The position numbers and the translations under genes are program-made. From Ceratodon purpureus (Eukaryota > Streptophyta > Bryopsida > Pseudoditrichales > Ditrichaceae): 64,000 bases of DNA. Location of the stretch: assembly GCA_014871385.1 (NCBI GenBank), contig CM026426.1, positions 36,953,918 through 37,017,917 on the forward strand, read 5' to 3'. The notes beneath the pieces are model-generated. The model had not been told where the DNA came from and searched no databases. It worked only from the letters and a program-made list of their open reading frames with translations. Position 1 is the stretch's first letter. The number at the start of each line of letters is the position of its first letter. Below, piece after piece: positions 1 to 64,000 of this stretch.

Positions 1-2
1 CC

Positions 3-1724
3 TGCGATAAGTGCCAGCGGGTCGGGGGGTTGGCCAACACAGGGCTGGCCCAGTTGGTTACCAGCCTACCTGCAGAGCCATTCATGAAGTGGGGCCTCGA
101 CTTTGTGGGCCCCATCAAGCCGGCAGCAGCTCGGACAGGGAACAGGTACATTTTAGTCGCCACCAACTATGCGACAAAATCGGTGGAGGCTAAGGCGCTG
201 CGCACAAATACGGCGGCTGTAACTACCAAGTTCCTGTACGAACAGATTTTGACCCATTATGGTTGCCCTCTGACCCTAGTCAGTGATCAAGGGACCCATT
301 TCATCAACGAGGCGATTGAGTACATAGTGCAGCATTTCCTTCTGCAGCATCGGACATCCACCACATACTACCCCAGGGTAACGGCAGGCGAGTCGACCAA
401 CAAAGTTGTGGGTCGGCTATTGACAAAGTTGATCAGTGACAATCGCACCGACTGGGATGAGCACCTGCCTACCGCCCTACTGTCCTATCGGACAGCGTTC
501 AAGGTCAACACCGGTTACACTCCTTTTCAGTTGGTTTATGGTCTGCACCCTCTTATGCCGACGGAGTACACTGTTCCTACCCGTAGGAGAGACGGCGACA
601 TCGACTATACTACCACTCGGGTCTTACAGGCCCGCACAGTCGACTTGGAGCAGTTAGACAGTCATCGACTGGTGGCACAAGAACAATCGGGCAGTCGACA
701 GTGGAGCCCGTCACTGTGGAGTCAGCAACATTTTAGACAGAAGGAATTTCAGGTGGGAGACCATGTACTCTGGTACCCTAAAGGTGAGAAGGAGCATGCA
801 AGGAAGTTTAAGTGTCGCTGGTTTGGGCCATATCGAGTGCAGTACCGACTTTCCAACAACACTACGTTATTGGTAACGGAGGCCCACTTTGAGCCGAACC
901 CGATTGTTGTCAACATCAACAAACTTAAGCCGTACAAATTTTACTCTGAAGACCAGTTAGTCACTATCGAGCCTAAGCAGCTGCCACGTGGGTCCTCCAC
1001 GAGTCCGCCTGAGGCTTCCCAGGAGGCTGCCCCTAATGAACAGCCCCCTTCCCCCTCTGGTGACATTATTACTCCAGCGTCCTCTCTCCCAGTTCACCAG
1101 CCTACCCAAGACTCCGCAGCTTGCTCACAGGTTACACCTTCTATTCCACCCCATCAACCTTCCACCAATCCCGACAAGACACTAGCTATGGACACCCCCG
1201 CATTAACTTTGGATTGTGTTCCAGTTCCTTGCCTCGTTGTCGAGGTCCTACCATTGACACCTACACCGTGTGCCTTAGGCTCACACGGTACCCCGACAGT
1301 GCTGCAGGCAAACCGCCTACTGCTTCGTCGTCCGCAGTCTCCTCCCACTAAACCTCCAGCGCCATCTCAGCAACCTGTAGTTATTGACTTAGGGTTTGCT
1401 CCGACGCCCAGCCCGTCAGTTTATCCCTGCCCCTCAGCTTCATTGCCAACCCCTTGTTGCTCTCCGCAAACCCTACCTTTTGCGACGCCAAGCGCGACTA
1501 TCCGAGCCTGGAGTCTCCCGCGACCACTACATCCTTGTGCACACGGCGAGGCCCGCACCCACAGCTCAATACGTAGGACCTGCTTGGAGTTCTCGAGCGC
1601 CACAACAGTTGCGACGCCGCGCACCGCGACGGCCCAGGGATACGCTGTCTCTTGTGAGCTCCAGGCAGCTGCTCCTTCACTTCCCCGACCACCAGCGCTT
1701 CAGTCTCCTCGCGTATCCTTCTGA
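3..1724 (+). CDS. gypsy integrase (C-terminal part of pol), 5' end outside window
   Basis: The frame is open from the first bases, so the start lies upstream. The CDKC pair at 3-14 is the end of the HHCC zinc-binding domain. The catalytic core has [16 protein letters not shown] and AGESTNK. Counting from the Met codon at 30, these give D24, D86 and E121, with the DD35E spacing of retroviral-type integrases. The usual NGQAES motif is altered to TAGES. Residues about 230-320 ([24 protein letters not shown]) match the C-terminal DNA-binding part. After residue about 325 the protein becomes Pro/Ser/Thr-rich with no domain I recognise, and it ends at a TGA. Integrase inserts the cDNA copy into the genome. 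There are no internal stops, unlike most coding regions here. Confidence 0.9.
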
Positions 1725-2467
1725 CAGCGACTCCCCCAGTCGACTTTAGGTCTCGATCTCCCTCATTTCTCCTCTATTTCCCCCATTTCAAACCCTCGAC
1801 TAGCATTAGGCTGTGATCACCGCGACCCCAACTCTAGGCTTCCTGCAACTCTCTCTCGCCCTCGAGTCCCCTCTATTTCTGTAGTTTCAGTCAAGGCCGA
1901 GAGCTTTTTCCGCGCGCCAAGTGCTCCTCAGCACCCTCTTGGACCTGTCTTCGGCCGACACCGCCCATCCTCCAAGCGGCTTCGACCAAACCCTAATACT
2001 CAGGGTTTACGACACTCAACGGAGGTGGCTTCGGGCACACTCTGCGCCACCAATCTCCACGCCGCTTCAAGCTTTCCCGGCGTCTCCACATCAGGTGACT
2101 CTTCCGGCTGTCGTGATTTTCCAGTGCATTGCGCTCAGCGGACCCACGATCAGGTGCTTGCTCCGTCTCCACCTGCAGCCCTAAATCGCCGGATTTACCT
2201 CACTCTCCACCGTCGCCGGGCTCATCGGGGGACGTTGGAGAGGTATTTCTGTCGGGGAGCCTTACCTCGGGCTCGTAGCGCCGAGTCCATGGAGATTGGA
2301 GGCCCCAACACCCAGCCCGTTGCGGAGCCTGACCAGGATGGCACGGTCCGACCACCACCTTCACCGACGTTGCTGCCGACCGAGCAGCTTGCAGTACCAC
2401 CGCCGACCGCACCCTCACAGTCGACTCCCATCGACCCAGGCGAGGAGTCAAACGCAAGTTGACTACG
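1725..2467 (+). other. spacer between the pol and extra ORFs of gypsy element 1
   Basis: GC-rich, Pro/Ser/Arg-coding in all frames, without a domain I can name. Open frames cross it (for example 2025-2462), but codon content looks like low-complexity spacer of the retrotransposon. It may hold a splice acceptor for the downstream ORF; none was identified with confidence. Confidence 0.5.
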
Positions 2468-4956
2468 ATGGATGCGCGCGTGCCGAAGACTGTGCGTATT
2501 CCACGCAACCCCCATCGTCGCCTAGATATCACTATCGAGCCGCATACACAGTGGGATGCCTGGCGGGCGCTGGCCGACGACGCCTGGACAGCGTACACCA
2601 GTCTCTAGGTATTTTATAATTTCAATTGGCCGCAGCCCCGCCCTGAGTTAATTCTTGACTTTGTGGATGGGTTTGAGTACATTCAGCAGCCGAGGGGCAC
2701 CCGCCAACCTACCGGTGAGCCGATCATCCGGTCAATAACACCATATTTGTTATATCGAGACTTTTCAAAGTCTCAATTTAATGCTTGACTATAGCTTTTT
2801 CATTGATTTCTTGATTGATTCTATATTTGTCAAAAACTTTTTGACTATATATGGGAAGATTATCCTCGAGTCGAGGATAATCTATAATTAGAAAGTCAAA
2901 AAAAAGTTCAAATTGTCTAAAAACAATTGCTGAAATTGTAGGCAAAAAGTCTCAAAGTTCTGAAATTGTCTCAAAATAACGAATATGGTCATCAATGGTC
3001 CGAGGCAAACCTGTGGAGCTCACGGCATACGTGATCCGAACAGCATTAGGTTTCGAGGACGGGGCCAACTTATTAGACCAGAAGGTGGGTTTCAGGTTCC
3101 ATGAGCGATACTCGCAGCTGGGACTGACAGAGGCTGACCATGCTCATGATGGCAATCGGGTTACAGCATTACCGGAGGCTTATCAGGTCCGAGTCCGGGC
3201 GTTGAGTGACGCCATAGGATTCAAACAGAGGTTCCTTTTTGTGAGCAATGACCTCTTGGAGCATGTTCTCGCAGCAGAGAAGGCCGGGCGCCGATAGCGC
3301 CCTTTTGATTGGTCATATTTCGTCCTCGCAAACCTGCGTCATCATCTGATCTATCTCCATTCACAGCCACGAGAGCCGCGCCGTCTTCGTGAAGCCGCAG
3401 TCATGGATGCTATATTGTCCTACTGGTTCCCGGATCGTGAAGAAGTCACCGCGCCGCAGACAGTTGATTGCAGCGTTGACACCATGGACGGAAGCCACGG
3501 GGGCGCACCCATCAGTCCACACATCGTACGACCGACAGCTGGGCAACTCCGAGATCGTACTAGTGGTGACGGTCACCGCCCGACTTTGAGCACCTCCGCC
3601 GACCAGGCAGATACAGAGCCGACTTCCCGATCCCAGGAAGGTTCGTCTGATGTCGGGCATCCTGCCCGACGCCTCCTTCGACACGGCCAGCATATTTGCC
3701 AGCCCGCGTTTCCATACCGATCTCCGACTCAACGGACCCCGCCCCCACACTCTGCTGCGCACATCAGTACAGCCTCACCGAATTGCAGGTACCCCCTTCG
3801 ATCCCGAACTGTCACCCGACGCTACCAAGAGGTTTCTTCCGGGTCCGTTGTCAACGACGATCTAGTGCCTGCGGCTGTCGCCCCAACCGACTCCGTCATC
3901 AACCTCGGCAGCTCTGCGGGTACACCACCCGTCCATCTTAGCGCCGTGCCTGGCTTCCCCTCTAGGCGTTCCGCAAACACCGCTATCCCATACGCCAAGC
4001 TGACACCACCTGTTTCCGCCACCGAGACCCTAGCTTCGGCGCCACCCGACTGCTCTTCGTCACCGAAGTTAGCACCGTCCCTGCCGCCCATGGAGCTCAT
4101 ACTGTACCGCGAGCCAATCGTATTCACCGCTCCGAGCTTCCCTCCGACTCAGCAGTCAGGTCGAGTTCCAGACGACGATGCAGTAAACCCAGCTCGCGAT
4201 CCTTCCTCGTCCACTCCGCACCCGGCACCACACAGCCAGGAGGGCCCCTCTGAGTCTCTTCATTTAACACCGAGTCCCGACACTGTCTCCCCATCTGAAC
4301 CACCGCTCGGCTCTGCTAGGACTCCCGACCTTCAGGTTGTTTTTCACAACCTCCAAGCCATCGCCGACGCCCTGGTCTTGACTCGTAGTGCAGCTCAGCA
4401 GCTCGAGTCCAGCAGACAGCAGGTAGCCACGGCCGTCGCAGACCGTGACATCACAATCCATCAGCTTCAACAGCTACAGGCAGCCCGAGACTCCGATCTT
4501 CACACCCTTATGGAGACCCATACCCGGCTGCTTCGCGACCACACCACCCTTCAAGAGCACGTACAGGCCTTACAGGCCGACCTGATTCCCAGAGTTCCAG
4601 ACCCTTCATCCGCGGCTCCATCAATTCGTCGGCTGGAGTTAGAGGCTACGCTAAGTGCCCGTCTCCAGCAAGCTGACAGTCTCTTTCTCAAGAATCAGCA
4701 GCTGAGGACAGAGCTATCTTTGCACACCTTACCACCTAGGGAACTCAGCCGAGCTGTCCGGGAGTATGCTGCTACGAAGCAGCGGGATTTCGAGAGTATG
4801 CTGACCGCCTACCGAGCCGACTTGGATCGCCAGCACCTCTGGTTGTCCAAGTTTGAGGCGCGCGACCCGATTTTCGAGCCTAGGCTTGACACCGACGACC
4901 CGACTTCTGCACTCCCGACCGAGGCGCCGACGACTGCACACCAGCCGACTGACTGA
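2468..4956 (+). pseudogene. extra ORF of gypsy element 1 (coiled-coil protein), broken by MITE and TAG stops
   Basis: A frame starting at ATG 2468 reads through an N-terminal module (DGFEYIQQP, about 2660-2690), meets the MITE at 2737-2991 and resumes at 2992 in the frame predicted once the insert and one target copy are removed. It then carries LTAYVIRTALGFEDG and FHERYSQLGL, a Pro/Ser-rich middle, and a Gln/Leu-rich coiled coil at about 4330-4720 (LQAIADALVL to HVQALQADL). It ends at TGA 4954-4956. Stops inside: TAG 2606-2608 (after AYTSL) and TAG 3295-3297 (after KAGRR), both readable as decayed CAG. Such post-integrase ORFs occur in several plant gypsy lineages and their role is not settled; a structural or nucleic-acid-binding role is only a guess. 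Gypsy element 2 carries a counterpart. Confidence 0.75.
2737..2991 (+). mobile_element. 255-bp MITE, copy 1, inside the gypsy extra ORF
   Basis: AT-rich insert flanked by TCAAT at 2732-2736 and 2992-2996. Its ends are inverted repeats: AACACCATATTTGTTATATC on the left and the complement of ATAACGAATATGGTCA on the right. It holds nested palindromes, notably GAGACTTTTCAAAGTCTC and a 25-base hairpin around CCTCGAGTCGAGG. Deleting element plus one TCAAT restores the host ORF frame, which proves it is an insertion. A second copy of the same length lies at 50835-51089. It encodes nothing; the superfamily is unassigned (a 5-bp duplication is unusual for MITEs). Confidence 0.9.
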
Positions 4957-5114
4957 CTACCCGACTCCTTCAACTGCGACTTTAATTTTTAGATTTCTTT
5001 GGGGATTAGCAATTTTTGACATTTTGATTAGCTTAGAAATTTTATTTTCTCTAGGCTCGTTTTCATTCCTCCTTGGTTTTCCTTCGTCACCCACATTCTG
5101 AGGACAGAACTACC

Positions 5115-5126
5115 GGAAAAAGGGGA
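5115..5126 (+). other. polypurine tract of gypsy element 1
   Basis: GGAAAAAGGGGA lies 3 bases before TGTTAACC (5130), the likely first bases of the 3' LTR. A polypurine tract primes plus-strand synthesis in LTR retrotransposons. Its place just after the last ORF supports the call. Confidence 0.65.
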
Positions 5127-5129
5127 TAA

Positions 5130-5560
5130 TGTTAACCGGAGATTCCGCAATCTCCCTTTTCCTTAGCTCCCCCTAGCCCCTTTTCAGTTTTCATCCTTAC
5201 CTTAGACAGTCATCCAGTCGACTGGATGAACTCTGTCACAGTCGACTTGGATGAATTCTGTCACCAGCCGACTGAATGAACTCTATCACCAGCCCACTGG
5301 ATGACTTCCGCCAGTTCAGGAGGTTTAAGAGGCAAGGTTAGGGTTTCCTGTAATCATTCTACACTAGAGCAGGTAGAGTCAGAGAGGTCTAAGAGCGGTT
5401 AGGAACTTCTGTACCATGTGTTTGGGGCTGTTTTGACCCATTTTATGCAGTTTTGACCTCTTTTTGCACTTGTATTGTACATTTCCAACAACTTATGAGT
5501 GTTTGGAGCACTTAGTTTAGTTGGGTTTTGTTGGGTTTTGATGGGATTGTGAAGGCTAGG
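5130..5560 (+). repeat. 3' LTR of gypsy element 1 (left edge clear, right edge uncertain)
   Basis: It begins TGTTAACC immediately after the polypurine tract. It contains a 4 x 25-bp tandem repeat at 5214-5313 and T-rich stretches. The partner LTR is outside the window, so length and target duplication cannot be checked. Confidence 0.5.
5214..5313 (+). repeat. four tandem 25-bp units in the LTR
   Basis: Units start at 5214, 5239, 5264 and 5289. Each follows CCAGTCGACTGGATGAACTC plus TGTCA with a few changes. Tandem repeats in the U3 part of plant LTRs often act as enhancers; here that is inference. Confidence 0.85.
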
Positions 5561-5566
5561 GTTTAG

Positions 5567-8500
5567 TTGGTAAAACCTCCCTTTACCAAGGATGATTTAA
5601 TACGGTACCAAGCCGTTCTGGCAAAGAGGAGAGAAGACCTGCTACACACAGGAAGACATGACTTCCGAAGTAAAAATGGGCGGCTGGTGGAAGAAGTCGC
5701 CTGGGGGTGGTGCCCCTTCTGGCGGATATGTTCCGAAAACGAGAAAATGTTCGACATACTACCTGCGCTACCATGGCGACATGATGGTACTGAAACTTCA
5801 TTCGGGTTACATTTCATTTCTATGTGTCAAACATCGGGGGTACTATATCTCATTATCCGTATTCCTGCGTTCTCTAATTTTGTTTACTACTGTGACAGTG
5901 GAAGAGGCAAAGGACGTGAGGGCTGCCCTTCAGTCGACGAGGGTGGACATTGTGACACCGGAACCGCTCTTCTATGTTTTTCGAACACTGTTTCGCAACA
6001 AGTTTGGGGTGTTCAGGTTGTTAACATGTCCTATTTACGGCCTACAGGATACACTGATACTCGACGAATGCGTGGCACCCCGGAGGTTGAAAAGAGCACT
6101 CTCTCAATTCATAGAGGACGGGGTTTACCAGTACGCGAATATGGGATTCCCTTTAGGAGTGACCTTGCGTGACACTGTTTGTAAACAGATCCGCGAGGTG
6201 GCTACTGGATGTGGGGAGGAAGTCCTTCATGCTACGGTGAAGTGGGTGCGCAATGTTCAGCTGCGGGCGTTACAAGACTTCGCGGTCTGCTAGCCAATCC
6301 AGTTTGTAAGGGCGTGGGAGACGGTGGATCACACCTAGTGGTCGGAGCATGGGAGGCAATGGTCGCTCGCATTACGGATCCGGGAGGAGCACGACATTGG
6401 GTGGGTTTCAAGCGCAGTCACCTCGAATTGAACCCCCAGAGTAGCTGCCATTCAGCTTAAGATTCAGGGATTTGTGCATGACATCGGGGTCGCGATACAG
6501 GTCGAGGATGACTGTCATTGGAGGCAGTGCGCAGCAGAGGGGGTTAAGGAAAAGGCGAAACCTTCATGTCCGAAAACAGTACTCTTGGAACCAACATCAA
6601 CTCCTCTGGATGCGGAGCCACCTCTCTCGAATACAACATCACGTACGCTGCGAGATCTAGTAGGAGAACTTGTCGAAGGTTTACCCGCCATTCAGGGCGT
6701 TTTCTATGCTGACTGCGTCACTGCGTCTGATACGTCACGGGAAAAAGACATTGGTGTCACGGAGGGAGAACTTGCGATAACGAAGGAGAACAATACACCT
6801 ACGGGGAGCATATTGGAGGCCACTGCTTTGGTGACTCAGCATTGTGAGAACCAGGGGGATCATGCTGAGGAGCACCTCATAGCTGACTTAGACCCGGAAG
6901 ATATTACGAGTGAGAGTGACACTAGCGCCGCACGTGTCCTTGATACGGTACCCTGCGTAACGAAGCATCTAGCACCGTCTTCTGTAAAACCAGGAACAGA
7001 TATCGTCGACCGCCCACAAGGACGATCTCCAGTGGACTGCTCCAGTGTCACGGGAGACAGTGTAGACCTGGCAGGTCTAGAGCAGGGCAAATTACAGGAA
7101 TCGGATAACCAAAGTCCCCCTGGTAAGGTTACTGCGACCGTGGATCCCGGTGCTCTCTCAGACGACGTCTTCCAGTCGAGGATCTCCTCCGCGGAGCCCG
7201 TACTCAAATGTGCTCGTGACAGTGACCCTGCATACACAAACTCAGAGCCACATCATTATGAAATTCCACAAGACGGGTCTAAGAAAGCGGGGGGGTTCAA
7301 GGGTGACGGACCCTGTACGCACGAGGAAGCTCCCCCACTTGTGTTCCCGGAGATAGAAGAATTCATGGACCAGGGGCAGTGGTCTACTCCAAACCCACTG
7401 ATAACGCTAAGCCAATTCGAGAACACTGTTCACTTGGGACAGGACATTGCCTTGGAGAACAGTAACTTATCTCAGGATCCCAGCTTCGGATAGTGGGTAA
7501 AGGAAACAGCAGGAGAATCGTTGCAGACACCTTATAAAGGAGTCTCCATAGTCACATCCATGAGTGCTGGGTCACGGTCCCTGGAAGACAACATATCTGC
7601 TGTTAGGAACTTGAGCAAACTTTTCGCTGAAGAGGGTGAGGCATCGGAGGAGGCAGTGACGGACCTGCAGATTTTGTCCATGGCAGCGGACTCACAATTG
7701 CCGGATGTTTCCCCGGTTTCCGCCTGGGGAAAGGAACTAATGTCACCTAAACGGGTCGAGGGATTAGTTGCAGAGCCTTGGTCGCAATGTTCGTTGGTCT
7801 CCGTTGAAGAGGCCGTGCTAATGAACATCCCGCAAGCATACGACTATTTTCAAATAGAGAAGCTGCTGATGAAGGTACCAGGAGGTGAAGGCCTCAACGA
7901 CGGTGCAGAGTCTGTGGTTTTCTTTAATGAGAAAGGGAAGGAGCTCGAGGTCAAGTTCACAGCCATCCAGGACCTCAAGCGGGTACGCACACCATTAGGA
8001 AATGATATAGTTGACTTTGTTATGTCAAGGTTGTACTTCTAGTATCCTAGCAAACGTCGTCACGAAATTCTGCTTGTTACTTCTCGTGTGAGTTCCTGTC
8101 TTTAGAGTCTCGTGAAAGGGAGCACTACATTGGAGAAGTGGGCGAGGTCGTTCTTGCTGCCTCCTTCTCCGGTTCGGCTCCACCAGGTGAAGGAGATTCT
8201 TGTCCCGTGGGTATAGAATGAGCATTGGTCACTATTAGTGTTCCAGTATTCAAGAGTGATACACTTTGACTCTTACCAGGGGCAATGTCACTTTCCCAAG
8301 GGTGATGGGGCAGAGTTTGTTAAGAGTATATGCAGGGCATGGCAGTACTTGCGTGGGGTTGATTTTTACGAGGTACCTATTGTCGTGGAAGACGTCTTCC
8401 AACAACCTGGCAACTACGAGTGTGGACATCATACCGTCCGCAACGCCCTCCTTTACCTGAAGGTGATTTACTACCGTTCGCATGTCTTTGTCTTCAAATC

Positions 8501-8799
8501 TGCAAATTTATTATCTTCACCAAAAATGTGGTTATGTAATAAAACTTCTGACTCGGTATGTGCTGTAGTTTCTTGCTCTTGATTCAGACAACAGAGAGGA
8601 GCGCCTGAAGATTAAGTTGTTGGAGCGCTTCAAGACGAAAGATGTGAACATTCAGATTCTGTCTCTCCTAGCCAGAGAGCTCGATACCTCCCGACGTGAC
8701 GCGAGATACAAGGCTCCCTTATGTGTACCTACTATACAGCCGCACAAACAGTCCGCATCAGATGAAGATGAGCTCAACTTCGACAACGATGGTACATAG
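5567..8799 (+). pseudogene. Ulp1/C48-type protease gene of region A, with seven in-frame stops
   Basis: Exon 1 (about 5567-5786; WGWCPFWRICSENEK) joins across a 112-bp GT-AG intron to a long exon at 5899-8462. That exon stays in one frame and is broken only by stops: TAG at 6291, 6336, 7491, 8040, 8103 and 8214, and TGA at 6429. No frameshift is needed. The C-terminal part is a Ulp1-like SUMO-protease fold: catalytic His in NEHW (8223), Asp in IHFDSY (8268), oxyanion Gln (8403) and Cys in YECGHH (8421), with the canonical Q-x5-C spacing. All four residues are present. The middle is acidic and disordered-looking. A last exon (about 8588-8799) ends NDGT, but its splice phase is not resolved. 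Ulp1-like genes are known cargo of MULEs (Kaonashi type), which fits the transposase at 11.6-15.5 kb. Substrate unknown. Confidence 0.75.
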
Positions 8800-11004
8800 A
8801 GCTGCGGCATACCTTTTGGAAGTTCGTGGTCTCCCTATTTTTAGCGCAAAAGTGTTAGGGTTGACGATGTAGTGGGAACACATGACTGTAATGTTCGGCA
8901 ACTGTCGTTGTAGTGTCACTGTGCAGTGTCACGGAAATTGGTCAGCCTCCACAGTAAAGGAATTCAATATCCAAACTTCATTGTCGGAATTTATGTATCC
9001 CTTTTTAACATAGAATTAAGACTTCTTTCTGCAGATGGGACTGAGTTTTTTGTTTGTGAAGAAGACTTAGCCATGTGGAATCTACTTGAAGGTGCTAATT
9101 AATTTTTGCTTCTCTGAGACCAAGCATCTCTGTCACGGCCGTGCAGTGTCACAATTCCCATACGGGTGGACAACGTAGAAGTCCGGTATTTCAGCGTCAC
9201 ATTCCAACCGGTGGACTAGGACAGTGTCACATTCTATGTTCTTTTCAGTATGTATATTAAAATCATCTCACATATAATAAATCTTCACTCATACCAATTA
9301 AAAGTACCTGCCTCTACAGGGCTTATGACACAACTCGTACTTAAGCTAATTAACTGGAAAAATGAACGAGGAATCTTTATAAGCTCATAAGTGATCTTGA
9401 TCTTAAGAAGAAGTGTTCCACATGGTCGTAATAATTTTACTTATAGGACAGTGTCACTTTGGAGTGTTTCGGTTCAGAATGGTCACATTGAAATTCGTTT
9501 TGTTCATATGTTGTGTCGTTATAACATTCGTTCACTCTCTCCAATGTCGTATCCTAAGAATTTATTTGAGTATAATTTAATTGTGCGGGTTATAGTGCTA
9601 TATCCATTTGACTCTGTTCTATAGGGTGAAATAGATCTGTTCATTCCTTATTTTTTTTGTAAAGCTTATTTCTTTTTAAAATTTGAGTATAGTGTCTTGA
9701 TATATTAATATTAGCACAGTCGATTATAATGCTTCTTCTTATTATTAGATTTTTGGAGCTCCTTTATAAGAAGATGTAGATGTCTATTTTAATTACCCAC
9801 AATTTTTTAAAGGTAACCGGATTTATTCAACCTTTTTTCGTGACAAATAGTGGTCCCTTAAAAATCCAATGTAGTTTATTATTATTTTATTGTACATGTT
9901 CATGAATTACGTTCATAGCAGTGTGCCTTGTCAATTCAGTTTTTAAATTCTTACTCACACTCTTCGTGTTTACTCAACTTCGTATTTATATACTTTAAGC
10001 ATTTTTAAGTTTAGGGTGTTTATTTGTTTTTATATCTTAATATTTTGCAATTACATTATTAATTCAATATTATCATTGTATGAGATTACTTGATTATATA
10101 TCTATATTTGAATCCATTACTTGTACTAATAATAGTGTCCATTACATGTGTTTGACATCTATTTATTATTTTGTTTATTTTATCAATTTTATGTTTCAAA
10201 ATATGTATTACGCTTTATTTTTCTTTTGATTGAATATTACTTCCTTTAGAGGAATATGCCATATTTGATATTGTTCATTTCGTGTATAACATAATTCATT
10301 TAGTAATGAAAAATAACTACAATATCTCGATACATGTGTTTTAATTTGCATTCAAATCCCTTTAATAACGTCATGCAGACTTATGTGCGGACTTATTTTG
10401 ATCGATCACTTATTTTTGCATCTTAGTGAAGTACCCATTCTGCATTTGTTTCTTTCTATCCTTTCGGTTCATAGAAATCATCTCCAAATCAGTTCTGTAC
10501 AGCTTTTTCAGACCGTGACACTGTTTTTCTACATAATGATTAGTGATTTCTACTAAGCAAATCTGAATAGAAAAGCACAGGCTGTATCTCACCGACGGCA
10601 CTAATTTCATTTATTAAAGAACACGTAACAATGAATGCATTATACCACTCGGATTTGAAGCTTCTGGTGGTCATTCTCCATACGTAAACAACTGGAAGGG
10701 ATATATGACTACCACACCGCCGTTGTGACATTAGGGATTTGACTGGCATACATGACACTAAACTCCGCATAGTATATAGACAAATCGTTTTATCTTCATT
10801 TCATATGGTATCATTACATTACATCGGGGCTTTGCCGGAATAGCATTTCCTTCCGGGTGTCCACTGGTCTACAATATCTTCCTTCACCCTTCGAAACTGA
10901 ATTGGGATCCCGAATCCGCAGAGAATATCAGTCGAGTGTCACAAAAAATGGCATCCCCATACGTTTGTCTACTGAGTGGTCTTCTCATCACTGCATGTCC
11001 CTGT
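8800..11004. other. AT-rich spacer between the facing genes of region A
   Basis: Two kilobases with no gene I can support. Motif CAGTGTCAC is concentrated at the left (8934, 9144, 9222, 9449). From 9.6 to 10.4 kb the sequence is very T-rich. The frame after the apparent end of the protease gene stays open to a TAA at about 9100 apart from three TAG codons (8797, 8839 and 8917), so the gene may be longer than annotated. The convergent layout makes this the likely 3' region of both genes. Confidence 0.5.
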
Positions 11005-11496
11005 CTATGCACTAAACGCACTCAGGTTATGCAACTCTTCGTCACATAGCACACCATAAAATTGCTCTAGAACCCAGGACTCTTCGCCTTGCACGGTGCA
11101 TCCGGTGTCCTCCTCTGCCTCATCAACATGTAGGGTATGAAGATGGTCGTTGCTCCACTGGTCGGTAACCGAAGCCGTAGGAGAAACCCCAGAGTAACGC
11201 CTGCCTCCGTGGGCCTTAGGTCTAACTCCAGTACTATTAGTCCACCTCCTCGCAGAAGTCCTCCATCGCAACCTCTTCTCCTCAGAAGTTCCTGCAGAGG
11301 TAACAACTCCAACAGAACCCCGGCGAAAAAATAGAAACGCCCACAGAGCAGACAACGATAACAGAAACCAAAGAACCGGTTCAGGAAACTCGACAAGGAA
11401 GACAAGAGTGAAGCGAGACATTCTTCCGTCCTTAGCGTCGGAGGTGTCACCGAGTATGGACGCGGGGAACATAATGCGAGATCCAGAATCCGGCAA
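11005..11496 (-). CDS. hypothetical 163-residue ORF with one predicted membrane segment
   Basis: It lies downstream of the MULE transposase on the same strand. Residues about 27-57 form a hydrophobic stretch (VLWFLLSLSALWAFLFF) followed by arginines, like a single membrane helix; the C-terminus is acidic (ESWVLEQFYGVLCDEE). Another open frame overlaps most of it, so it may be a chance ORF. No family recognised. Confidence 0.3.
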   Translation of the reverse strand: MPDSGSRIMFPASILGDTSDAKDGRMSRFTLVFLVEFPEPVLWFLLSLSALWAFLFFRRGSVGVVTSAGTSEEKRLRWRTSARRWTNSTGVRPKAHGGRRYSGVSPTASVTDQWSNDHLHTLHVDEAEEDTGCTVQGEESWVLEQFYGVLCDEELHNLSAFSA

Positions 11497-11589
11497 TGAA
11501 AAACCTAAACCGACCAGTTCTTATAGTGTTAACGCTGATCTGGAAGAGTACTGCTGAAGCTACCGATTCTGTACGTACTGTATTCATAC

Positions 11590-14500
11590 TCGAATTCGAA
11601 TAAACTACAGACGTCTTACAACATGCTTACGTGGTTTTTCAAGGAAGTCTCTGTTCCGAGCAAGTTTAAACCCCTGTCCGTCGTCGACGGGCTCAAAAAC
11701 AGGGGAACCCTCCATAGGATGTACAGCTCCTACTTTAATTTCCGCTTCAGTCTTCTAATTCTTCCCAATGTATGATTGAATTCGGCAAAAAGATGTTCCA
11801 TCAGTACAGTGTCACCATAAACCTCTACACCCAGTTCTATTACCTGTTGACCCAGTAACTCCGGTAGATCCCGTGACACTGGTCTCATAGGTGATGCCAT
11901 TACAGGCGAGTACGGGGTTTCGGTTTGTTGAGGCGCTGGTGCTTCCACGCCTTGAGGTGTCAGAAGTTGGCGCAGCCCTCCGTTAACGTTACCTGCTAGT
12001 CAACCACACAAACGTGCTATTGTCCCTTTGGCAATCTCTGGATGCATCATGATGACAACCTTCACATGGTGTTTACACATGTTGCCCCGCTGCGCCCAAA
12101 CGCGAGTACACATTCCCCATTCGGAGCCAGGGTTGTGAACAGTACATCGTAGATGCCGATGCTCGGTAGATGTCACCAGAGCAGTGTCACCATCCTCGAC
12201 TGGCAGTGTCACGTCTTCATCTGGGATGGCGCGTGCCTTGAGAATGGATTCAACCATACAGTCCTGTAGATTTTTATTGTCGATGAAACCCTTTTCTTTC
12301 CGTAAATCCTTATACCAGTAATGGTCAAAATGTCTTTCGTTAGTGTCGTGATACACCAGTCCACCCTGCGACCTGTCATTCTGCTTCTCTCTGATCTCAG
12401 AACTGACTTTGTAAAACCATGGTACCCTTCTATGGCAGCGTTCGTGTCCTGTCCGCAGTAGGATAGCTTCATGTATCCAACCACCGACATGTGCACCTTA
12501 TCAAGCCATTGGAACCTCATGTACTCCCAGAACTTCGACTCCTGTGGGAACTTCTTCTGTAATTCGTCAATCTTCACTTCAGCCCAGGACTTGCTCTCGT
12601 CTCCCGCCGGAGATGTCTGATCATACATTAATAATCCTAGTTCTTTCAAAATCGCAGCACGACGCGGTAAATCTGCTATCTTGTAAAAAGCATTCTTCTG
12701 CCATGCTTTGCGCACATGCCAGAGGCATAGGAAAATGGCGGTCTCGGGCCAAGTGTCACTGTGACGTCATAGACAAAATTATATCAGTCTGAGATGCATA
12801 CATATACAGACACAGAAACAAAGTGGCAACTGATAACATTAAGGTCTTGAATAACCCTGCATTATGTGGACTTTCGAGTAGGTCATAGAAGGTGTACTCA
12901 CTTGATTGCATTAATTTCTCCCGAATTACAGTCCACTATGAAAGCTGAGGGTTTCCAGTCGGGCTTCTCAGCGATCATTCTTTCGTTGAGGGATTTCATC
13001 CATGGCTTGAGGTCAGCTTCCGCACATTTTGAGGTAAGGATGAAAGCAACCAGAACACCATTGTGCCACTCATCGAAGACCATCAGGGTATACAACGGAA
13101 ACTACATCAACAGGAGATTCTGTGACATTAGCTTTTGTCATTGACAGTGTCACAGTCTTAAAAAGTAGCCGGTCATCTGAATATAACAGTGTCACTGGTC
13201 TGTTGAAAATGGCTTTCGCCGGTCAATGAAGTGTATTACTGTGCTACATAACATTCACTATATTCACTGAACAGAGAGTCAAATATATTTACGTACCTTC
13301 TTGTCATTAGTGCCGAAAGTAGCGTCCACAGAGATACCACCTCGATGTCGATGCTGTAGCATCATTTTTTTTGTGCCACTGTCTCTAAATTCCAATGGTG
13401 AAGGGCATATTCTGCCCATTCAATTCACCTGGTACCGATACCGGTTTATGTTTATTGGACTTGGTGTAATGGAACACCTTATCAGGATTTCTCTGCACCC
13501 ACATTCTAACACTCTGGGCGTCGTTCTTGTGCAGAATGTAGGTTTCCTGTGCGAGCTTACCGGAAATGTTTTGAATGTCCTCGGTGCTAAGCAGTAAATC
13601 TCTCGTGATATCCCTGCCCTCCGCTTTATATTTCTTGAGGATGTCCAAATGCTTCCTCATAATCTGACTGACAGTGTCCTTTCTCCTAAGGCACTCTTCA
13701 ACGAAAGCACGTATCTCCGGCGACAGATGTGCGGAGAAGGCACTTCTGTCCCCAACCTTCATTCCCCCGTGCACTACTAACCCGTCAGAGTTTACATGCT
13801 TTTCCTGAAGAATACAGATTTCAGAAACATGTGGCAAATACAGCAAACTCTTAACGATAAACTGGGCGAGGCACCCTCTCTTGATGGATCCCCCCCATTT
13901 TTTTTTTGAATCCCTTACACCCTTTGGCCGTGTTTTAGAACCTGCAGTAGAATCCACTTTACCACTGCAAAGGTCAAAAGATGGTGCTTCGTCGGGGTCC
14001 ACCACCTCTCCCGGACAGTCTACTGTGTCACTTGGGCCTCCAGCAGTGTCACAGAGAGCTGACAGCATGGGACCGATGTCGGCCTCTGCGGAAGGATGTA
14101 AATCAGCACCAATGAACCACTCTGGCAGCAGTTGAGGCTCCGGATTAGCGGCTATAGTATTCTTGGTAGCGGTTTTCTTAGTCGCGGCTTTGCGAGCCTT
14201 CCTCGTCGGAGGAGGCTTTGACTCCAGTACAGGAATTACAGGCGGGATGAGATGGGCCTCCGTGACCACGTCCGGTGGAATGCTTCCTTTTGGAACCGTA
14301 GAAGGATTCGGCGATGAGGTATCCCCAGCGCCAATCAATAACCCAGCTTGTGCGGAGGGTAACCCAGAACATCCGTCGACAGTGTCACAACCCTGCGCGA
14401 CTGTGGTTTTTGTCTTCCTGGAACCGCGACCTTTGGCTGGTTTTTTTCCCTCTGCAGCTCCTGTGACACTGCTGCCTAAAGCAACATCAGAGACAATGTC

Positions 14501-15548
14501 CAAAGCAATTTTTTTTTTCCTATGGCCACGTTTCTTCACTACCTTTGGAGCTGGCACATCAGGGTCACACAGGATGGGAAGCTCATTCAAATCCAGGATG
14601 ATGGCACCACAGCAACTCACATTTGCATCTTCTACTGCTAAACCCTTGGCAGAGCATCCCTTCTTCTTCCTCGCAAGTCGCTTCTTAGGTGACTGTACTG
14701 GATTTTGAACGACGCAGTCCATGGCATCGCCTGAAACACCTGGTGTCTTCGATTTAAATCTTCGGGGTGGCTTTCTTCCATCGCCACCCTTCGCACGCTT
14801 CGCCCTTCCTTTCCTTGTCGGCGCTACAGCATTCCCCTCAGGCGGTACATCAGGCTTCCGCAACTTCTTCCTAGGCTTCGGAAGCAGGTCCTCTGTGATA
14901 GGCTTCACAATACCAGAATAATCCTTCGGCCCGTACTCACATTTGTATTTGTTGCCATAGGATTACATCAGAATGTGAGATGCTAATTACGTGGACATCT
15001 CACCCTAACCCCTAAACCTTCACTGAGAAGGTGACTCTACTATGTCGCCCCCTGCATAGTGTCATATGGAGAATTGTATGTCAGTGAACCCTAAAAAAAA
15101 CCACAATTTCACCAGTCTATTCTACGAGCAAAGCGTAAGCACAAAGAGAGCAGGATTTGAACTTCGTTTTCATTAGACATAGCGTGGGCATGGCATTCGG
15201 TTGTGCAATTAAGGAAATACAGAGACGAATTACTGAAAGTACAGTGAAGGAAAATTTCGTACCTAATGAAATTGAGAGCAATCCGAGGCCCATCTCGAGA
15301 CATGTTAGGTCTTCTATTCTCCTTATTAAGTCGAAACTTGCATTGGGCCCCTTCACGTCCACATTGCATTCCTTCGATAAAATCTGCCACCCTATTAGTT
15401 GAGATGAAGCATTGCTGAACGACATGGCTCTTCTTGTGCTCTCCACGGGGAGGGCGATACTCCAGATCCCACTTCAGATCACGAGGCCCGAAGACACTAG
15501 GTGGTGGACACTGAACCCGATCTTCAATACTCTACAAGTGCTGTCTCA
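11590..15548 (-). pseudogene. MULE-type transposase with SWIM finger (region A), several lesions
   Basis: Four blocks read on the minus strand. (1) 15548-15263: N-terminal domain (RVADFIEGMQCGREG), ending at a GTACGA donor. (2) About 14945-13300: a Lys/Pro-rich linker with nuclear-localisation-like clusters, then the start of the transposase core (SVRMWVQRNPDKVF, MPFTIGI) and the first catalytic Asp in SVDATFGTN. (3) About 13113-12902: LMVFDEWHNG and the second Asp in FIVDC. (4) About 12770-11590: CLWHVRKAWQKNA, the Glu in AAIEGYH, the SWIM region and a C-terminus with EPVDDGQGF. Lesions: TAG 13385-13387; an 8-T run at 13365-13372 that shifts frame; a 1-base loss near 12327; TGA 12000-12002; a frame change near 11765. 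The second Cys of the SWIM CxC reads Arg. The enzyme would cut and paste its element; this copy is dead unless these are sequencing errors. Confidence 0.85.
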
Positions 15549-15914
15549 GCCTGTTTCTGTATGTCGACGTCCCCAACGTGACCATCACAATTGATATGGC
15601 TAGAAACATTGTGCTCACTGTCTACGCTACCTTCATGAACACTCTCCATTGAACACATCAAAGATCACAAACACCCCAAACCACATCAGGACGACAGACA
15701 AAGCAGCATATACACACGCATTTCAAATCCTCCAGAGAAGCGACGAAAGAAATGCCCTAAACCCTGAGCCCTAAATTGTCTAATGGATCCCGTCGTGACA
15801 TCGTGACTCTATTGTACAGTAGTTACTCGTCGTGACGTCAACTTTTTTTATTACACTCGGCAGTTTTGGGGGAAGTGCCAGCGTGGCAGCGTCACACGGA
15901 GAAGTGTCACACGA
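15549..15914. other. upstream region of the transposase gene, promoter-like
   Basis: About 370 bases with no supported ORF between the N-terminal transposase exon and the B3 ORF. The right half (15780-15960, running into the B3 ORF) is rich in CG, with several TGACGTCA-like cores and CAGCGTCAC/AAGTGTCAC variants at 15887 and 15902. A promoter for the minus-strand transposase would be expected here, but no TATA box is obvious. Confidence 0.35.
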
Positions 15915-16466
15915 TCAACGAGTGTCTTGGGCAGAGGGCGGTACAGTGTCCCGTGACGTACGAAAAAATAACCGCGACTCACGATCGCGGGAAAAAAGTT
16001 CCAGCGCCGAGGCCGTCCACGTGGGCTCGCGAGACGCGGGCCCCGCCATCACTATATGACATTTAGCGTTCTCCCGTAACGAGGGCAGACACACCAGCTT
16101 AGCAGAGTTCTTGTGTCCGCTGTGTGAGACGCGAAGGGTCTTTGTGAATTCTGGGGTGCCCGGTAGAGGGTACACCACAGCCACGAGACAGCGCTCATCC
16201 ACAAGCTCAAAGACAACAAACTTGTCCTTCCTAATGTAGTGCTCCTTCAGGAAGTTTGACCACCCATCACCAACGCTCCTTGCAACTGCGCCAATCCTTT
16301 CAAATCTAACTGGAGACTCCTTCATGGTGCTTATTGACGTGATAATGCCGCAGTCCGGACAGCCAGGCCATCCGGTGCTGGACGTGAACTCCGGGGGGAC
16401 TTCCTTGATGTACACGGCACCAAATAAATGTATAGTCCAGGGCAGCGAGGGTTGACAATTCATCAT
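15915..16466 (-). CDS. B3 DNA-binding domain protein (REM-like)
   Basis: Residues about 18-100 fit the plant B3 fold: an early KEVPPEF (the usual IP..F strand), a middle strand, then GDGWSNFLKEHYIRKDKF and VVFELVDERCLVAVVY, matching the GW..F....L..GD..vF pattern. The GD turn is KD here. B3 domains are plant-specific DNA-binding folds. The C-terminal 60 residues run into the CG-rich upstream region and may not be translated. An upstream exon (about 16760-16626; IIERSRRDGGDW, ending at GTTAGT) may belong to it. It lies on the same strand just behind the transposase and could be a separate regulator or a fused N-terminal module. It could bind the dispersed CAGTGTCAC motif; that is inference. 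Confidence 0.6.
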   Translation of the reverse strand: MMNCQPSLPWTIHLFGAVYIKEVPPEFTSSTGWPGCPDCGIITSISTMKESPVRFERIGAVARSVGDGWSNFLKEHYIRKDKFVVFELVDERCLVAVVYPLPGTPEFTKTLRVSHSGHKNSAKLVCLPSLRENAKCHIVMAGPASREPTWTASALELFSRDRESRLFFRTSRDTVPPSAQDTR

Positions 16467-16919
16467 GTCAAGACAGCGTCACGAAAGGAATGGAAAGGGC
16501 ATGGACACAGAGCAGTGCACTCGCTTCATGCCTCACCACTGAGTCGACTCACTGCATGAATCCGCATGTAACAGAAGCTGATTAAATTCAATACTAAATA
16601 ACAGCCTGGGACGAAAACATGCAAACTAACCAGCACCGACATTGAGTGGGCACTCTGGATGTACACGCTGAAGAAGCGTGCTCCAATCTCCTCCATCTCG
16701 GCGAGAACGCTCGATTATTGATCCACCATTTGACTTTGCTGCCTGCAATGTGAAATGAGAACGATGAGTGAGTTCGCTGCTCGTGAAATCGGAATTGATG
16801 CGCGAAGAAGTTAATGGGAGATAAGTAGTTGGGAATGGAGGAGGGCATGTTTGGGGACATACTGTAAGGGAGAGACAGTGGGGCTTAGGGTTGAGCCCCA
16901 TTACCAAATCTCGGCGCAT

Positions 16920-19509
16920 AGATCAACCATTTGCATCGACTTGTCACATCGCAGTCGGCGAGGGCCATGATTTCGCAGTCCTAACCTTCGATGAGCAGTT
17001 CTTTAGCATTGACCAACTAATCCAAGGCCGTCTTGTCAAATGAATCCAGTCGGCCGTGACATACCCGACCCCATGAGACGTGACTGGAGGCATCCAGCTC
17101 TGTTGCCACGGAAATGATAACAATTGACGCAACCCCTGTGATTCGACCTCGGGTTCGAAGACATAGATTCCTAATCGCCTGAGGAGTACACCCAGTTAGA
17201 TCCCGCGTCTTAAACAAATACCCTTTCTTTCTCTACCTTTCACATTTACAGGAATGACTTCACGAAGCACTATGTCAAAAAGCAGTTTCCGAAGGCCAGT
17301 GTTCCGGAATCTTCAGGAATTGAGCAGTTCAAAACTTCATTCTAACTATTAATTCATTCGCTATCATTACAAAGCAAATTGCTGTCACCGTCGCCCACGG
17401 TGATGGGATGCATTGCTTTCCTTACGTATGAGAATCCTTTGACCTTACTATCAGAACAAGTCATTCATTACGTATGGAGAATCCCTTTGCTAAGATGGAA
17501 TTGTAAAATACCTTTTTCCAGGGAATTGGAAGAGCTTATGATAGTACGTATTAACAGTATCTTTTTGCACTGTATTCAGCTACCAAACCGTGCAAGACCT
17601 GCACAAAGAGAAGGTTCAATTAATTCCGTTCAAAAGAAAATGGATAGTTCTAGTGAGGAATTACAGATCCGCTTCTGATGAACACAGTTAAAGGTACAAA
17701 TAGAAGAGCCAAGTAACAGGAACGAGTACAGACCTTAGTTGCGGACTCGCAGGTTGACTTCAATGCCTTATACGCGTTGTTTAAGTGCAATTTCATTGCG
17801 ACCATTGCTTGAGAACATGTCAGCTCTGATGCCGTGGATGATTTTCAATCGAACACTGGTTGGGTCAGACAAAGAGAATCGTCAGTCTAAACATTAAATT
17901 AACTTAAGCAATTAAACATGTTAACAACGGGAAGTTCGTGGTGATACAATTAAATACCAACACAAACGCCCTTGGAATGTCATTCTTCCGAGCGCAGCCA
18001 AAACCTGACTGCAGTCGAAACGTAATTTGCATGCAATACCATATTGTTGTTCCTCCGAACAGGTCCACATGCAACATTCTCATAATTACAAACAGAACCT
18101 GCTCTTCTGATAGCGATTTCTCCTTTGATTCTTCTAGAGCATCTCGCATCTAGGGGAATCCGCCATTCTGAAGTTGGTTCACACCTGAACCTGGTGCACA
18201 TACAGGAGGACGCCTACACAGGACAGAAAATGGAGCAGCAGCCTTACGCACATGTAAAATCACAAGCCCACAAAATGGAGTTTGTGTGGCTTGTTCAAAT
18301 CACAGCAATCGGTTAACACAGAAAAGACGTTTTTATTAATTACTACAGAGCATCAATTTGATCAAACATACCTATCAGTGTCACCCAACTCCTGAAGCTC
18401 GACTTACACAGCCCGGTTACCACAATCCCCCAAAATGGCAATCATCATTACGGAAACAAAAACAGGTTTTTACATAACTGGAGCTACTCCGGCACCGCAC
18501 TTGAAAAAACGGGGCGCAGTGTTCGTGGGGTATTATAATAGAGAAATACCAGTTAGGCACGTGCATCTACGAAGACACAAAATGCAGAATTGTTTACAAC
18601 GTCACTCTCGACTACACCGTACAATACAATTACAGTATCCAACCCTATCCGAGCATGGAAATGTTGCCATGGCCGCATCAAGCCATACAATGCACATGAC
18701 GCCAGCATACAAACTAGTACATCATGTCAAAGCTTCTGTAAATACACGTCAAAAGGAACACTGTCTATGCAGGAAGCATAATTGATAGCACTCCAAACAG
18801 TATGTACAAGTTTTCGTGCCATCATGCTCTTGCTAGCTGGTCGAATTAACAGCGAGCTGTGGACTCGATGACGCCAGCATGTGCTATTCCTATTCCTGAT
18901 CTGCAGCCTACCTCAACCAACTTCGGTGTACACTACCCTGGCTCTGGGCGTTTGGACAGGCGACAGAGTTTGAATGCGCAACCAAAAATATAATCTGAAA
19001 TTTGCCATTGACAAATTTATTCTTCGGAGTGGGCAATAGCTGCTTAGATGACCTATTTTTGAGCCTTCTACCTTACCGAAATGAAAGGAGAAGGGTAAAA
19101 AGAGAATATTTAAAACTAAAAAAGAGGAACTAGAAAGACGACAATTATAAAATCTTTTTAAAAATAATGATGAAGGTGAAGACTAAGATGATTGGATGAC
19201 TATTTAACCAAAAATCAAGCAGCTTCACCTCATGCAACATTTTAGCCATAAAACTAAAGTCGCCACTTTGGAAACTGGCTCATAATACATTTATTAACGG
19301 AGTTTCGAAGTTCGAGGTTCTAACCCACGCCACATGAACTTTGCAATATTTATTCCATGGTTTTTGGAATTACTCGGGTAAGCTCATATATTATCTTCCG
19401 CTACTTGTATTACCCTTGTTTCTTGGCACGTGGCTTCTATGTGAGTTAACGAGAGAAATTGGAAGGATGTGATTTAGTTAACAAGAGAAATCAAAAGGAG
19501 CAATTTACG
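16920..19509. other. non-coding stretch, no supported gene
   Basis: Short ORFs on both strands (for example 17938-18153 and 18435-18785) show no domain or paired frame that I trust. One CAGTGTCAC lies at 18376. From 19080 the sequence turns A-rich and resembles a diverged copy of repeat family R1 (GAGAAGGGTAAAAAGAGAAT at 19089). Confidence 0.5.
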
Positions 19510-20420
19510 TCGGAAACATAATTTGCCGGGGCCAGGACCAAACTAACATAAAGAAATCCCAAACTGGAATATCAAAATCTGACATTGCTCTGAGAACATG
19601 CTATTTCTAAATTCTAGGCATAAATCCAGACTGGATTATGATTCCAGGTGTTTTAATCTCGTACATTAATATTTACATTTAATTGATAAAAATAATAATA
19701 AAAAGGTGACAAAATCGAAACGCAAAGGTGAGAAGAGAATAATTAGAAGAATATAAGAGGATCAAGACGTACTAGATTGAAGATGATTAGAAGAAATATG
19801 AAAAAAACTAAATTTGGATATGGTGGAATGATTGTATATAAGGTATTTGTTTATAGATTAAGACTCATTTGGCGCTGGCCCCAAGAACTGAAGCAGCGAA
19901 TTTCAAGAAGGCAGAAACTTAAAAAATAAGAAGGGTAAAAAGAGAATATTTCAAAAAGATGTCCCTCGCCAGCTAAGCTCTACCTGACTACGTTCGCAGC
20001 TTTTTGCTTTTTTCACTTTTTAATGATATTTTAACACCTTTTTTCTTAAAACAAACAAAAAAGAGAATACTTAAAAAAAAGGATAGAGGAGCAAGTAGAA
20101 CTAGAAAAAGGACAATTGGAGGAAATTGAAAAACAATAAAAGAAGGACATGAACAAGAAGAATGGAAAGCCATTTCGCCAAAAATCATGGGGCTTGAGTT
20201 CATGCAATAGTTCAGCCATTGAACTGAATTCGCGAGATTAACTTAATTTGAAACTACACCATAAAGTCCTCAAGGTTTCCTGCTTTCAGGCTCCAGTATT
20301 TTACATGGTACTTTAGTAGCAACTAAGTTTTTCTGGATTGTCAATTGAATTCAACCAGTGACGTCGATAACTTTCACCAAGATAATGCAGATTCAACCAG
20401 TGACGTCATCCCGGGAGCTA
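19510..20420 (+). repeat. dispersed repeat R1, copy 1
   Basis: It shares long near-identical stretches with 22593-23010 and 23155-23600. Landmarks are GACTCATTTGGCGC (19863), AGAAGGGTAAAAAGAGAATA, GAATGGAAAGCCATTTCGCC (20160) and AACTACACCATAAAGTCCTC. The block 20057-20345 pairs with 22705-22995 with only scattered changes. It contains a degenerate palindrome copy (TGGCGCTGGCCCCA, 19870-19883). No coding capacity seen; the family is unnamed. Confidence 0.75.
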
Positions 20421-20583
20421 GAGTGAATGCTGTAAATCTTTGATACCGCTATTGATGACCCTCTATTTCATTATTCTAATCAGTTGAAATTTGTATGATT
20501 TTCCTGAATTTAGAGCAATCATGGTATAAGTTCATATTGATAGCCTCCTATTTCATTCATCAAATCACCGAAAATTGTAACAA

Positions 20584-20713
20584 CTTCCGGATTCACAAAA
20601 TTTGTTGCATCCAACAAATAAGCAAACAATTTCCTGAGAAAGCAAAAGATTTCCGATTCACAAAATTGGTTGCATCCAACAAATAAGCAAACTTCACTGA
20701 GTGCTTTTGTTTC
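20584..20713 (+). repeat. two direct copies of a 65-bp unit
   Basis: ATTCACAAAATTTGTTGCAT at 20591 recurs at 20656 with one change, each followed by CCAACAAATAAGCAAAC. A third, weaker trace is near 20775. No function seen. Confidence 0.75.
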
Positions 20714-20719
20714 TTTTAC

Positions 20720-22592
20720 AGTTATCCTCATTGGTAATAAAAGTGCCATTTTTCATAAAAAAAAAAACAATTAAGCAAGCAAATTCCTGAATAAGCAAAA
20801 GATTTCCTACCACTGAAATCAATATTCCAGTTTAGATTTGCTTTATGTCAAGTGGGCATGGGAACCCGTCAAGTTTGATGACGAGTTACGTCGATCCAAT
20901 TGATTTCACTCGTCACCAAGCTTGAGCTGGGGTCTTGCTCCCATTGACGAAATTAACTCTTCCAAGTGTTCAATACATAAGTGACCGCGGTGTAACTTAC
21001 AATCACAATGGGGTAAAGGAATTCGCATGCTTCCTCGCGTAAAAACTTATCAACTTTGTGTCTTCACCTAAATTCAATTGCAGACTTTGGAAAACAGATA
21101 CTGTCGAAACTTAAATTTGAATGCGAAATCCAGAATATTTGATCTTGAATACTTGAAAATGAAACTCACTTCAACAACCTGGCACTTACAACCTTGCGGC
21201 ATACCATCTGGTCTTTCAATGACCAATATAACAGTTTTTTGAATCTTCAACCAGGTGAAAATGAAACTCACTTCAACAAAGTTGCAAATGAAACTCACCT
21301 AAACAATCTTCAAATACGGTAATGACAGGGCTGCTAGCGGGACGACGTTTACCAAGCAGTATTAAAGAAATTCCTCTAAGGCGTCCGACTCCACAGACAA
21401 GCGGCTCCCACAAAGCCAGCATCTTAGGAGGAGCCAAGAACATAATTCAGCAGTCGAGAAGTCTATTTCATCTGCATTTTCTAAACTTGTTATTTCTAAC
21501 AGCCCTTCCACTTGCATTTTACCCTTCCCAATGCGCAATTACTAGGTTTGATGGCAAGTTTCTCTCAGCGAGAGGAAATTTATTCCTTCCCAAGTATAAA
21601 CACAATTAGATAGTCTCAAAGACAAATTAGGAGCATGTTTGCATCTACGGGTGTCGCTAGAAACATAAATGTAATTTACTCTAAGTGGAAGGGCCAATGA
21701 GGAGGACCGAGAAGGTCCAGCACAGAGCTATTTGATACCCAGTCCAAATGCAAAAGAATAAGAACAAATTCCAAAAGATGTTACAACCTCAATGCCTCAC
21801 CTTGGCTATATTCTACAAGATCTATGCACATCTTGATTGGATGAGATACAGTTTCAAGAAATAGTTGAAGGTATTCTTGCAATTGAAATTCCATCCTTAG
21901 GTCCAAACAGTGTCACCTGTACCAAGGAGAAATATTTCAGTCAATAGAATATTCTACAGTACCGAAGAGGCAAGCAAATGCATGTATTCAAGATATGTCA
22001 AGTTAACCAAGGTTTGTGATGATCGATGAAATTTGCAATGCAGTGTATATGACATGCGATTTAAAACACTTACGTTTTGATCTCGAGCAAATCGCCTAGC
22101 CAGCAAAATAGCAGCGTTCCGCTCCCTTTCGGACTCCAGTACAAGCATCAAGCTGAGGCTCTTATTGGCAACCCAATACAAGGCCTATGAGGCTGCTTGA
22201 CCTCCACCACGTGTTCCACAAAGCTGAAAAAGCCTTAACTTTATTAACTATTCACTTCAGACATGAAGAATTACCTAGATGCAATAAATAAGGAATTCAA
22301 CGACCTTAAGCTATAATTACAGCAGCAACAACTCTGAATGTTAAATGATAACATTTAAGAAAATTACCTGAATGATTGATGTATACTCTTCTTTGGCAAT
22401 TGTTTTCTGACCTTTGTGAAGCTTAATTCGAGTCCGATCAATAAGCATCACAAGAAGTAAAGGCTTCTCCAAAACCTCTCCATTTTGCTGAACCAATCTT
22501 ACCTGTTCCCCATGTTCAGAAACATGCCCATCCAATCAAATTTTCATGATTTTCAAACGAAGCAGAAAAGACCTATAATGACCTGAAACCTT
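20720..22592. other. non-coding stretch, no supported gene
   Basis: AT-rich with short unrelated ORFs. AAATGAAACTCACTTCAACAA recurs at about 21157 and 21259, with a third partial near 21286. The last CAGTGTCAC of the window is at 21908. Nothing else identifiable. Confidence 0.45.
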
Positions 22593-23010
22593 AAAAGATT
22601 ACGACTCATTTGGCGCCGGCGCCAAGAGGATTGGAGCAGCAAATTTTAAGAAGACAACATTAATAAAAAAAAAAAAAAAAAGGCAGAAATTGAAACGAAA
22701 GAAGAAGGGTAAATAGAGAATAATTAAAAGAAGGATAAAGAAACAAGTAGAACTAGAAAAAAGAGGATTGGAAGAAATTCAAAAACAATAAAAGAAGGAC
22801 AGGAACAAGAAGAATGGAAAGCCATTTCGCCAAAAACCATGGGGCTTGAGTTCATGCAACAGTTCAGCCATTGAACTGAATTCGCGAGATTAACTTAATT
22901 TGAAACTACACCATAAAGTCCTCAAGTTTCCTGCTTTCAGGCTCCAGTATTTTACATGGTACTTTAGTAGCAACTAAGTTTTTCCGGATTGTCAACTGAA
23001 TTTTTTTATT
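22593..23010 (+). repeat. dispersed repeat R1, copy 2, with a perfect palindrome
   Basis: It opens with CGACTCATT and the perfect TGGCGCCGGCGCCA at 22611-22624, then follows copy 1 through GGAAAGCCATTTCGCC and CTACACCATAAAGTCCTC. A run of A is at about 22663-22680. The higher palindrome quality than in copy 1 suggests this copy is closer to the ancestor. Confidence 0.8.
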
Positions 23011-23154
23011 TTTTGATTTTTTCTGAAGACACAGACTTCATTAGATTACTGTAAAACAAAAGTACTACTAAAATTATTTGTGTGTCGAGCCAGCTTGCAA
23101 GGCTTTCTTTGAGTATTCTCTTGTGGAGAATTTCATCAACAATCATAGCTCATC

Positions 23155-23600
23155 TCAACTTTCACCAAGTTAATGCAGATTCAACCAGTGACGTCACTAA
23201 CTTTCACCACGAAATTCGCCTTGGCCAGGACCAAACTGACAAAACCAAATCTCAAATTGGAATATTGAAATCTGACGTTGCTCTATGAACATCCTTTTTC
23301 GAGAGCGTGAAAAGAGAATATTTAGTAGAATTATAGAGGAACGTGGAGTATGAGAAATATAAAGATTAGAAGAAATTAAAGAAATAGTAGATTTCAATAT
23401 GGTAGATTGACTGTTTATAACGTAATTATCAAAAGATTAAGACTCATTTGGCGCCGGCGCCAAGAGGATAAAAGCAACGAATTATATGAAGACAACATTA
23501 TTTATTAAAATAAGAAAGGCAGAAAATCGAAACAAAAAATAAAGAAGGGTAGAAATGTGAATTATTTAAAGAAGCATAGAGGACCAAGATGAACCGGAAA
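23155..23600 (+). repeat. dispersed repeat R1, copy 3 (upstream module plus palindrome)
   Basis: The part before the palindrome (CAGTGACGTCACTAACTTTC, GCCAGGACCAAACTGACA) matches 19510-19600 and 20355-20410. It then reaches AAGACTCATT and TGGCGCCGGCGCCA at 23449 and continues as copy 2. Order and orientation are conserved among copies. Confidence 0.75.
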
Positions 23601-23614
23601 GAAGGCTAGAGTTT

Positions 23615-24600
23615 TTGCTCCATCATGATGCTGCTTTAGAATACTTAATATTCATTCTGCCGAGAAGGCTTGTCATATGCTTGGATGCTATTCATTATTG
23701 TTGGTGTTATGAACTTTCGGATGGTGTTTTTGGATGGACTTTTTTCTATTCACTTGCATTTGACATGGCTTCTGCAAAAAGGGTCTTGCAACACTGGCTT
23801 GTGAGGTATTTGCTTGGATTTTCGTCACTTGCTCTTCAAATAATTTGTTGTCTCACCACGCCCAGTTCTGCTTTGATTTTAAGGTGCTAACCTTATATTT
23901 TTGAGTGGAGCAATCCTCGAATTTAAGGTGTAATTATGAACTAATTCTCTGATCATATATTGTTGGTGCTTATCCAATGCTAAGGATTACACACCCATGA
24001 GGGAGAATATGATTGCTTTAATATATTAGTAGACAATAATTTGATGAACAGTAGATTTTGGATGCATCCTCCGATAGAATGCCTCTGTGAGAGTGACAAA
24101 ATCAATTAGTCTTAGGCTTGTTTACTAGTCTCAATATTGTTGGTCATTGGTTCACCGATATTTCAGCTATCGGAAACCCCACTTTTGACTAAAACATTTG
24201 TACTAAATTTAATTTTATTGCATTTGTTTAGGAAAAATGCTCATTCTTCATGATCTTTATGATACTACTAACGAAAAAGGACTCCTTATTGAAATTCTAA
24301 GATTGACTATCCTGAAATGCTTAAGTTATGGGTCGTAGGTGTGTGTACCTCAGTGCATTATTAGATTTTTTTATCAGTATGCTGCTCATGTTTGGTTGCG
24401 ATAGTCGGACCAGTTGATGTCGTTTGGAATTTTTAACCGTGAATCCTGGTGCTAAATAAAAAGTATTAACTGATAGATTGATAGCGTCCCTAGCCTTCTT
24501 TGATATACTCTAATGCAAGCAAATGCTTACAACCGACCTCTGTTCTTTTTATCCTTTGCTATTGGTAAAATTCTAAAACCTTTTGCAAAACATTGTGAGA
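23615..24600 (+). repeat. dispersed repeat R2, copy 1
   Basis: It shares GAACTTTCGGAT, GGCTTCTGCAAA, GGCTTGTGAGGTATTTGCTT and, further on, CAAATGCTTACAACCGACCT (24515) with copies at about 51.5-52.6 and 57.9-58.4 kb, in the same order and orientation. It spans about 1 kb. An ORF at 23615-23890 is a by-product of the repeat. Type unknown. Confidence 0.7.
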
Positions 24601-26213
24601 GATTTGCATAATTTTGAACACGTATCTAAGTTTGTAGTCTACTGACCGGGTTGAGATGGAGCGAGGCTTTGTACAAAAATGAACTTTAGGACTACATAGT
24701 TGAGAATGGAGAAATCAGACCGGATACAACCATTAGAATAGGTTAATAGGATCATTCTCAAAACAAATACATAGTTAAGTTGATCACATATCTCAAAATT
24801 GTCACTAGTATTAACGTCGGACAATAACGCTAAATAAATAGCAGGCCCAAGTGTAAAGGTCGAATGGAATGAAATTTGATGTTCTACTCGGCAGCTAACT
24901 AGCACTGGCAAGTCGAACTACGAAGTACAGAGTGTGTCTAGTCTAACCAATCTTGTGGAGTAACCCAGGTTTGTCCGGCCGAGGATTTATCCTTTGCCCT
25001 TACCGCCTTCTGTAGAGTGTTTCGGAGTCGCTGCAGCTAAATTAATTATAGCGCCTTTAATGGAGATAATAACTCCCTCCTGCGAAGTTTATGGTGTTTC
25101 TTGCAATGAACCCAAATCGCCTTCGAACGGGAGAAGTGATTAACATTCATCTTAAAATTTTGGACCGGATCTAACTTTCCAAAAAGAAGATGTGTTGGAT
25201 CTATATCCAACAAAGAATACCCTGCACAAGATGAATTTAGAATTAGATATCGTGGGAAATGGTACAAAATCGATGCACTATCAAAAAAAATTGACACAAT
25301 TTCAATGACACTTGCACCATGTTTGCATTTTGCACCAAGGCCGGATGATTCTGCTGCGTAGAGGTCGGCCTCCCATCTGCCCAATCGCCACGCTGCCCAT
25401 TCCACCGTCTCTTCAATTCTAGATTTCCAGAGGTTAGATGTTGCCTACAGTCTTCGAAGTCGGTGTAGGAGGATGACAATGGCATCATGATCACAGATAA
25501 TTTGCCTCCTGCGAAACAATGGAACCAAGAGCTTCGGAAAGATGTTCTGTACTATGACCTCGTCAGGGAGTCCCTCAATGAACGATATGTTTCCTGGATT
25601 GAGTAGAGGTAAATAACGAGGGTGTGTTCCACACCATATATACGCAGAGATAACACTTAGACTCGCGGCGGTCCCAAATTTCAGCCTGTCTGAAAAGGAT
25701 GGCGCCGGCGCCAAACGGATACATTGGAACGTTACTTTGAGATATTTATCCGTAATCGCCTTTGCAAATACCCCAAACCAAGAAATTATTTCTATATATC
25801 TGCTGTTCATCAAGCGAATTTGAACGGTCAATTGAAATCTTATCATTAAAACAGAATATCATGTGCGGTATTCCGCCATTGGCGGCTCTTGTTTTCGATA
25901 AAGTTGTCTTTTTTAACATATAAGTTGACAAAAAACGGATACTGAAATAAAAGCACATAATTGTCGACGTTAAACCCCTGTGACGAAGAGTACTGTCATG
26001 CCTCCAAATCTCATATTGGCGGTTAAAGTGATTGCGGCTGAAAAGTATATGTCAGCCATCAAATTTTCATTGGATTTATAAGATACGGCCTTTGATGGTT
26101 ACATTTCGAATTTGTTACTTGACACGAGCGGAGGTAAATGTGGAACTTGGGGTCAGGTATAAACCACCCTAAAGCTTCGGCATGCTTTAGTATGACTCTT
26201 CACTTCGCTTAGA
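24601..26213. other. non-coding stretch with one perfect palindrome
   Basis: The palindrome TGGCGCCGGCGCCA is at 25700-25713. Minus-strand ORFs of 70-133 codons (25046-25958) show no domain I recognise and overlap each other in different frames. No gene is supported. Confidence 0.45.
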
Positions 26214-26870
26214 ATGACCCCGCTCTATCTTGTCACTGGCTCGATCCAGTATGCGTTACACAACAGGTCACTCGATCAGCCACAAATTGGCAATATCTTG
26301 CTTCGCAAGCAGGATGCTTCCTCTGCAGTGGACTACTCACTATACGAGGGACCGGAGGACTTCTCTAGGAACTTAAAGACTTGGTTACTCAAAGTCTTAT
26401 CATGCCCAGTTCGATTTCAGGATCCTTCGATTGAAGTTTCAGAGCGCGCAGTGAGAAGGATGAAGTGTTTGATCTTGTATGTCTGGGAGGATGGCCATGG
26501 ATTTCGGGAAGCCCTTGGTGGCGGAATCTTGGCTCCTGAAGTGCCGCCTGGGGCGAGTAGTTATGATCCTCCAAGCAGAGAGGGTCACAATTGGCCAGGT
26601 GGAAACTGTATCGCATTGTGCTTCACTTAGGCCCTTGCACCTTTGGGTCCAATATTTCTAAGAGTTGACTTGTGGAAGGATGAATACTTTGACGAAGCGT
26701 ATGCCAAGCTTGGCGTCATTGCCATTGTTGATAGTTCGTTCACAGAAGAAGGCGAGCTGCGGACTATTTCATCCTGGAGGCGTGAGGGGGAGAGCTGGAC
26801 ATATAAAGGATCTATTAGTGGTCCGAAAGTGCAGAACGTGAACCCCACGATGAAGGCTGTCCATGTCTAA
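26214..26870 (+). pseudogene. hypothetical ORF of about 218 codons with one in-frame TAG
   Basis: The frame from ATG 26214 runs to TAG 26628-26630 and continues in the same frame to TAA 26868-26870. Both halves have ordinary protein-like composition (VRRMKCLILYVWEDGHGFRE; then FLRVDLWKDEYFDEAYAKLG). The TAG follows CFT and would be CAG after one C-to-T change, as in other genes here. No family recognised. It lies at the left end of the palindrome-marked region, on the plus strand, opposite to the RING genes. Confidence 0.5.
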
Positions 26871-29529
26871 CGGTCTACGTTTAGTTTCCGCAGGGAGAAA
26901 TGTGTGTTGTGAGTGGTTACGACACTGATTTGCTATATCACTGGGAATATGCGAGTCAGGTCGTAATTATAATTAGATATCTACGAATCACCATTTGAAG
27001 GGCATTTTAGTTTGAGAGGAGGCTTCAATTTCGGTGTCTTGGACAAGTTCGGGCGCTTCTTATATATTTCTCAGACTGCACACATATATTATGGTTGATT
27101 TTTCCTTCAATTCCGGGTCACCTCAATACACAGCTGAAGTTACGGCAAATTATATAGAACCTAGTTGCTGTGAAGGGATTTAATTCACATATGTATAATA
27201 AATTAACTTTGTTTTGAGTCTGTGTGTCGCCCATACAACGGACTACAGCTTCAAACTACTTTTATGAGGTCCATGAACTCTATCTTCGCTTGTGTATTTG
27301 TTTTTCAAATGTTATCTTCAGATTTGTGGAAACAACATGAATACTAATCTTGCTCCAAATGCTCGTCATGATTTATTTGGAGATGAGAGGTTTAGTTTTC
27401 TGAATGAGTGCAAAAATTCTGAACTTCAGTACGAGGTATTTTGATTTCATACGTAAATTTAAACCTGCACATATGACATTGGACTTGGCAAATGAGTCCG
27501 ACTTGCAATATGACTTGATAAATGACTAGTGCGATAGATGTTCAATGAGTATTCCTGAATGGACATCAGATTGGGGGGTCTAGATCACCAATGAGTTGTT
27601 GCTGGGGATTTATCATCCGTCGAAGGGAGGCCTCCGAAGCTGGATATGGTAGAGTGACGGATTATATGGTAATTAATTTATTAATATGAATCATTTGGCG
27701 CCGGCGCCAAGAGGACTAAAGTTGCGAACTTAATGCTTTAGAATCTTCATCTGAACAATATTCAAGTACGTTCTGAAATCTCACAGTCAAATTTCAAAGA
27801 TATTCTAAATTGTGTTTTAGAGATAACCTTTTCCAACATTATACCACTGCTTATGTTGCAGTTTCGCCTCCTAACTTATGAATTCAGATGTAGACTCATC
27901 TAACTAATCAATCAAAGCAAATCGCCCAACCTCGGCTACGGAACTGAGTTCCCAACACTCATGCATATACAATTCTCGAAAGTGAAATCCAACATAGAAC
28001 AGAACTGTAGCCATCACCAGCCCTATCAAGCAGTGGTCTCACCTTGTATACGCGGCTTAGTAGAGGGTGATGGCGTCGGCGCCAGGTGAGAGGATTGATC
28101 CTTACCGATGTGCCACGATGTCAAAGAGATGTTCCAGTGTCTCAAAATGAAACCATGGTTTATTATTTATTTTATTATGAAGGGTGAAGGGTGATATCCA
28201 ACAATCTTATTTTGCAAGGTCATATATTCTTTTTCATATTCTGATCAACATATTGAATTTGTTAAACTAAGATTCGTCCCATCTATAATCACAAGTAGTA
28301 GCAGTCGTGCAATTATGAGTCACGAATTGAATCTTGCATAGATTCTTATCTAAGGCAGACAAACCTTGCTTTAAGACTTAACAGAGCACATGTGGCGATT
28401 CCATCCATGCAACTTAACACTTCAAAATCTTCACCAGTATAACTGAAAATCACTGATAATGAATAGGATGAAAGGTTGAAAAATTTTAAGGGTCGTGGCG
28501 CCGGCGCAAGGTGGGAAGATCATAATACAAATTCTGTCTAAGTGCAAAGGCGGGAAGACCTTTGACCCTTTGGCACTCACACTCAAACTGCTATTATAAT
28601 CAGCACATCATTCTGCTGAATACTTTTGTTGATAAACATGGATATTTATTATATGCTGGGAATAGAGGTTTAATATGTAAACTTTTCTCGGTACAAAATG
28701 TATTCAGGGACAGACATTGTGATTACGCCGATTATGCTTAGGATAACAGGAGAGGCAAACATGACAAACTTTGGCTTTGGTCAGTATTACGGTTAGCAAG
28801 TTTGACTTAGTGTAGGCCATATAGAAGGGCTCAAATCCTATGATTTTAAAATCTAAATTTTAGGAAGAGACAAATGACTTTGACGGATGAAGAAGAGTCA
28901 GGGCTCAGAGAGAAGGAAACATATTGCAAAGTGAGATGGCGCCGGCGTCACGTCATAGGAAACAAGTGATCCTTTGAAAATCAAAAGTCTCTAATTCAAT
29001 ATGAATTGTCATCGTCACTTTGGTATTCCGATTGATCAATTAAAGTGTCCAAAAAGTCGGACGGCAATCTCATTCTTAAACTTATTGTGTGGGAGATTGC
29101 TATTCACATATTTTTCGAAAAGAAGGCTACTGACCAGCAGTAAAAGCATTGCTGTTCGAGTGAGACATGTTCTTGCAAAATTGCGAAATTTCATTCATGT
29201 TTCTAGCTAACACATTGCGCAGTGCAAGTGATTGGATAAAACACTGAAGTGTTAGAGGTAAAACATGTATTGGTAGCATTTAGAGCACCTATACTTTGTA
29301 ACACCTGGCATACTCCTGCATTGAAATGTTCTAAGAATGCACATCTACAAAACTCTTGGCCGCTTAAAAAGCGGCGTTGGCGGAGATTGACAACTTTTGG
29401 GGTCGGGGACAACTTGATCAGCATGAATACTCAGCACCTCGTTTGCTTCCTCCAAGTCTGTAAGAATGTTAGGCAAGACCTTCCATAGTTAGTGATTCGT
29501 CATTGTGGGAAATGATGAATCAATGCACA
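26871..29529. other. non-coding stretch with four palindrome copies
   Basis: Palindromes at 27696 (perfect), 28071, 28496 and 28937. Otherwise AT-rich, with no ORF that I can support. Spacing of 375-440 bases between the last three is the closest in this part. Confidence 0.55.
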
Positions 29530-30384
29530 CTAAAAGGAGGATGAGGTAGACGGTGCAACCACACCATTGATATTGTTGTTGTCGGAGGATGAGCTATCCG
29601 TGTCTGATTCAGCGACTGCCTGCGAAGGAAACCCGTAATTGTGCAGCCAGCATGGAGGAAACTGCACACTGCACCCACGTCCGCAGCATTCCGGATACAT
29701 GGCGACCCGTATTGCCAAGCAGAAAATATGGTAAAAGTGTCCGCACGGGGAAATCTCCACTTCACTTGCCGGGAAACCTGTGTTGCACATCTCGCAGCGT
29801 CTTCCGTCGTCCGGTAACGGAATTCTCGGAAGATGGATTTGTTTTGACAAGCTCAGCTGTGTGTGTTCACCGTAGTTGTTAAGAGTGTCGATTGCCATAC
29901 TTCGGTCGGCCTGAAGTTCTTTGTACTCTTCCTTGAGTTTCTCCAACTCCCTTTGAGCTTCCAGTAGCTTTGCTATGACACATGACGAGTCCTGAAACCT
30001 AGGGAGATCGCGCAAATCTCGCTCGGCACGCAATCGGTTGTGATGAAGCTCTCACTGTTTCTCTCTAAGCTCCATCAGATTTGCCCTGATTTCCATTCTC
30101 ATAGCAGCGTCGCTAGTCATGGCATCTATCCTCTGGGCCTGAGTGAAATCATCCTTCACTGACGCTGCACAAAGCGAATATCGAGAATGAACATCACGCA
30201 AAATCCCTTGCGCCTCAAGGACGGCATTGCGCTCTGCCCCTTCTTCCGGCAGCTCAAGGCAATCTACTTTGTATTCTTCATTCAAAATGCGCTCGCGGTT
30301 TCGGGCAATCTCAACGCGTTGACCTGCATTGCTAACTAAATCTGCCTTGTGCGCCAGAATTGACGCAATCCGAGAAGGCGGCAT
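29530..30384 (-). pseudogene. RING-type zinc-finger protein 1 with coiled coil, one nonsense codon
   Basis: It reads from Met at 30384 to TAG 29530-29532 in one frame, broken only by TGA 30052-30054 (after LREKQ). That TGA is one C-to-T step from CGA. The first two thirds are a Glu/Lys/Arg-rich coiled coil (LEAQRELEKLKEEYKELQAD). The C-terminal part is a RING-like finger: CEMCNTGFPA, then CGHFYHIFCLAIRV and ECCGRGC, followed by a short acidic Ser-rich tail. The Cys/His order C-x2-C, C-x-H-x2-H-x2-C, C-x4-C fits a RING E3 ligase fold. Its paralogue is at 33540-34418 on the same strand. Without the stop the protein would be about 284 residues. The role in the element is unknown. Confidence 0.75.
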
Positions 30385-31239
30385 TCTTGATATGCCGTTG
30401 ACACACTAGTGAATGAAGTTCAGTATTCCAGTGCTATAGTTCTGGTCTAAGGTGGGCAACCTTCGTGAATGAATTTCATTGGATTTACTCGATAGTAATG
30501 GCCGAGAGCATTGGGATCCTCCCCGAGTTCAATTGGCGCCGGCTCCATTCGACCATTAGCTCCAAATCTTCAAACTCAGCAAGATCTCTCTAGATACGAA
30601 TTGCATCGCGTAATCTGTCGAGAAGTACTAACCGTATCATTCAAAATCTGGCATATTACAACGCCGGCATCCTTTAGTACCTAGTTAGGGGTTTTTCTGT
30701 TGAAAAATCAAAATATCTTCCAGATCAGCTGGGGATTGAATTGTGATTCAAGCTCTTTAATATTCCAACGGATCTCAATTGCATGTGCTGGCATATTTTG
30801 CAAACGCACTTCGGGGTCATAGTGCCTCAGAGGGAGTGGTCAGGGCGTCCTTCTCGAGGCAGTGATGGCGCCGGCTCCAAACGAAGAGCGAAAAATTAAA
30901 CAATCAGAGATTTTGTGATCTCCTATTGCTCGCAATTTGAGAAAATATTTTATTTTACTCTCTGCTCCTACCCTGCCAACTCTTAGTTCTATCAATTCGT
31001 TTAATTTGTGGCACGGCAGCCATTTGTTATGTGAGGCCACACGATCTTGGTAATTTTCACTTCAGAGTAATGAATGTGGCGTCAGTGCCAACCGGATTTT
31101 TCGTTACTGTTCCCATATTAACGAGCCGATTTTGAAGAGACGTTGTAGCAATATTATGCAATCACTTCTTCTTCTTTCTTGAACGAGGACTTATTACTCG
31201 TTCATCTTTGTAGGAATTATATGAGCCATTCTGCCGGAA
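30385..31239. other. spacer with three decayed palindromes
   Basis: Palindromes at 30534, 30866 (both TGGCGCCGGCTCCA) and 31077. No supported gene. The identical GGCTCC form in two neighbouring copies suggests local copying of a variant rather than independent decay. Confidence 0.5.
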
Positions 31240-31575
31240 GTGATTATCTTTGTATTTTTCCACTCATTTTTAGAAAGAATGAATCGTGGCGCCTGTCCAT
31301 CTCTTGTTATGAAAGATAAGGTCACCGAAGGGGTGGACATTTGGAGACCGCCGTTATCTCGAGCACCTTCTGCCCTCGGCGACGCGCTAGAGTCACTGAG
31401 AATTGATCACACTGTCTCCACTCTCGTTTTTCCTCCGGTAATTGCTGTGATTGCGGCTGAAGAGGTCACTGAACCCGACAAAGTACTGTACCACAATCCA
31501 GGGGTGCTGGAGGAGCAGAGCGTTGAATGGCTTTGCATGCTCAAGCATTCCAATCAGGATGGGAGTCTGCTATAG
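31240..31575 (+). CDS. hypothetical protein, up to 111 residues
   Basis: A likely start is the Met at 31279 (MNRGACPSLVMKDKV), ending at TAG 31573. Composition is protein-like (DALESLRIDHTVSTLVFPPV; VEWLCMLKHSN). A perfect palindrome follows 45 bases later (31620). No family recognised; it may be one exon of a larger gene. Confidence 0.35.
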   Translation: MIIFVFFHSFLERMNRGACPSLVMKDKVTEGVDIWRPPLSRAPSALGDALESLRIDHTVSTLVFPPVIAVIAAEEVTEPDKVLYHNPGVLEEQSVEWLCMLKHSNQDGSLL

Positions 31576-32285
31576 TGCCCAGCTAACTTATGCCATAGTC
31601 GATGTAGGAGAACTTGAAATGGCGCCGGCGCCATCATCTTCTTCCAGTTCCGCCCATGCTTTGTCTTTTTGACAGATTTGTCCGGCAAGATTCATGTGAT
31701 ACATTTTTATGTATACAATGGAGATACAAATCACGATGAATCATAGTTCTTGGTGTTGGTGTCTCGGCCTTTTGCTTGGTTTATTGTACTTTTCTATTGA
31801 GTTGCGCTGATGAGGGAACAGCCAGTCATGCATTTTTGCCACCTCGGTCCTACTCAACCACAGCCACTTGAATCTAGCTAGATGCCATCCGAGTCGGCTT
31901 TCCAAGCACAATCAATACATCGAATTGGCGAGAGACTGTCGTATGGAGGTGGAATCCAGATAACCACACCATTGCGGTAGGCACCGGTTGTAGCTACTCG
32001 GAAATGACAGATCCATGTGAATAGAAATAAATCGTCTTTTCCTCAAACCAACGAAAACCTAGCAGTAATCCGAGGGGGCAGGGTTAGCAATCCTTTTGTG
32101 CCGGCTCCGGTTTGCCCTGTTAAAACCAGCTCATGCTCAAGATCATTTCGGATCAATATGTTGTATTTACTAACTAGCGCCTTGGCAAGGAGTTCCTCAT
32201 CCCAGTCTGCTTTTTTTACAAATCGATGTCATCCTCGGTGAATGTCATACTGAGAGACATAGACTCCATCTCTGTCAACTTTCCA
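31576..32285. other. spacer, no supported gene
   Basis: Contains the perfect palindrome at 31620-31633 and a partial copy (GTGCCGGCTCC) near 32098. A small ORF at 32017-32241 has no recognisable features. Confidence 0.45.
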
Positions 32286-32930
32286 TCAGCATTGTAGGTG
32301 ACCTAGCTTCGCACGCTCGTCACATATGGGACAATTTGTGTTTTGTGGCTCTGAAAAGCGGTTTCGGCTTTGCACAACCTCAGGATTCTCCCAAACACAT
32401 AGCTTGTCAGTACTCCATAAAATTGCACAATTGTATCCTCTATATAACATCTCAAACTCACAGTACTGACTTTCTCCAAAGACTGCCAAGTCGTAGTTAT
32501 CCAGATTCGCAATGCCAACCTGCACAACGGAATTCCTTAAAATTTTACTGTTTATGATGTTTTTGTGCCTAGTTTCCCCATTTACAGAATCCTTCTCTAT
32601 GCAATAGATCGTAACGTTGTTTGGTGTCACATTTGCAATTTCAATTGGACTAGGGGAGTCAGGCGGGTATACTTTGACGGAATTTTCTGTCACGAGTCTT
32701 AAGATTATAGTAAACATAATATACTTTGGTAGGCTGAAGGTCAACATTGGCTCAAGAACTAAAGTCTTGTCAACACTGAATATATGACGTGGTACTTTGC
32801 AAAACTGAGGTCTAAATGTTTCGAAAGTATAATTGTGAATGTCGAATTCTTGAGGGCACATGTGACGCAACACTTTTTCGTTTGTGCCCTTCCGTATGTG
32901 GCCTTTCAATTGATCCTCGATCCAGAACAA
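32286..32930 (-). CDS. hypothetical protein, 214 residues, possible zinc-binding C-terminus
   Basis: Open for 214 codons, ending at TGA. Protein-like throughout (VCP-type start, then TFETFRPQFCKVPRHIFSVD; VVQVGIANLDNYDLAVFGES). The C-terminus has NCPICDERAKLGHLQC, a CxxC followed by H and C that could bind zinc. It sits between the two RING genes on the same strand and may be an exon of a larger transcript. No family recognised. Confidence 0.45.
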   Translation of the reverse strand: MFWIEDQLKGHIRKGTNEKVLRHMCPQEFDIHNYTFETFRPQFCKVPRHIFSVDKTLVLEPMLTFSLPKYIMFTIILRLVTENSVKVYPPDSPSPIEIANVTPNNVTIYCIEKDSVNGETRHKNIINSKILRNSVVQVGIANLDNYDLAVFGESQYCEFEMLYRGYNCAILWSTDKLCVWENPEVVQSRNRFSEPQNTNCPICDERAKLGHLQC

Positions 32931-33240
32931 CGGTTAGTCACGATCGTCACTAATGACTTTCGAGGCGACACACTTGACGTTCGCGCAAATTTGCTTGAAT
33001 ATAGTGTACCTCTTGTTATTCCTTTCATGAAGAATTCAAATTAGCTTCGGACGACGCCGGCGCCATCCCACAACAGAGAGGGATCAAGGATGGTTGCCGG
33101 CAGCGCTCATCACATTCCGAACTGGTCAATATCAACATTGGAAGTGGAATTGACGGGTCTGATCATGGTCCATAAGTCATTGACTGCCGTAATCGTAAAT
33201 ACTTGGCCAAAATGAAGCGTAATATTTCAAGTTCGATTAC

Positions 33241-33492
33241 ATGGCTATAACAAATTTTTGCATACTTTATCCAGTTTCTGCGGAACTACAGCCTCCTATC
33301 ACATTTTACAGAGTAACATTCTATCTAAACATAGAGTCTAAAGGACCCGTGGTCGTTTTTGGACCGGTGTCGGTGAGGAATTTCCTTGAGCAGGACTCTC
33401 TGCTTGTTGGGTCCCAGCTCATTTCCACCAATATCTCCACTGTCGCCAGCTTCATGAGAGGATCAAATTACACACATTATCAGCATCGGTGA
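33241..33492 (+). CDS. hypothetical short ORF, 83 residues
   Basis: Protein-like segment (FYRVTFYLNIESKGPVVVFG; NFLEQDSLLVGSQLI) ending at TGA. It is opposite in strand to its neighbours. No family recognised; it may be an orphan exon. Confidence 0.25.
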   Translation: MAITNFCILYPVSAELQPPITFYRVTFYLNIESKGPVVVFGPVSVRNFLEQDSLLVGSQLISTNISTVASFMRGSNYTHYQHR

Positions 33493-33539
33493 CACAATCA
33501 TGTAAAATTCACTATGTGTAGAATAGAAATCTGACTAGA

Positions 33540-34418
33540 TCAACAAAATGTTAAGACCTTACCGGCAGCGATTTCGTCTTCGGAAGATGAGGAACTCTGA
33601 ATTGCCTCCGTGCTGTGCTGTGACAAGATCAAGGATGGGAATCCGAAGGTTTGCATCCATGGAATCGGGAATGGGAGGTTGCAATCAACATTGCTGCACT
33701 CTGGATCTACGGCAACTCGGATTGCGAGGCAGAACAAATGGTAGAAGTGCTCACAAGGTGTGCCAATCACTTCGTCTGCCGGAAATCCTATTCCGCACAT
33801 CTCGCATCTACGAGTGTCCCCTTCTGCAATGCTACTCGGTTGAAGAACCCCGGACAAAAGTATTAACTGCGTGTGTTCGCTATATCGGCGTAAAATATCA
33901 ATGGTAAGGGACTGGTCAGCCTCCTTTTCCTGGCACTCTTCGCGAAGGATATCGGTTACACGCTCTGCCTCAAAAACTAAGACAATGACAGAACGGTAAA
34001 AACCATACCCATCCATGTTGCAGAGTGTGGACTCTGCCTGAGCTCGGTCCTCCTTCAACTGTCTCATCTTCTCGCGGAGTCCAATCACGTTGGCCCTTGT
34101 CTCAAATCGGACTGCTGGGTCAGCTGTAGTGGAACCAATCATGGCTGCCTGCACAACTGCATCTTTTACAAACTCATAAGAGAGTAGAAATCGTGAATGG
34201 GTGTTACAAAGAATACGCTCCGCCTCAGCAAGCGCGTTGACACCACTGCTTACCTCTGGCAGCGAGGGCTCCTCCACTGCAAATTCCTCTTTCAATTTCC
34301 TCAACTTCTCCTCTGAGTTTTGAAATTGGAAGCTTCCACTTAGCCTCTGATGCAAGCAAATGCTTGTGGTAACAGATGGACGTAATCCTAGAGTAGTGCG
34401 TACCAAAAGGGAACACAA
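33540..34418 (-). CDS. RING-type zinc-finger protein 2 with coiled coil
   Basis: An intact 292-codon ORF ending at TGA. Paralogue of the gene at 29530-30384: the same order of Glu/Arg-rich coiled coil (EKLRKLKEEFAVEE; GLREKMRQLKEDRAQAE), an internal ALAEAERILCNTHSR segment matching VLEAQGILRDVHSR of the partner, then a RING-like finger (CEMCGIGFPADEV, CEHFYHLFCLAIRV, ECSNVDC) and a Ser-rich acidic tail. The tail continues past the Ser run and may include unspliced sequence. The start is uncertain; an upstream in-frame overlap on another frame begins at 34470. RING proteins usually pass ubiquitin to a substrate; no partner can be named. Confidence 0.65.
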   Translation of the reverse strand: MCSLLVRTTLGLRPSVTTSICLHQRLSGSFQFQNSEEKLRKLKEEFAVEEPSLPEVSSGVNALAEAERILCNTHSRFLLSYEFVKDAVVQAAMIGSTTADPAVRFETRANVIGLREKMRQLKEDRAQAESTLCNMDGYGFYRSVIVLVFEAERVTDILREECQEKEADQSLTIDILRRYSEHTQLILLSGVLQPSSIAEGDTRRCEMCGIGFPADEVIGTPCEHFYHLFCLAIRVAVDPECSNVDCNLPFPIPWMQTFGFPSLILSQHSTEAIQSSSSSEDEIAAGKVLTFC

Positions 34419-34979
34419 CCATCGACGTCATTATGGAGCGGTAAGCAATAGTTCTAATGGGGCTAAGCACGAAAGATCTAAAACCTGGTCACTTGTTAGT
34501 GAAGAGTTGCTAAGTGATTTATAGGTTCCATTGTGGCCGTGTTGAATCATTCATCCAAGCAAGCCAAATTGTTCATTCAACAGTGGCCTCGCCGGCCGTG
34601 CCTTCGAATGGCGCCAGCGCCATCAGAGAAAAATTTGCCCGTTATACAATTTTGAATTCGGACATGAAATCACATAACGAGATACTTTACTGATGTACGT
34701 AAATTGTGGAGTAAAGAGAGTAAGTTCCAGCCGCCACAAGATATGTTTGTAATTACGACAGTTTGTTGAATCCATTTGGATATTGCATAAAAGAAAACTG
34801 AACGGATTCTAGGAATTGTGCTATCAACAGTCACTGCTGGGGGGATGCAAAATGCAAAGCATTCTCAATGTGGGGGTCAGATCAGGGCTATTGATCTATC
34901 TGCTTTCAGTGATCATGCCTGCGATAATTTTGAAACTTCGTTGACTCCACCTTGATAGGACATGATTGCACGTGCACCC

Positions 34980-35315
34980 TTATTCCATGTTTGTAGTTGG
35001 ATTAGGTCTCCATGTCTTCATTATATCTTCCACTTCCGCTCGGCTCAAAGTTGCCTGATGTGGCCGCTCATCAGTGAGCGGTAATCCGAGCACTCGGTTG
35101 TAAATGTGGTGCATATGCTTACAGGTCATGTAAAAATGACCAGGCTTGTGGTCAGACACGCTGTTAACAAAGAATGGACAAGTACAGGATGGCGTCTCAC
35201 TTATGGTGATAACGTAATTTACAGACTTGTTCGAAGTTGTCAACACGGTGTGCAAATTAAACGTGTAAACTGAATCCTCCTTGCATTGACTCAGAACCCA
35301 AACCTGTGCGGCCAT
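34980..35315 (-). CDS. SWIM zinc-finger exon of the region B transposase
   Basis: 111 residues. SCTCPFF then, after about 17 residues, CKHMHHIYNRVLGL gives the CxC...CxH of a SWIM finger, a DNA-binding module at the C-terminus of many MULE transposases. It is followed by LSRAEVEDIMKTW. It lies on the same strand downstream of the transposase core (36464-49016) and is probably its last exon. All four zinc ligands are intact, unlike region A. Confidence 0.7.
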   Translation of the reverse strand: MAAQVWVLSQCKEDSVYTFNLHTVLTTSNKSVNYVITISETPSCTCPFFVNSVSDHKPGHFYMTCKHMHHIYNRVLGLPLTDERPHQATLSRAEVEDIMKTWRPNPTTNME

Positions 35316-35552
35316 CCGTAATCCGTTTTCCCTTCAGGATTCTCCACTGTCTGTCAAAGATCGTCTATTTACTTTTTTCCCGGCCCTTCTCGGGGGTCTT
35401 CTCAGCGGATTCATTGGTGAGACGTTACTTGCAAACTCAATTTGTTGGAGTTTGAGTTGCTCTTCAACTGAAGCATTGTCTACCAAGAGGAATCCCGCTC
35501 TACCTAGCTCATTAGCCTCTGAGTTATTTAACTTCGTCCCTATATCAATTGG

Positions 35553-36311
35553 TCAAATTCTTGGTAGTTTTGGCGGCTTCCTCCCTCTCATATGGAGGAC
35601 ATGGTCGCTTCCTACACACCCTGATGCTGATCTAGGACAGAACCAATAAACTTGGAAGCTCTTTGTAAAACGGATTTCACATGTGCCATAGAAAGATGGA
35701 GCTGCGACACTTAGATTTGTACTAATTTTAAGAGGTCGACCACAAGACTCCCATCTTCCATTTCGATCAACGTGTGCGGAACATTTTGGATCCTCGCCTG
35801 GTAAGGATCTACGAATTGCCCATTCGTTGTGATCTATTTCCCTTTCCAATACAGGGATGCCGAATTGCAACACAAGCTCAGCAACTGGAATTTCCTGATT
35901 TCGAATTCCTGGTATGTGTGGCGGAGCGAGAAAATCGGATGATTGATAAATTGAGCTATTCGGTGCATAATAGGGACGGTTTCCTTGTCCATAACTCTGA
36001 TTCAAGATGTTTGCTCTAGGGACAGGGATGCATATCCCTGTCTGCCCCATGTATGAGTCACGGGAAGGATTCATGGATGATGACAATATATGATTTCTCA
36101 GATACTCTGGAGTAGAGAGCGGGAGAGAAGAGGGCCTCCAGACAGTGCTTTGCTGATTATGGCGTTGATTAGGGTTTGGAGCATGTTTGTGTTGCGGCTG
36201 AAATAATTGTGACTCAATTTGAGAATGCTGCCAATGATTGCCATGGTTTGACCCTGACGTTGAGTTCGACCGAAGTCCCTCGCGCTTGGATTGTTGCCCT
36301 CGGAGTAGCAC
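35553..36311 (-). CDS. hypothetical 252-residue protein with Cys-rich C-terminus
   Basis: The first 110 residues are Asn/Gln/Ser-rich and disordered-looking. Residues about 150-245 contain KCSAHVDRNGRWESCG, GTCEIRF and YWFCPRSASGCVG, a spacing that could form a zinc ribbon. It is placed between the transposase core and the SWIM exon on the same strand, so it may be a transposase exon or a separate small gene. No family recognised. Confidence 0.45.
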   Translation of the reverse strand: MLLRGQQSKREGLRSNSTSGSNHGNHWQHSQIESQLFQPQHKHAPNPNQRHNQQSTVWRPSSLPLSTPEYLRNHILSSSMNPSRDSYMGQTGICIPVPRANILNQSYGQGNRPYYAPNSSIYQSSDFLAPPHIPGIRNQEIPVAELVLQFGIPVLEREIDHNEWAIRRSLPGEDPKCSAHVDRNGRWESCGRPLKISTNLSVAAPSFYGTCEIRFTKSFQVYWFCPRSASGCVGSDHVLHMRGRKPPKLPRI

Positions 36312-37370
36312 ACTTGGTAGGCTCTTTCATGGTGCCTTGGCTGCCCTACAGACGTAGCTATAGTGCCAAATGGCGCCGGCGCCATTCCAGTCGAGTAGCA
36401 GTACCGATTTGCTGACGGTGCAATTGTGGCTCCGGACTCTTGTTCGTCTACCTGGGAGGCATTTCATTTCCTCGGTGGCGGCGTACATACCGGTTGATCT
36501 TTCAGCGGCCTTCTGATAGTTCGGCTGTCTTTATCGGGTCGATGTGAACGAGCTGAAGTTCGTCTACCGAGTCTTGCAGCTATTCGAACGCTCTGAGTCC
36601 TATCAAGCTCTCCTTCCAATCCAACGCCCCTTGAATGGAACTCTGTTCCTTTCATTGCTGCTTTCACTGCCATTGCAATTTTTTTAGGCCGATGCGACCT
36701 TGCTGCACTTCTCAGCAACAAGTCAGCCTTCAATGGTCTAGAGCCTTTGAGTTGGCCTTTCAAGGCCCCAAGATAGAATTGTTGCTGGAGCAGTGACCGG
36801 GTCATGTCCTCTGCGCACAGTGTATACAAATCCATTTTAACCTTGTAACCACATGCCGATGTTGCCCACATTGAGCTGTGAACGAGTTTGCATAAATTTG
36901 TAGTTGGAATTAGTGCTTCACTCTCTAAATCCAGATCAAGTTCATTTACATGGTGATATGCAAATAGTGTCCGCCTTGCCATCCACCACGTCTTCCAGGC
37001 AAGCATGAACTTTACGTTGCATTTCTGAACAGCTCCAGACGTTTGCCACCATTCTTCTAGTTCTTCTGCTATCTGACGGAATTCTTGATTAGTTGGAGCA
37101 GATGCCCACCGTTTGCACATCTCGACATGGTGAACTCGATACTTTTCCAAAACCCACTTCTTGGTGAGATCCCGGATGCTTTGTACGAAGTGGAAATACC
37201 AGGTCCTAAGGATGGGATTGTCAGGGTTAGGAACATCTTTCTCCACGTCGTTTGGATTTCCGTCTAAGTCCTCCACCAGTCCGTAAACTGCCCTATCAGC
37301 GCTGTAGTTCACGGGGGCTGCGTCTGCCATAAATCCCTTGAACTTCCGTTTTGGCATCCCTCATTTCTTG

Positions 37371-37375
37371 ACCGC
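37371..37375 (+). other. target-site duplication ACCGC (left copy)
   Basis: ACCGC immediately precedes the TG of the LTR at 37376 and recurs at 47899-47903 right after the other LTR's CA. A perfect 5-bp duplication is the hallmark of LTR retrotransposon integration. Confidence 0.95.
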
Positions 37376-38117
37376 TGTTAGCCTAGGTAGTGATGGAGTA
37401 TTCTAAGACCAATACGTAGAATACCAGGGAGAGGAAAACAGCGTCTTACGAGGCTGCCAGAAGGGAAAGGGTTCGGTTTAGATGACAAGGGGGATAACTA
37501 ACCGAGACACCGAGGCTCAAGTCCAGGGTGATGGTTACGCTTCGTTACCCTAGGAAGTCAACCGACTGCCGAGACGTATAAGCGTCTGGGTGGTGCCAAG
37601 GAGTGCTTGGGGCCCAAGACAGAAGACAGGAGGGAAAGACTAGCTAAACACCGTGCAATAACGCCAAGAGAAAGAACACGCAGCAAGTGAATCAAGCATT
37701 CGATAGACAAAGCATAAGGCAAGACAAGGGATGGCCGAAACAGAGAGTATAGGTTTATTGCGTATGAGTGATGGTGTGGAGTCTTAACAAGTATAGAGTC
37801 TAGAGGGCCGAGAGAGAGAAGATGATCCCTATTAGAAAATGCCCTGATGTCCTTGGTAGTCTGAGCGTACTGTTCTAAGAGACTAACTTGGAGGTCATGG
37901 AAAAACTAGAGATCCTGACTGCTGTGCGGCTTCTAATTCTTATACTCTCCTAACCATGCTATTCCTGGTTGTGCTGTAAGTCTAACTCCCTGTTTGCTAC
38001 GGTGCTACTTGTTAACTTCCTGTTCGTCATATGGCATCTTCACTCCTGATCTTGCTATGCTGCACTGGTTGTCCTTGCTTTGTTTGCCATGGAGCCCGTG
38101 CCTTTGGATGGGTAACA
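37376..38117 (-). repeat. LTR of gypsy element 2 (3' LTR in transcription sense)
   Basis: 742 bp, bounded by TGTTAGCC and GGGTAACA. It pairs along its whole length with 47155-47898. Confidence 0.95.
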
Positions 38118-40805
38118 TTTTGCCTCTTGTTGTAGAGTGCAAACCGTCCCTGGTTTGCTTGGCTAATGCTTGGATCTGCGCCCTGCACGTCTACGATCGG
38201 GGCGAGTTGCTTCACGGGGTACTTGGGCATGTCGTCTTGGAGGGTCTTGATTGCCGAAGATCATGGCTATGGCGGCCGCGACACCTGGATGCAGCAAGTT
38301 ATGCCTGGTCTTGGATGTACGGGCATGTTGGTAAATGTCAAACACTGTTTTTCCCAAGAGTTTATTACACGCTGGGCACTGAACATTGTCTGCTTCAGGG
38401 TTAGAATATCTATTAGCCAAATCAGGGTGAGCAGCAAAGTAATCTTTGACTGCAGTGATGGCTACTTCCGAATTTTCCTCTGTGTCACTATCCTCGCTAC
38501 CCTCTCCCTCCATCTCATATTCCTCTTCTTATTTTTGCAAGGCAATTTTATGGTCGCTGAAAGATCTGGGTTGAGCGGGTACCGATGGAATGGATTGACT
38601 TGGAGCCTCATGGTCAGTTGGAGTCGGCAGCCTAGAGGAACTTGGTGCGGGTACTGACAGGGGCGATGCTTGAGGTGTGTCTTCTGTGTCGGTGGAGACA
38701 TCGGGGATGTGTACGTGGTCGGGCTCCTCGAAGCTAACTGTGGCATGGATCGGAGGGGCTTGGTGTATGGTGATGGCCGTGGAAGCAACCACATTGGATG
38801 TGTTGTCTAGTTGTGGCTCCACGGTTTTCATGGCTTCAAGGGACATGACATCCAGATCCATGTCTTAGGTCGGCTCTGACTGTTCGAGATCCAAATCCAC
38901 CATGGCATTGTCAATGCAGGTATCAAGGAAATCTTGAGCGGGTTCTGCTGATGCTGGTGGAGTCTCCCACAGCATGCAGTGGGCATGGGTGGCGATAAGT
39001 TTGGCAGCACTCTGCACCTAATTCGACTTGTTTACTTCGAAATTAATCCTAGCGTTTTCAGTCTCTATGCGTGCTTGCTGAAGACGGGCGAGCTCCTTGA
39101 TAGTCCTTGGTTTCCATGGATGATGTTCCTGCTCCTTGGGTGGGGGTTCCACCGAGGGCTTTGTACTGGGCTAATGTTGCGGCGTTTTGCTGTTCCAAAT
39201 GTAGGGCTCGCTCCTCTGCCAGCCTCTTAGTTTTCTCCATGGTGTCAACTTGTTCCCGGGAGGCTGTGACTTATAACTCCAGTGTAGCTACCTCGTTCCG
39301 AAAATTCTCAATGGTCTGCTGGGCTTCTGAGAGTTGTGATTTATCTTCCTCCCTGGCGTCGGTGATGGCTTGTTTAGCTCGAACTTGCGCAGCTTGGATA
39401 GCTTGTACAGCTCGTCGTTTGTGGCGCTCCTCTAACTCGGCCTGCTGTATTGTCATTGCCAACTTCTCCTGTTCCATGGTGTCGACAAACTAAAGCAGTC
39501 GCTCCATGGAGGTAGCCATTGCTTTGCTCTGCTCTTGGAATGCCATAGCTTGAGGTCCTAGCTCGGCCTTGACCATGGTGCCATGGGTGCTTGCAGGTTC
39601 GGAGGAGCGGGGGCGCTTGCTGGATGAGGGGGCGGCCGGATCCCTGGTGGCAGCCATGGCCATCTCGCGCTGCAAGTCTAAGAAGGTGCCCATCTGTGGC
39701 GCCTGGTGGTTTGTCCGATAGTATGATATATACTTGGAAATGTAAGCTGTCAGAAACGGACCTATGGGACTCGAGTAAGTCGGGTCCCTACGGTATCCAC
39801 GGAGCTGGACACGGAATTGATCATCAAGGATCAACCCCCAGTTGATCTTCTCCCCCTTGTCGGCGAGGAGCAGGAGACTTAGGTGGTCAGGCTGGATGCG
39901 ATTACAATTAATCTTGAAAAAGATCTGGCTAAGTATTCACCGCATTCGAGCAAACCATGGCTCTTGTAATGCACTTCCAAAGCAAATATGTCATACCTGC
40001 CGTCTGGTTCGGGATGAACGCCTTTGATCGCCGTGGTGACATCGGGCTGGAGCGTCCTGCACTCTAGTGACCATTCGGTGGTGCCGGTCCCATCCCAGCT
40101 AAAGAAGGCGTGGAGATATCGAGGAGAGTACCTGACCAGGATCCCCTCCACGACGCCCGCGGGAAATGGCTCTTCCTCATTGCGCCCCTTCATGGACTCA
40201 ATAAATTCAAGGCAGCGCGCGACATCTAGTTTGCCGTCCAAACGTGTCCAATATTGTATCAGGTGCGTCTTTGTTAACCATGCTCCATCTGTCATCCGCT
40301 TCCATTCCTGCACCATTCTGGGAAGGTAGATAGGTCCCAAAGCAGTTTTGGTCTCCATGGCGTCTGCGGAAACTGAGCAGAGGCGGGGCTCGTAGGGAGC
40401 GCGAAAGCCTGAAAGTTCGTGGCGTTGGTGCAGTAGGAAGAGAGGGAGAGAATGGGAGAGAGGGAAATGAAGAGGGGAGGGAAGAAGATGCATTAGAATT
40501 GGTGCGCAGGCTGCTAATGGGATGTTCATGGTGGAAGGGGATGGTATTGGACAGACTTGGACAAGGGAGATGCGTTTTGGCGGCTCGTCCGCGGATGATG
40601 GCGGCGAGGGCCTATCAAATCGGGAGTGATCATGGTGATTCAGCCTTCCCAGTCCATGGTGTGCTGGATGTTCATGAGAAGAAGCTTGCAGAGAGGGGTA
40701 GTGGCCAGAGCTGAGTGTGACTTGGTGGGAGTGGCCATGGTGATCGAGGGGATAGATGGGATGGCTGGGAGTTTGTGGGCTTGGGATGGGAGAGTTGGTG
40801 ATCAT
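38118..40805 (-). pseudogene. extra ORF of gypsy element 2: coiled coil plus zinc finger, broken
   Basis: This region lies downstream of integrase. 40805-39879 is a His/Pro/Ser-rich start and then an ordered domain (GPIYLPRMVQEWKRMTDGAW; YWTRLDGKLDVARCLEFIES). 39880-39490 continues in another frame (WGLILDDQFRVQLRGYRRDP). 39477-39058 is a Glu/Gln/Ala coiled coil (AQQTIENFRNEVATLE). 38513-38163 ends in QCPACNKLLGKTVFDIYQHA, then RH and H, a C2H2 or zf-XS-like finger close to the LTR. The parts lie in several frames with stops, so the ORF is decayed. It is the counterpart of the coiled-coil ORF at 2468-4956 in element 1, which supports a shared gypsy lineage. Function unknown. Confidence 0.65.
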
Positions 40806-40859
40806 GGGTAGTCAAGGATGTCTAGAGATGTGATGTTTCTGAGACATACCAAAACGGTT

Positions 40860-43800
40860 TCAGTAGTTGGTAGTAGGAGTATTGAGGGATGTCCCTGGAC
40901 AGGCCATGGACTTGGGGTATATACCCGGGATGCAAAATGTGCAATACAGCGTCTTGGGACGGGTATCAAGCAAAATAGCGGGCGGCAGGGTATCTGACAG
41001 GGTAGCAGGGCCTGGTTCGCACCTAGGGCTGATATCCGAGGGTGTAGGTTCTGAATCACACCACTCCACTCGGATATGGTTGACATGGACATGTGGAGTT
41101 GCATTCTGGGTAGGAGCGTGGTCCTGATTAGTTGTGGTGTCCTCGGGTTGTTCCACCATGTCTTGTGCCTCGGTGGCCAAGTTTGTGTGAAGTTCGCCCA
41201 AGCTTAACTGAGGCTGCACATGAGGTTCTATGGTGTGGTAATGTTTAAGTTTATTGGTGTTTACAATGGTTGCATGACTGTCATAGTGGTCATTATTGAC
41301 TAGCAAGGCAGAATTGTTTGGTAATATAAGTTGTACTCGGTATGGTCCATGCTCGACGGTTTCAAATTTGGTTTTCTTTAATTTTGGATCGCGGGGTCAC
41401 CAGAGAACTGGATCGCCTTTTTGGAAAACTCGGATTGACTAGGATGCTTGAAAGTGTTTAGCGCTGAGTGCCTGTTTGGTAGTGATATTTTTTATGGCTA
41501 ATGCTCGGATTTCCTCAAGGTGATGTATGTCTTGGAGGCGAGCCGCGAGGACTTTGTGCGGGGAGTACTCTCGGGGATGCGTGGACTGGAATGTCGGGGC
41601 GATATACTCCGTAGGCAACAAGGGCTGAGTCCCATAGACCATTTCAAACGGGCTAAGTTGCGTGGCAGTTTTCGTGGCGACCCTGTAGGCCCAGAGAGCA
41701 GCAGGGAGGCAGTCGTCCCAGTCAGCCTGGTTGGCATGAACGAATCTGCGAAGCATATTGAGAATAGTTTTGTTAGTAGATTCGGCCTGACCATTTCCTT
41801 GAGGGTAGTATACGGTGCTAGTCCTATGTTTGATAATATGTTTGTCTATGAGGTCTTCAATGACGGCATTTACGAAATGAGTGCCTTGGTCCGACATGAT
41901 CTTCAAGGGACAACCAAATCGAGTAATGGTATTGTCGTATAAGAAAGTTGCCGTGACTACCGCCATGGTTGTTCATAGGACCTCCTTGTCTGAAAGACCG
42001 TCCGGTCTGCTCGTCCGTCCGTTAGAGGTCATGTCCGGTCCATAAGTGAATATTCGAGCATATTTGAGCATATTCGAGCATATTTGAAAAAAAATTAGGA
42101 ATATTCATAGAATATGTCCGATTTTCACCTTGGACCGACTAGTCCGTTTGTCCGTCCGTCTGTCCGTGTCCGTAAATTTTGCACATGTCCGTCCGTTATG
42201 ACAACCCTGACTACCGCAGTGTTGGTGCGCAAAGGTTTGGCTTCGACCCACTTCGTAGTATAATCTGTGGCGACCAAGATGTATTTGTATCCTTGGCGGG
42301 TTAGTCGACAAATTTGTCCCACGAAATCCAATCCCCATCTCTGAAGGGGGCCTAATGGTGGGGTGGATTTCAACGGCACTTTGCCTTGGTATTGAAAGTT
42401 CGTAGTGGATATTTGGCATGCGTGGCAATTTTTGACGTAGGTGTTGACGTCCTTGTGTAGTGTCGGCCACCAATACTTGGCTGTCAAGATTTTCTTGATA
42501 GTAGTGCCAAGGCCTTGGTGACCACCTGCAGGGCCATTGTGGAGGTGAGCAATTATGGACTGTTGCTCTTTTTTTGGTTTACAGAGTCGGATTTCCCGAT
42601 CGTGGCCTTGGCGATAGAGTTGTCCTTGAATGACAGTGTATGGGAGGGTAGTTTTGACAAAGCGGATTTTTCTTGAACCCGCGAGGTGTGGTGGGAGGAT
42701 GCTGGTAGTTAGATATTGTATGATATCAGTTGTCCAATCTTGGTTATCTTGGATGTCTATGGTGGCAGCCTGGATATACAATTCGTTGAACAAATCGTCG
42801 ATTCCTGCCTCGGTGGTATTGGTGTTGGGAGACAGGTAGTCTGCAACTATGTGCCGTCTCCCAGGTATGTAAACCACCTCAAAATCATATTCTATTAATA
42901 TCATAATCCACCGAGCCACGCGGCCAGTGGCTAGCGATTGGTTAATCAAGTAGGATAAGCTATGATGGTCGACCATGAACTGAAATTTATTTCCCAATAG
43001 ATAGTGACGAAATTTCTTCACTACATAAATCATAGCTAAGGCTTCCCGTTCTGTAGTAGAATAATTTCTCTCAGTCTGGTTTAATAACCAACTAGCGTAA
43101 GCGACAGGTTGATCATGTTTGCCATTGATGTTCTGTGCCAGCATGACTCCCACGGCGATATTTGAAGCGTCCGTGTGAACATGGAATGGCTTGGTCCAGT
43201 CTGGGGCGATCAATATGGACGCGTGGGTCTAGGCTGCCTTGATTTGGTCCAAGGCTGTCTGGGCTGCCGGGGTCCAGTCTCTAGAATACGTGTACTTAGA
43301 GTGATTGAGAGCCGTAATTGGTGCTGTAAGGTGTGCTAGTTTCTCAATATATATACGATTGAATTGGGAGAGACCTAGCAAATGTTGGACACCCTTTTGA
43401 TCTTTGGGAGGTGTCATATCCATGATGTCCTTGATCTTGGCCGGGTGTGGGAGTTTGCCATACTTACATACTATGTAGCCTAAGATGACTTCGGCGAAGA
43501 ATAAAAACATACATTTGTCTGCGTTGAGACTAACGCCGTTTGCTCTGCAGGCATCAAATAGTTGTCTTAAGTGCGCAACATGGTCGGTCATTTGTCCGTA
43601 AACAGTGCCGTCGTCCAAATAAATTCTAAAGAAAAGCTTCAAGTACGGACGAAATATTAGTTCCATGACTCTTTGGAAGGTCATGGGTGCGTTTTTGGCT
43701 CCAAAGGGCATGCGTTCAAACTGGTAAGGTCCCCACTCCGTGGAAAAAGCAGTTTTATTTTTGTCTTGCTCGGCCATGGCGACTTGGTAGTATCCTGAAA

Positions 43801-45075
43801 AACAGTCCAGAAAGGAATACATCTCCTGCCGGGCTACTTCATCGATTACTTCTTCCATGTATGGCAGAGGGTAATGGTCCTTCTTGGTTGCCGCATTGAG
43901 TTTTCTAAAGTCTAAACAGGTACGGAGTGCTCCATTTTTTTTTGGAATGATTACCATGGGAGATAGCCAGGGTGCGGAATCTACAGGGGAGATAAACTTA
44001 GCTTTCAATAACTTATCTAATTCTTCCTTGACACGCGTGGCATAGTTTGGATTCAATCTGTTACGCCGCTGCTGGACTCGTGTGGCATTGGGTACAAGGT
44101 CAATTGTATGTTCTGCCAGGGTTCTTGGGATTCCTTTTAGGTCTTCGTGGTTCCATGCAAATATGTCATGGTATTCTCGGAATAGTGCTATGGCAGCTTG
44201 TTTGATGGCTACTAGAGCATCGACATTTATTTTAATAAATTTAGGCTCGTCCGTGGTGCCAAGGTTTACTAGCTCTACTTTGTCCTTGGATCCATGGGTC
44301 CAGCCATTTACAACTTCGTTTTCTAAAGCACGGAAAGCTGGTGTTGAGTTCACCGTGACTGATCCAGCTATCTCCTGGGAAAACCGTGGGGGTAAGTCTA
44401 CTTTCTCTGGGGCCGTGACCAGGCTGGCCAAGTGGATCTCTGCCAAGGGAATGAGGTCGGGATTTGCATGGAGTACCAGGGCCTCTTGTTCTTGGGAAAG
44501 TCCTTGTACCCAATCTGTCCCTGCTTTATGTCGGATCTGAGCTGCTTTGGCCTTTGTGATGCAACTGTCTACAGGAATAATGACCGTTTTTCCATGACGC
44601 TGTATGCGAATATGATTTCGCGACCAATCATGCACGGCGTTCATGTCTCGAAGCCTGGGTCTTCCGAGGATAATGGGAAAGTTACTGCTGTTGGACATGT
44701 CTATGATCACAAAAGTTGCTGGTGTGGACACCCCATGAGTCGTGATTGCCACGGTTGCTAGGATCCCAGAGGTGTCACTGGGTCGTCATTTGCCATTCTC
44801 AATATAAACTTGGCTGTTTTTGGTTGGGGCAGCCCCAAATGTCGTCGCAGGTGTTCACTCATGACATTGACACCGGAGCCCCCGTCGACCAAAACATTAG
44901 TCAGTTCATGGTGGCCAAGCTGCAGATGGATCACCTCGCCATCAGGGTCCAAGGTAGTAGCATTGACTTCGATGACAGTGGAATCGTTTCCAGCTTCAGG
45001 CAGTGTAGTCTGTTGTAGGTACTTCTGTAATTCTAGGCTTAAATCTAAGCAACTTGGATAAAGTGATTGTGACAT
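40860..45075 (-). pseudogene. pol of gypsy element 2: protease, RT, RNase H, integrase
   Basis: Read on the minus strand: protease LVDGGSGVNVM (near 44880); RT from about 44100 with CLDFRKLNAATKKDHYPLP, FERMPFGAKNAPMTFQ and the active site IYLDDG (near 43615); RNase H with [12 protein letters not shown] and STTEREALA; the integrase zinc domain H...H, CHACQ and first Asp in RWGLDFVG. The hAT-type MITE at 41964-42209 then interrupts. Integrase resumes with IMSDQGTHF (second Asp) and GQAESTNK (Glu) to 41439, followed by the C-terminal part to 40860. Other lesions: TAG 43229-43231 between RT and RNase H (frame unchanged), and TGA 41397-41399 in VLW-P. The RT box reads YLDDG where gypsy elements usually have an aromatic residue after DD. 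Confidence 0.9.
41964..42209. mobile_element. hAT-type MITE, 246 bp, inside gypsy integrase
   Basis: Flanked by the perfect 8-bp duplication ACTACCGC at 41956-41963 and 42210-42217. Ends are short imperfect inverted repeats, CATGGTTGTTCATA and (complement) CAGGGTTGTCATAA. An 8-bp duplication with CA-GGTTG ends fits hAT non-autonomous elements. Inside are short tandem repeats of GTCCGTCC and of TATTCGAGCATATTTGAGCA. Removing it with one duplication rejoins the integrase frame at NTAVVT. Confidence 0.9.
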
Positions 45076-47086
45076 TGGTATCCTCTAATATATGTTGGAT
45101 ATCAGGATTGATTGTGTGAGTTTCCAATCCTCTTTGTAAGTCTTTTCGGATATCATGGAGTCTGTCCCAGTGGTCCGTGGGAAACGGTTTTCTATGCTCT
45201 ACCACATGGTCAGTCACGGTGGCCTTGGAGCGCGTGGTGACTGCAGCCGCGCTGATAGTGGACACATTGGTCTCGGCATTATGAACCTCGGTGAGCGTGA
45301 CTCCTCCTCGGCGGTTAGGTACTGGTTGCTTTGGGTTTTCCATGGGATTAGAGGCGGGCCGGTTTAGATCCATAGGTCCCGGATTATGGCCCCATCTTTG
45401 CCTTAGTACAGGGCATTGCCCCCTGCGGTGGTTTGGAGATCCGCATTCCCAACAGGTGTCGTTCCTTCCTGGCTGGAAAGCGTCGACACTTACTTCTTCG
45501 GTGTACGTGGAAGCGGTTGTTGGTCGTGGATGTCGTTTGTCTTCTGAACGGGAGTTTCCCTGAGCAAACCAGCATCGGCCACTTGTTAAAGGGTGATTTA
45601 GCTTCACCCTTCAAAAGCTAGTTTACTGTCCAAATCTAAAGAGAAACCCACGAATTTTTTATACCCACCTAACTAGTTCTGCTCAACACCATTCTGCTCC
45701 TTTACTGCACCAGATTCTAACCATTCTGCCCTGGTCTACTGCTCCATCAATGCAAGAAACCACAATGCAAATCTACCTAAAAGTCATAGCATTCAATATG
45801 CACAAACTCCAATGATCTAACGATCGCTTTTCTCCTCATTAATCTCCTTCATGTACAATCAGATCTGCTCCTAATCAGTCCTGCTCCCCATTCAAGTCAC
45901 TAACCTCCCATTCTAACTACCATCCTAACCTCCATAGCTCTGAAAACACCAAGGCCAAGGCCTCACTCTTCACTACCCCCCCCAAACCCTAGCCGCCACC
46001 CTCAATCTGTCTGTTTTTCATCCAAGTCAATTTTTCATCCGACTTTCAAAACTTCATCCAAAACGCAGAAACTAAGAAATCCGCAGTAACTCACTGTTTT
46101 ACTGCTCCTAGCAGTTTACTGTTCTGCTCCTAAATAACTGCTCCTAGGTAAAAAGGCAAAAAATCCCTTTAACACGACTATGGACTTTGCCACAGGTACC
46201 ACAAATTGTGGGGGCTGGGCGACTTTCGAGCCTCAGGGTGGCAATGGCATCAATGGTGTCTGAGTTCGATTCATGGCCCCAAGTTCTCGACTTATGTCGT
46301 TAGCGGCAGCGAGTATCTCATTCAGGGTTTTAACTCCACGGATCACAATACCCTGTTGAATCCATGGCAATAAGCCCTTTTTGAACCATTCGCAGAGGTA
46401 GTCTTCCTCCGGTCTCAGCTTGTCCGCCAATTGCTTAAATCTGTCGTAAAACTTATCTACGGTTTCGTTTCTATCTTGAGTAATACTACCCAAGGCCCAA
46501 AGTATCTCCAAACTGGTTTTCATTTTCGGAATTTATGCAAAAAACTCCTCTCCATGTCGTCCCAGTTGGCGTGGGGGTGTTCTGTCTCAAAGTCAATGTA
46601 CCAATTTATGTGATTTCCTTGGAGTGTGGTACCAAAAATATTCTGTAAGTCCAATGAACTAAGAATACCATTGGTACGTGCAATGACTTTGAACCTACAA
46701 ATATGCCAATCGGGATCTCCTGATTCATCAAATACAGGGTACGGTATCTTGGGAAACTTGGTGACACGGGCCTAGTCACCTCCGCTCAAGGACGTCCTGG
46801 CGGTGTGGTCTTCTCTAGGGAGAGTGGTTGATCTCAGAGGATCCAATGGTGCTCCCAAAACATGAGGTGTGGCATGCACAGCCTCATTGGTCGCAGTTAC
46901 ATGGAGGTTTTGGTACTGAACGCTTAGTAGCTCCAGTTTGGCATTCGTGGCTTCGTTTTTGGCAGCCAAGGCTGTCATTTGATTTTTTAGAAATTGTAAT
47001 AGTTCTTTGGTGGGATAAGGATCGTTCTGTTGAAGGGTTTCTTCTGCGTCATTGATTCTATCGAGAGGGAGTTTTCGTGGAGGCAT
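44990..47086 (-). pseudogene. gag of gypsy element 2
   Basis: It starts with Met at 47086 (MPPRKLPLDRINDAEE). The capsid-like domain spans about 46770-46230 (GDPDWHICRFKVIARTNG; ETVDKFYDRFKQLADKLRPE), typical of retrotransposon gag. A CCHC zinc knuckle, CWECGSPNHRRGQC, lies near 45450 and binds RNA. Lesions: TAG 46772-46774, TAA 46533-46535 and at least one frame change between 46772 and 46523. The knuckle and protease ORFs overlap in different frames near 45075-44996. Gag packages the element RNA. Confidence 0.85.
46010..46230. other. non-coding piece inside gypsy element 2
   Basis: Between the capsid and zinc-knuckle parts (about 45.61-46.23 kb) the sequence is C/T-rich on the plus strand with CTGCTCC repeats (for example 45695-45730 and 46100-46150) and no open frame. 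It may be a spacer or an old insert within gag. Confidence 0.4.
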
Positions 47087-47154
47087 GGTGGCGTTCTTGG
47101 ACCTTGGTGTGTTTTATCGGTCTCAACTTTCCATCCCCAGCATGGTCGCCAAAA

Positions 47155-47898
47155 TGTTAGCCTGGGTAGTGATGGAGTATTCTGAGACCAATACGTAGAA
47201 TACCAGGGAGAGGAAAACAGCGTCTTACGAGGCTGCCAGAAGGGAAAGGGTTCGGTTTAGATGACAAGGGGGATAACTAACCGAGACACCGAAGCTCAAG
47301 TCCAGGGTGATGGTTACGCTTCATTACCCTAGGAAGTCAACCGACTGCCGAGACGTATAAGCGTCTGGGTGGTGCCAAGGAGTGCTTGGAGCCCAAGACA
47401 GAAGACAAGAGGGAAAGACTAGCTAAACACCGTGCAATAACGCCAAGAGAAAGAACATGCAGCAAGAGAATCAAGCATTCGATAGACAAAGCATAAGGCA
47501 AGACAAGGGATGGCCGAAACAGAGAGTATAGGTTTATTGCGTATGAGTGATGGTGTGGAGTCTTAACAAGTATAGAGTCTAGAGGGCCGAGAGAGAGAGA
47601 AGATGATCCCTATTAGAAAATGCCCTGATGTCCTTGGTAGTCTGAGCGTACTGTTCTAAGAGACTAACTTGGAGGTCATGGAAAAACTAGAGATCCTGAC
47701 TGCTGTGCGGCTTCTAATTCTTATACTCTCCTAACCATGCTATTCCTAGTTGTACTGTAAGTCTAACTCCCTGTTCGCTACGGTGCTACTTGTTAACTTC
47801 CTATTCGTCATATGGCATCTTCACTCCTGATCTTGCTATGCTGTACTCGTTGTCCTTGCTTTGTTCGCCATGGAGCCCGTGCCTTTGGACGGGTAACA
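47155..47898 (-). repeat. LTR of gypsy element 2 (5' LTR in transcription sense)
   Basis: 744 bp, bounded by TGTTAGCC and GGGTAACA. It carries an extra GA in the GAGAGA run near 47590 compared with the partner. Right target duplication ACCGC is at 47899-47903. Confidence 0.95.
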
Positions 47899-49015
47899 AC
47901 CGCATTATTGAGGAGGTTCCAAAGTTTAATTTGGTTTTCAGTGTTCTCTAGCTTCATCCCACAGACGGCAATGGTGAGCAATTGCTGGAGATTATGATCA
48001 TACACGTGCTCTGCCATCGTTGTCCAATGATGAATTCGTTTTACGTGGTCAAACATTACGAAAGAATCTGGCAAATCCCCTGATGTCGTTCGCTTTACGA
48101 GATCCACCCCGCTTCCATTACCAGTAGTCGACATCTTAAAAACAAATTTGATGCCTTCATCGGACTGATCATAGAAATGACTCTCCTGTATGAAGCAGTA
48201 CCTGGAGTATCGCTTCAATGCTAAGATGCAGCGCTCTTGGTCTGACCTGAACTTAGTGACTACATACTTCACTCGAGTTTTGTCATGGTAAGGCGGTGCA
48301 TCCTCTAGAATGCGGACGAGGTCCTCTTCGTTCAGCATCTCCCTCTCTTTGACTGTTGTGCTTTGCATAATCAAATCAAAGAAGTTCTTGTGCGCACATC
48401 GGAATCCTATCCACCCCGGTGGGGCCAATAGCCAGGGTTGGTCATCCAGGAACTTGTGGATTGTATCCGTCATGTTGACATACGCACCACGACTTCGCCC
48501 TGCATCTGATGGATGAGAGTGTGTTCCGGCGTGCACAACCGCTCGCGTTAGAAATTCTGAATCATGGCTAATAATCCAAAGCACAGCACTGCACTGATGA
48601 AGGTTATAAGGTGTATGATGACAGAAGGAACATCTCCAGTCGCTATCTATCGGCGTTTTCCTAGGGGTTACCCTTGTGTGACATCGGCCATCCCAATATA
48701 GTGTGTTTGGACCATCATGGAGATCGATATGAGGGCAATCAATGTTTCTACACTCAAAAGCTCCAGCACACAAGCTCTTTCGAACACGCAGCCCTGCATC
48801 CTTAAGGCGGGCTGAATTGTAGCTGTTTGATTTTATCCAAGGATGCCCATGGAAAGATATATCAGTCGTTATGTAATCATCATCTGAAACTGGAGGAACT
48901 TCGTAAAGCTGATTACCGTCATATTCCCTTGGCAAATATCTACACTTGGTGTGCGGGAAATCTATAAGCGGGAGACTAGCGAGCTCACCCGTGCAACCCT
49001 TGCTAGGCAGATCCA

Positions 49016-49621
49016 TTAAGTTGGCATTATGGAGAACGCCCCGGGGAACGGGGAGTCGTCGTCCTCAGCTACGGTTGCCCTTGGCCTTGGCGGAGAGCAC
49101 GCTGTCATATAAGTTTCAGCGAGGGGGTCATCCTTCGAGTCCGCTCTCACCGATTCCAGTGGACTCTGACCGCACGGGGGACTTTGTAATCGAGTGGCTG
49201 CTGTCGGACTTTGCCTTGGAGTTGTGACATCAGGTGAACCGGGAGCATGGTCGACCTCTGGGTTCTGAATATCCAAGGTACCAATTGGCTCCACTGGATA
49301 ATCTTCGAGGCACAGGTTCCGTCTACCTGGCGCATTTGACCTGGGCGATCCAGAGCCTCCTTCAAATTGAGGACTTCCACACGAAAACCCACCCTCGCTG
49401 TATGGACTGTCACACAACGTGTCCTCCAAAAGAATGCAGTCCACGGGCTGGTCATTCCCATTTCTTCCGGGTTGCAATTGCGCATCTTCAAGTATAATCC
49501 CCATCTGTGGATCCCCATGTACAATGTAAATCCCGTCTTCAGTGAAGGGCAACGTGAAAATCTTTTGGCCATTTTTTTCTTCCGACCAGTAACGACCACA
49601 AAGAGCTCCAGTAACATCCAA
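49016..49621 (-). CDS. hypothetical acidic, Pro/Ser-rich ORF upstream of the region B transposase
   Basis: 201 codons, possibly the first exon of the transposase transcript. It begins MDVTGALCGRYWSEEKNGQK and becomes Pro/Ser/Asp-rich. It ends at TAA where the next ORF's ATG overlaps (TAATG at 49014-49018), in another frame. Either splicing joins the two or this is a separate small protein. No domain recognised. Confidence 0.45.
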   Translation of the reverse strand: MDVTGALCGRYWSEEKNGQKIFTLPFTEDGIYIVHGDPQMGIILEDAQLQPGRNGNDQPVDCILLEDTLCDSPYSEGGFSCGSPQFEGGSGSPRSNAPGRRNLCLEDYPVEPIGTLDIQNPEVDHAPGSPDVTTPRQSPTAATRLQSPPCGQSPLESVRADSKDDPLAETYMTACSPPRPRATVAEDDDSPFPGAFSIMPT

Positions 49622-50570
49622 TCTTTTAATATGTATTGTTCCAATCCTTAGGCAGAATGATTGTACTAGACTGAACTCTAAGATTTATACTAAATCACCG
49701 AAACCATAGCAAACAAATCTTGCAGTTCTGCCAGCTAAAGCTAAATCCAACACACGCGGTATGGCTGATGAGGGCTCCATTGTAAGTTGGATCGTATTAT
49801 GATTGGTTCAGTGGAATGAGATTTCCAGACATCGTGTCGTTGCTATTATATATGGGATGATTCAGTCGTTATGAATTCACAACAGACTCATGTATCCAAT
49901 TCTAATCGTTGAGTAAGAAGGGCCGATGGAAACGGTCGAAAATAGAAGTTTACGAGTGCCGCCAATTCAGAAGCGATTTAATGTAACTTTTGGGTTAGGT
50001 GCTGATCCTCGATTAACTTGATAATGGGCCAGTGACTAGTATGCAGAAGGAGCCCATTCAAATCTGTAACGTTGTCAATACGCGTAGTGGCTGCCGTTGC
50101 AAATTACGTAGGATTATTACAGTAGCGCCAACGGCTGTCGCTAATGACCCATATATAGGACAAAGGTCAATCATGCTTATCCACGACTACTCTAGCGCCC
50201 GAAATAGTCGCGGTGGTACTCCTTCTTTAGATCGAGTTTCCAAGGTGGAGGTCGAGGTGTACCACCATGTCGAGGTCGAGGAAGGCAAGGGTTGGAGGAC
50301 TTCTGGATCATATGCTCGCTGGAGAGGCGCCTGAAGGCTTGAACATGACACAAGGCAAGGGGACGCGAGGGCGTACGAGGTCCTGGGAGGACCAGGATGG
50401 AAGGGTTCGGGAGCGCAAGAAACGAAAGATTGAAATCCAGGTACTTAGAGTCGGGTTTCTTGCATGGGCTTGTTGGGTTGATTCGGATTTAGGTCAGATT
50501 GCTTTGTATCTTGTTTGGGTTTCACGGCATTCATCAGCGCGATCAGATTGGTAAGGTAGCCCCCAAGATG
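49622..50570. other. spacer, likely promoter side of the region B transposase
   Basis: No supported gene. Short plus-strand ORFs at 50032-50334 and 50267-50554 lack features. A perfect palindrome follows at 50571. As the 5' flank of the minus-strand transposase this is where its promoter would be, but I see no clear core elements. Confidence 0.4.
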
Positions 50571-50673
50571 TGGCGCCGGCGCCAAGAGCCGTGGGATTTT
50601 GCGGTCTATTGTTTCTTGGGATTTAGAGTACATTGAGTCACGTGATTTTGAGTGTATTGAGTCGCGGGATTTT

Positions 50674-51290
50674 GAGCCCGGGGTTGTGAGTCTAATGAGC
50701 CGCTTGAGTTTCAGTCCAAGTTAGCATCGGAATTTAGAGTTCCAGGGGTTTGCGATACTCGCCCGTACATATGGTTTGACTCGAGAATGCGCTGCTTGAT
50801 CAACCATGCTCGTGCTAGTATTTTGAACCACATAAACACCATATTCGTTATATCGAGACTTTTCAAAGTCTCAATTTAATGCTTGGCTATAGCATTTTCA
50901 TTGATTTCTTGATTGATTCTATATTTGTCAAAAACTTTTTGATTATATATGGGAAGATTATCCTCGAGTCGACGATAATCTATATTTAAAAAGTGAAAAA
51001 AAAGTTCAAATTGTCTAAAAACAATTGCTGAAATTGTAGGCAATAAGTCTCAAAGTTCTAAAATTGTCTCAAAATAACGAATATGGTCATCATAGTAGAT
51101 GGATTGTTGTTTCATGGTAGTTGATAATGATGATGTTGATGCAAATGAGAACATGAAACTTCGAATTGATCCTCGAAGTCCTTGATTCGGGAAGTCCTTG
51201 ATTCGGGTCCTTGAGGCACCAGATTTTGATTGACTGTCAACTTACATCAATTCCTCATGTGAGCTGACGCCGACTCCATCACATACTGGA
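50674..51290 (+). repeat. dispersed repeat R3, copy 1, carrying MITE copy 2
   Basis: GAGTCTAATGAGCCGCTT, TGCGATACTCGCCCGTACAT and GTAGTTGATAATGATGATG match 59283-59610 in the same order. Copy 1 is longer only because the 255-bp MITE sits inside it; copy 2 shows the unfilled site. Both copies contain decayed palindromes (51265 and 59588). Confidence 0.8.
50835..51089 (+). mobile_element. 255-bp MITE, copy 2
   Basis: Same length as copy 1 (2737-2991) and nearly identical, with ends AACACCATATTCG and CGAATATGGTCA. Flanks are ACATA (left) and TCATA (right), a 5-bp duplication with one mismatch. The paralogous locus at about 59418 lacks it. Confidence 0.9.
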
Positions 51291-53604
51291 ATTTGGTGAC
51301 ATCGACTTGAACCCTAACTCTTTTACTTGTAAAACTAGTTTCTGTTCTTGCGGATCCTGTGTATGGATGTGTTAGTCCCTGGATTTTTATGTTCGGTGCA
51401 TTTTAGATTTCCGCCCGCCTCTAGACTTAGATTTTGTCTTTCAGACCCACCTCGAGCCGGCGCCATGTCCAGTGAACAATTTTCACAATTTCATTTTAGA
51501 CATCAAACTTAAACTTTTGCTCTCTGAATCTAACAGCTGAAGCATGTGCTTCCTGCCGAGAATTATTGAGTTCACTGCAAAATTGCGTCGCACCTGGCAC
51601 CGGTGCCATTTCTATCCATTCTCAGTACTTTCTTAGTGTTGCTTTCAGTTATCCCAGTTTTGCTATCTTTTTCAGATGCTTACCTTGTGATTCTGAATCG
51701 AAATTTTACGAACTTGTCCTCTGATCTGCTAAACTTGGTGCTTGTAAGGCCCTAAAAATTCCAAATTCTCCATTTCACTGCACATGTCTGGCTTGCTTAA
51801 GTCGGATTACTCGGTGCCGATAATCCTATTGCTAATAAGATAGTATTTTATGTGTTTCATGAGTCTAAACACCAATATATTGATAGCGTGCCCTAGTCTT
51901 CCCTGATATACTTAAATGAAAACAAATGCTTACAACCGACCTCTCTCCATTGCTATTGGTAACATACTAGGTCTTTTGCATAACCGCCTTCCACCTAGCG
52001 CCGGCGCCATATCCATCTCATGAAATTTTCTAGTCGTTGGATAAGCGAAACGGGAACAGGTTTGCTTGAGAATGCTTCAGATTTTTTGCTTCCGAGATCG
52101 CGTGGCCTCAACTTAAAAGCTTTCCATTACCGTTGCTGTTTTGAATTTTCGGACAGTGCTCTTGGCTGGATTTGTTTTCGCAAAATGGCATCTACAAACT
52201 TTGTCTCGCAGCCAGCTTGTGAGGTGTTTGCGTGAACTTTCTTGTCTTGCTCATCACGTGATTTGACGTCTCAGCTCTTGGAGTTTGGCAATCATTTTAA
52301 GTTTGGTCACATTCAGAGTCTTTTGTTTAACTACCTCCCACCTGGTGCCGGCGTCATATCCATCTCATTGCAAAATTTCTTACTGTAGGGGACTGGTCTG
52401 GTTGAGAATGCTTGAGTTTTTTGCTGCCAACAACACTTGTCCTCTGTAGCTTTCCAATAAACGTTGTGATTTGATCTCTCGGATAGTTTTCTTGAGTGCA
52501 CTTCTTTTTCTTGACTTGCATTTGCTATTGCAGAATGGGATGGGCAGCCTAGGCTTGTGAGGTATTCTTGCTGTACCAATTGATTTATTAATCATGAAGT
52601 ATCCTCTTTAATTTGGGTGATTTGACCAGTATACACAAAGATATGCAATTAGTCAATAATAACGTAGAGTGTAGAAATGAGTGGATTCACTGATACTATT
52701 CTCAGAGCCCATTCAGTAATTCAGCTTCAATGCGTGCCTTAGAAATTATGGACCTAAATATTAAAATTGTTTGGCTATGATCCATTCATAGGCAAGGTAT
52801 GTCTGAGTTAATCAATTAATAAACCCACCCATATAAAATATGATAATGCAAGAGGAGCAGGGTCTACTTGGGACATAAGACGCATGATCTTTATTAGTAT
52901 GTCGTCACGCCTGGTCCTTGAGTCAGAGTCACATGATGAATTATGTGTGAGGGTTCCTATAATAACTTGGAATTTGCAGTGATTGATCTCGATGAGCAGA
53001 TTTGGATGATCAAGTCCACCTAAAGGATAGTTGTACAAGTTGCAGGATACAGTTGACATTTGACATTTGGGGATAGTGTTTCTGCAATTCATGAAAATGT
53101 TGTTGAAATGCAGGTTAACCTTGGGCGCAGGCACGTCGTCCATCGCTGCTTTGAGAGGCCATCATGCATTATATTATTTGCTTCTTTGTTGTGATTTTGA
53201 CCAGAACTACATGTCCAACAGTCCATTCCTTTTCTAGAGCAAATCCTTAGTGCGATTTAGTGTCTGAGACTTTCGAAGTTGTCGGAATATCACTAGCATC
53301 CTTGTTTTGTAATATAATCCGGGTATCCTACTGCTAATTAAACATCATCTCATATGTTTAGATTCATGAGTCTAAGCACTGGGTTCAAGAGTAAAGTACC
53401 ATTTTGCGTTGCATTTTCCTTCGGTCAGGTTTGGACGGCACCGATATGCTAGCAATGTTCAAGTTTCTTTATTTTACAATGTTTTGATGTTTTTGCGATT
53501 CGAATTTCTTCTCCTTAAAATAGAGAATATGTTTCTGACAGTGTTTGGCAGTAGTGTTTCAGTTGCCAATGATTAGTGGGCTTCGTAATTCAAGGTAGTC
53601 ACTT
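51291..53604 (+). repeat. repeat-rich stretch with two R2 copies and four decayed palindromes
   Basis: Repeat R2 recurs here (about 51480-52010 and 52030-52610; shared GAATGCTTGAG/CAGATTTTTTGCT, GAATTTTCGGACAGTGCTCT, CAAATGCTTACAACCGACCT at 51922). Palindrome copies are at 51452, 51595, 51996 and 52343; three of them share the flank CACCT before and CCAT after. From 52.6 to 53.6 kb I see nothing further. No gene is supported. Confidence 0.6.
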
Positions 53605-56600
53605 TTGCCACAAGATATCATATCTCAGATACTGTTTGCTTTTAAGCAGAGTGATACTCGCATCAGCGATGACGCAGATTATGGGGAATCAAAACCAGAA
53701 AACGATGACGACGGTCGAGTCGAGACCACCTCTAGAAAACCCGATGTCAAGCCCACCGTGTCTACATTTGAGCAGTTTCAAGAGGCTTTATGTAGCCAAC
53801 TGAACATTCACAAGCGGCTTGCGGTGAAAAAGGTAAAGCCACTTCGTTTACAAATTCCTCTATGCAGATTGAAGCGGACGACCTGGGTTTGACAAGCATT
53901 GGAGGCAGATGTGCAAATCGTTCATGAAGGTTTTCATATCGGGGATTGGGGTGCCAATTTCTGGGTGACAAGCTGCGGTGATCCCGGTCCCTTCATATTA
54001 AAGGAGCTTTGAGGACGATGAGAGGTGGGAAGCAGTGTCTGCAAAATTCGACAAAGAACTCAGGGATCGATGCGAGAGTGACCCCGAAAATAGACTTATT
54101 TTGGAGAAGATAATAGGCCACTATGTAAATGTATGGGATGGGAACCATAGGGCCTTGGCATGGATGCGGCACATGAGAGAGTGCAATGGAGAGCCGATAA
54201 TGGTGAACTGCTTTGTTCTTAATGATTCTGAAGAGGACCGTGGCTGGATCTCGAATTTCATGCGTGATATTAACGAGTATGTCTTTGACCCATGCTACTC
54301 CAAATTCGTACCGGTTCATCCTATCTGTCCTTCTTTTTTATGCATTGTAAGGTACAAAATTGCGATATGGGAGCTGTAACTTGAAAGTAGTACTCTCATG
54401 GCAACATGGTGCTTCACAATAATCGGATACTGGGGTTCTGGTTTCTGAATGGGTTCTGACTGGTTTTCATTGATGGGAGTGAGTGGGTCATTACTAGTTT
54501 CGAACTCGTCCTTTAGTTGAAACGCTTATTGATTAGAGTCTAGTTTAGAGTCTGGACTGATTTTCCAATTGAGTTCTTTGAGTTTTTTTGTGAGAGCTTG
54601 AGCTTTGGAATGGCTTGCGCTCGAGCTCTTTTTGGCTGGGCGTCATACTTGGCTGCTTTGGAGGGCATTGCGTCCATGAGAGTTTCGATGGGTACTGTTT
54701 TTCAGGACATGGTCACTGTTGTCGTGCATATAGGTTATTTGCACATGGCATTGGAGAGTGGCAAGGCCGGTACTGATGCTCTTTGTAAGCTCTCTTTTGG
54801 AGTGTGGTGGCTATAACTTGCCCATGTTGACGTTCATTCGTGATAAGAATACATGTGAGACTGCAAGTTCTGCGATTGGAACTAATGCTAGATTTTAAAA
54901 TTAGTTCAAGTTCTGAAATAATTAGATGTGCATGCGGACGTCTGCCTGGTTATTCATGCCTGCGGTGTATGGCTGAGCCATCTCAGTCACAATTACTTTG
55001 ATTTCAGTTGGAAAAGGGCAAAATTGCTTTGAGTTTTTTGTGGCCCGCATCGGCATGCATACTTGTGGCATGAGGGTTATATAAAACTGACATAGTATCA
55101 AGATAAGTTTCAAATGTCTGGCCATTGCGATATTAACACTGGGTTATCTGAATTCACAGTGGGACAGTGAACTCAACGGTGAAGAAACAGTTGGCCTACA
55201 CAATTTTTGAAGTAATGCAAATTGCTAGTCGTGAATCCACTGAGTAAAAGGTCTACTTCACAGAGAGTGAGATTGAGCGCATCAAGGATGTTTGCAAGGG
55301 GCGCTGGTATAAGATGACGTGTGATGCTGTATGCAAAGTTTACTTCAAGGTAAGACATGTATTGTTTCTTTTGGTTTTTAGATTCCTGGTCAATCTGACC
55401 AAGGATCACCGAGGCTCGTTAGTGCCTCCCTCGGATTTATGACTTTGATATGATGACAAGTGCGAGGTCTTTCGTTCACTGATGAATATGCAGCTTGTGT
55501 TTTATTCTATTTTCAAGCCAGCTATTTAGGCCTGTTAGGGGGATGTACTGTGAATTCGTGTTCGCTTGAATTGGTAGTAGGGAGAATTGGGGATCTACTT
55601 CTGTCGGATTTAGTCCCTCTTAAGATGATTGATATTGTTGGTGCACTCTAAAGTAACCAATGCTGTCTGCCACAGTCAGAATCCCTGCCCCCTTCTGCCA
55701 ACTCGTTATAGCTGAGGGGGGTTGTTTAATAAACTTACCTTGAGACTAATTTGAGTGGCGGTTTCATTTCAATGCAGCGTGAAATAAGCATGGCGGAACG
55801 AGACTCCGTGAAAAGGCTGCAGAACAAAGTGAACAATCCAACGGCTTTGGCCATTGAGGACGCGAAGCACGCGGGCGCTCAGAAGATACGGAAGGAAAAA
55901 ATGGATTATATGAAAAAAAAATTTAGACTTTGCAACCCCAAATATCACCCGCATTTCATCGAGGAGCTGGTCAGTAACAGTCGCAGTCGATCAAGGGCCA
56001 ATGACAAGAGGATTGGCGCAATGACCGTTGACAACCTTAATATTCTCGTGGGAGCCTAGGGTGTTGACATAAAAAGAGTATTGGAGTTATGGAATTCCAG
56101 CAGTGCCGAGAAGAAGAAGTTCAGATTTCCAGACCGAGACTTCACGAGGGCCGCATTCCAAAAGTGGCTCAATCGGAGAGCCTAGTGGGAGCAGGTAACT
56201 TCTCCACCCTCCATTGGATTGCGAGTCTTATATATGATGAAGTCTTATATATGATGATGTCTTATATATGGATTGCTTTTTCCAATTTCATGGTTTGGTA
56301 TATTACTCTTTGAGGATAGGTCGGAATGTTTTGCATTACATCCCACAGCCATGCAGTCAGCTCAATGTCTTTAGGTACTGTTCCCATGTCTTCAACCCTA
56401 GTGTCTCTGAGCTGTGCTTTCTTTGTTTTGTTTCACGGTTGCATTCGCGGGTTGGTGCGGTCTTCAAGGAACTTCTCGGTAAAACCAAGCTGGAGAAAGG
56501 AATCGGTTTCCTTCGAGGAAAGACTTACACCGCGAAGCTGCGGGAAGACTACTTTGAGGATGTAATAATCTTTGGCTTTGACGAATTCTTCCCAGAGATC

Positions 56601-57869
56601 TTTACAATAGAGGGAGGACCTGTGCGCCACAAGACCTGGGAGGAACAGCCAAAATACGAGTTGGGGGAGAAGGCCGTTAAAAGGTGTGTCATGCGGTTCG
56701 AGCGGTGGCTTTGTGAGCAACTACTGATAAAAGGTGAAACCGGGAATTTAAAGGACTTCCCTATATTTCAGGACTGGCAACGTTGATCCGCCGACGGTTG
56801 CTTCACCCAGTACCAAGTAGATCGTTTTGATCCACCACACTTGAATAGCCTCGGATGGTATATTGAGGACATTGAAGGTGTAACCGAGTGCTACATCGAC
56901 ACCGTGGACAAGAACCTCCGTGATCAGGTGCTTCTGCAGATCTAGGCTACAATGGATGCAACTCTGGCAGAGAAGGCTGCGGTGCTCTCGGAGATACTGC
57001 AGATGGTCAAGTCATAGGTTGAGAGTTCCGTTTGAGATGGGAATGGCGCCCGTGACATGGTATCTCCCACCCCATTGTCTGACCTACTAGGTGCGCTTGA
57101 GGGTAGAGTCAGTTATGTTTACGTCCAGGTCACTAACAATGGGTTGCTGATGGATTATGGCCCCATTCTATTCACTGAGCTATAGGACATTATTGAATCA
57201 TCAAAACGCGGAGATATCTAGCAAAACGATGACGCGATAGATGCGATTAGAGGTGTTGTTGGCGACGTGTCGAAAATGGTGACTTCCAACGAAGACAATG
57301 ATCTCCAGTTTCTACTGGAGACTCAAGGAGAGCCCAAAAAGAGGGAGATTGAGGGTGAGCCAAGACAGGTTCGTGGAGGACCTACATTGCGGCCTGGCAT
57401 TGTCAAGGAGACACAAGAAGAGGAGGGCGGTTTAAACAGTCAAGTGGCACCCCAAAAACGACACCATTCGAAGCCTGCAAGGAAAAATCCCAAAGGTGGC
57501 GAGGATGCAATATCGCTCGTGAGATATATGGCACTCCCAGTCGATGGAGTGGCAGACACAATTAAATTATCCCTAAATCTCGCCTTGGAGTCTCTCCTTG
57601 AGGGCATTGATCGATCCATGTTCAAGACTTTTATGAATTGCATAAAGCATGTGAGTAATTATTGATCTCTGTTTGCATAAAGTTTGTTGACTGTATATGT
57701 ATCCCTTTCTCCTGGGTATGCATGCATGCAGTAGCATGATAAGCCATTCCTTTTTTGCTCTTTACATCATTACCAGACGTCTTCGGGATCAGTATGAGTG
57801 TAGAGCTATACTTCACAAATCCTTGGGCGTCTAGTCTGTGTATTGCTATGTGGCTCCTGACTTTGTATT

Positions 57870-58440
57870 TTCTTAGTGTCGGATAAGCTGAAAACGGACC
57901 GGTTTGCTTGTGATTGCTTGAGTTCTTTGCTTCGAAGAATGCTTGTCCACTGCTTGGTAGCTTTGCATTCCAGTTTTTGTTTAGGACTTTCGGATAGTGT
58001 TCTTTGGTCGCTTTATTTATCGTAACTTGCACTAGGGATGGCCTTAGCAAACTTTCTTAGTGTTGGATTAGCTAAAAGTGGACTTGTCTGCATGAGAATT
58101 CTTGAGTTCCTTGCTGCCGAGTATGCTTGTCATGTATCATGCAGCTTTCCATTATAGTTTCTGTTTTGAACTTTCGGATCGTGTGATTCAGTGGACTTGT
58201 TTTTCTTGTGATGGCTTTTGCAAACTAGGTCCTACAGCCGAGGCTCGTGAGGTATATGCTTGGATTTCGTGACTTGCTTGGATTTAGTTTTGCCTTATTT
58301 TTCAGATGCTTACCATGTGATTCTAAGTGGAGCAATTCCCGAATTGAAGGTCTAATTCCGAACTAGTTCTGTGATTGTTAGACTTGGTGCTTTCCCAAGG
58401 CTCTTGTAGTTTTCGAATTGTTCAAAATACTGCACAAGTC
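57870..58440 (+). repeat. dispersed repeat R2, copies inside an intron
   Basis: Two adjacent R2-like units (CTTAGTGTCGGATAAGCTGA at 57873 and CTTAGTGTTGGATTAGCTAA at 58053) follow the same order as 23615 and 52030. They occupy the intron between the 57.65-kb and 58.94-kb exons of the ParB/methyltransferase gene. Confidence 0.7.
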
Positions 58441-59282
58441 ACATTGCTTTAGATTCTGCTTAGGAAGCAGTCATCAAATATACTTTTGTTCCAGATGGCG
58501 TCGGCGCCATCAGCAAGTCCTTTACTCTTTTTTCCAACTGGTCGACTACTGTTTCTCTACATGATGGCAATGGCATAACACTTTTGGTGTCATGCTTTCC
58601 GAGTATCTGAAACTTGGTGTTACTCATTCATTTTGGATGCAGTGAATTGACTTTCTTCTTTCCCAAATCACACATTCTGTATTTGCTTGCCTGTGCTTTT
58701 GATTTGTTTCAAGGTCTATTTTTCGAGGTGTTATGTTGGGGTTTCTGTGGAGCTTCTCGCGCCTAGTGTGTGAATTTGCAGAGAAATGATTCATTTCTTT
58801 CTCGAACTCATCCATTATATTATCATGGCACTGGCGCCATTTGAACCATGCTTATCATGATCGCTTGATACCTACTCCTCAACTCTCTGCCATATCGTGA
58901 TGTTACTTTCTAACATGGCTTTTGTGTACCTTTCAGATCAACGGTGGCAAGCTCCGGCAGCATGATGGGGTAGCTAGCCGCAACTGCGTCGGTTTGATTA
59001 TTTGCGATACACCGGATAATAACAGGGTGCCTGGTGTCTTGGGAGGAGTTCCAATGTCGAACATGGTGAAGAAGTCATATTTCACATTGCCGAGGCGGTC
59101 CTGTCACACTCCGGATTCCTCCTACTCTTTGTGCCAGCAGAGGAGCTCGATGACCTAAATGCGCTCCATGATTGGGACTGTGTGCGAACGTTTCACGTTG
59201 TGAATCAGAGGCCATTTACTCCAGCCTGGGTAAGATAGTTGTACAAAGTTGCAGAATTTAAAGCCTATTGAGGCGAGGGGGG

Positions 59283-59610
59283 TTTGAGTCTAATGAGCCG
59301 CTTCAGTTTGAGTCCAACGCACATCCTTATTTTGAGTCTGAAGGCTCTGCGATACTCGCCCGTACATATGGTTGGATATTAGAATGCGCTGCTGGATCAA
59401 GGATGCTCATGCTAATAATCTGTCCCATTTCATCTGAGTAGATGGAACCCTATTTCATGGTAGTTGTTAATGATGATGCCGATGCGAGCATGAAACTTTG
59501 AATTAGATGTGTTGGTCCTTGATTCGGATATTTTGTGGCGCCACATCTTGATTGATTGTCGACTCACATCCCTTCCTCATGTGAGGTGACGTCGGCGCCC
59601 TCACATAATG
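59283..59610 (+). repeat. dispersed repeat R3, copy 2 (no MITE)
   Basis: Pairs with 50674-51290 minus the MITE. It lies in the last intron of the ParB/methyltransferase gene and holds a decayed palindrome at 59588 and a half copy GTGGCGCCAC near 59536. Confidence 0.8.
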
Positions 59611-59920
59611 TAAAACGAATATCCATGTGGATTTATCTCAAAGTGTAGGAATTCACGTAACTGATTATGTGATGTGACGTTTTTCAGAAACGGTTGTTCA
59701 AGGCAAAGGTTCTACGAAAAAGGAGCATGAAAAAAGCGTTCCATTTCAATGAAATTGCGACTAAAGTCATGGACTGGAACCCGGACCAATCTGATGTCCT
59801 TTAGAACGTTGTAACCGACGACAACCTTCTGCGAGTGGACGGGGTTGACTCATTCCGGGGATCAAAACAGAAGTCGCCCGCGTTTATGGAGTCTATGGTT
59901 GAAATTTGCACCGAAAGGGG

Positions 59921-59961
59921 AAGCGCGGTGCTTGACTTGAGTAGAAGCGCGGTGCTTGACT
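59921..59961 (+). repeat. 24-bp tandem duplication in methyltransferase motif I
   Basis: AAGCGCGGTGCTTGACT occurs at 59921-59937 and 59945-59961, period 24 bases. It inserts eight codons in frame into the VLD...GxG region that would bind S-adenosylmethionine, and the expected Gly-x-Gly is not visible. Confidence 0.8.
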
Positions 59962-60197
59962 CCTCTGTGTCTGCATGTGAACTCAGTGGACGTCACATCC
60001 TTGCGATGGAGGAGGATGCATCACCCTTTCACGTGTTCTTGAAAGAGATTTCTGTTGAGCCTGACCTAGACATTGCACAAGAGGACAACCGGCTTCTCTG
60101 TCTTCAAGAGCACCTTGGCAATGTCGGTAGTTTTGCCTCGCAATCTAAACCCTCCATAAGCGGGACCTCTTATGGAATCGCAAGCACTGCTACTTAA

Positions 60198-60519
60198 TAA
60201 AGTGGTGAGTTTCTTTATAGGAAGAAAGGAGGTGATTGAGAATTGTAGACTAAATAGTCCATTTCTACTTAGCATGTGTATAAGAAATCAAACTATCTGT
60301 AACCTAGATATGATTGCAATAAAATGACTGCCGACAGCATCAACTAATTTCTTCACGGCTTCTCAGTCTCCATACACGGCTTTTCCAATCAGTGCAAATA
60401 GTCTCAAAATCCATATCCAAAACAATGGGCTGCTCTACTAGACATCACCTTTGCATTGAGCTTCGGTTCTACATAGTTTGCAATGCTTTACATGAGACTC
60501 CTTAGACTCGTGTCGATAG
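60198..60519. other. spacer, no supported gene
   Basis: AT-rich tail after the ParB/methyltransferase gene. CAATAAAATG at about 60318 could serve as a polyadenylation signal for it. Nothing else seen. Confidence 0.35.
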
Positions 60520-61048
60520 TCACTCACCTATTTCGTCCTCACTCACAATATCTGCCCAGAACTTTGTGATACCTTGTAAGACGTCCTCTACTGCATCTGA
60601 TCCGACGTCTTCTCGCTGATGACCACCTGCTGAGACAACAAATGCGGGAACTTCCCAAAGGGGTATCGAAGGAACCAAAGGTAACGTCATAGCATCGGCG
60701 GTCTCCAGCCCAATTATCCTAGGGGCAAAGTCGAATGGATTGTTACTCTTCACATGGCAAAGACAGGCACATTCTGCGTAGCACAGTTTTAAAGGGAGAT
60801 TACATTGAAACAATCTAATTGAATACATCGCTACTTCACAACAAGAATGAACGTCAGAGGCGCGATTCAATCTAAGCCTCAATATATGTAAGCAGCAACC
60901 GGATAGGTGACCTTGATCGCAAGCACGTACCAGCACAACCCTTTCCTATGTCGGTTTCAGTCCTTTTGATGTCTGCAGCTCCCATACGCCATGTTCTTCG
61001 CGCCCTCTTCAAAGGTGCCTTCTTCGCTCTCCGCCGGGTGGCCGCCAT
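60520..61048 (-). CDS. hypothetical two-exon gene with basic N-terminus
   Basis: Exon 1 (61048-60931) starts MAATRRRAKKAPLKRARRTW, strongly basic, and ends at a GTACGT donor. Exon 2 (up to about 60760, ending at 60520 with TGA) has APRIIGLETADAMTLPLVPS and an acidic C-terminus (DIVSEDEIGE). The acceptor is not fixed; several AGs lie at 60735-60790. No family recognised. The basic start could bind nucleic acid. Confidence 0.4.
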
Positions 61049-61606
61049 CGCGAATCGGTGACTGAGAAAATGCGAAGTGGTATTCAAGGTCCAGTACATG
61101 GTCACAGTGTAGAGGACACAGCTCTTAGTGTTGGGAGCGATGACTTCCGTTATTGCAGTGTACAATTACCGTGGTGACACGCACCAAATCTATACTACTG
61201 TAGTTAGTGAGGCCGGATATGGCAGAAGCGCCGTATAGAGGTTAATGTCTTTCCGTTTAGATCCCCTTTGATATTCAGTAATGGCAATTTCCGTGATTAG
61301 AGCAGTTCAAAAAGAACCGACTTGGAATCAGAATCGAAATTAAATTAAGTGCCGCGGATTATCATGTTCTGACGTAAGTTCCCTTTGTCACATCTCAGTT
61401 GATTAACTCCGTCTAAGTTGGTGACTACTTTGAATGATTATAATATTCTTGGAATCCACTACCGTTTGTATCACCAACGAAAAGTTGATGACTTAGCGAT
61501 TATCGTTCGCATGTCCACCCCATCCGTGGATTAGTATGTTCTGCCTAAGAGCTCTACAATTTAAATCCCTCTGAAAGCATGCCTTGCCTCATTTTTTGCG
61601 TCTGGT
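61049..61606. other. spacer, no supported gene
   Basis: No ORF or motif stands out, and no palindrome copy is present in this piece. Confidence 0.35.
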
Positions 61607-62254
61607 TTGAAATTGTGTACCGTGATGGTTAAGAGGAAGCAGCCTGGCATGGTCATTGCCGTGGGTAGTACATGCAACCCTCCTCTAAGGAGCCAGGAAG
61701 TAGATGCGATGCTTGAGGGTAATGCGTTGGAGTGGAATGATTTTGGAGGGTCCGCACAAATTCTCTGTGATGATAGTGACAATAGCGACTCCGACTTTGA
61801 ACCAAATGTAGATTCCATATTTTCAAGACGTGTCTTGACAATCGGTTGGTTTCGAGCCTTGTCTTCAAGTCGACTGTTCAGATTGCTAAAGTTGATTTTG
61901 CCTCAATTGGATCCTTGTTCAGGGCAATGCTTTTCATGGTCTTGTATCAAAGTCGAGATCAGTATCAACTCTTTTCCTTATAAACCCCACTTTATCCTAA
62001 TTCTCGGATCTAGCATTGGTCCAATTTCAGACCGGGCTGTTCTGGAGCTGAACCGCGACGTGGGGAGCCTTCTTCTACGACAAGTACTGATTACAAGGCA
62101 CATCACAGGACGCCTGACATTGCAAGTCTTGCATTTCTGGCAGCTAGACGAGAGCGCTTGGACTTGGATTCATCGTGGTACTGCGCATTACCTAGTTACT
62201 GAGGGTCAGTTGTGGGAGGAAGTTGAAGTTCAGCCCACGCATTGTGAACTATAG
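61607..62254 (+). CDS. hypothetical protein, up to 215 residues, acidic patch
   Basis: ORF ending at TAG. It contains LEGNALEWNDFGGSAQ and the acidic run CDDSDNSDSDFEPN in the first third; the second part (QVLITRHITGRLTLQVLHFW; ending QLWEEVEVQPTHCEL) may be a separate exon. Possible splice points lie near 61820-62010. No family recognised. It is the last ORF before the final palindromes (62526, 63019). Confidence 0.35.
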   Translation: MKLCTVMVKRKQPGMVIAVGSTCNPPLRSQEVDAMLEGNALEWNDFGGSAQILCDDSDNSDSDFEPNVDSIFSRRVLTIGWFRALSSSRLFRLLKLILPQLDPCSGQCFSWSCIKVEISINSFPYKPHFILILGSSIGPISDRAVLELNRDVGSLLLRQVLITRHITGRLTLQVLHFWQLDESAWTWIHRGTAHYLVTEGQLWEEVEVQPTHCEL

Positions 62255-64000
62255 ATATACTGTTATCAATGTCATGCATGGTCATTGAGTTTGCGCTTGT
62301 CATAGTGGTTCACCCCATACAACATAGTTGGATTGCTTTGGTGATTAGTTGAACTTGTCTCCTTAGTGATACTATCTGATTTTTGTTTATGTCCGGCTTA
62401 TACAATGGCGAAAGCATTCTTTTCTGGGGATTGACATGTTCGTGAAGAGGCCATAGCCTATAGAATAAACATTTGTTCCAGATGGACGAGGTCTAGTAAA
62501 TAGGCCAGGTCAATGAGCCTTCAAATGGCGCTGGCGCCACCCACAGGCCAGTGAGGTCTACAGATCCAAGTCACCTTTGAGGATGCAAAGTTGCAGCAAA
62601 TTTTATGCCATTTTCCGTTGGCTAGTCACTGCACTCAGACATTTTGTTATTAGAGTTTGATATGTATAACGATGTTAGTTTGTAACACTAAGCAAACTGA
62701 TGTGTAATGCTAGAGGCTACTAATCTGACAGCAAGCTTTTGTCAGTAGCTTATCTCAAAACACTATTGTGTCCTCCACTGACGATGCTCTAGAGAGCCAG
62801 GATTATGCCAAGTCTTTCCATGGTGTATTGCATACTCTTTGGTTTTTGTAGGCAGCATATCTGGGTTACTTTAGTTCAGAAGAGCCCGTTTCATGGTTAT
62901 TCAATTTTTGGATGAATTTGTTTGCGGTTCATAATAAGCGTTCGACCGTGACTGTCTCAAAGCCTGAAGACCTTTTGCCTCTTGATTTCGGAAAAGTTTG
63001 TGATATGACCTTCCCACCTGGCGCCGGTGCCATCTCCTTCCTGTTTCAATCCATACATTGTATTGTATATGTATTGTACTGTGTATTCGTATCGTATGTA
63101 TGTCAATTGGATGAATATTGGATGATATTTGGGGTGATACATTTTGGACGATGTTTATCTATACGGTCTGTATTTCTGGCCTTTTATTTTTGGAGACAGT
63201 ATTTTCACGCGGATGATATCGTCAGCGGACAATGAATGTGTCGTTTGCACTCCTTACGAGATATTGCTCGTGGCTGACAGCCTGTCACGCCGCAGGCCTA
63301 CGCGCACTTCCAACGACGCACTCTTGAACCACTGCCTCCGTCCCAGTTTAGCAAAAAGTACCTGATGGCGACAGGTTTTCACGCTTGGTGCACGTTCAGA
63401 GCGAGGGTTCGAACTTTGAGAGTTCCGCAGAATTCTGAGTGCTTAGAGTCACAAAGGACAATAGCGGGCCCGCCAGACTGCCCAGTCATCGTGTGGACTA
63501 GGTCGAAGCAGAGCTTTTGATGTGCGTACTCCGATGGTACCAGATCCTACGTGGATCAGCGACATCCTACGTGGCTTCCCGAATGTGGTTAGACTTACCT
63601 CCGGCTGCTGTTTTACCACCCCTCTGCGTATATAACTTCAACCGTCAGATTCTGATGTCATCGCACGGTGACCATTCCGCTGCCTGTGCGAATCCTAAGT
63701 GGGACTTGGACTGGGGACCTCGCTCTGGGTATGTGGCAGCCGTGTGTCAATTCCACACGTAGACGAACCATCACTGTTCCCGCGAATAATTCTCGGGTTC
63801 AGAGTGCTCTGATTGCGTTGATTCCCGTGGAGACGCGTGGCGATGTGTGTTCTTGTCGGCATGGACTGCTATATGCGACGGGGTGCTTTTCCTCGACATT
63901 GGTGGATACGACGTTTTTTTACAGAACGACTGCACTAGTTGAGTAGAGGCTGCAATGAATTTATTGCACTTCCATTGAATTTAAAGTATTTGCATATTGC
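62255..64000. other. right end of region B and unassigned tail
   Basis: The last palindromes are at 62526 and 63019. After about 63.2 kb the base composition rises in GC and no palindrome or R-family repeat is seen, so the edge of region B may be near 63.1-63.3 kb. A TATA-like TATATAA is at 63629-63635; ORFs around it (63517-63762, 63668-63946) show no domain. The tail could be another element or host DNA. Confidence 0.4.

What the first reader, a model, noticed from the sequence alone, without database searches (positions are those of the whole stretch)
19870..63032. A 14-bp palindrome scattered about 27 times across 43 kb, confined to one genomic block
TGGCGCCGGCGCCA and decayed forms recur from 19.9 to 63.0 kb, seven of them perfect, outside the recognised exons, at mean spacing near 1.6 kb. 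A 14-mer should not recur by chance. Flanks differ between many copies, so the palindrome is the selected or copied unit. It is absent from the gypsy insert and from the first 19.8 kb, so it belongs to the block, not to the genome at large. The changes are mainly C-to-T at CG steps, which suggests that the sites are methylated. Candidates: binding sites of a transposon-encoded protein (transposase, RING or ParB-like), nucleation sites for a ParB-like protein, or target of the encoded methyltransferase.
Basis: partly seen in the sequence, partly recalled or inferred. Interest (0 to 1): 0.9.

Follow-up and report, generated by a model that had tools for sequence, protein, structure and literature searches.

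The report
Giant moss transposon with repeated palindrome
The scattered 14-letter palindrome is a real, selectively kept DNA signal belonging to a family of very large jumping genes (about 52 to 63 kb) in a moss genome, most likely a site where one of the element's own proteins sits on its own DNA.

Summary
The palindrome is real and non-random (30 matches within 3 mismatches against 1.13 expected). The window lies in a 362-Mb genome, almost certainly the moss Ceratodon purpureus, with 793 exact copies and none of the reversed control. Of 100 listed sites of one pattern, 83 lie within 50 kb of a ParB-like gene of one mobile element; on four contigs 75 of 92 are near an element gene against about 3 at random. 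The element is a discrete DNA transposon: a left end shared by diverged copies, 9-bp target duplications at three insertions, end-to-end lengths of about 52.5-62.7 kb. It encodes a transposase of about 1,480 aa (C1 copy), RING proteins, a ParB-like and a methyltransferase-like product. The window copy (about 18.98-63.34 kb) is decayed and split by a gypsy insertion. The signal is a dyad, TGGCGC-2 bp-GCGCCA, often paired 130-260 bp apart and kept even inside the transposase frame: in ten aligned loci 2 of 48 arm columns vary against 55% of flank columns. Best reading: a homodimer-binding site by which the element recognises and activates or un-silences itself. The binder is not identified; membership of the Mutator superfamily is unproven.

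The parts
18979..63340 (.). Old copy of the giant transposon, interrupted by a gypsy element; left edge approximate, right end about 63339-63340
   Evidence: Similarity to two other places starts at 18979; right terminus aligns with that of the C1 copy; no 9-bp duplication found for this copy
63293..63339 (+). Right terminus of the element (CAGGCCTACGCGCACT... )
   Evidence: Aligned to the terminus of the C1 copy, which recurs on C4 and C8
34983..35873 (-). Transposase, C-terminal part with SWIM-like CxC..CxH (by eye)
   Evidence: tblastn 55% identity to the 1482-aa open frame
36467..37360 (-). Transposase, middle part (71% identity)
47811..49064 (-). Transposase, zinc-finger and first catalytic part by eye (64% identity), separated by the gypsy insert
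37377..47898 (-). Gypsy LTR retrotransposon inserted in the transposase gene (not part of the system)
   Evidence: LTRs 97.6% identical, 5-bp duplication ACCGC
29533..30405 (-). RING-finger gene, copy a
   Evidence: 56% identity to C1 copy RING protein; RING match below cut-off
33543..34427 (-). RING-finger gene, copy b
   Evidence: 48% identity
24941..25591 (-). Small conserved element gene, F-box-like by eye
   Evidence: 51-55% identity to C1 copy
53617..54282 (+). ParB-like gene exons, frame broken in the window
   Evidence: model of the C1 relative resembles ParB/Noc/sulfiredoxin, weakly
55158..57653 (+). Further conserved exons downstream of the ParB-like exons
58937..60041 (+). DNA-methyltransferase-like exons (N6_N4_Mtase, weak)
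   Evidence: Pfam PF01555 E=0.0027, below cut-off, for the C1 relative
61895..62242 (+). Last conserved element gene found before the right end
   Evidence: 51% identity
19870..19883 (.). palindrome, 2 mismatches
22611..22624 (.). palindrome, perfect
23449..23462 (.). palindrome, perfect
25700..25713 (.). palindrome, perfect
27696..27709 (.). palindrome, perfect
28071..28084 (.). palindrome, 1 mismatch
28496..28509 (.). palindrome, 1 mismatch
28937..28950 (.). palindrome, 1 mismatch
30534..30547 (.). palindrome, 1 mismatch, upstream of RING gene a
30866..30879 (.). palindrome, 1 mismatch, upstream of RING gene a
31620..31633 (.). palindrome, perfect
33052..33065 (.). palindrome, 2 mismatches
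34609..34622 (.). palindrome, 1 mismatch, between transposase end and RING gene b
36371..36384 (.). palindrome, perfect, in the decayed linker region of the transposase gene
50571..50584 (.). palindrome, perfect, upstream of the transposase
51452..51465 (.). palindrome, 2 mismatches
51595..51608 (.). palindrome, 2 mismatches
51996..52009 (.). palindrome, 1 mismatch
52343..52356 (.). palindrome, 2 mismatches
58496..58509 (.). palindrome, 1 mismatch
58826..58839 (.). palindrome, 2 mismatches
62526..62539 (.). palindrome, 1 mismatch
63019..63032 (.). palindrome, 1 mismatch, about 310-320 bp from the right end

Best explanation
The block is an old copy of a giant DNA transposon family (three copies measure about 52.5-62.7 kb end to end, with 9-bp target duplications, short imperfect terminal inverted repeats and a large single-exon transposase frame). 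The palindrome is a dispersed dyad, TGGCGC-NN-GCGCCA, kept by selection on DNA, and is most likely the binding site of a homodimeric protein encoded by the element. Many sites lie in pairs about one nucleosome-length apart. The protein probably binds all along the element and marks it as self, activating its genes and counteracting host silencing, much as VANC proteins do for VANDAL transposons. Shown: the element, the dyad, its concentration in the family, its conservation at DNA level. Inferred: that a protein binds, that the element encodes it, and the activating or anti-silencing role.
For: Element: 16 other places start to match at query bases 2655-2659, 13 left ends aligned; right end in four places; duplications CCTTGGGCA, AAATATTGA, TTCAATTCC, 3 of 3 insertions with both flanks read; 32 scored transposase matches (two of them at the one C1 locus), 31 of 32 with a ParB-like gene within 10 kb. 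Concentration: 89 sites inside three copies, 1 outside in about 41 kb; 83 of 100 listed sites near element ParB-like genes. Dyad: 49 exact half-site pairs at a 2-bp spacer and none at spacers 0, 1 and 3-7 in three blocks; two central bases variable. Selection: in an alignment of ten transposase loci 2 of 48 arm columns vary against 55% of 288 flank and 43% of 546 other CpG columns; at both coding sites all ten copies keep all 12 arm bases, synonymous third positions included, and one copy has Val for Met through a change just outside the motif. Placement, two copies compared: RING gene -453/-241 and -454/-222, transposase start -806 and -853, near transposase end +90 and +78. Pairing: 20 gaps of 130-260 bp against 7.0 expected, 0 of 5000 simulations.
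Against: No binding, methylation or expression data. No element protein was shown to bind DNA, and no VANC relative was looked for. 17 of 100 listed sites are not near a listed element gene; the one solitary site read (L001) matches an element region, the others were not examined. Placement also disagrees: several sites around the RING and transposase starts have no counterpart, and the second RING gene differs (-803/-1231 against -382/-561/-1015); agreement was not tested against chance. Conservation rests on three lineages and four sites. Arm invariance in the 79-site tally is partly by selection, since sites were picked within two mismatches. A plain activator (operator network) without anti-silencing fits equally well.
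Confidence: 0.5

Rival explanations
1. The sites are internal binding sites of the transposase itself (or of the complex that pairs the ends of a 50-kb element), so they serve transposition rather than expression.
For: The transposase is well conserved and has zinc-binding motifs by eye; the outermost sites lie about 0.3-1.0 kb inside the ends.
Against: The ends carry different sequence and sites run through the whole element, inside a coding frame too; paired spacing and some kept gene-relative positions look regulatory. Enrichment at the ends was not tested formally.
Confidence: 0.17
2. A ParB/parS-like or self-modification system: the ParB-like protein loads at the palindromes and spreads, or guides the linked methyltransferase to mark the element's own DNA.
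Confidence: 0.15
3. The palindrome is a site for a host transcription factor (for example an E2F-type factor) that the element has collected to be expressed.
For: GGCGCC-containing sites resemble E2F sites (recalled); some positions upstream of genes are kept.
Against: T-runs next to the arms, as in E2F sites, are not prominent in the base counts, and the two half-sites have a strict 2-bp spacer; 47 of the first 50 exact sites lie within 60 kb of another. Host genes near sites were not examined.
Confidence: 0.12
4. The palindrome is a passive copied repeat (duplicated with local segments or itself mobile) without function.
For: Some window copies share flanks because of local duplication (19870, 22611, 23449, 27696); repeated subterminal segments exist in some copies.
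Against: Flanks differ in most copies; at homologous sites the arms change far less than flanks or other CpG columns, synonymous positions included.
Confidence: 0.04

Closest known systems
VANDAL transposons of Arabidopsis and their VANC anti-silencing proteins (PMC5735166, PMC10398659; passages seen)
   Same: Transposons with degenerate terminal repeats whose copies are enriched in a short family-specific motif; the motif is read by an element protein that removes silencing.
   Different: VANC motifs are 8-9-bp words arrayed in one orientation in tandem repeats of noncoding DNA and differ between families; here the motif is a 14-bp dyad, dispersed singly and in pairs over 50 kb, also inside coding sequence, and shared by subfamilies about 55-70% alike in transposase.
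Mutator-like elements (MULE, Pack-MULE; size limits in PMC6431247, passages seen)
   Same: 9-bp target duplication, short inverted termini, zinc-finger/DDE-CxxH/SWIM-like transposase layout by eye (definitions recalled).
   Different: About 52-63 kb with several genes, whereas the review says that no Pack-MULE of the 2004 survey exceeded the 7-kb full-length element; no Pfam MULE match.
Bacterial ParB/parS and Noc/NBS (recalled)
   Same: ParB-like protein encoded beside many dispersed palindromes of similar length.
   Different: Eukaryotic transposon; binding untested; fold match weak; linked to a methyltransferase-like gene.
Starship-type giant transposons of fungi (recalled)
   Same: Tens of kb, cargo genes, discrete ends.
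   Different: Starships use a tyrosine recombinase; here the 9-bp duplication and protein layout point to a DDE transposase (not proven).

Membership tests
Mutator-like (MULE) superfamily | 9-bp target site duplication | tested here: met
   3 of 3 insertions with both flanks read: CCTTGGGCA (C8), AAATATTGA (C4), TTCAATTCC (C1, across an assembly gap); none found for the window copy, whose left end is unclear
Mutator-like (MULE) superfamily | terminal inverted repeats | tested here: inconclusive
   18 of 19 bases match between another subfamily's left end and the inverted right end, 13 of 15 with the same subfamily's own left end
Mutator-like (MULE) superfamily | transposase recognised by the MULE profile (Pfam PF10551) | tested here: not met
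   No MULE hit for the 1482-aa protein at E<=1; the 150 scored genome matches of PF10551 (of 384 candidates) include none at the element's transposases
Mutator-like (MULE) superfamily | DDE with CxxH signature and SWIM-type zinc finger | tested here: inconclusive
   Patterns seen by eye; structure model too poor to test (pLDDT 33); motif definitions recalled
VANDAL/VANC | family-specific motif enriched in the element and rare elsewhere | tested here: met
VANDAL/VANC | motif in tandem arrays of noncoding DNA | tested here: not met
   Mostly dispersed, partly in coding sequence
VANDAL/VANC | VANC-family protein encoded | not tested
   No VANC sequence was fetched for comparison; Pfam gave nothing above cut-off for the element proteins scanned
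ParB/parS-type system | ParB N-terminal fold | tested here: inconclusive
ParB/parS-type system | specific binding of the palindrome and CTP hydrolysis | not testable with these tools
   Needs protein
Endogenous giant virus | viral hallmark genes or viral relatives | tested here: inconclusive
   No relatives of the transposase, ParB-like or RING-2 proteins confirmed in viral contigs, none of the ParB-like protein in phages; not all ORFs were scanned for hallmark genes

The most novel reading that the evidence does not exclude
A eukaryotic giant transposon that has domesticated a bacterial-type ParB-like plus DNA-methyltransferase module and seeded its own 50-kb body with about 30 parS-like palindromes, even within its transposase gene, so that a sliding or spreading protein coats, marks and protects the whole element from host silencing.
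Probability: 0.12. Interest if true: 0.95.

Novelty: new variant of a known kind. Interest (0 to 1): 0.78.

Why it matters
DNA transposons of this sort are usually a few kb; copies of 52-63 kb with open transposase frames and near-identical relatives on other chromosomes raise the question of how so large an element is moved, kept active and recognised as self. A dispersed, selection-maintained dyad gives a direct handle: it predicts one dimeric binder, probably element-encoded, and makes self-recognition by a transposon testable with one DAP-seq experiment. Half of the listed element ParB-like copies (46 of 92) lie on the 110-Mb contig, so the family may matter for the growth of a plant sex chromosome.

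Tried and rejected
Structure of the transposase core: AlphaFold2 from nine relatives gave pLDDT 33, not used. Solved-structure sequence searches with the transposase, ParB-like and RING-2 profiles: one chance hit (E 0.19), none, and mostly coiled-coil chains with one RING protein at E 0.065. Protein search for the transposase in 5.8 billion proteins: none at E<=0.001; the ParB-like and RING-2 proteins have 11 and 7 relatives there, nearly all unnamed, one named from Ceratodon purpureus. Rfam and tRNA scans of the window: nothing. Uniform genome distribution: rejected. Even spacing: rejected for the C1 copy, coefficient of variation 1.10, but short pairs are over-represented. A flank preference (CA at -4/-3, mirrored TG) occurs on one side or the other but not jointly (3 seen, 5 expected); I make nothing of it. 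CpG depletion as a sign of methylation: no clear difference from surroundings. I first read the codons of the in-frame sites as proof of synonymous constraint; since sites were picked by the motif that is circular, and the claim now rests on the alignment of homologous loci. The 46-kb tandem unit at C1:20.28-20.36 Mb is probably not a true tandem element: it straddles a 10-kb N gap and the flank after its first right end equals that of the C4 copy apart from one A, so the assembly looks chimeric there. Left end and duplication of the window copy: not found. The genome-wide count of TGGCGCNNGCGCCA did not complete. Papers: 'Ceratodon purpureus' with 'MULE' gave one paper, unrelated by title; 'moss, giant, DNA transposon, MULE, palindromic' (10 of 23 listed), 'Mutator-like, giant transposon, plant' (2) and 'ParB, DNA methyltransferase, transposon, moss' (2) showed none on this family by title and abstract start. 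The library holds open-licence papers only, so absence from print is not claimed beyond that.
Full report
Observation. The 14-mer TGGCGCCGGCGCCA occurs 30 times within three mismatches in the window, 7 of them exact, against 1.13 expected; none of 100 shuffles reached 30. All but one weak match lie from 19,870 to 63,032; the next 30 kb to the right hold none within two mismatches.

Genome. The window is C6:36,953,918-37,017,917 of a 362,488,568-base genome; C6 is 110,524,308 bases. A review describes Ceratodon purpureus as about 360 Mb with U and V sex chromosomes of more than 100 Mb each, about 30% of the genome (PMC8000587, passages), and the only named relative of the ParB-like protein is a C. 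purpureus protein on a 112,179,120-base contig. I take the window to be from a sex chromosome of this moss, probably the V (inference; exact V length recalled).

Distribution. The genome holds 793 exact copies and none of the reversed control. Of the first 50 listed (all on C1), 47 have another within 60 kb. The pattern with one added G has 101 forward and 83 reverse matches, of which the first 100 are listed (C1, C3-C6 up to 92 Mb); 83 of 100 lie within 50 kb of an element-type ParB-like gene and 0 of 100 near a distant ParB-like family of 43 genes; on C1, C3, C4 and C6, 75 of 92 are near an element gene against a random mean of 2.9 and maximum of 8 in 300 draws. The other 17 were not examined one by one. 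One solitary exact site that was read (C1:130,006) lies in a relic with 73% identity over 300 bases to the C1 680-kb copy.

The element. Blocks on C1 (680-730 kb; 20.255-20.375 Mb) and the window share a set of genes in like order at roughly 35-80% protein identity per segment. A 1482-aa open frame has 32 scored relatives (more candidates were not scored), one on C8 identical and 18 of the 32 main rows without stops (two of the rows belong to the same C1 locus). A DNA search shows 16 other places whose match begins at query bases 2655-2659, from 99% down to 72% identity; 13 left ends align at GAGGTAG or GAGATAG with unlike flanks. The right end occurs in four places. Reading the flanks gives 9-bp duplications for C8 (CCTTGGGCA), C4 (AAATATTGA) and C1 (TTCAATTCC); C1 fixes the right boundary and C4 the left, so the length is 9. 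End-to-end lengths are 62.7 kb (C8), 52.5 kb (C4) and about 52.8 kb (C1, across a gap); the insides of the C8 and C4 copies were read only around the transposase. Inverted termini are short and imperfect (18 of 19 bases in one comparison, 13 of 15 in another). The C1 locus contains a 10-kb N gap and what looks like a misjoined contig end.

The signal. In three blocks exact half-sites TGGCGC and GCGCCA pair 49 times at a 2-base spacer and never at spacers 0, 1 or 3-7. The two central bases vary between sites. In the 79 sites within two mismatches the arms are nearly invariant, but that is partly by selection of the sites. The independent test is the alignment of ten transposase loci (three lineages): 2 of 48 arm columns, 1 of 8 centre columns, 55% of 288 flank columns and 43% of 546 other CpG columns vary. 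Two of the four aligned sites are inside the transposase frame; there all ten copies keep all 12 arm bases, third codon positions included, and read MAPAP, or VAPAP in one copy, whose base change lies just outside the 14-mer. The 680-kb copy has three such in-frame sites; the window copy has no open frame there. So selection acts on DNA rather than on the peptide or on CpG as such. At a given locus the centre also tends to stay the same, so the spacer is tolerant between sites rather than freely drifting.

Placement. Overall spacing in the C1 copy is as irregular as random, but gaps of 130-260 bp are about three times too frequent (20 against 7.0; 0 of 5000 simulations). Between the two C1 copies, measured from a shared peptide to the site centre, the RING gene has sites at -453/-241 and -454/-222, the transposase start at -806 and -853, and a peptide near the transposase end at +90 and +78. 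Other sites near these anchors have no counterpart (for example -1375, -1892 and -2370 before one transposase only), the second RING gene differs (-803/-1231 against -382/-561/-1015), and agreement was not tested against chance. This is compatible with regulatory sites beside genes plus sites within and after genes.

Mechanism. Shown: a discrete giant transposon family, a dyad concentrated in it, and strong DNA-level constraint. Inferred: a dimeric binder encoded by the element; activation or anti-silencing of the element. The nearest working analogue is VANC on VANDAL elements, where an element protein binds a short family-specific motif and removes silencing (PMC5735166 and PMC10398659, passages). 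This differs in being a dyad, dispersed, partly coding, and shared across deep subfamilies. Rivals are transposase binding, a ParB/parS-like or self-methylating system, and a host factor.

Window copy. It spans about 18.98-63.34 kb, has broken frames in the ParB-like and methyltransferase-like exons, and is split by a gypsy insertion with 97.6% identical LTRs. Its palindrome mismatches are spread over the whole motif (4 of 22 at the centre), in contrast to the C1 copies (20 of 30, 9 of 19), as expected when constraint is lost.

Novelty. A review passage states that no Pack-MULE of the 2004 survey exceeded 7 kb and that transposition falls with cargo over 6 kb (PMC6431247). Literature searches showed no description of this family in the listings seen, within a limited library.

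Noticed in passing
window 37377-47898: Gypsy element with LTRs of about 743 bp, 97.6% identical, 5-bp duplication ACCGC, inserted in the transposase gene.
   Followed up: partly
G000 C12:6.070-6.080 Mb, C1:27.689-27.696 Mb, C9:16.140-16.150 Mb: Sequence like the window's 19-21 kb region recurs in repeated segments, about every 1.24 kb (some 1.57 kb) on C12, every 1,046 bp on C1, irregularly on C9; reminiscent of VANDAL tandem repeats.
   Followed up: no
G000, 43 places sorted: A second, distant ParB-like gene family (23-33% identity, frames of 203-387 aa), none within 50 kb of the 100 listed palindromes; could be another mobile family.
   Followed up: partly
G000 C4:10525231, C6:40233231, C6:103713328, C8:11128538, C8:12968547, C10:12820519, C11:17228494: Seven ParB-like copies with identical scores, suggesting a recent burst of one subfamily.
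   Followed up: no
G000 C1:20315461-20326864: Likely assembly chimera: contig end carries the flank of the C4 copy before a 10-kb N gap.
   Followed up: yes
window 2737-2994 and 50835-51092: A 258-bp repeat 96% identical, one copy outside and one inside the element.
   Followed up: no
G000 C1:719953-721425 and 722544-723335 (L011/L012): Two RING-like open frames lie 1.5-5 kb outside the left terminus of the 680-kb copy (C1:718414), so related genes occur beyond the element.
   Followed up: no
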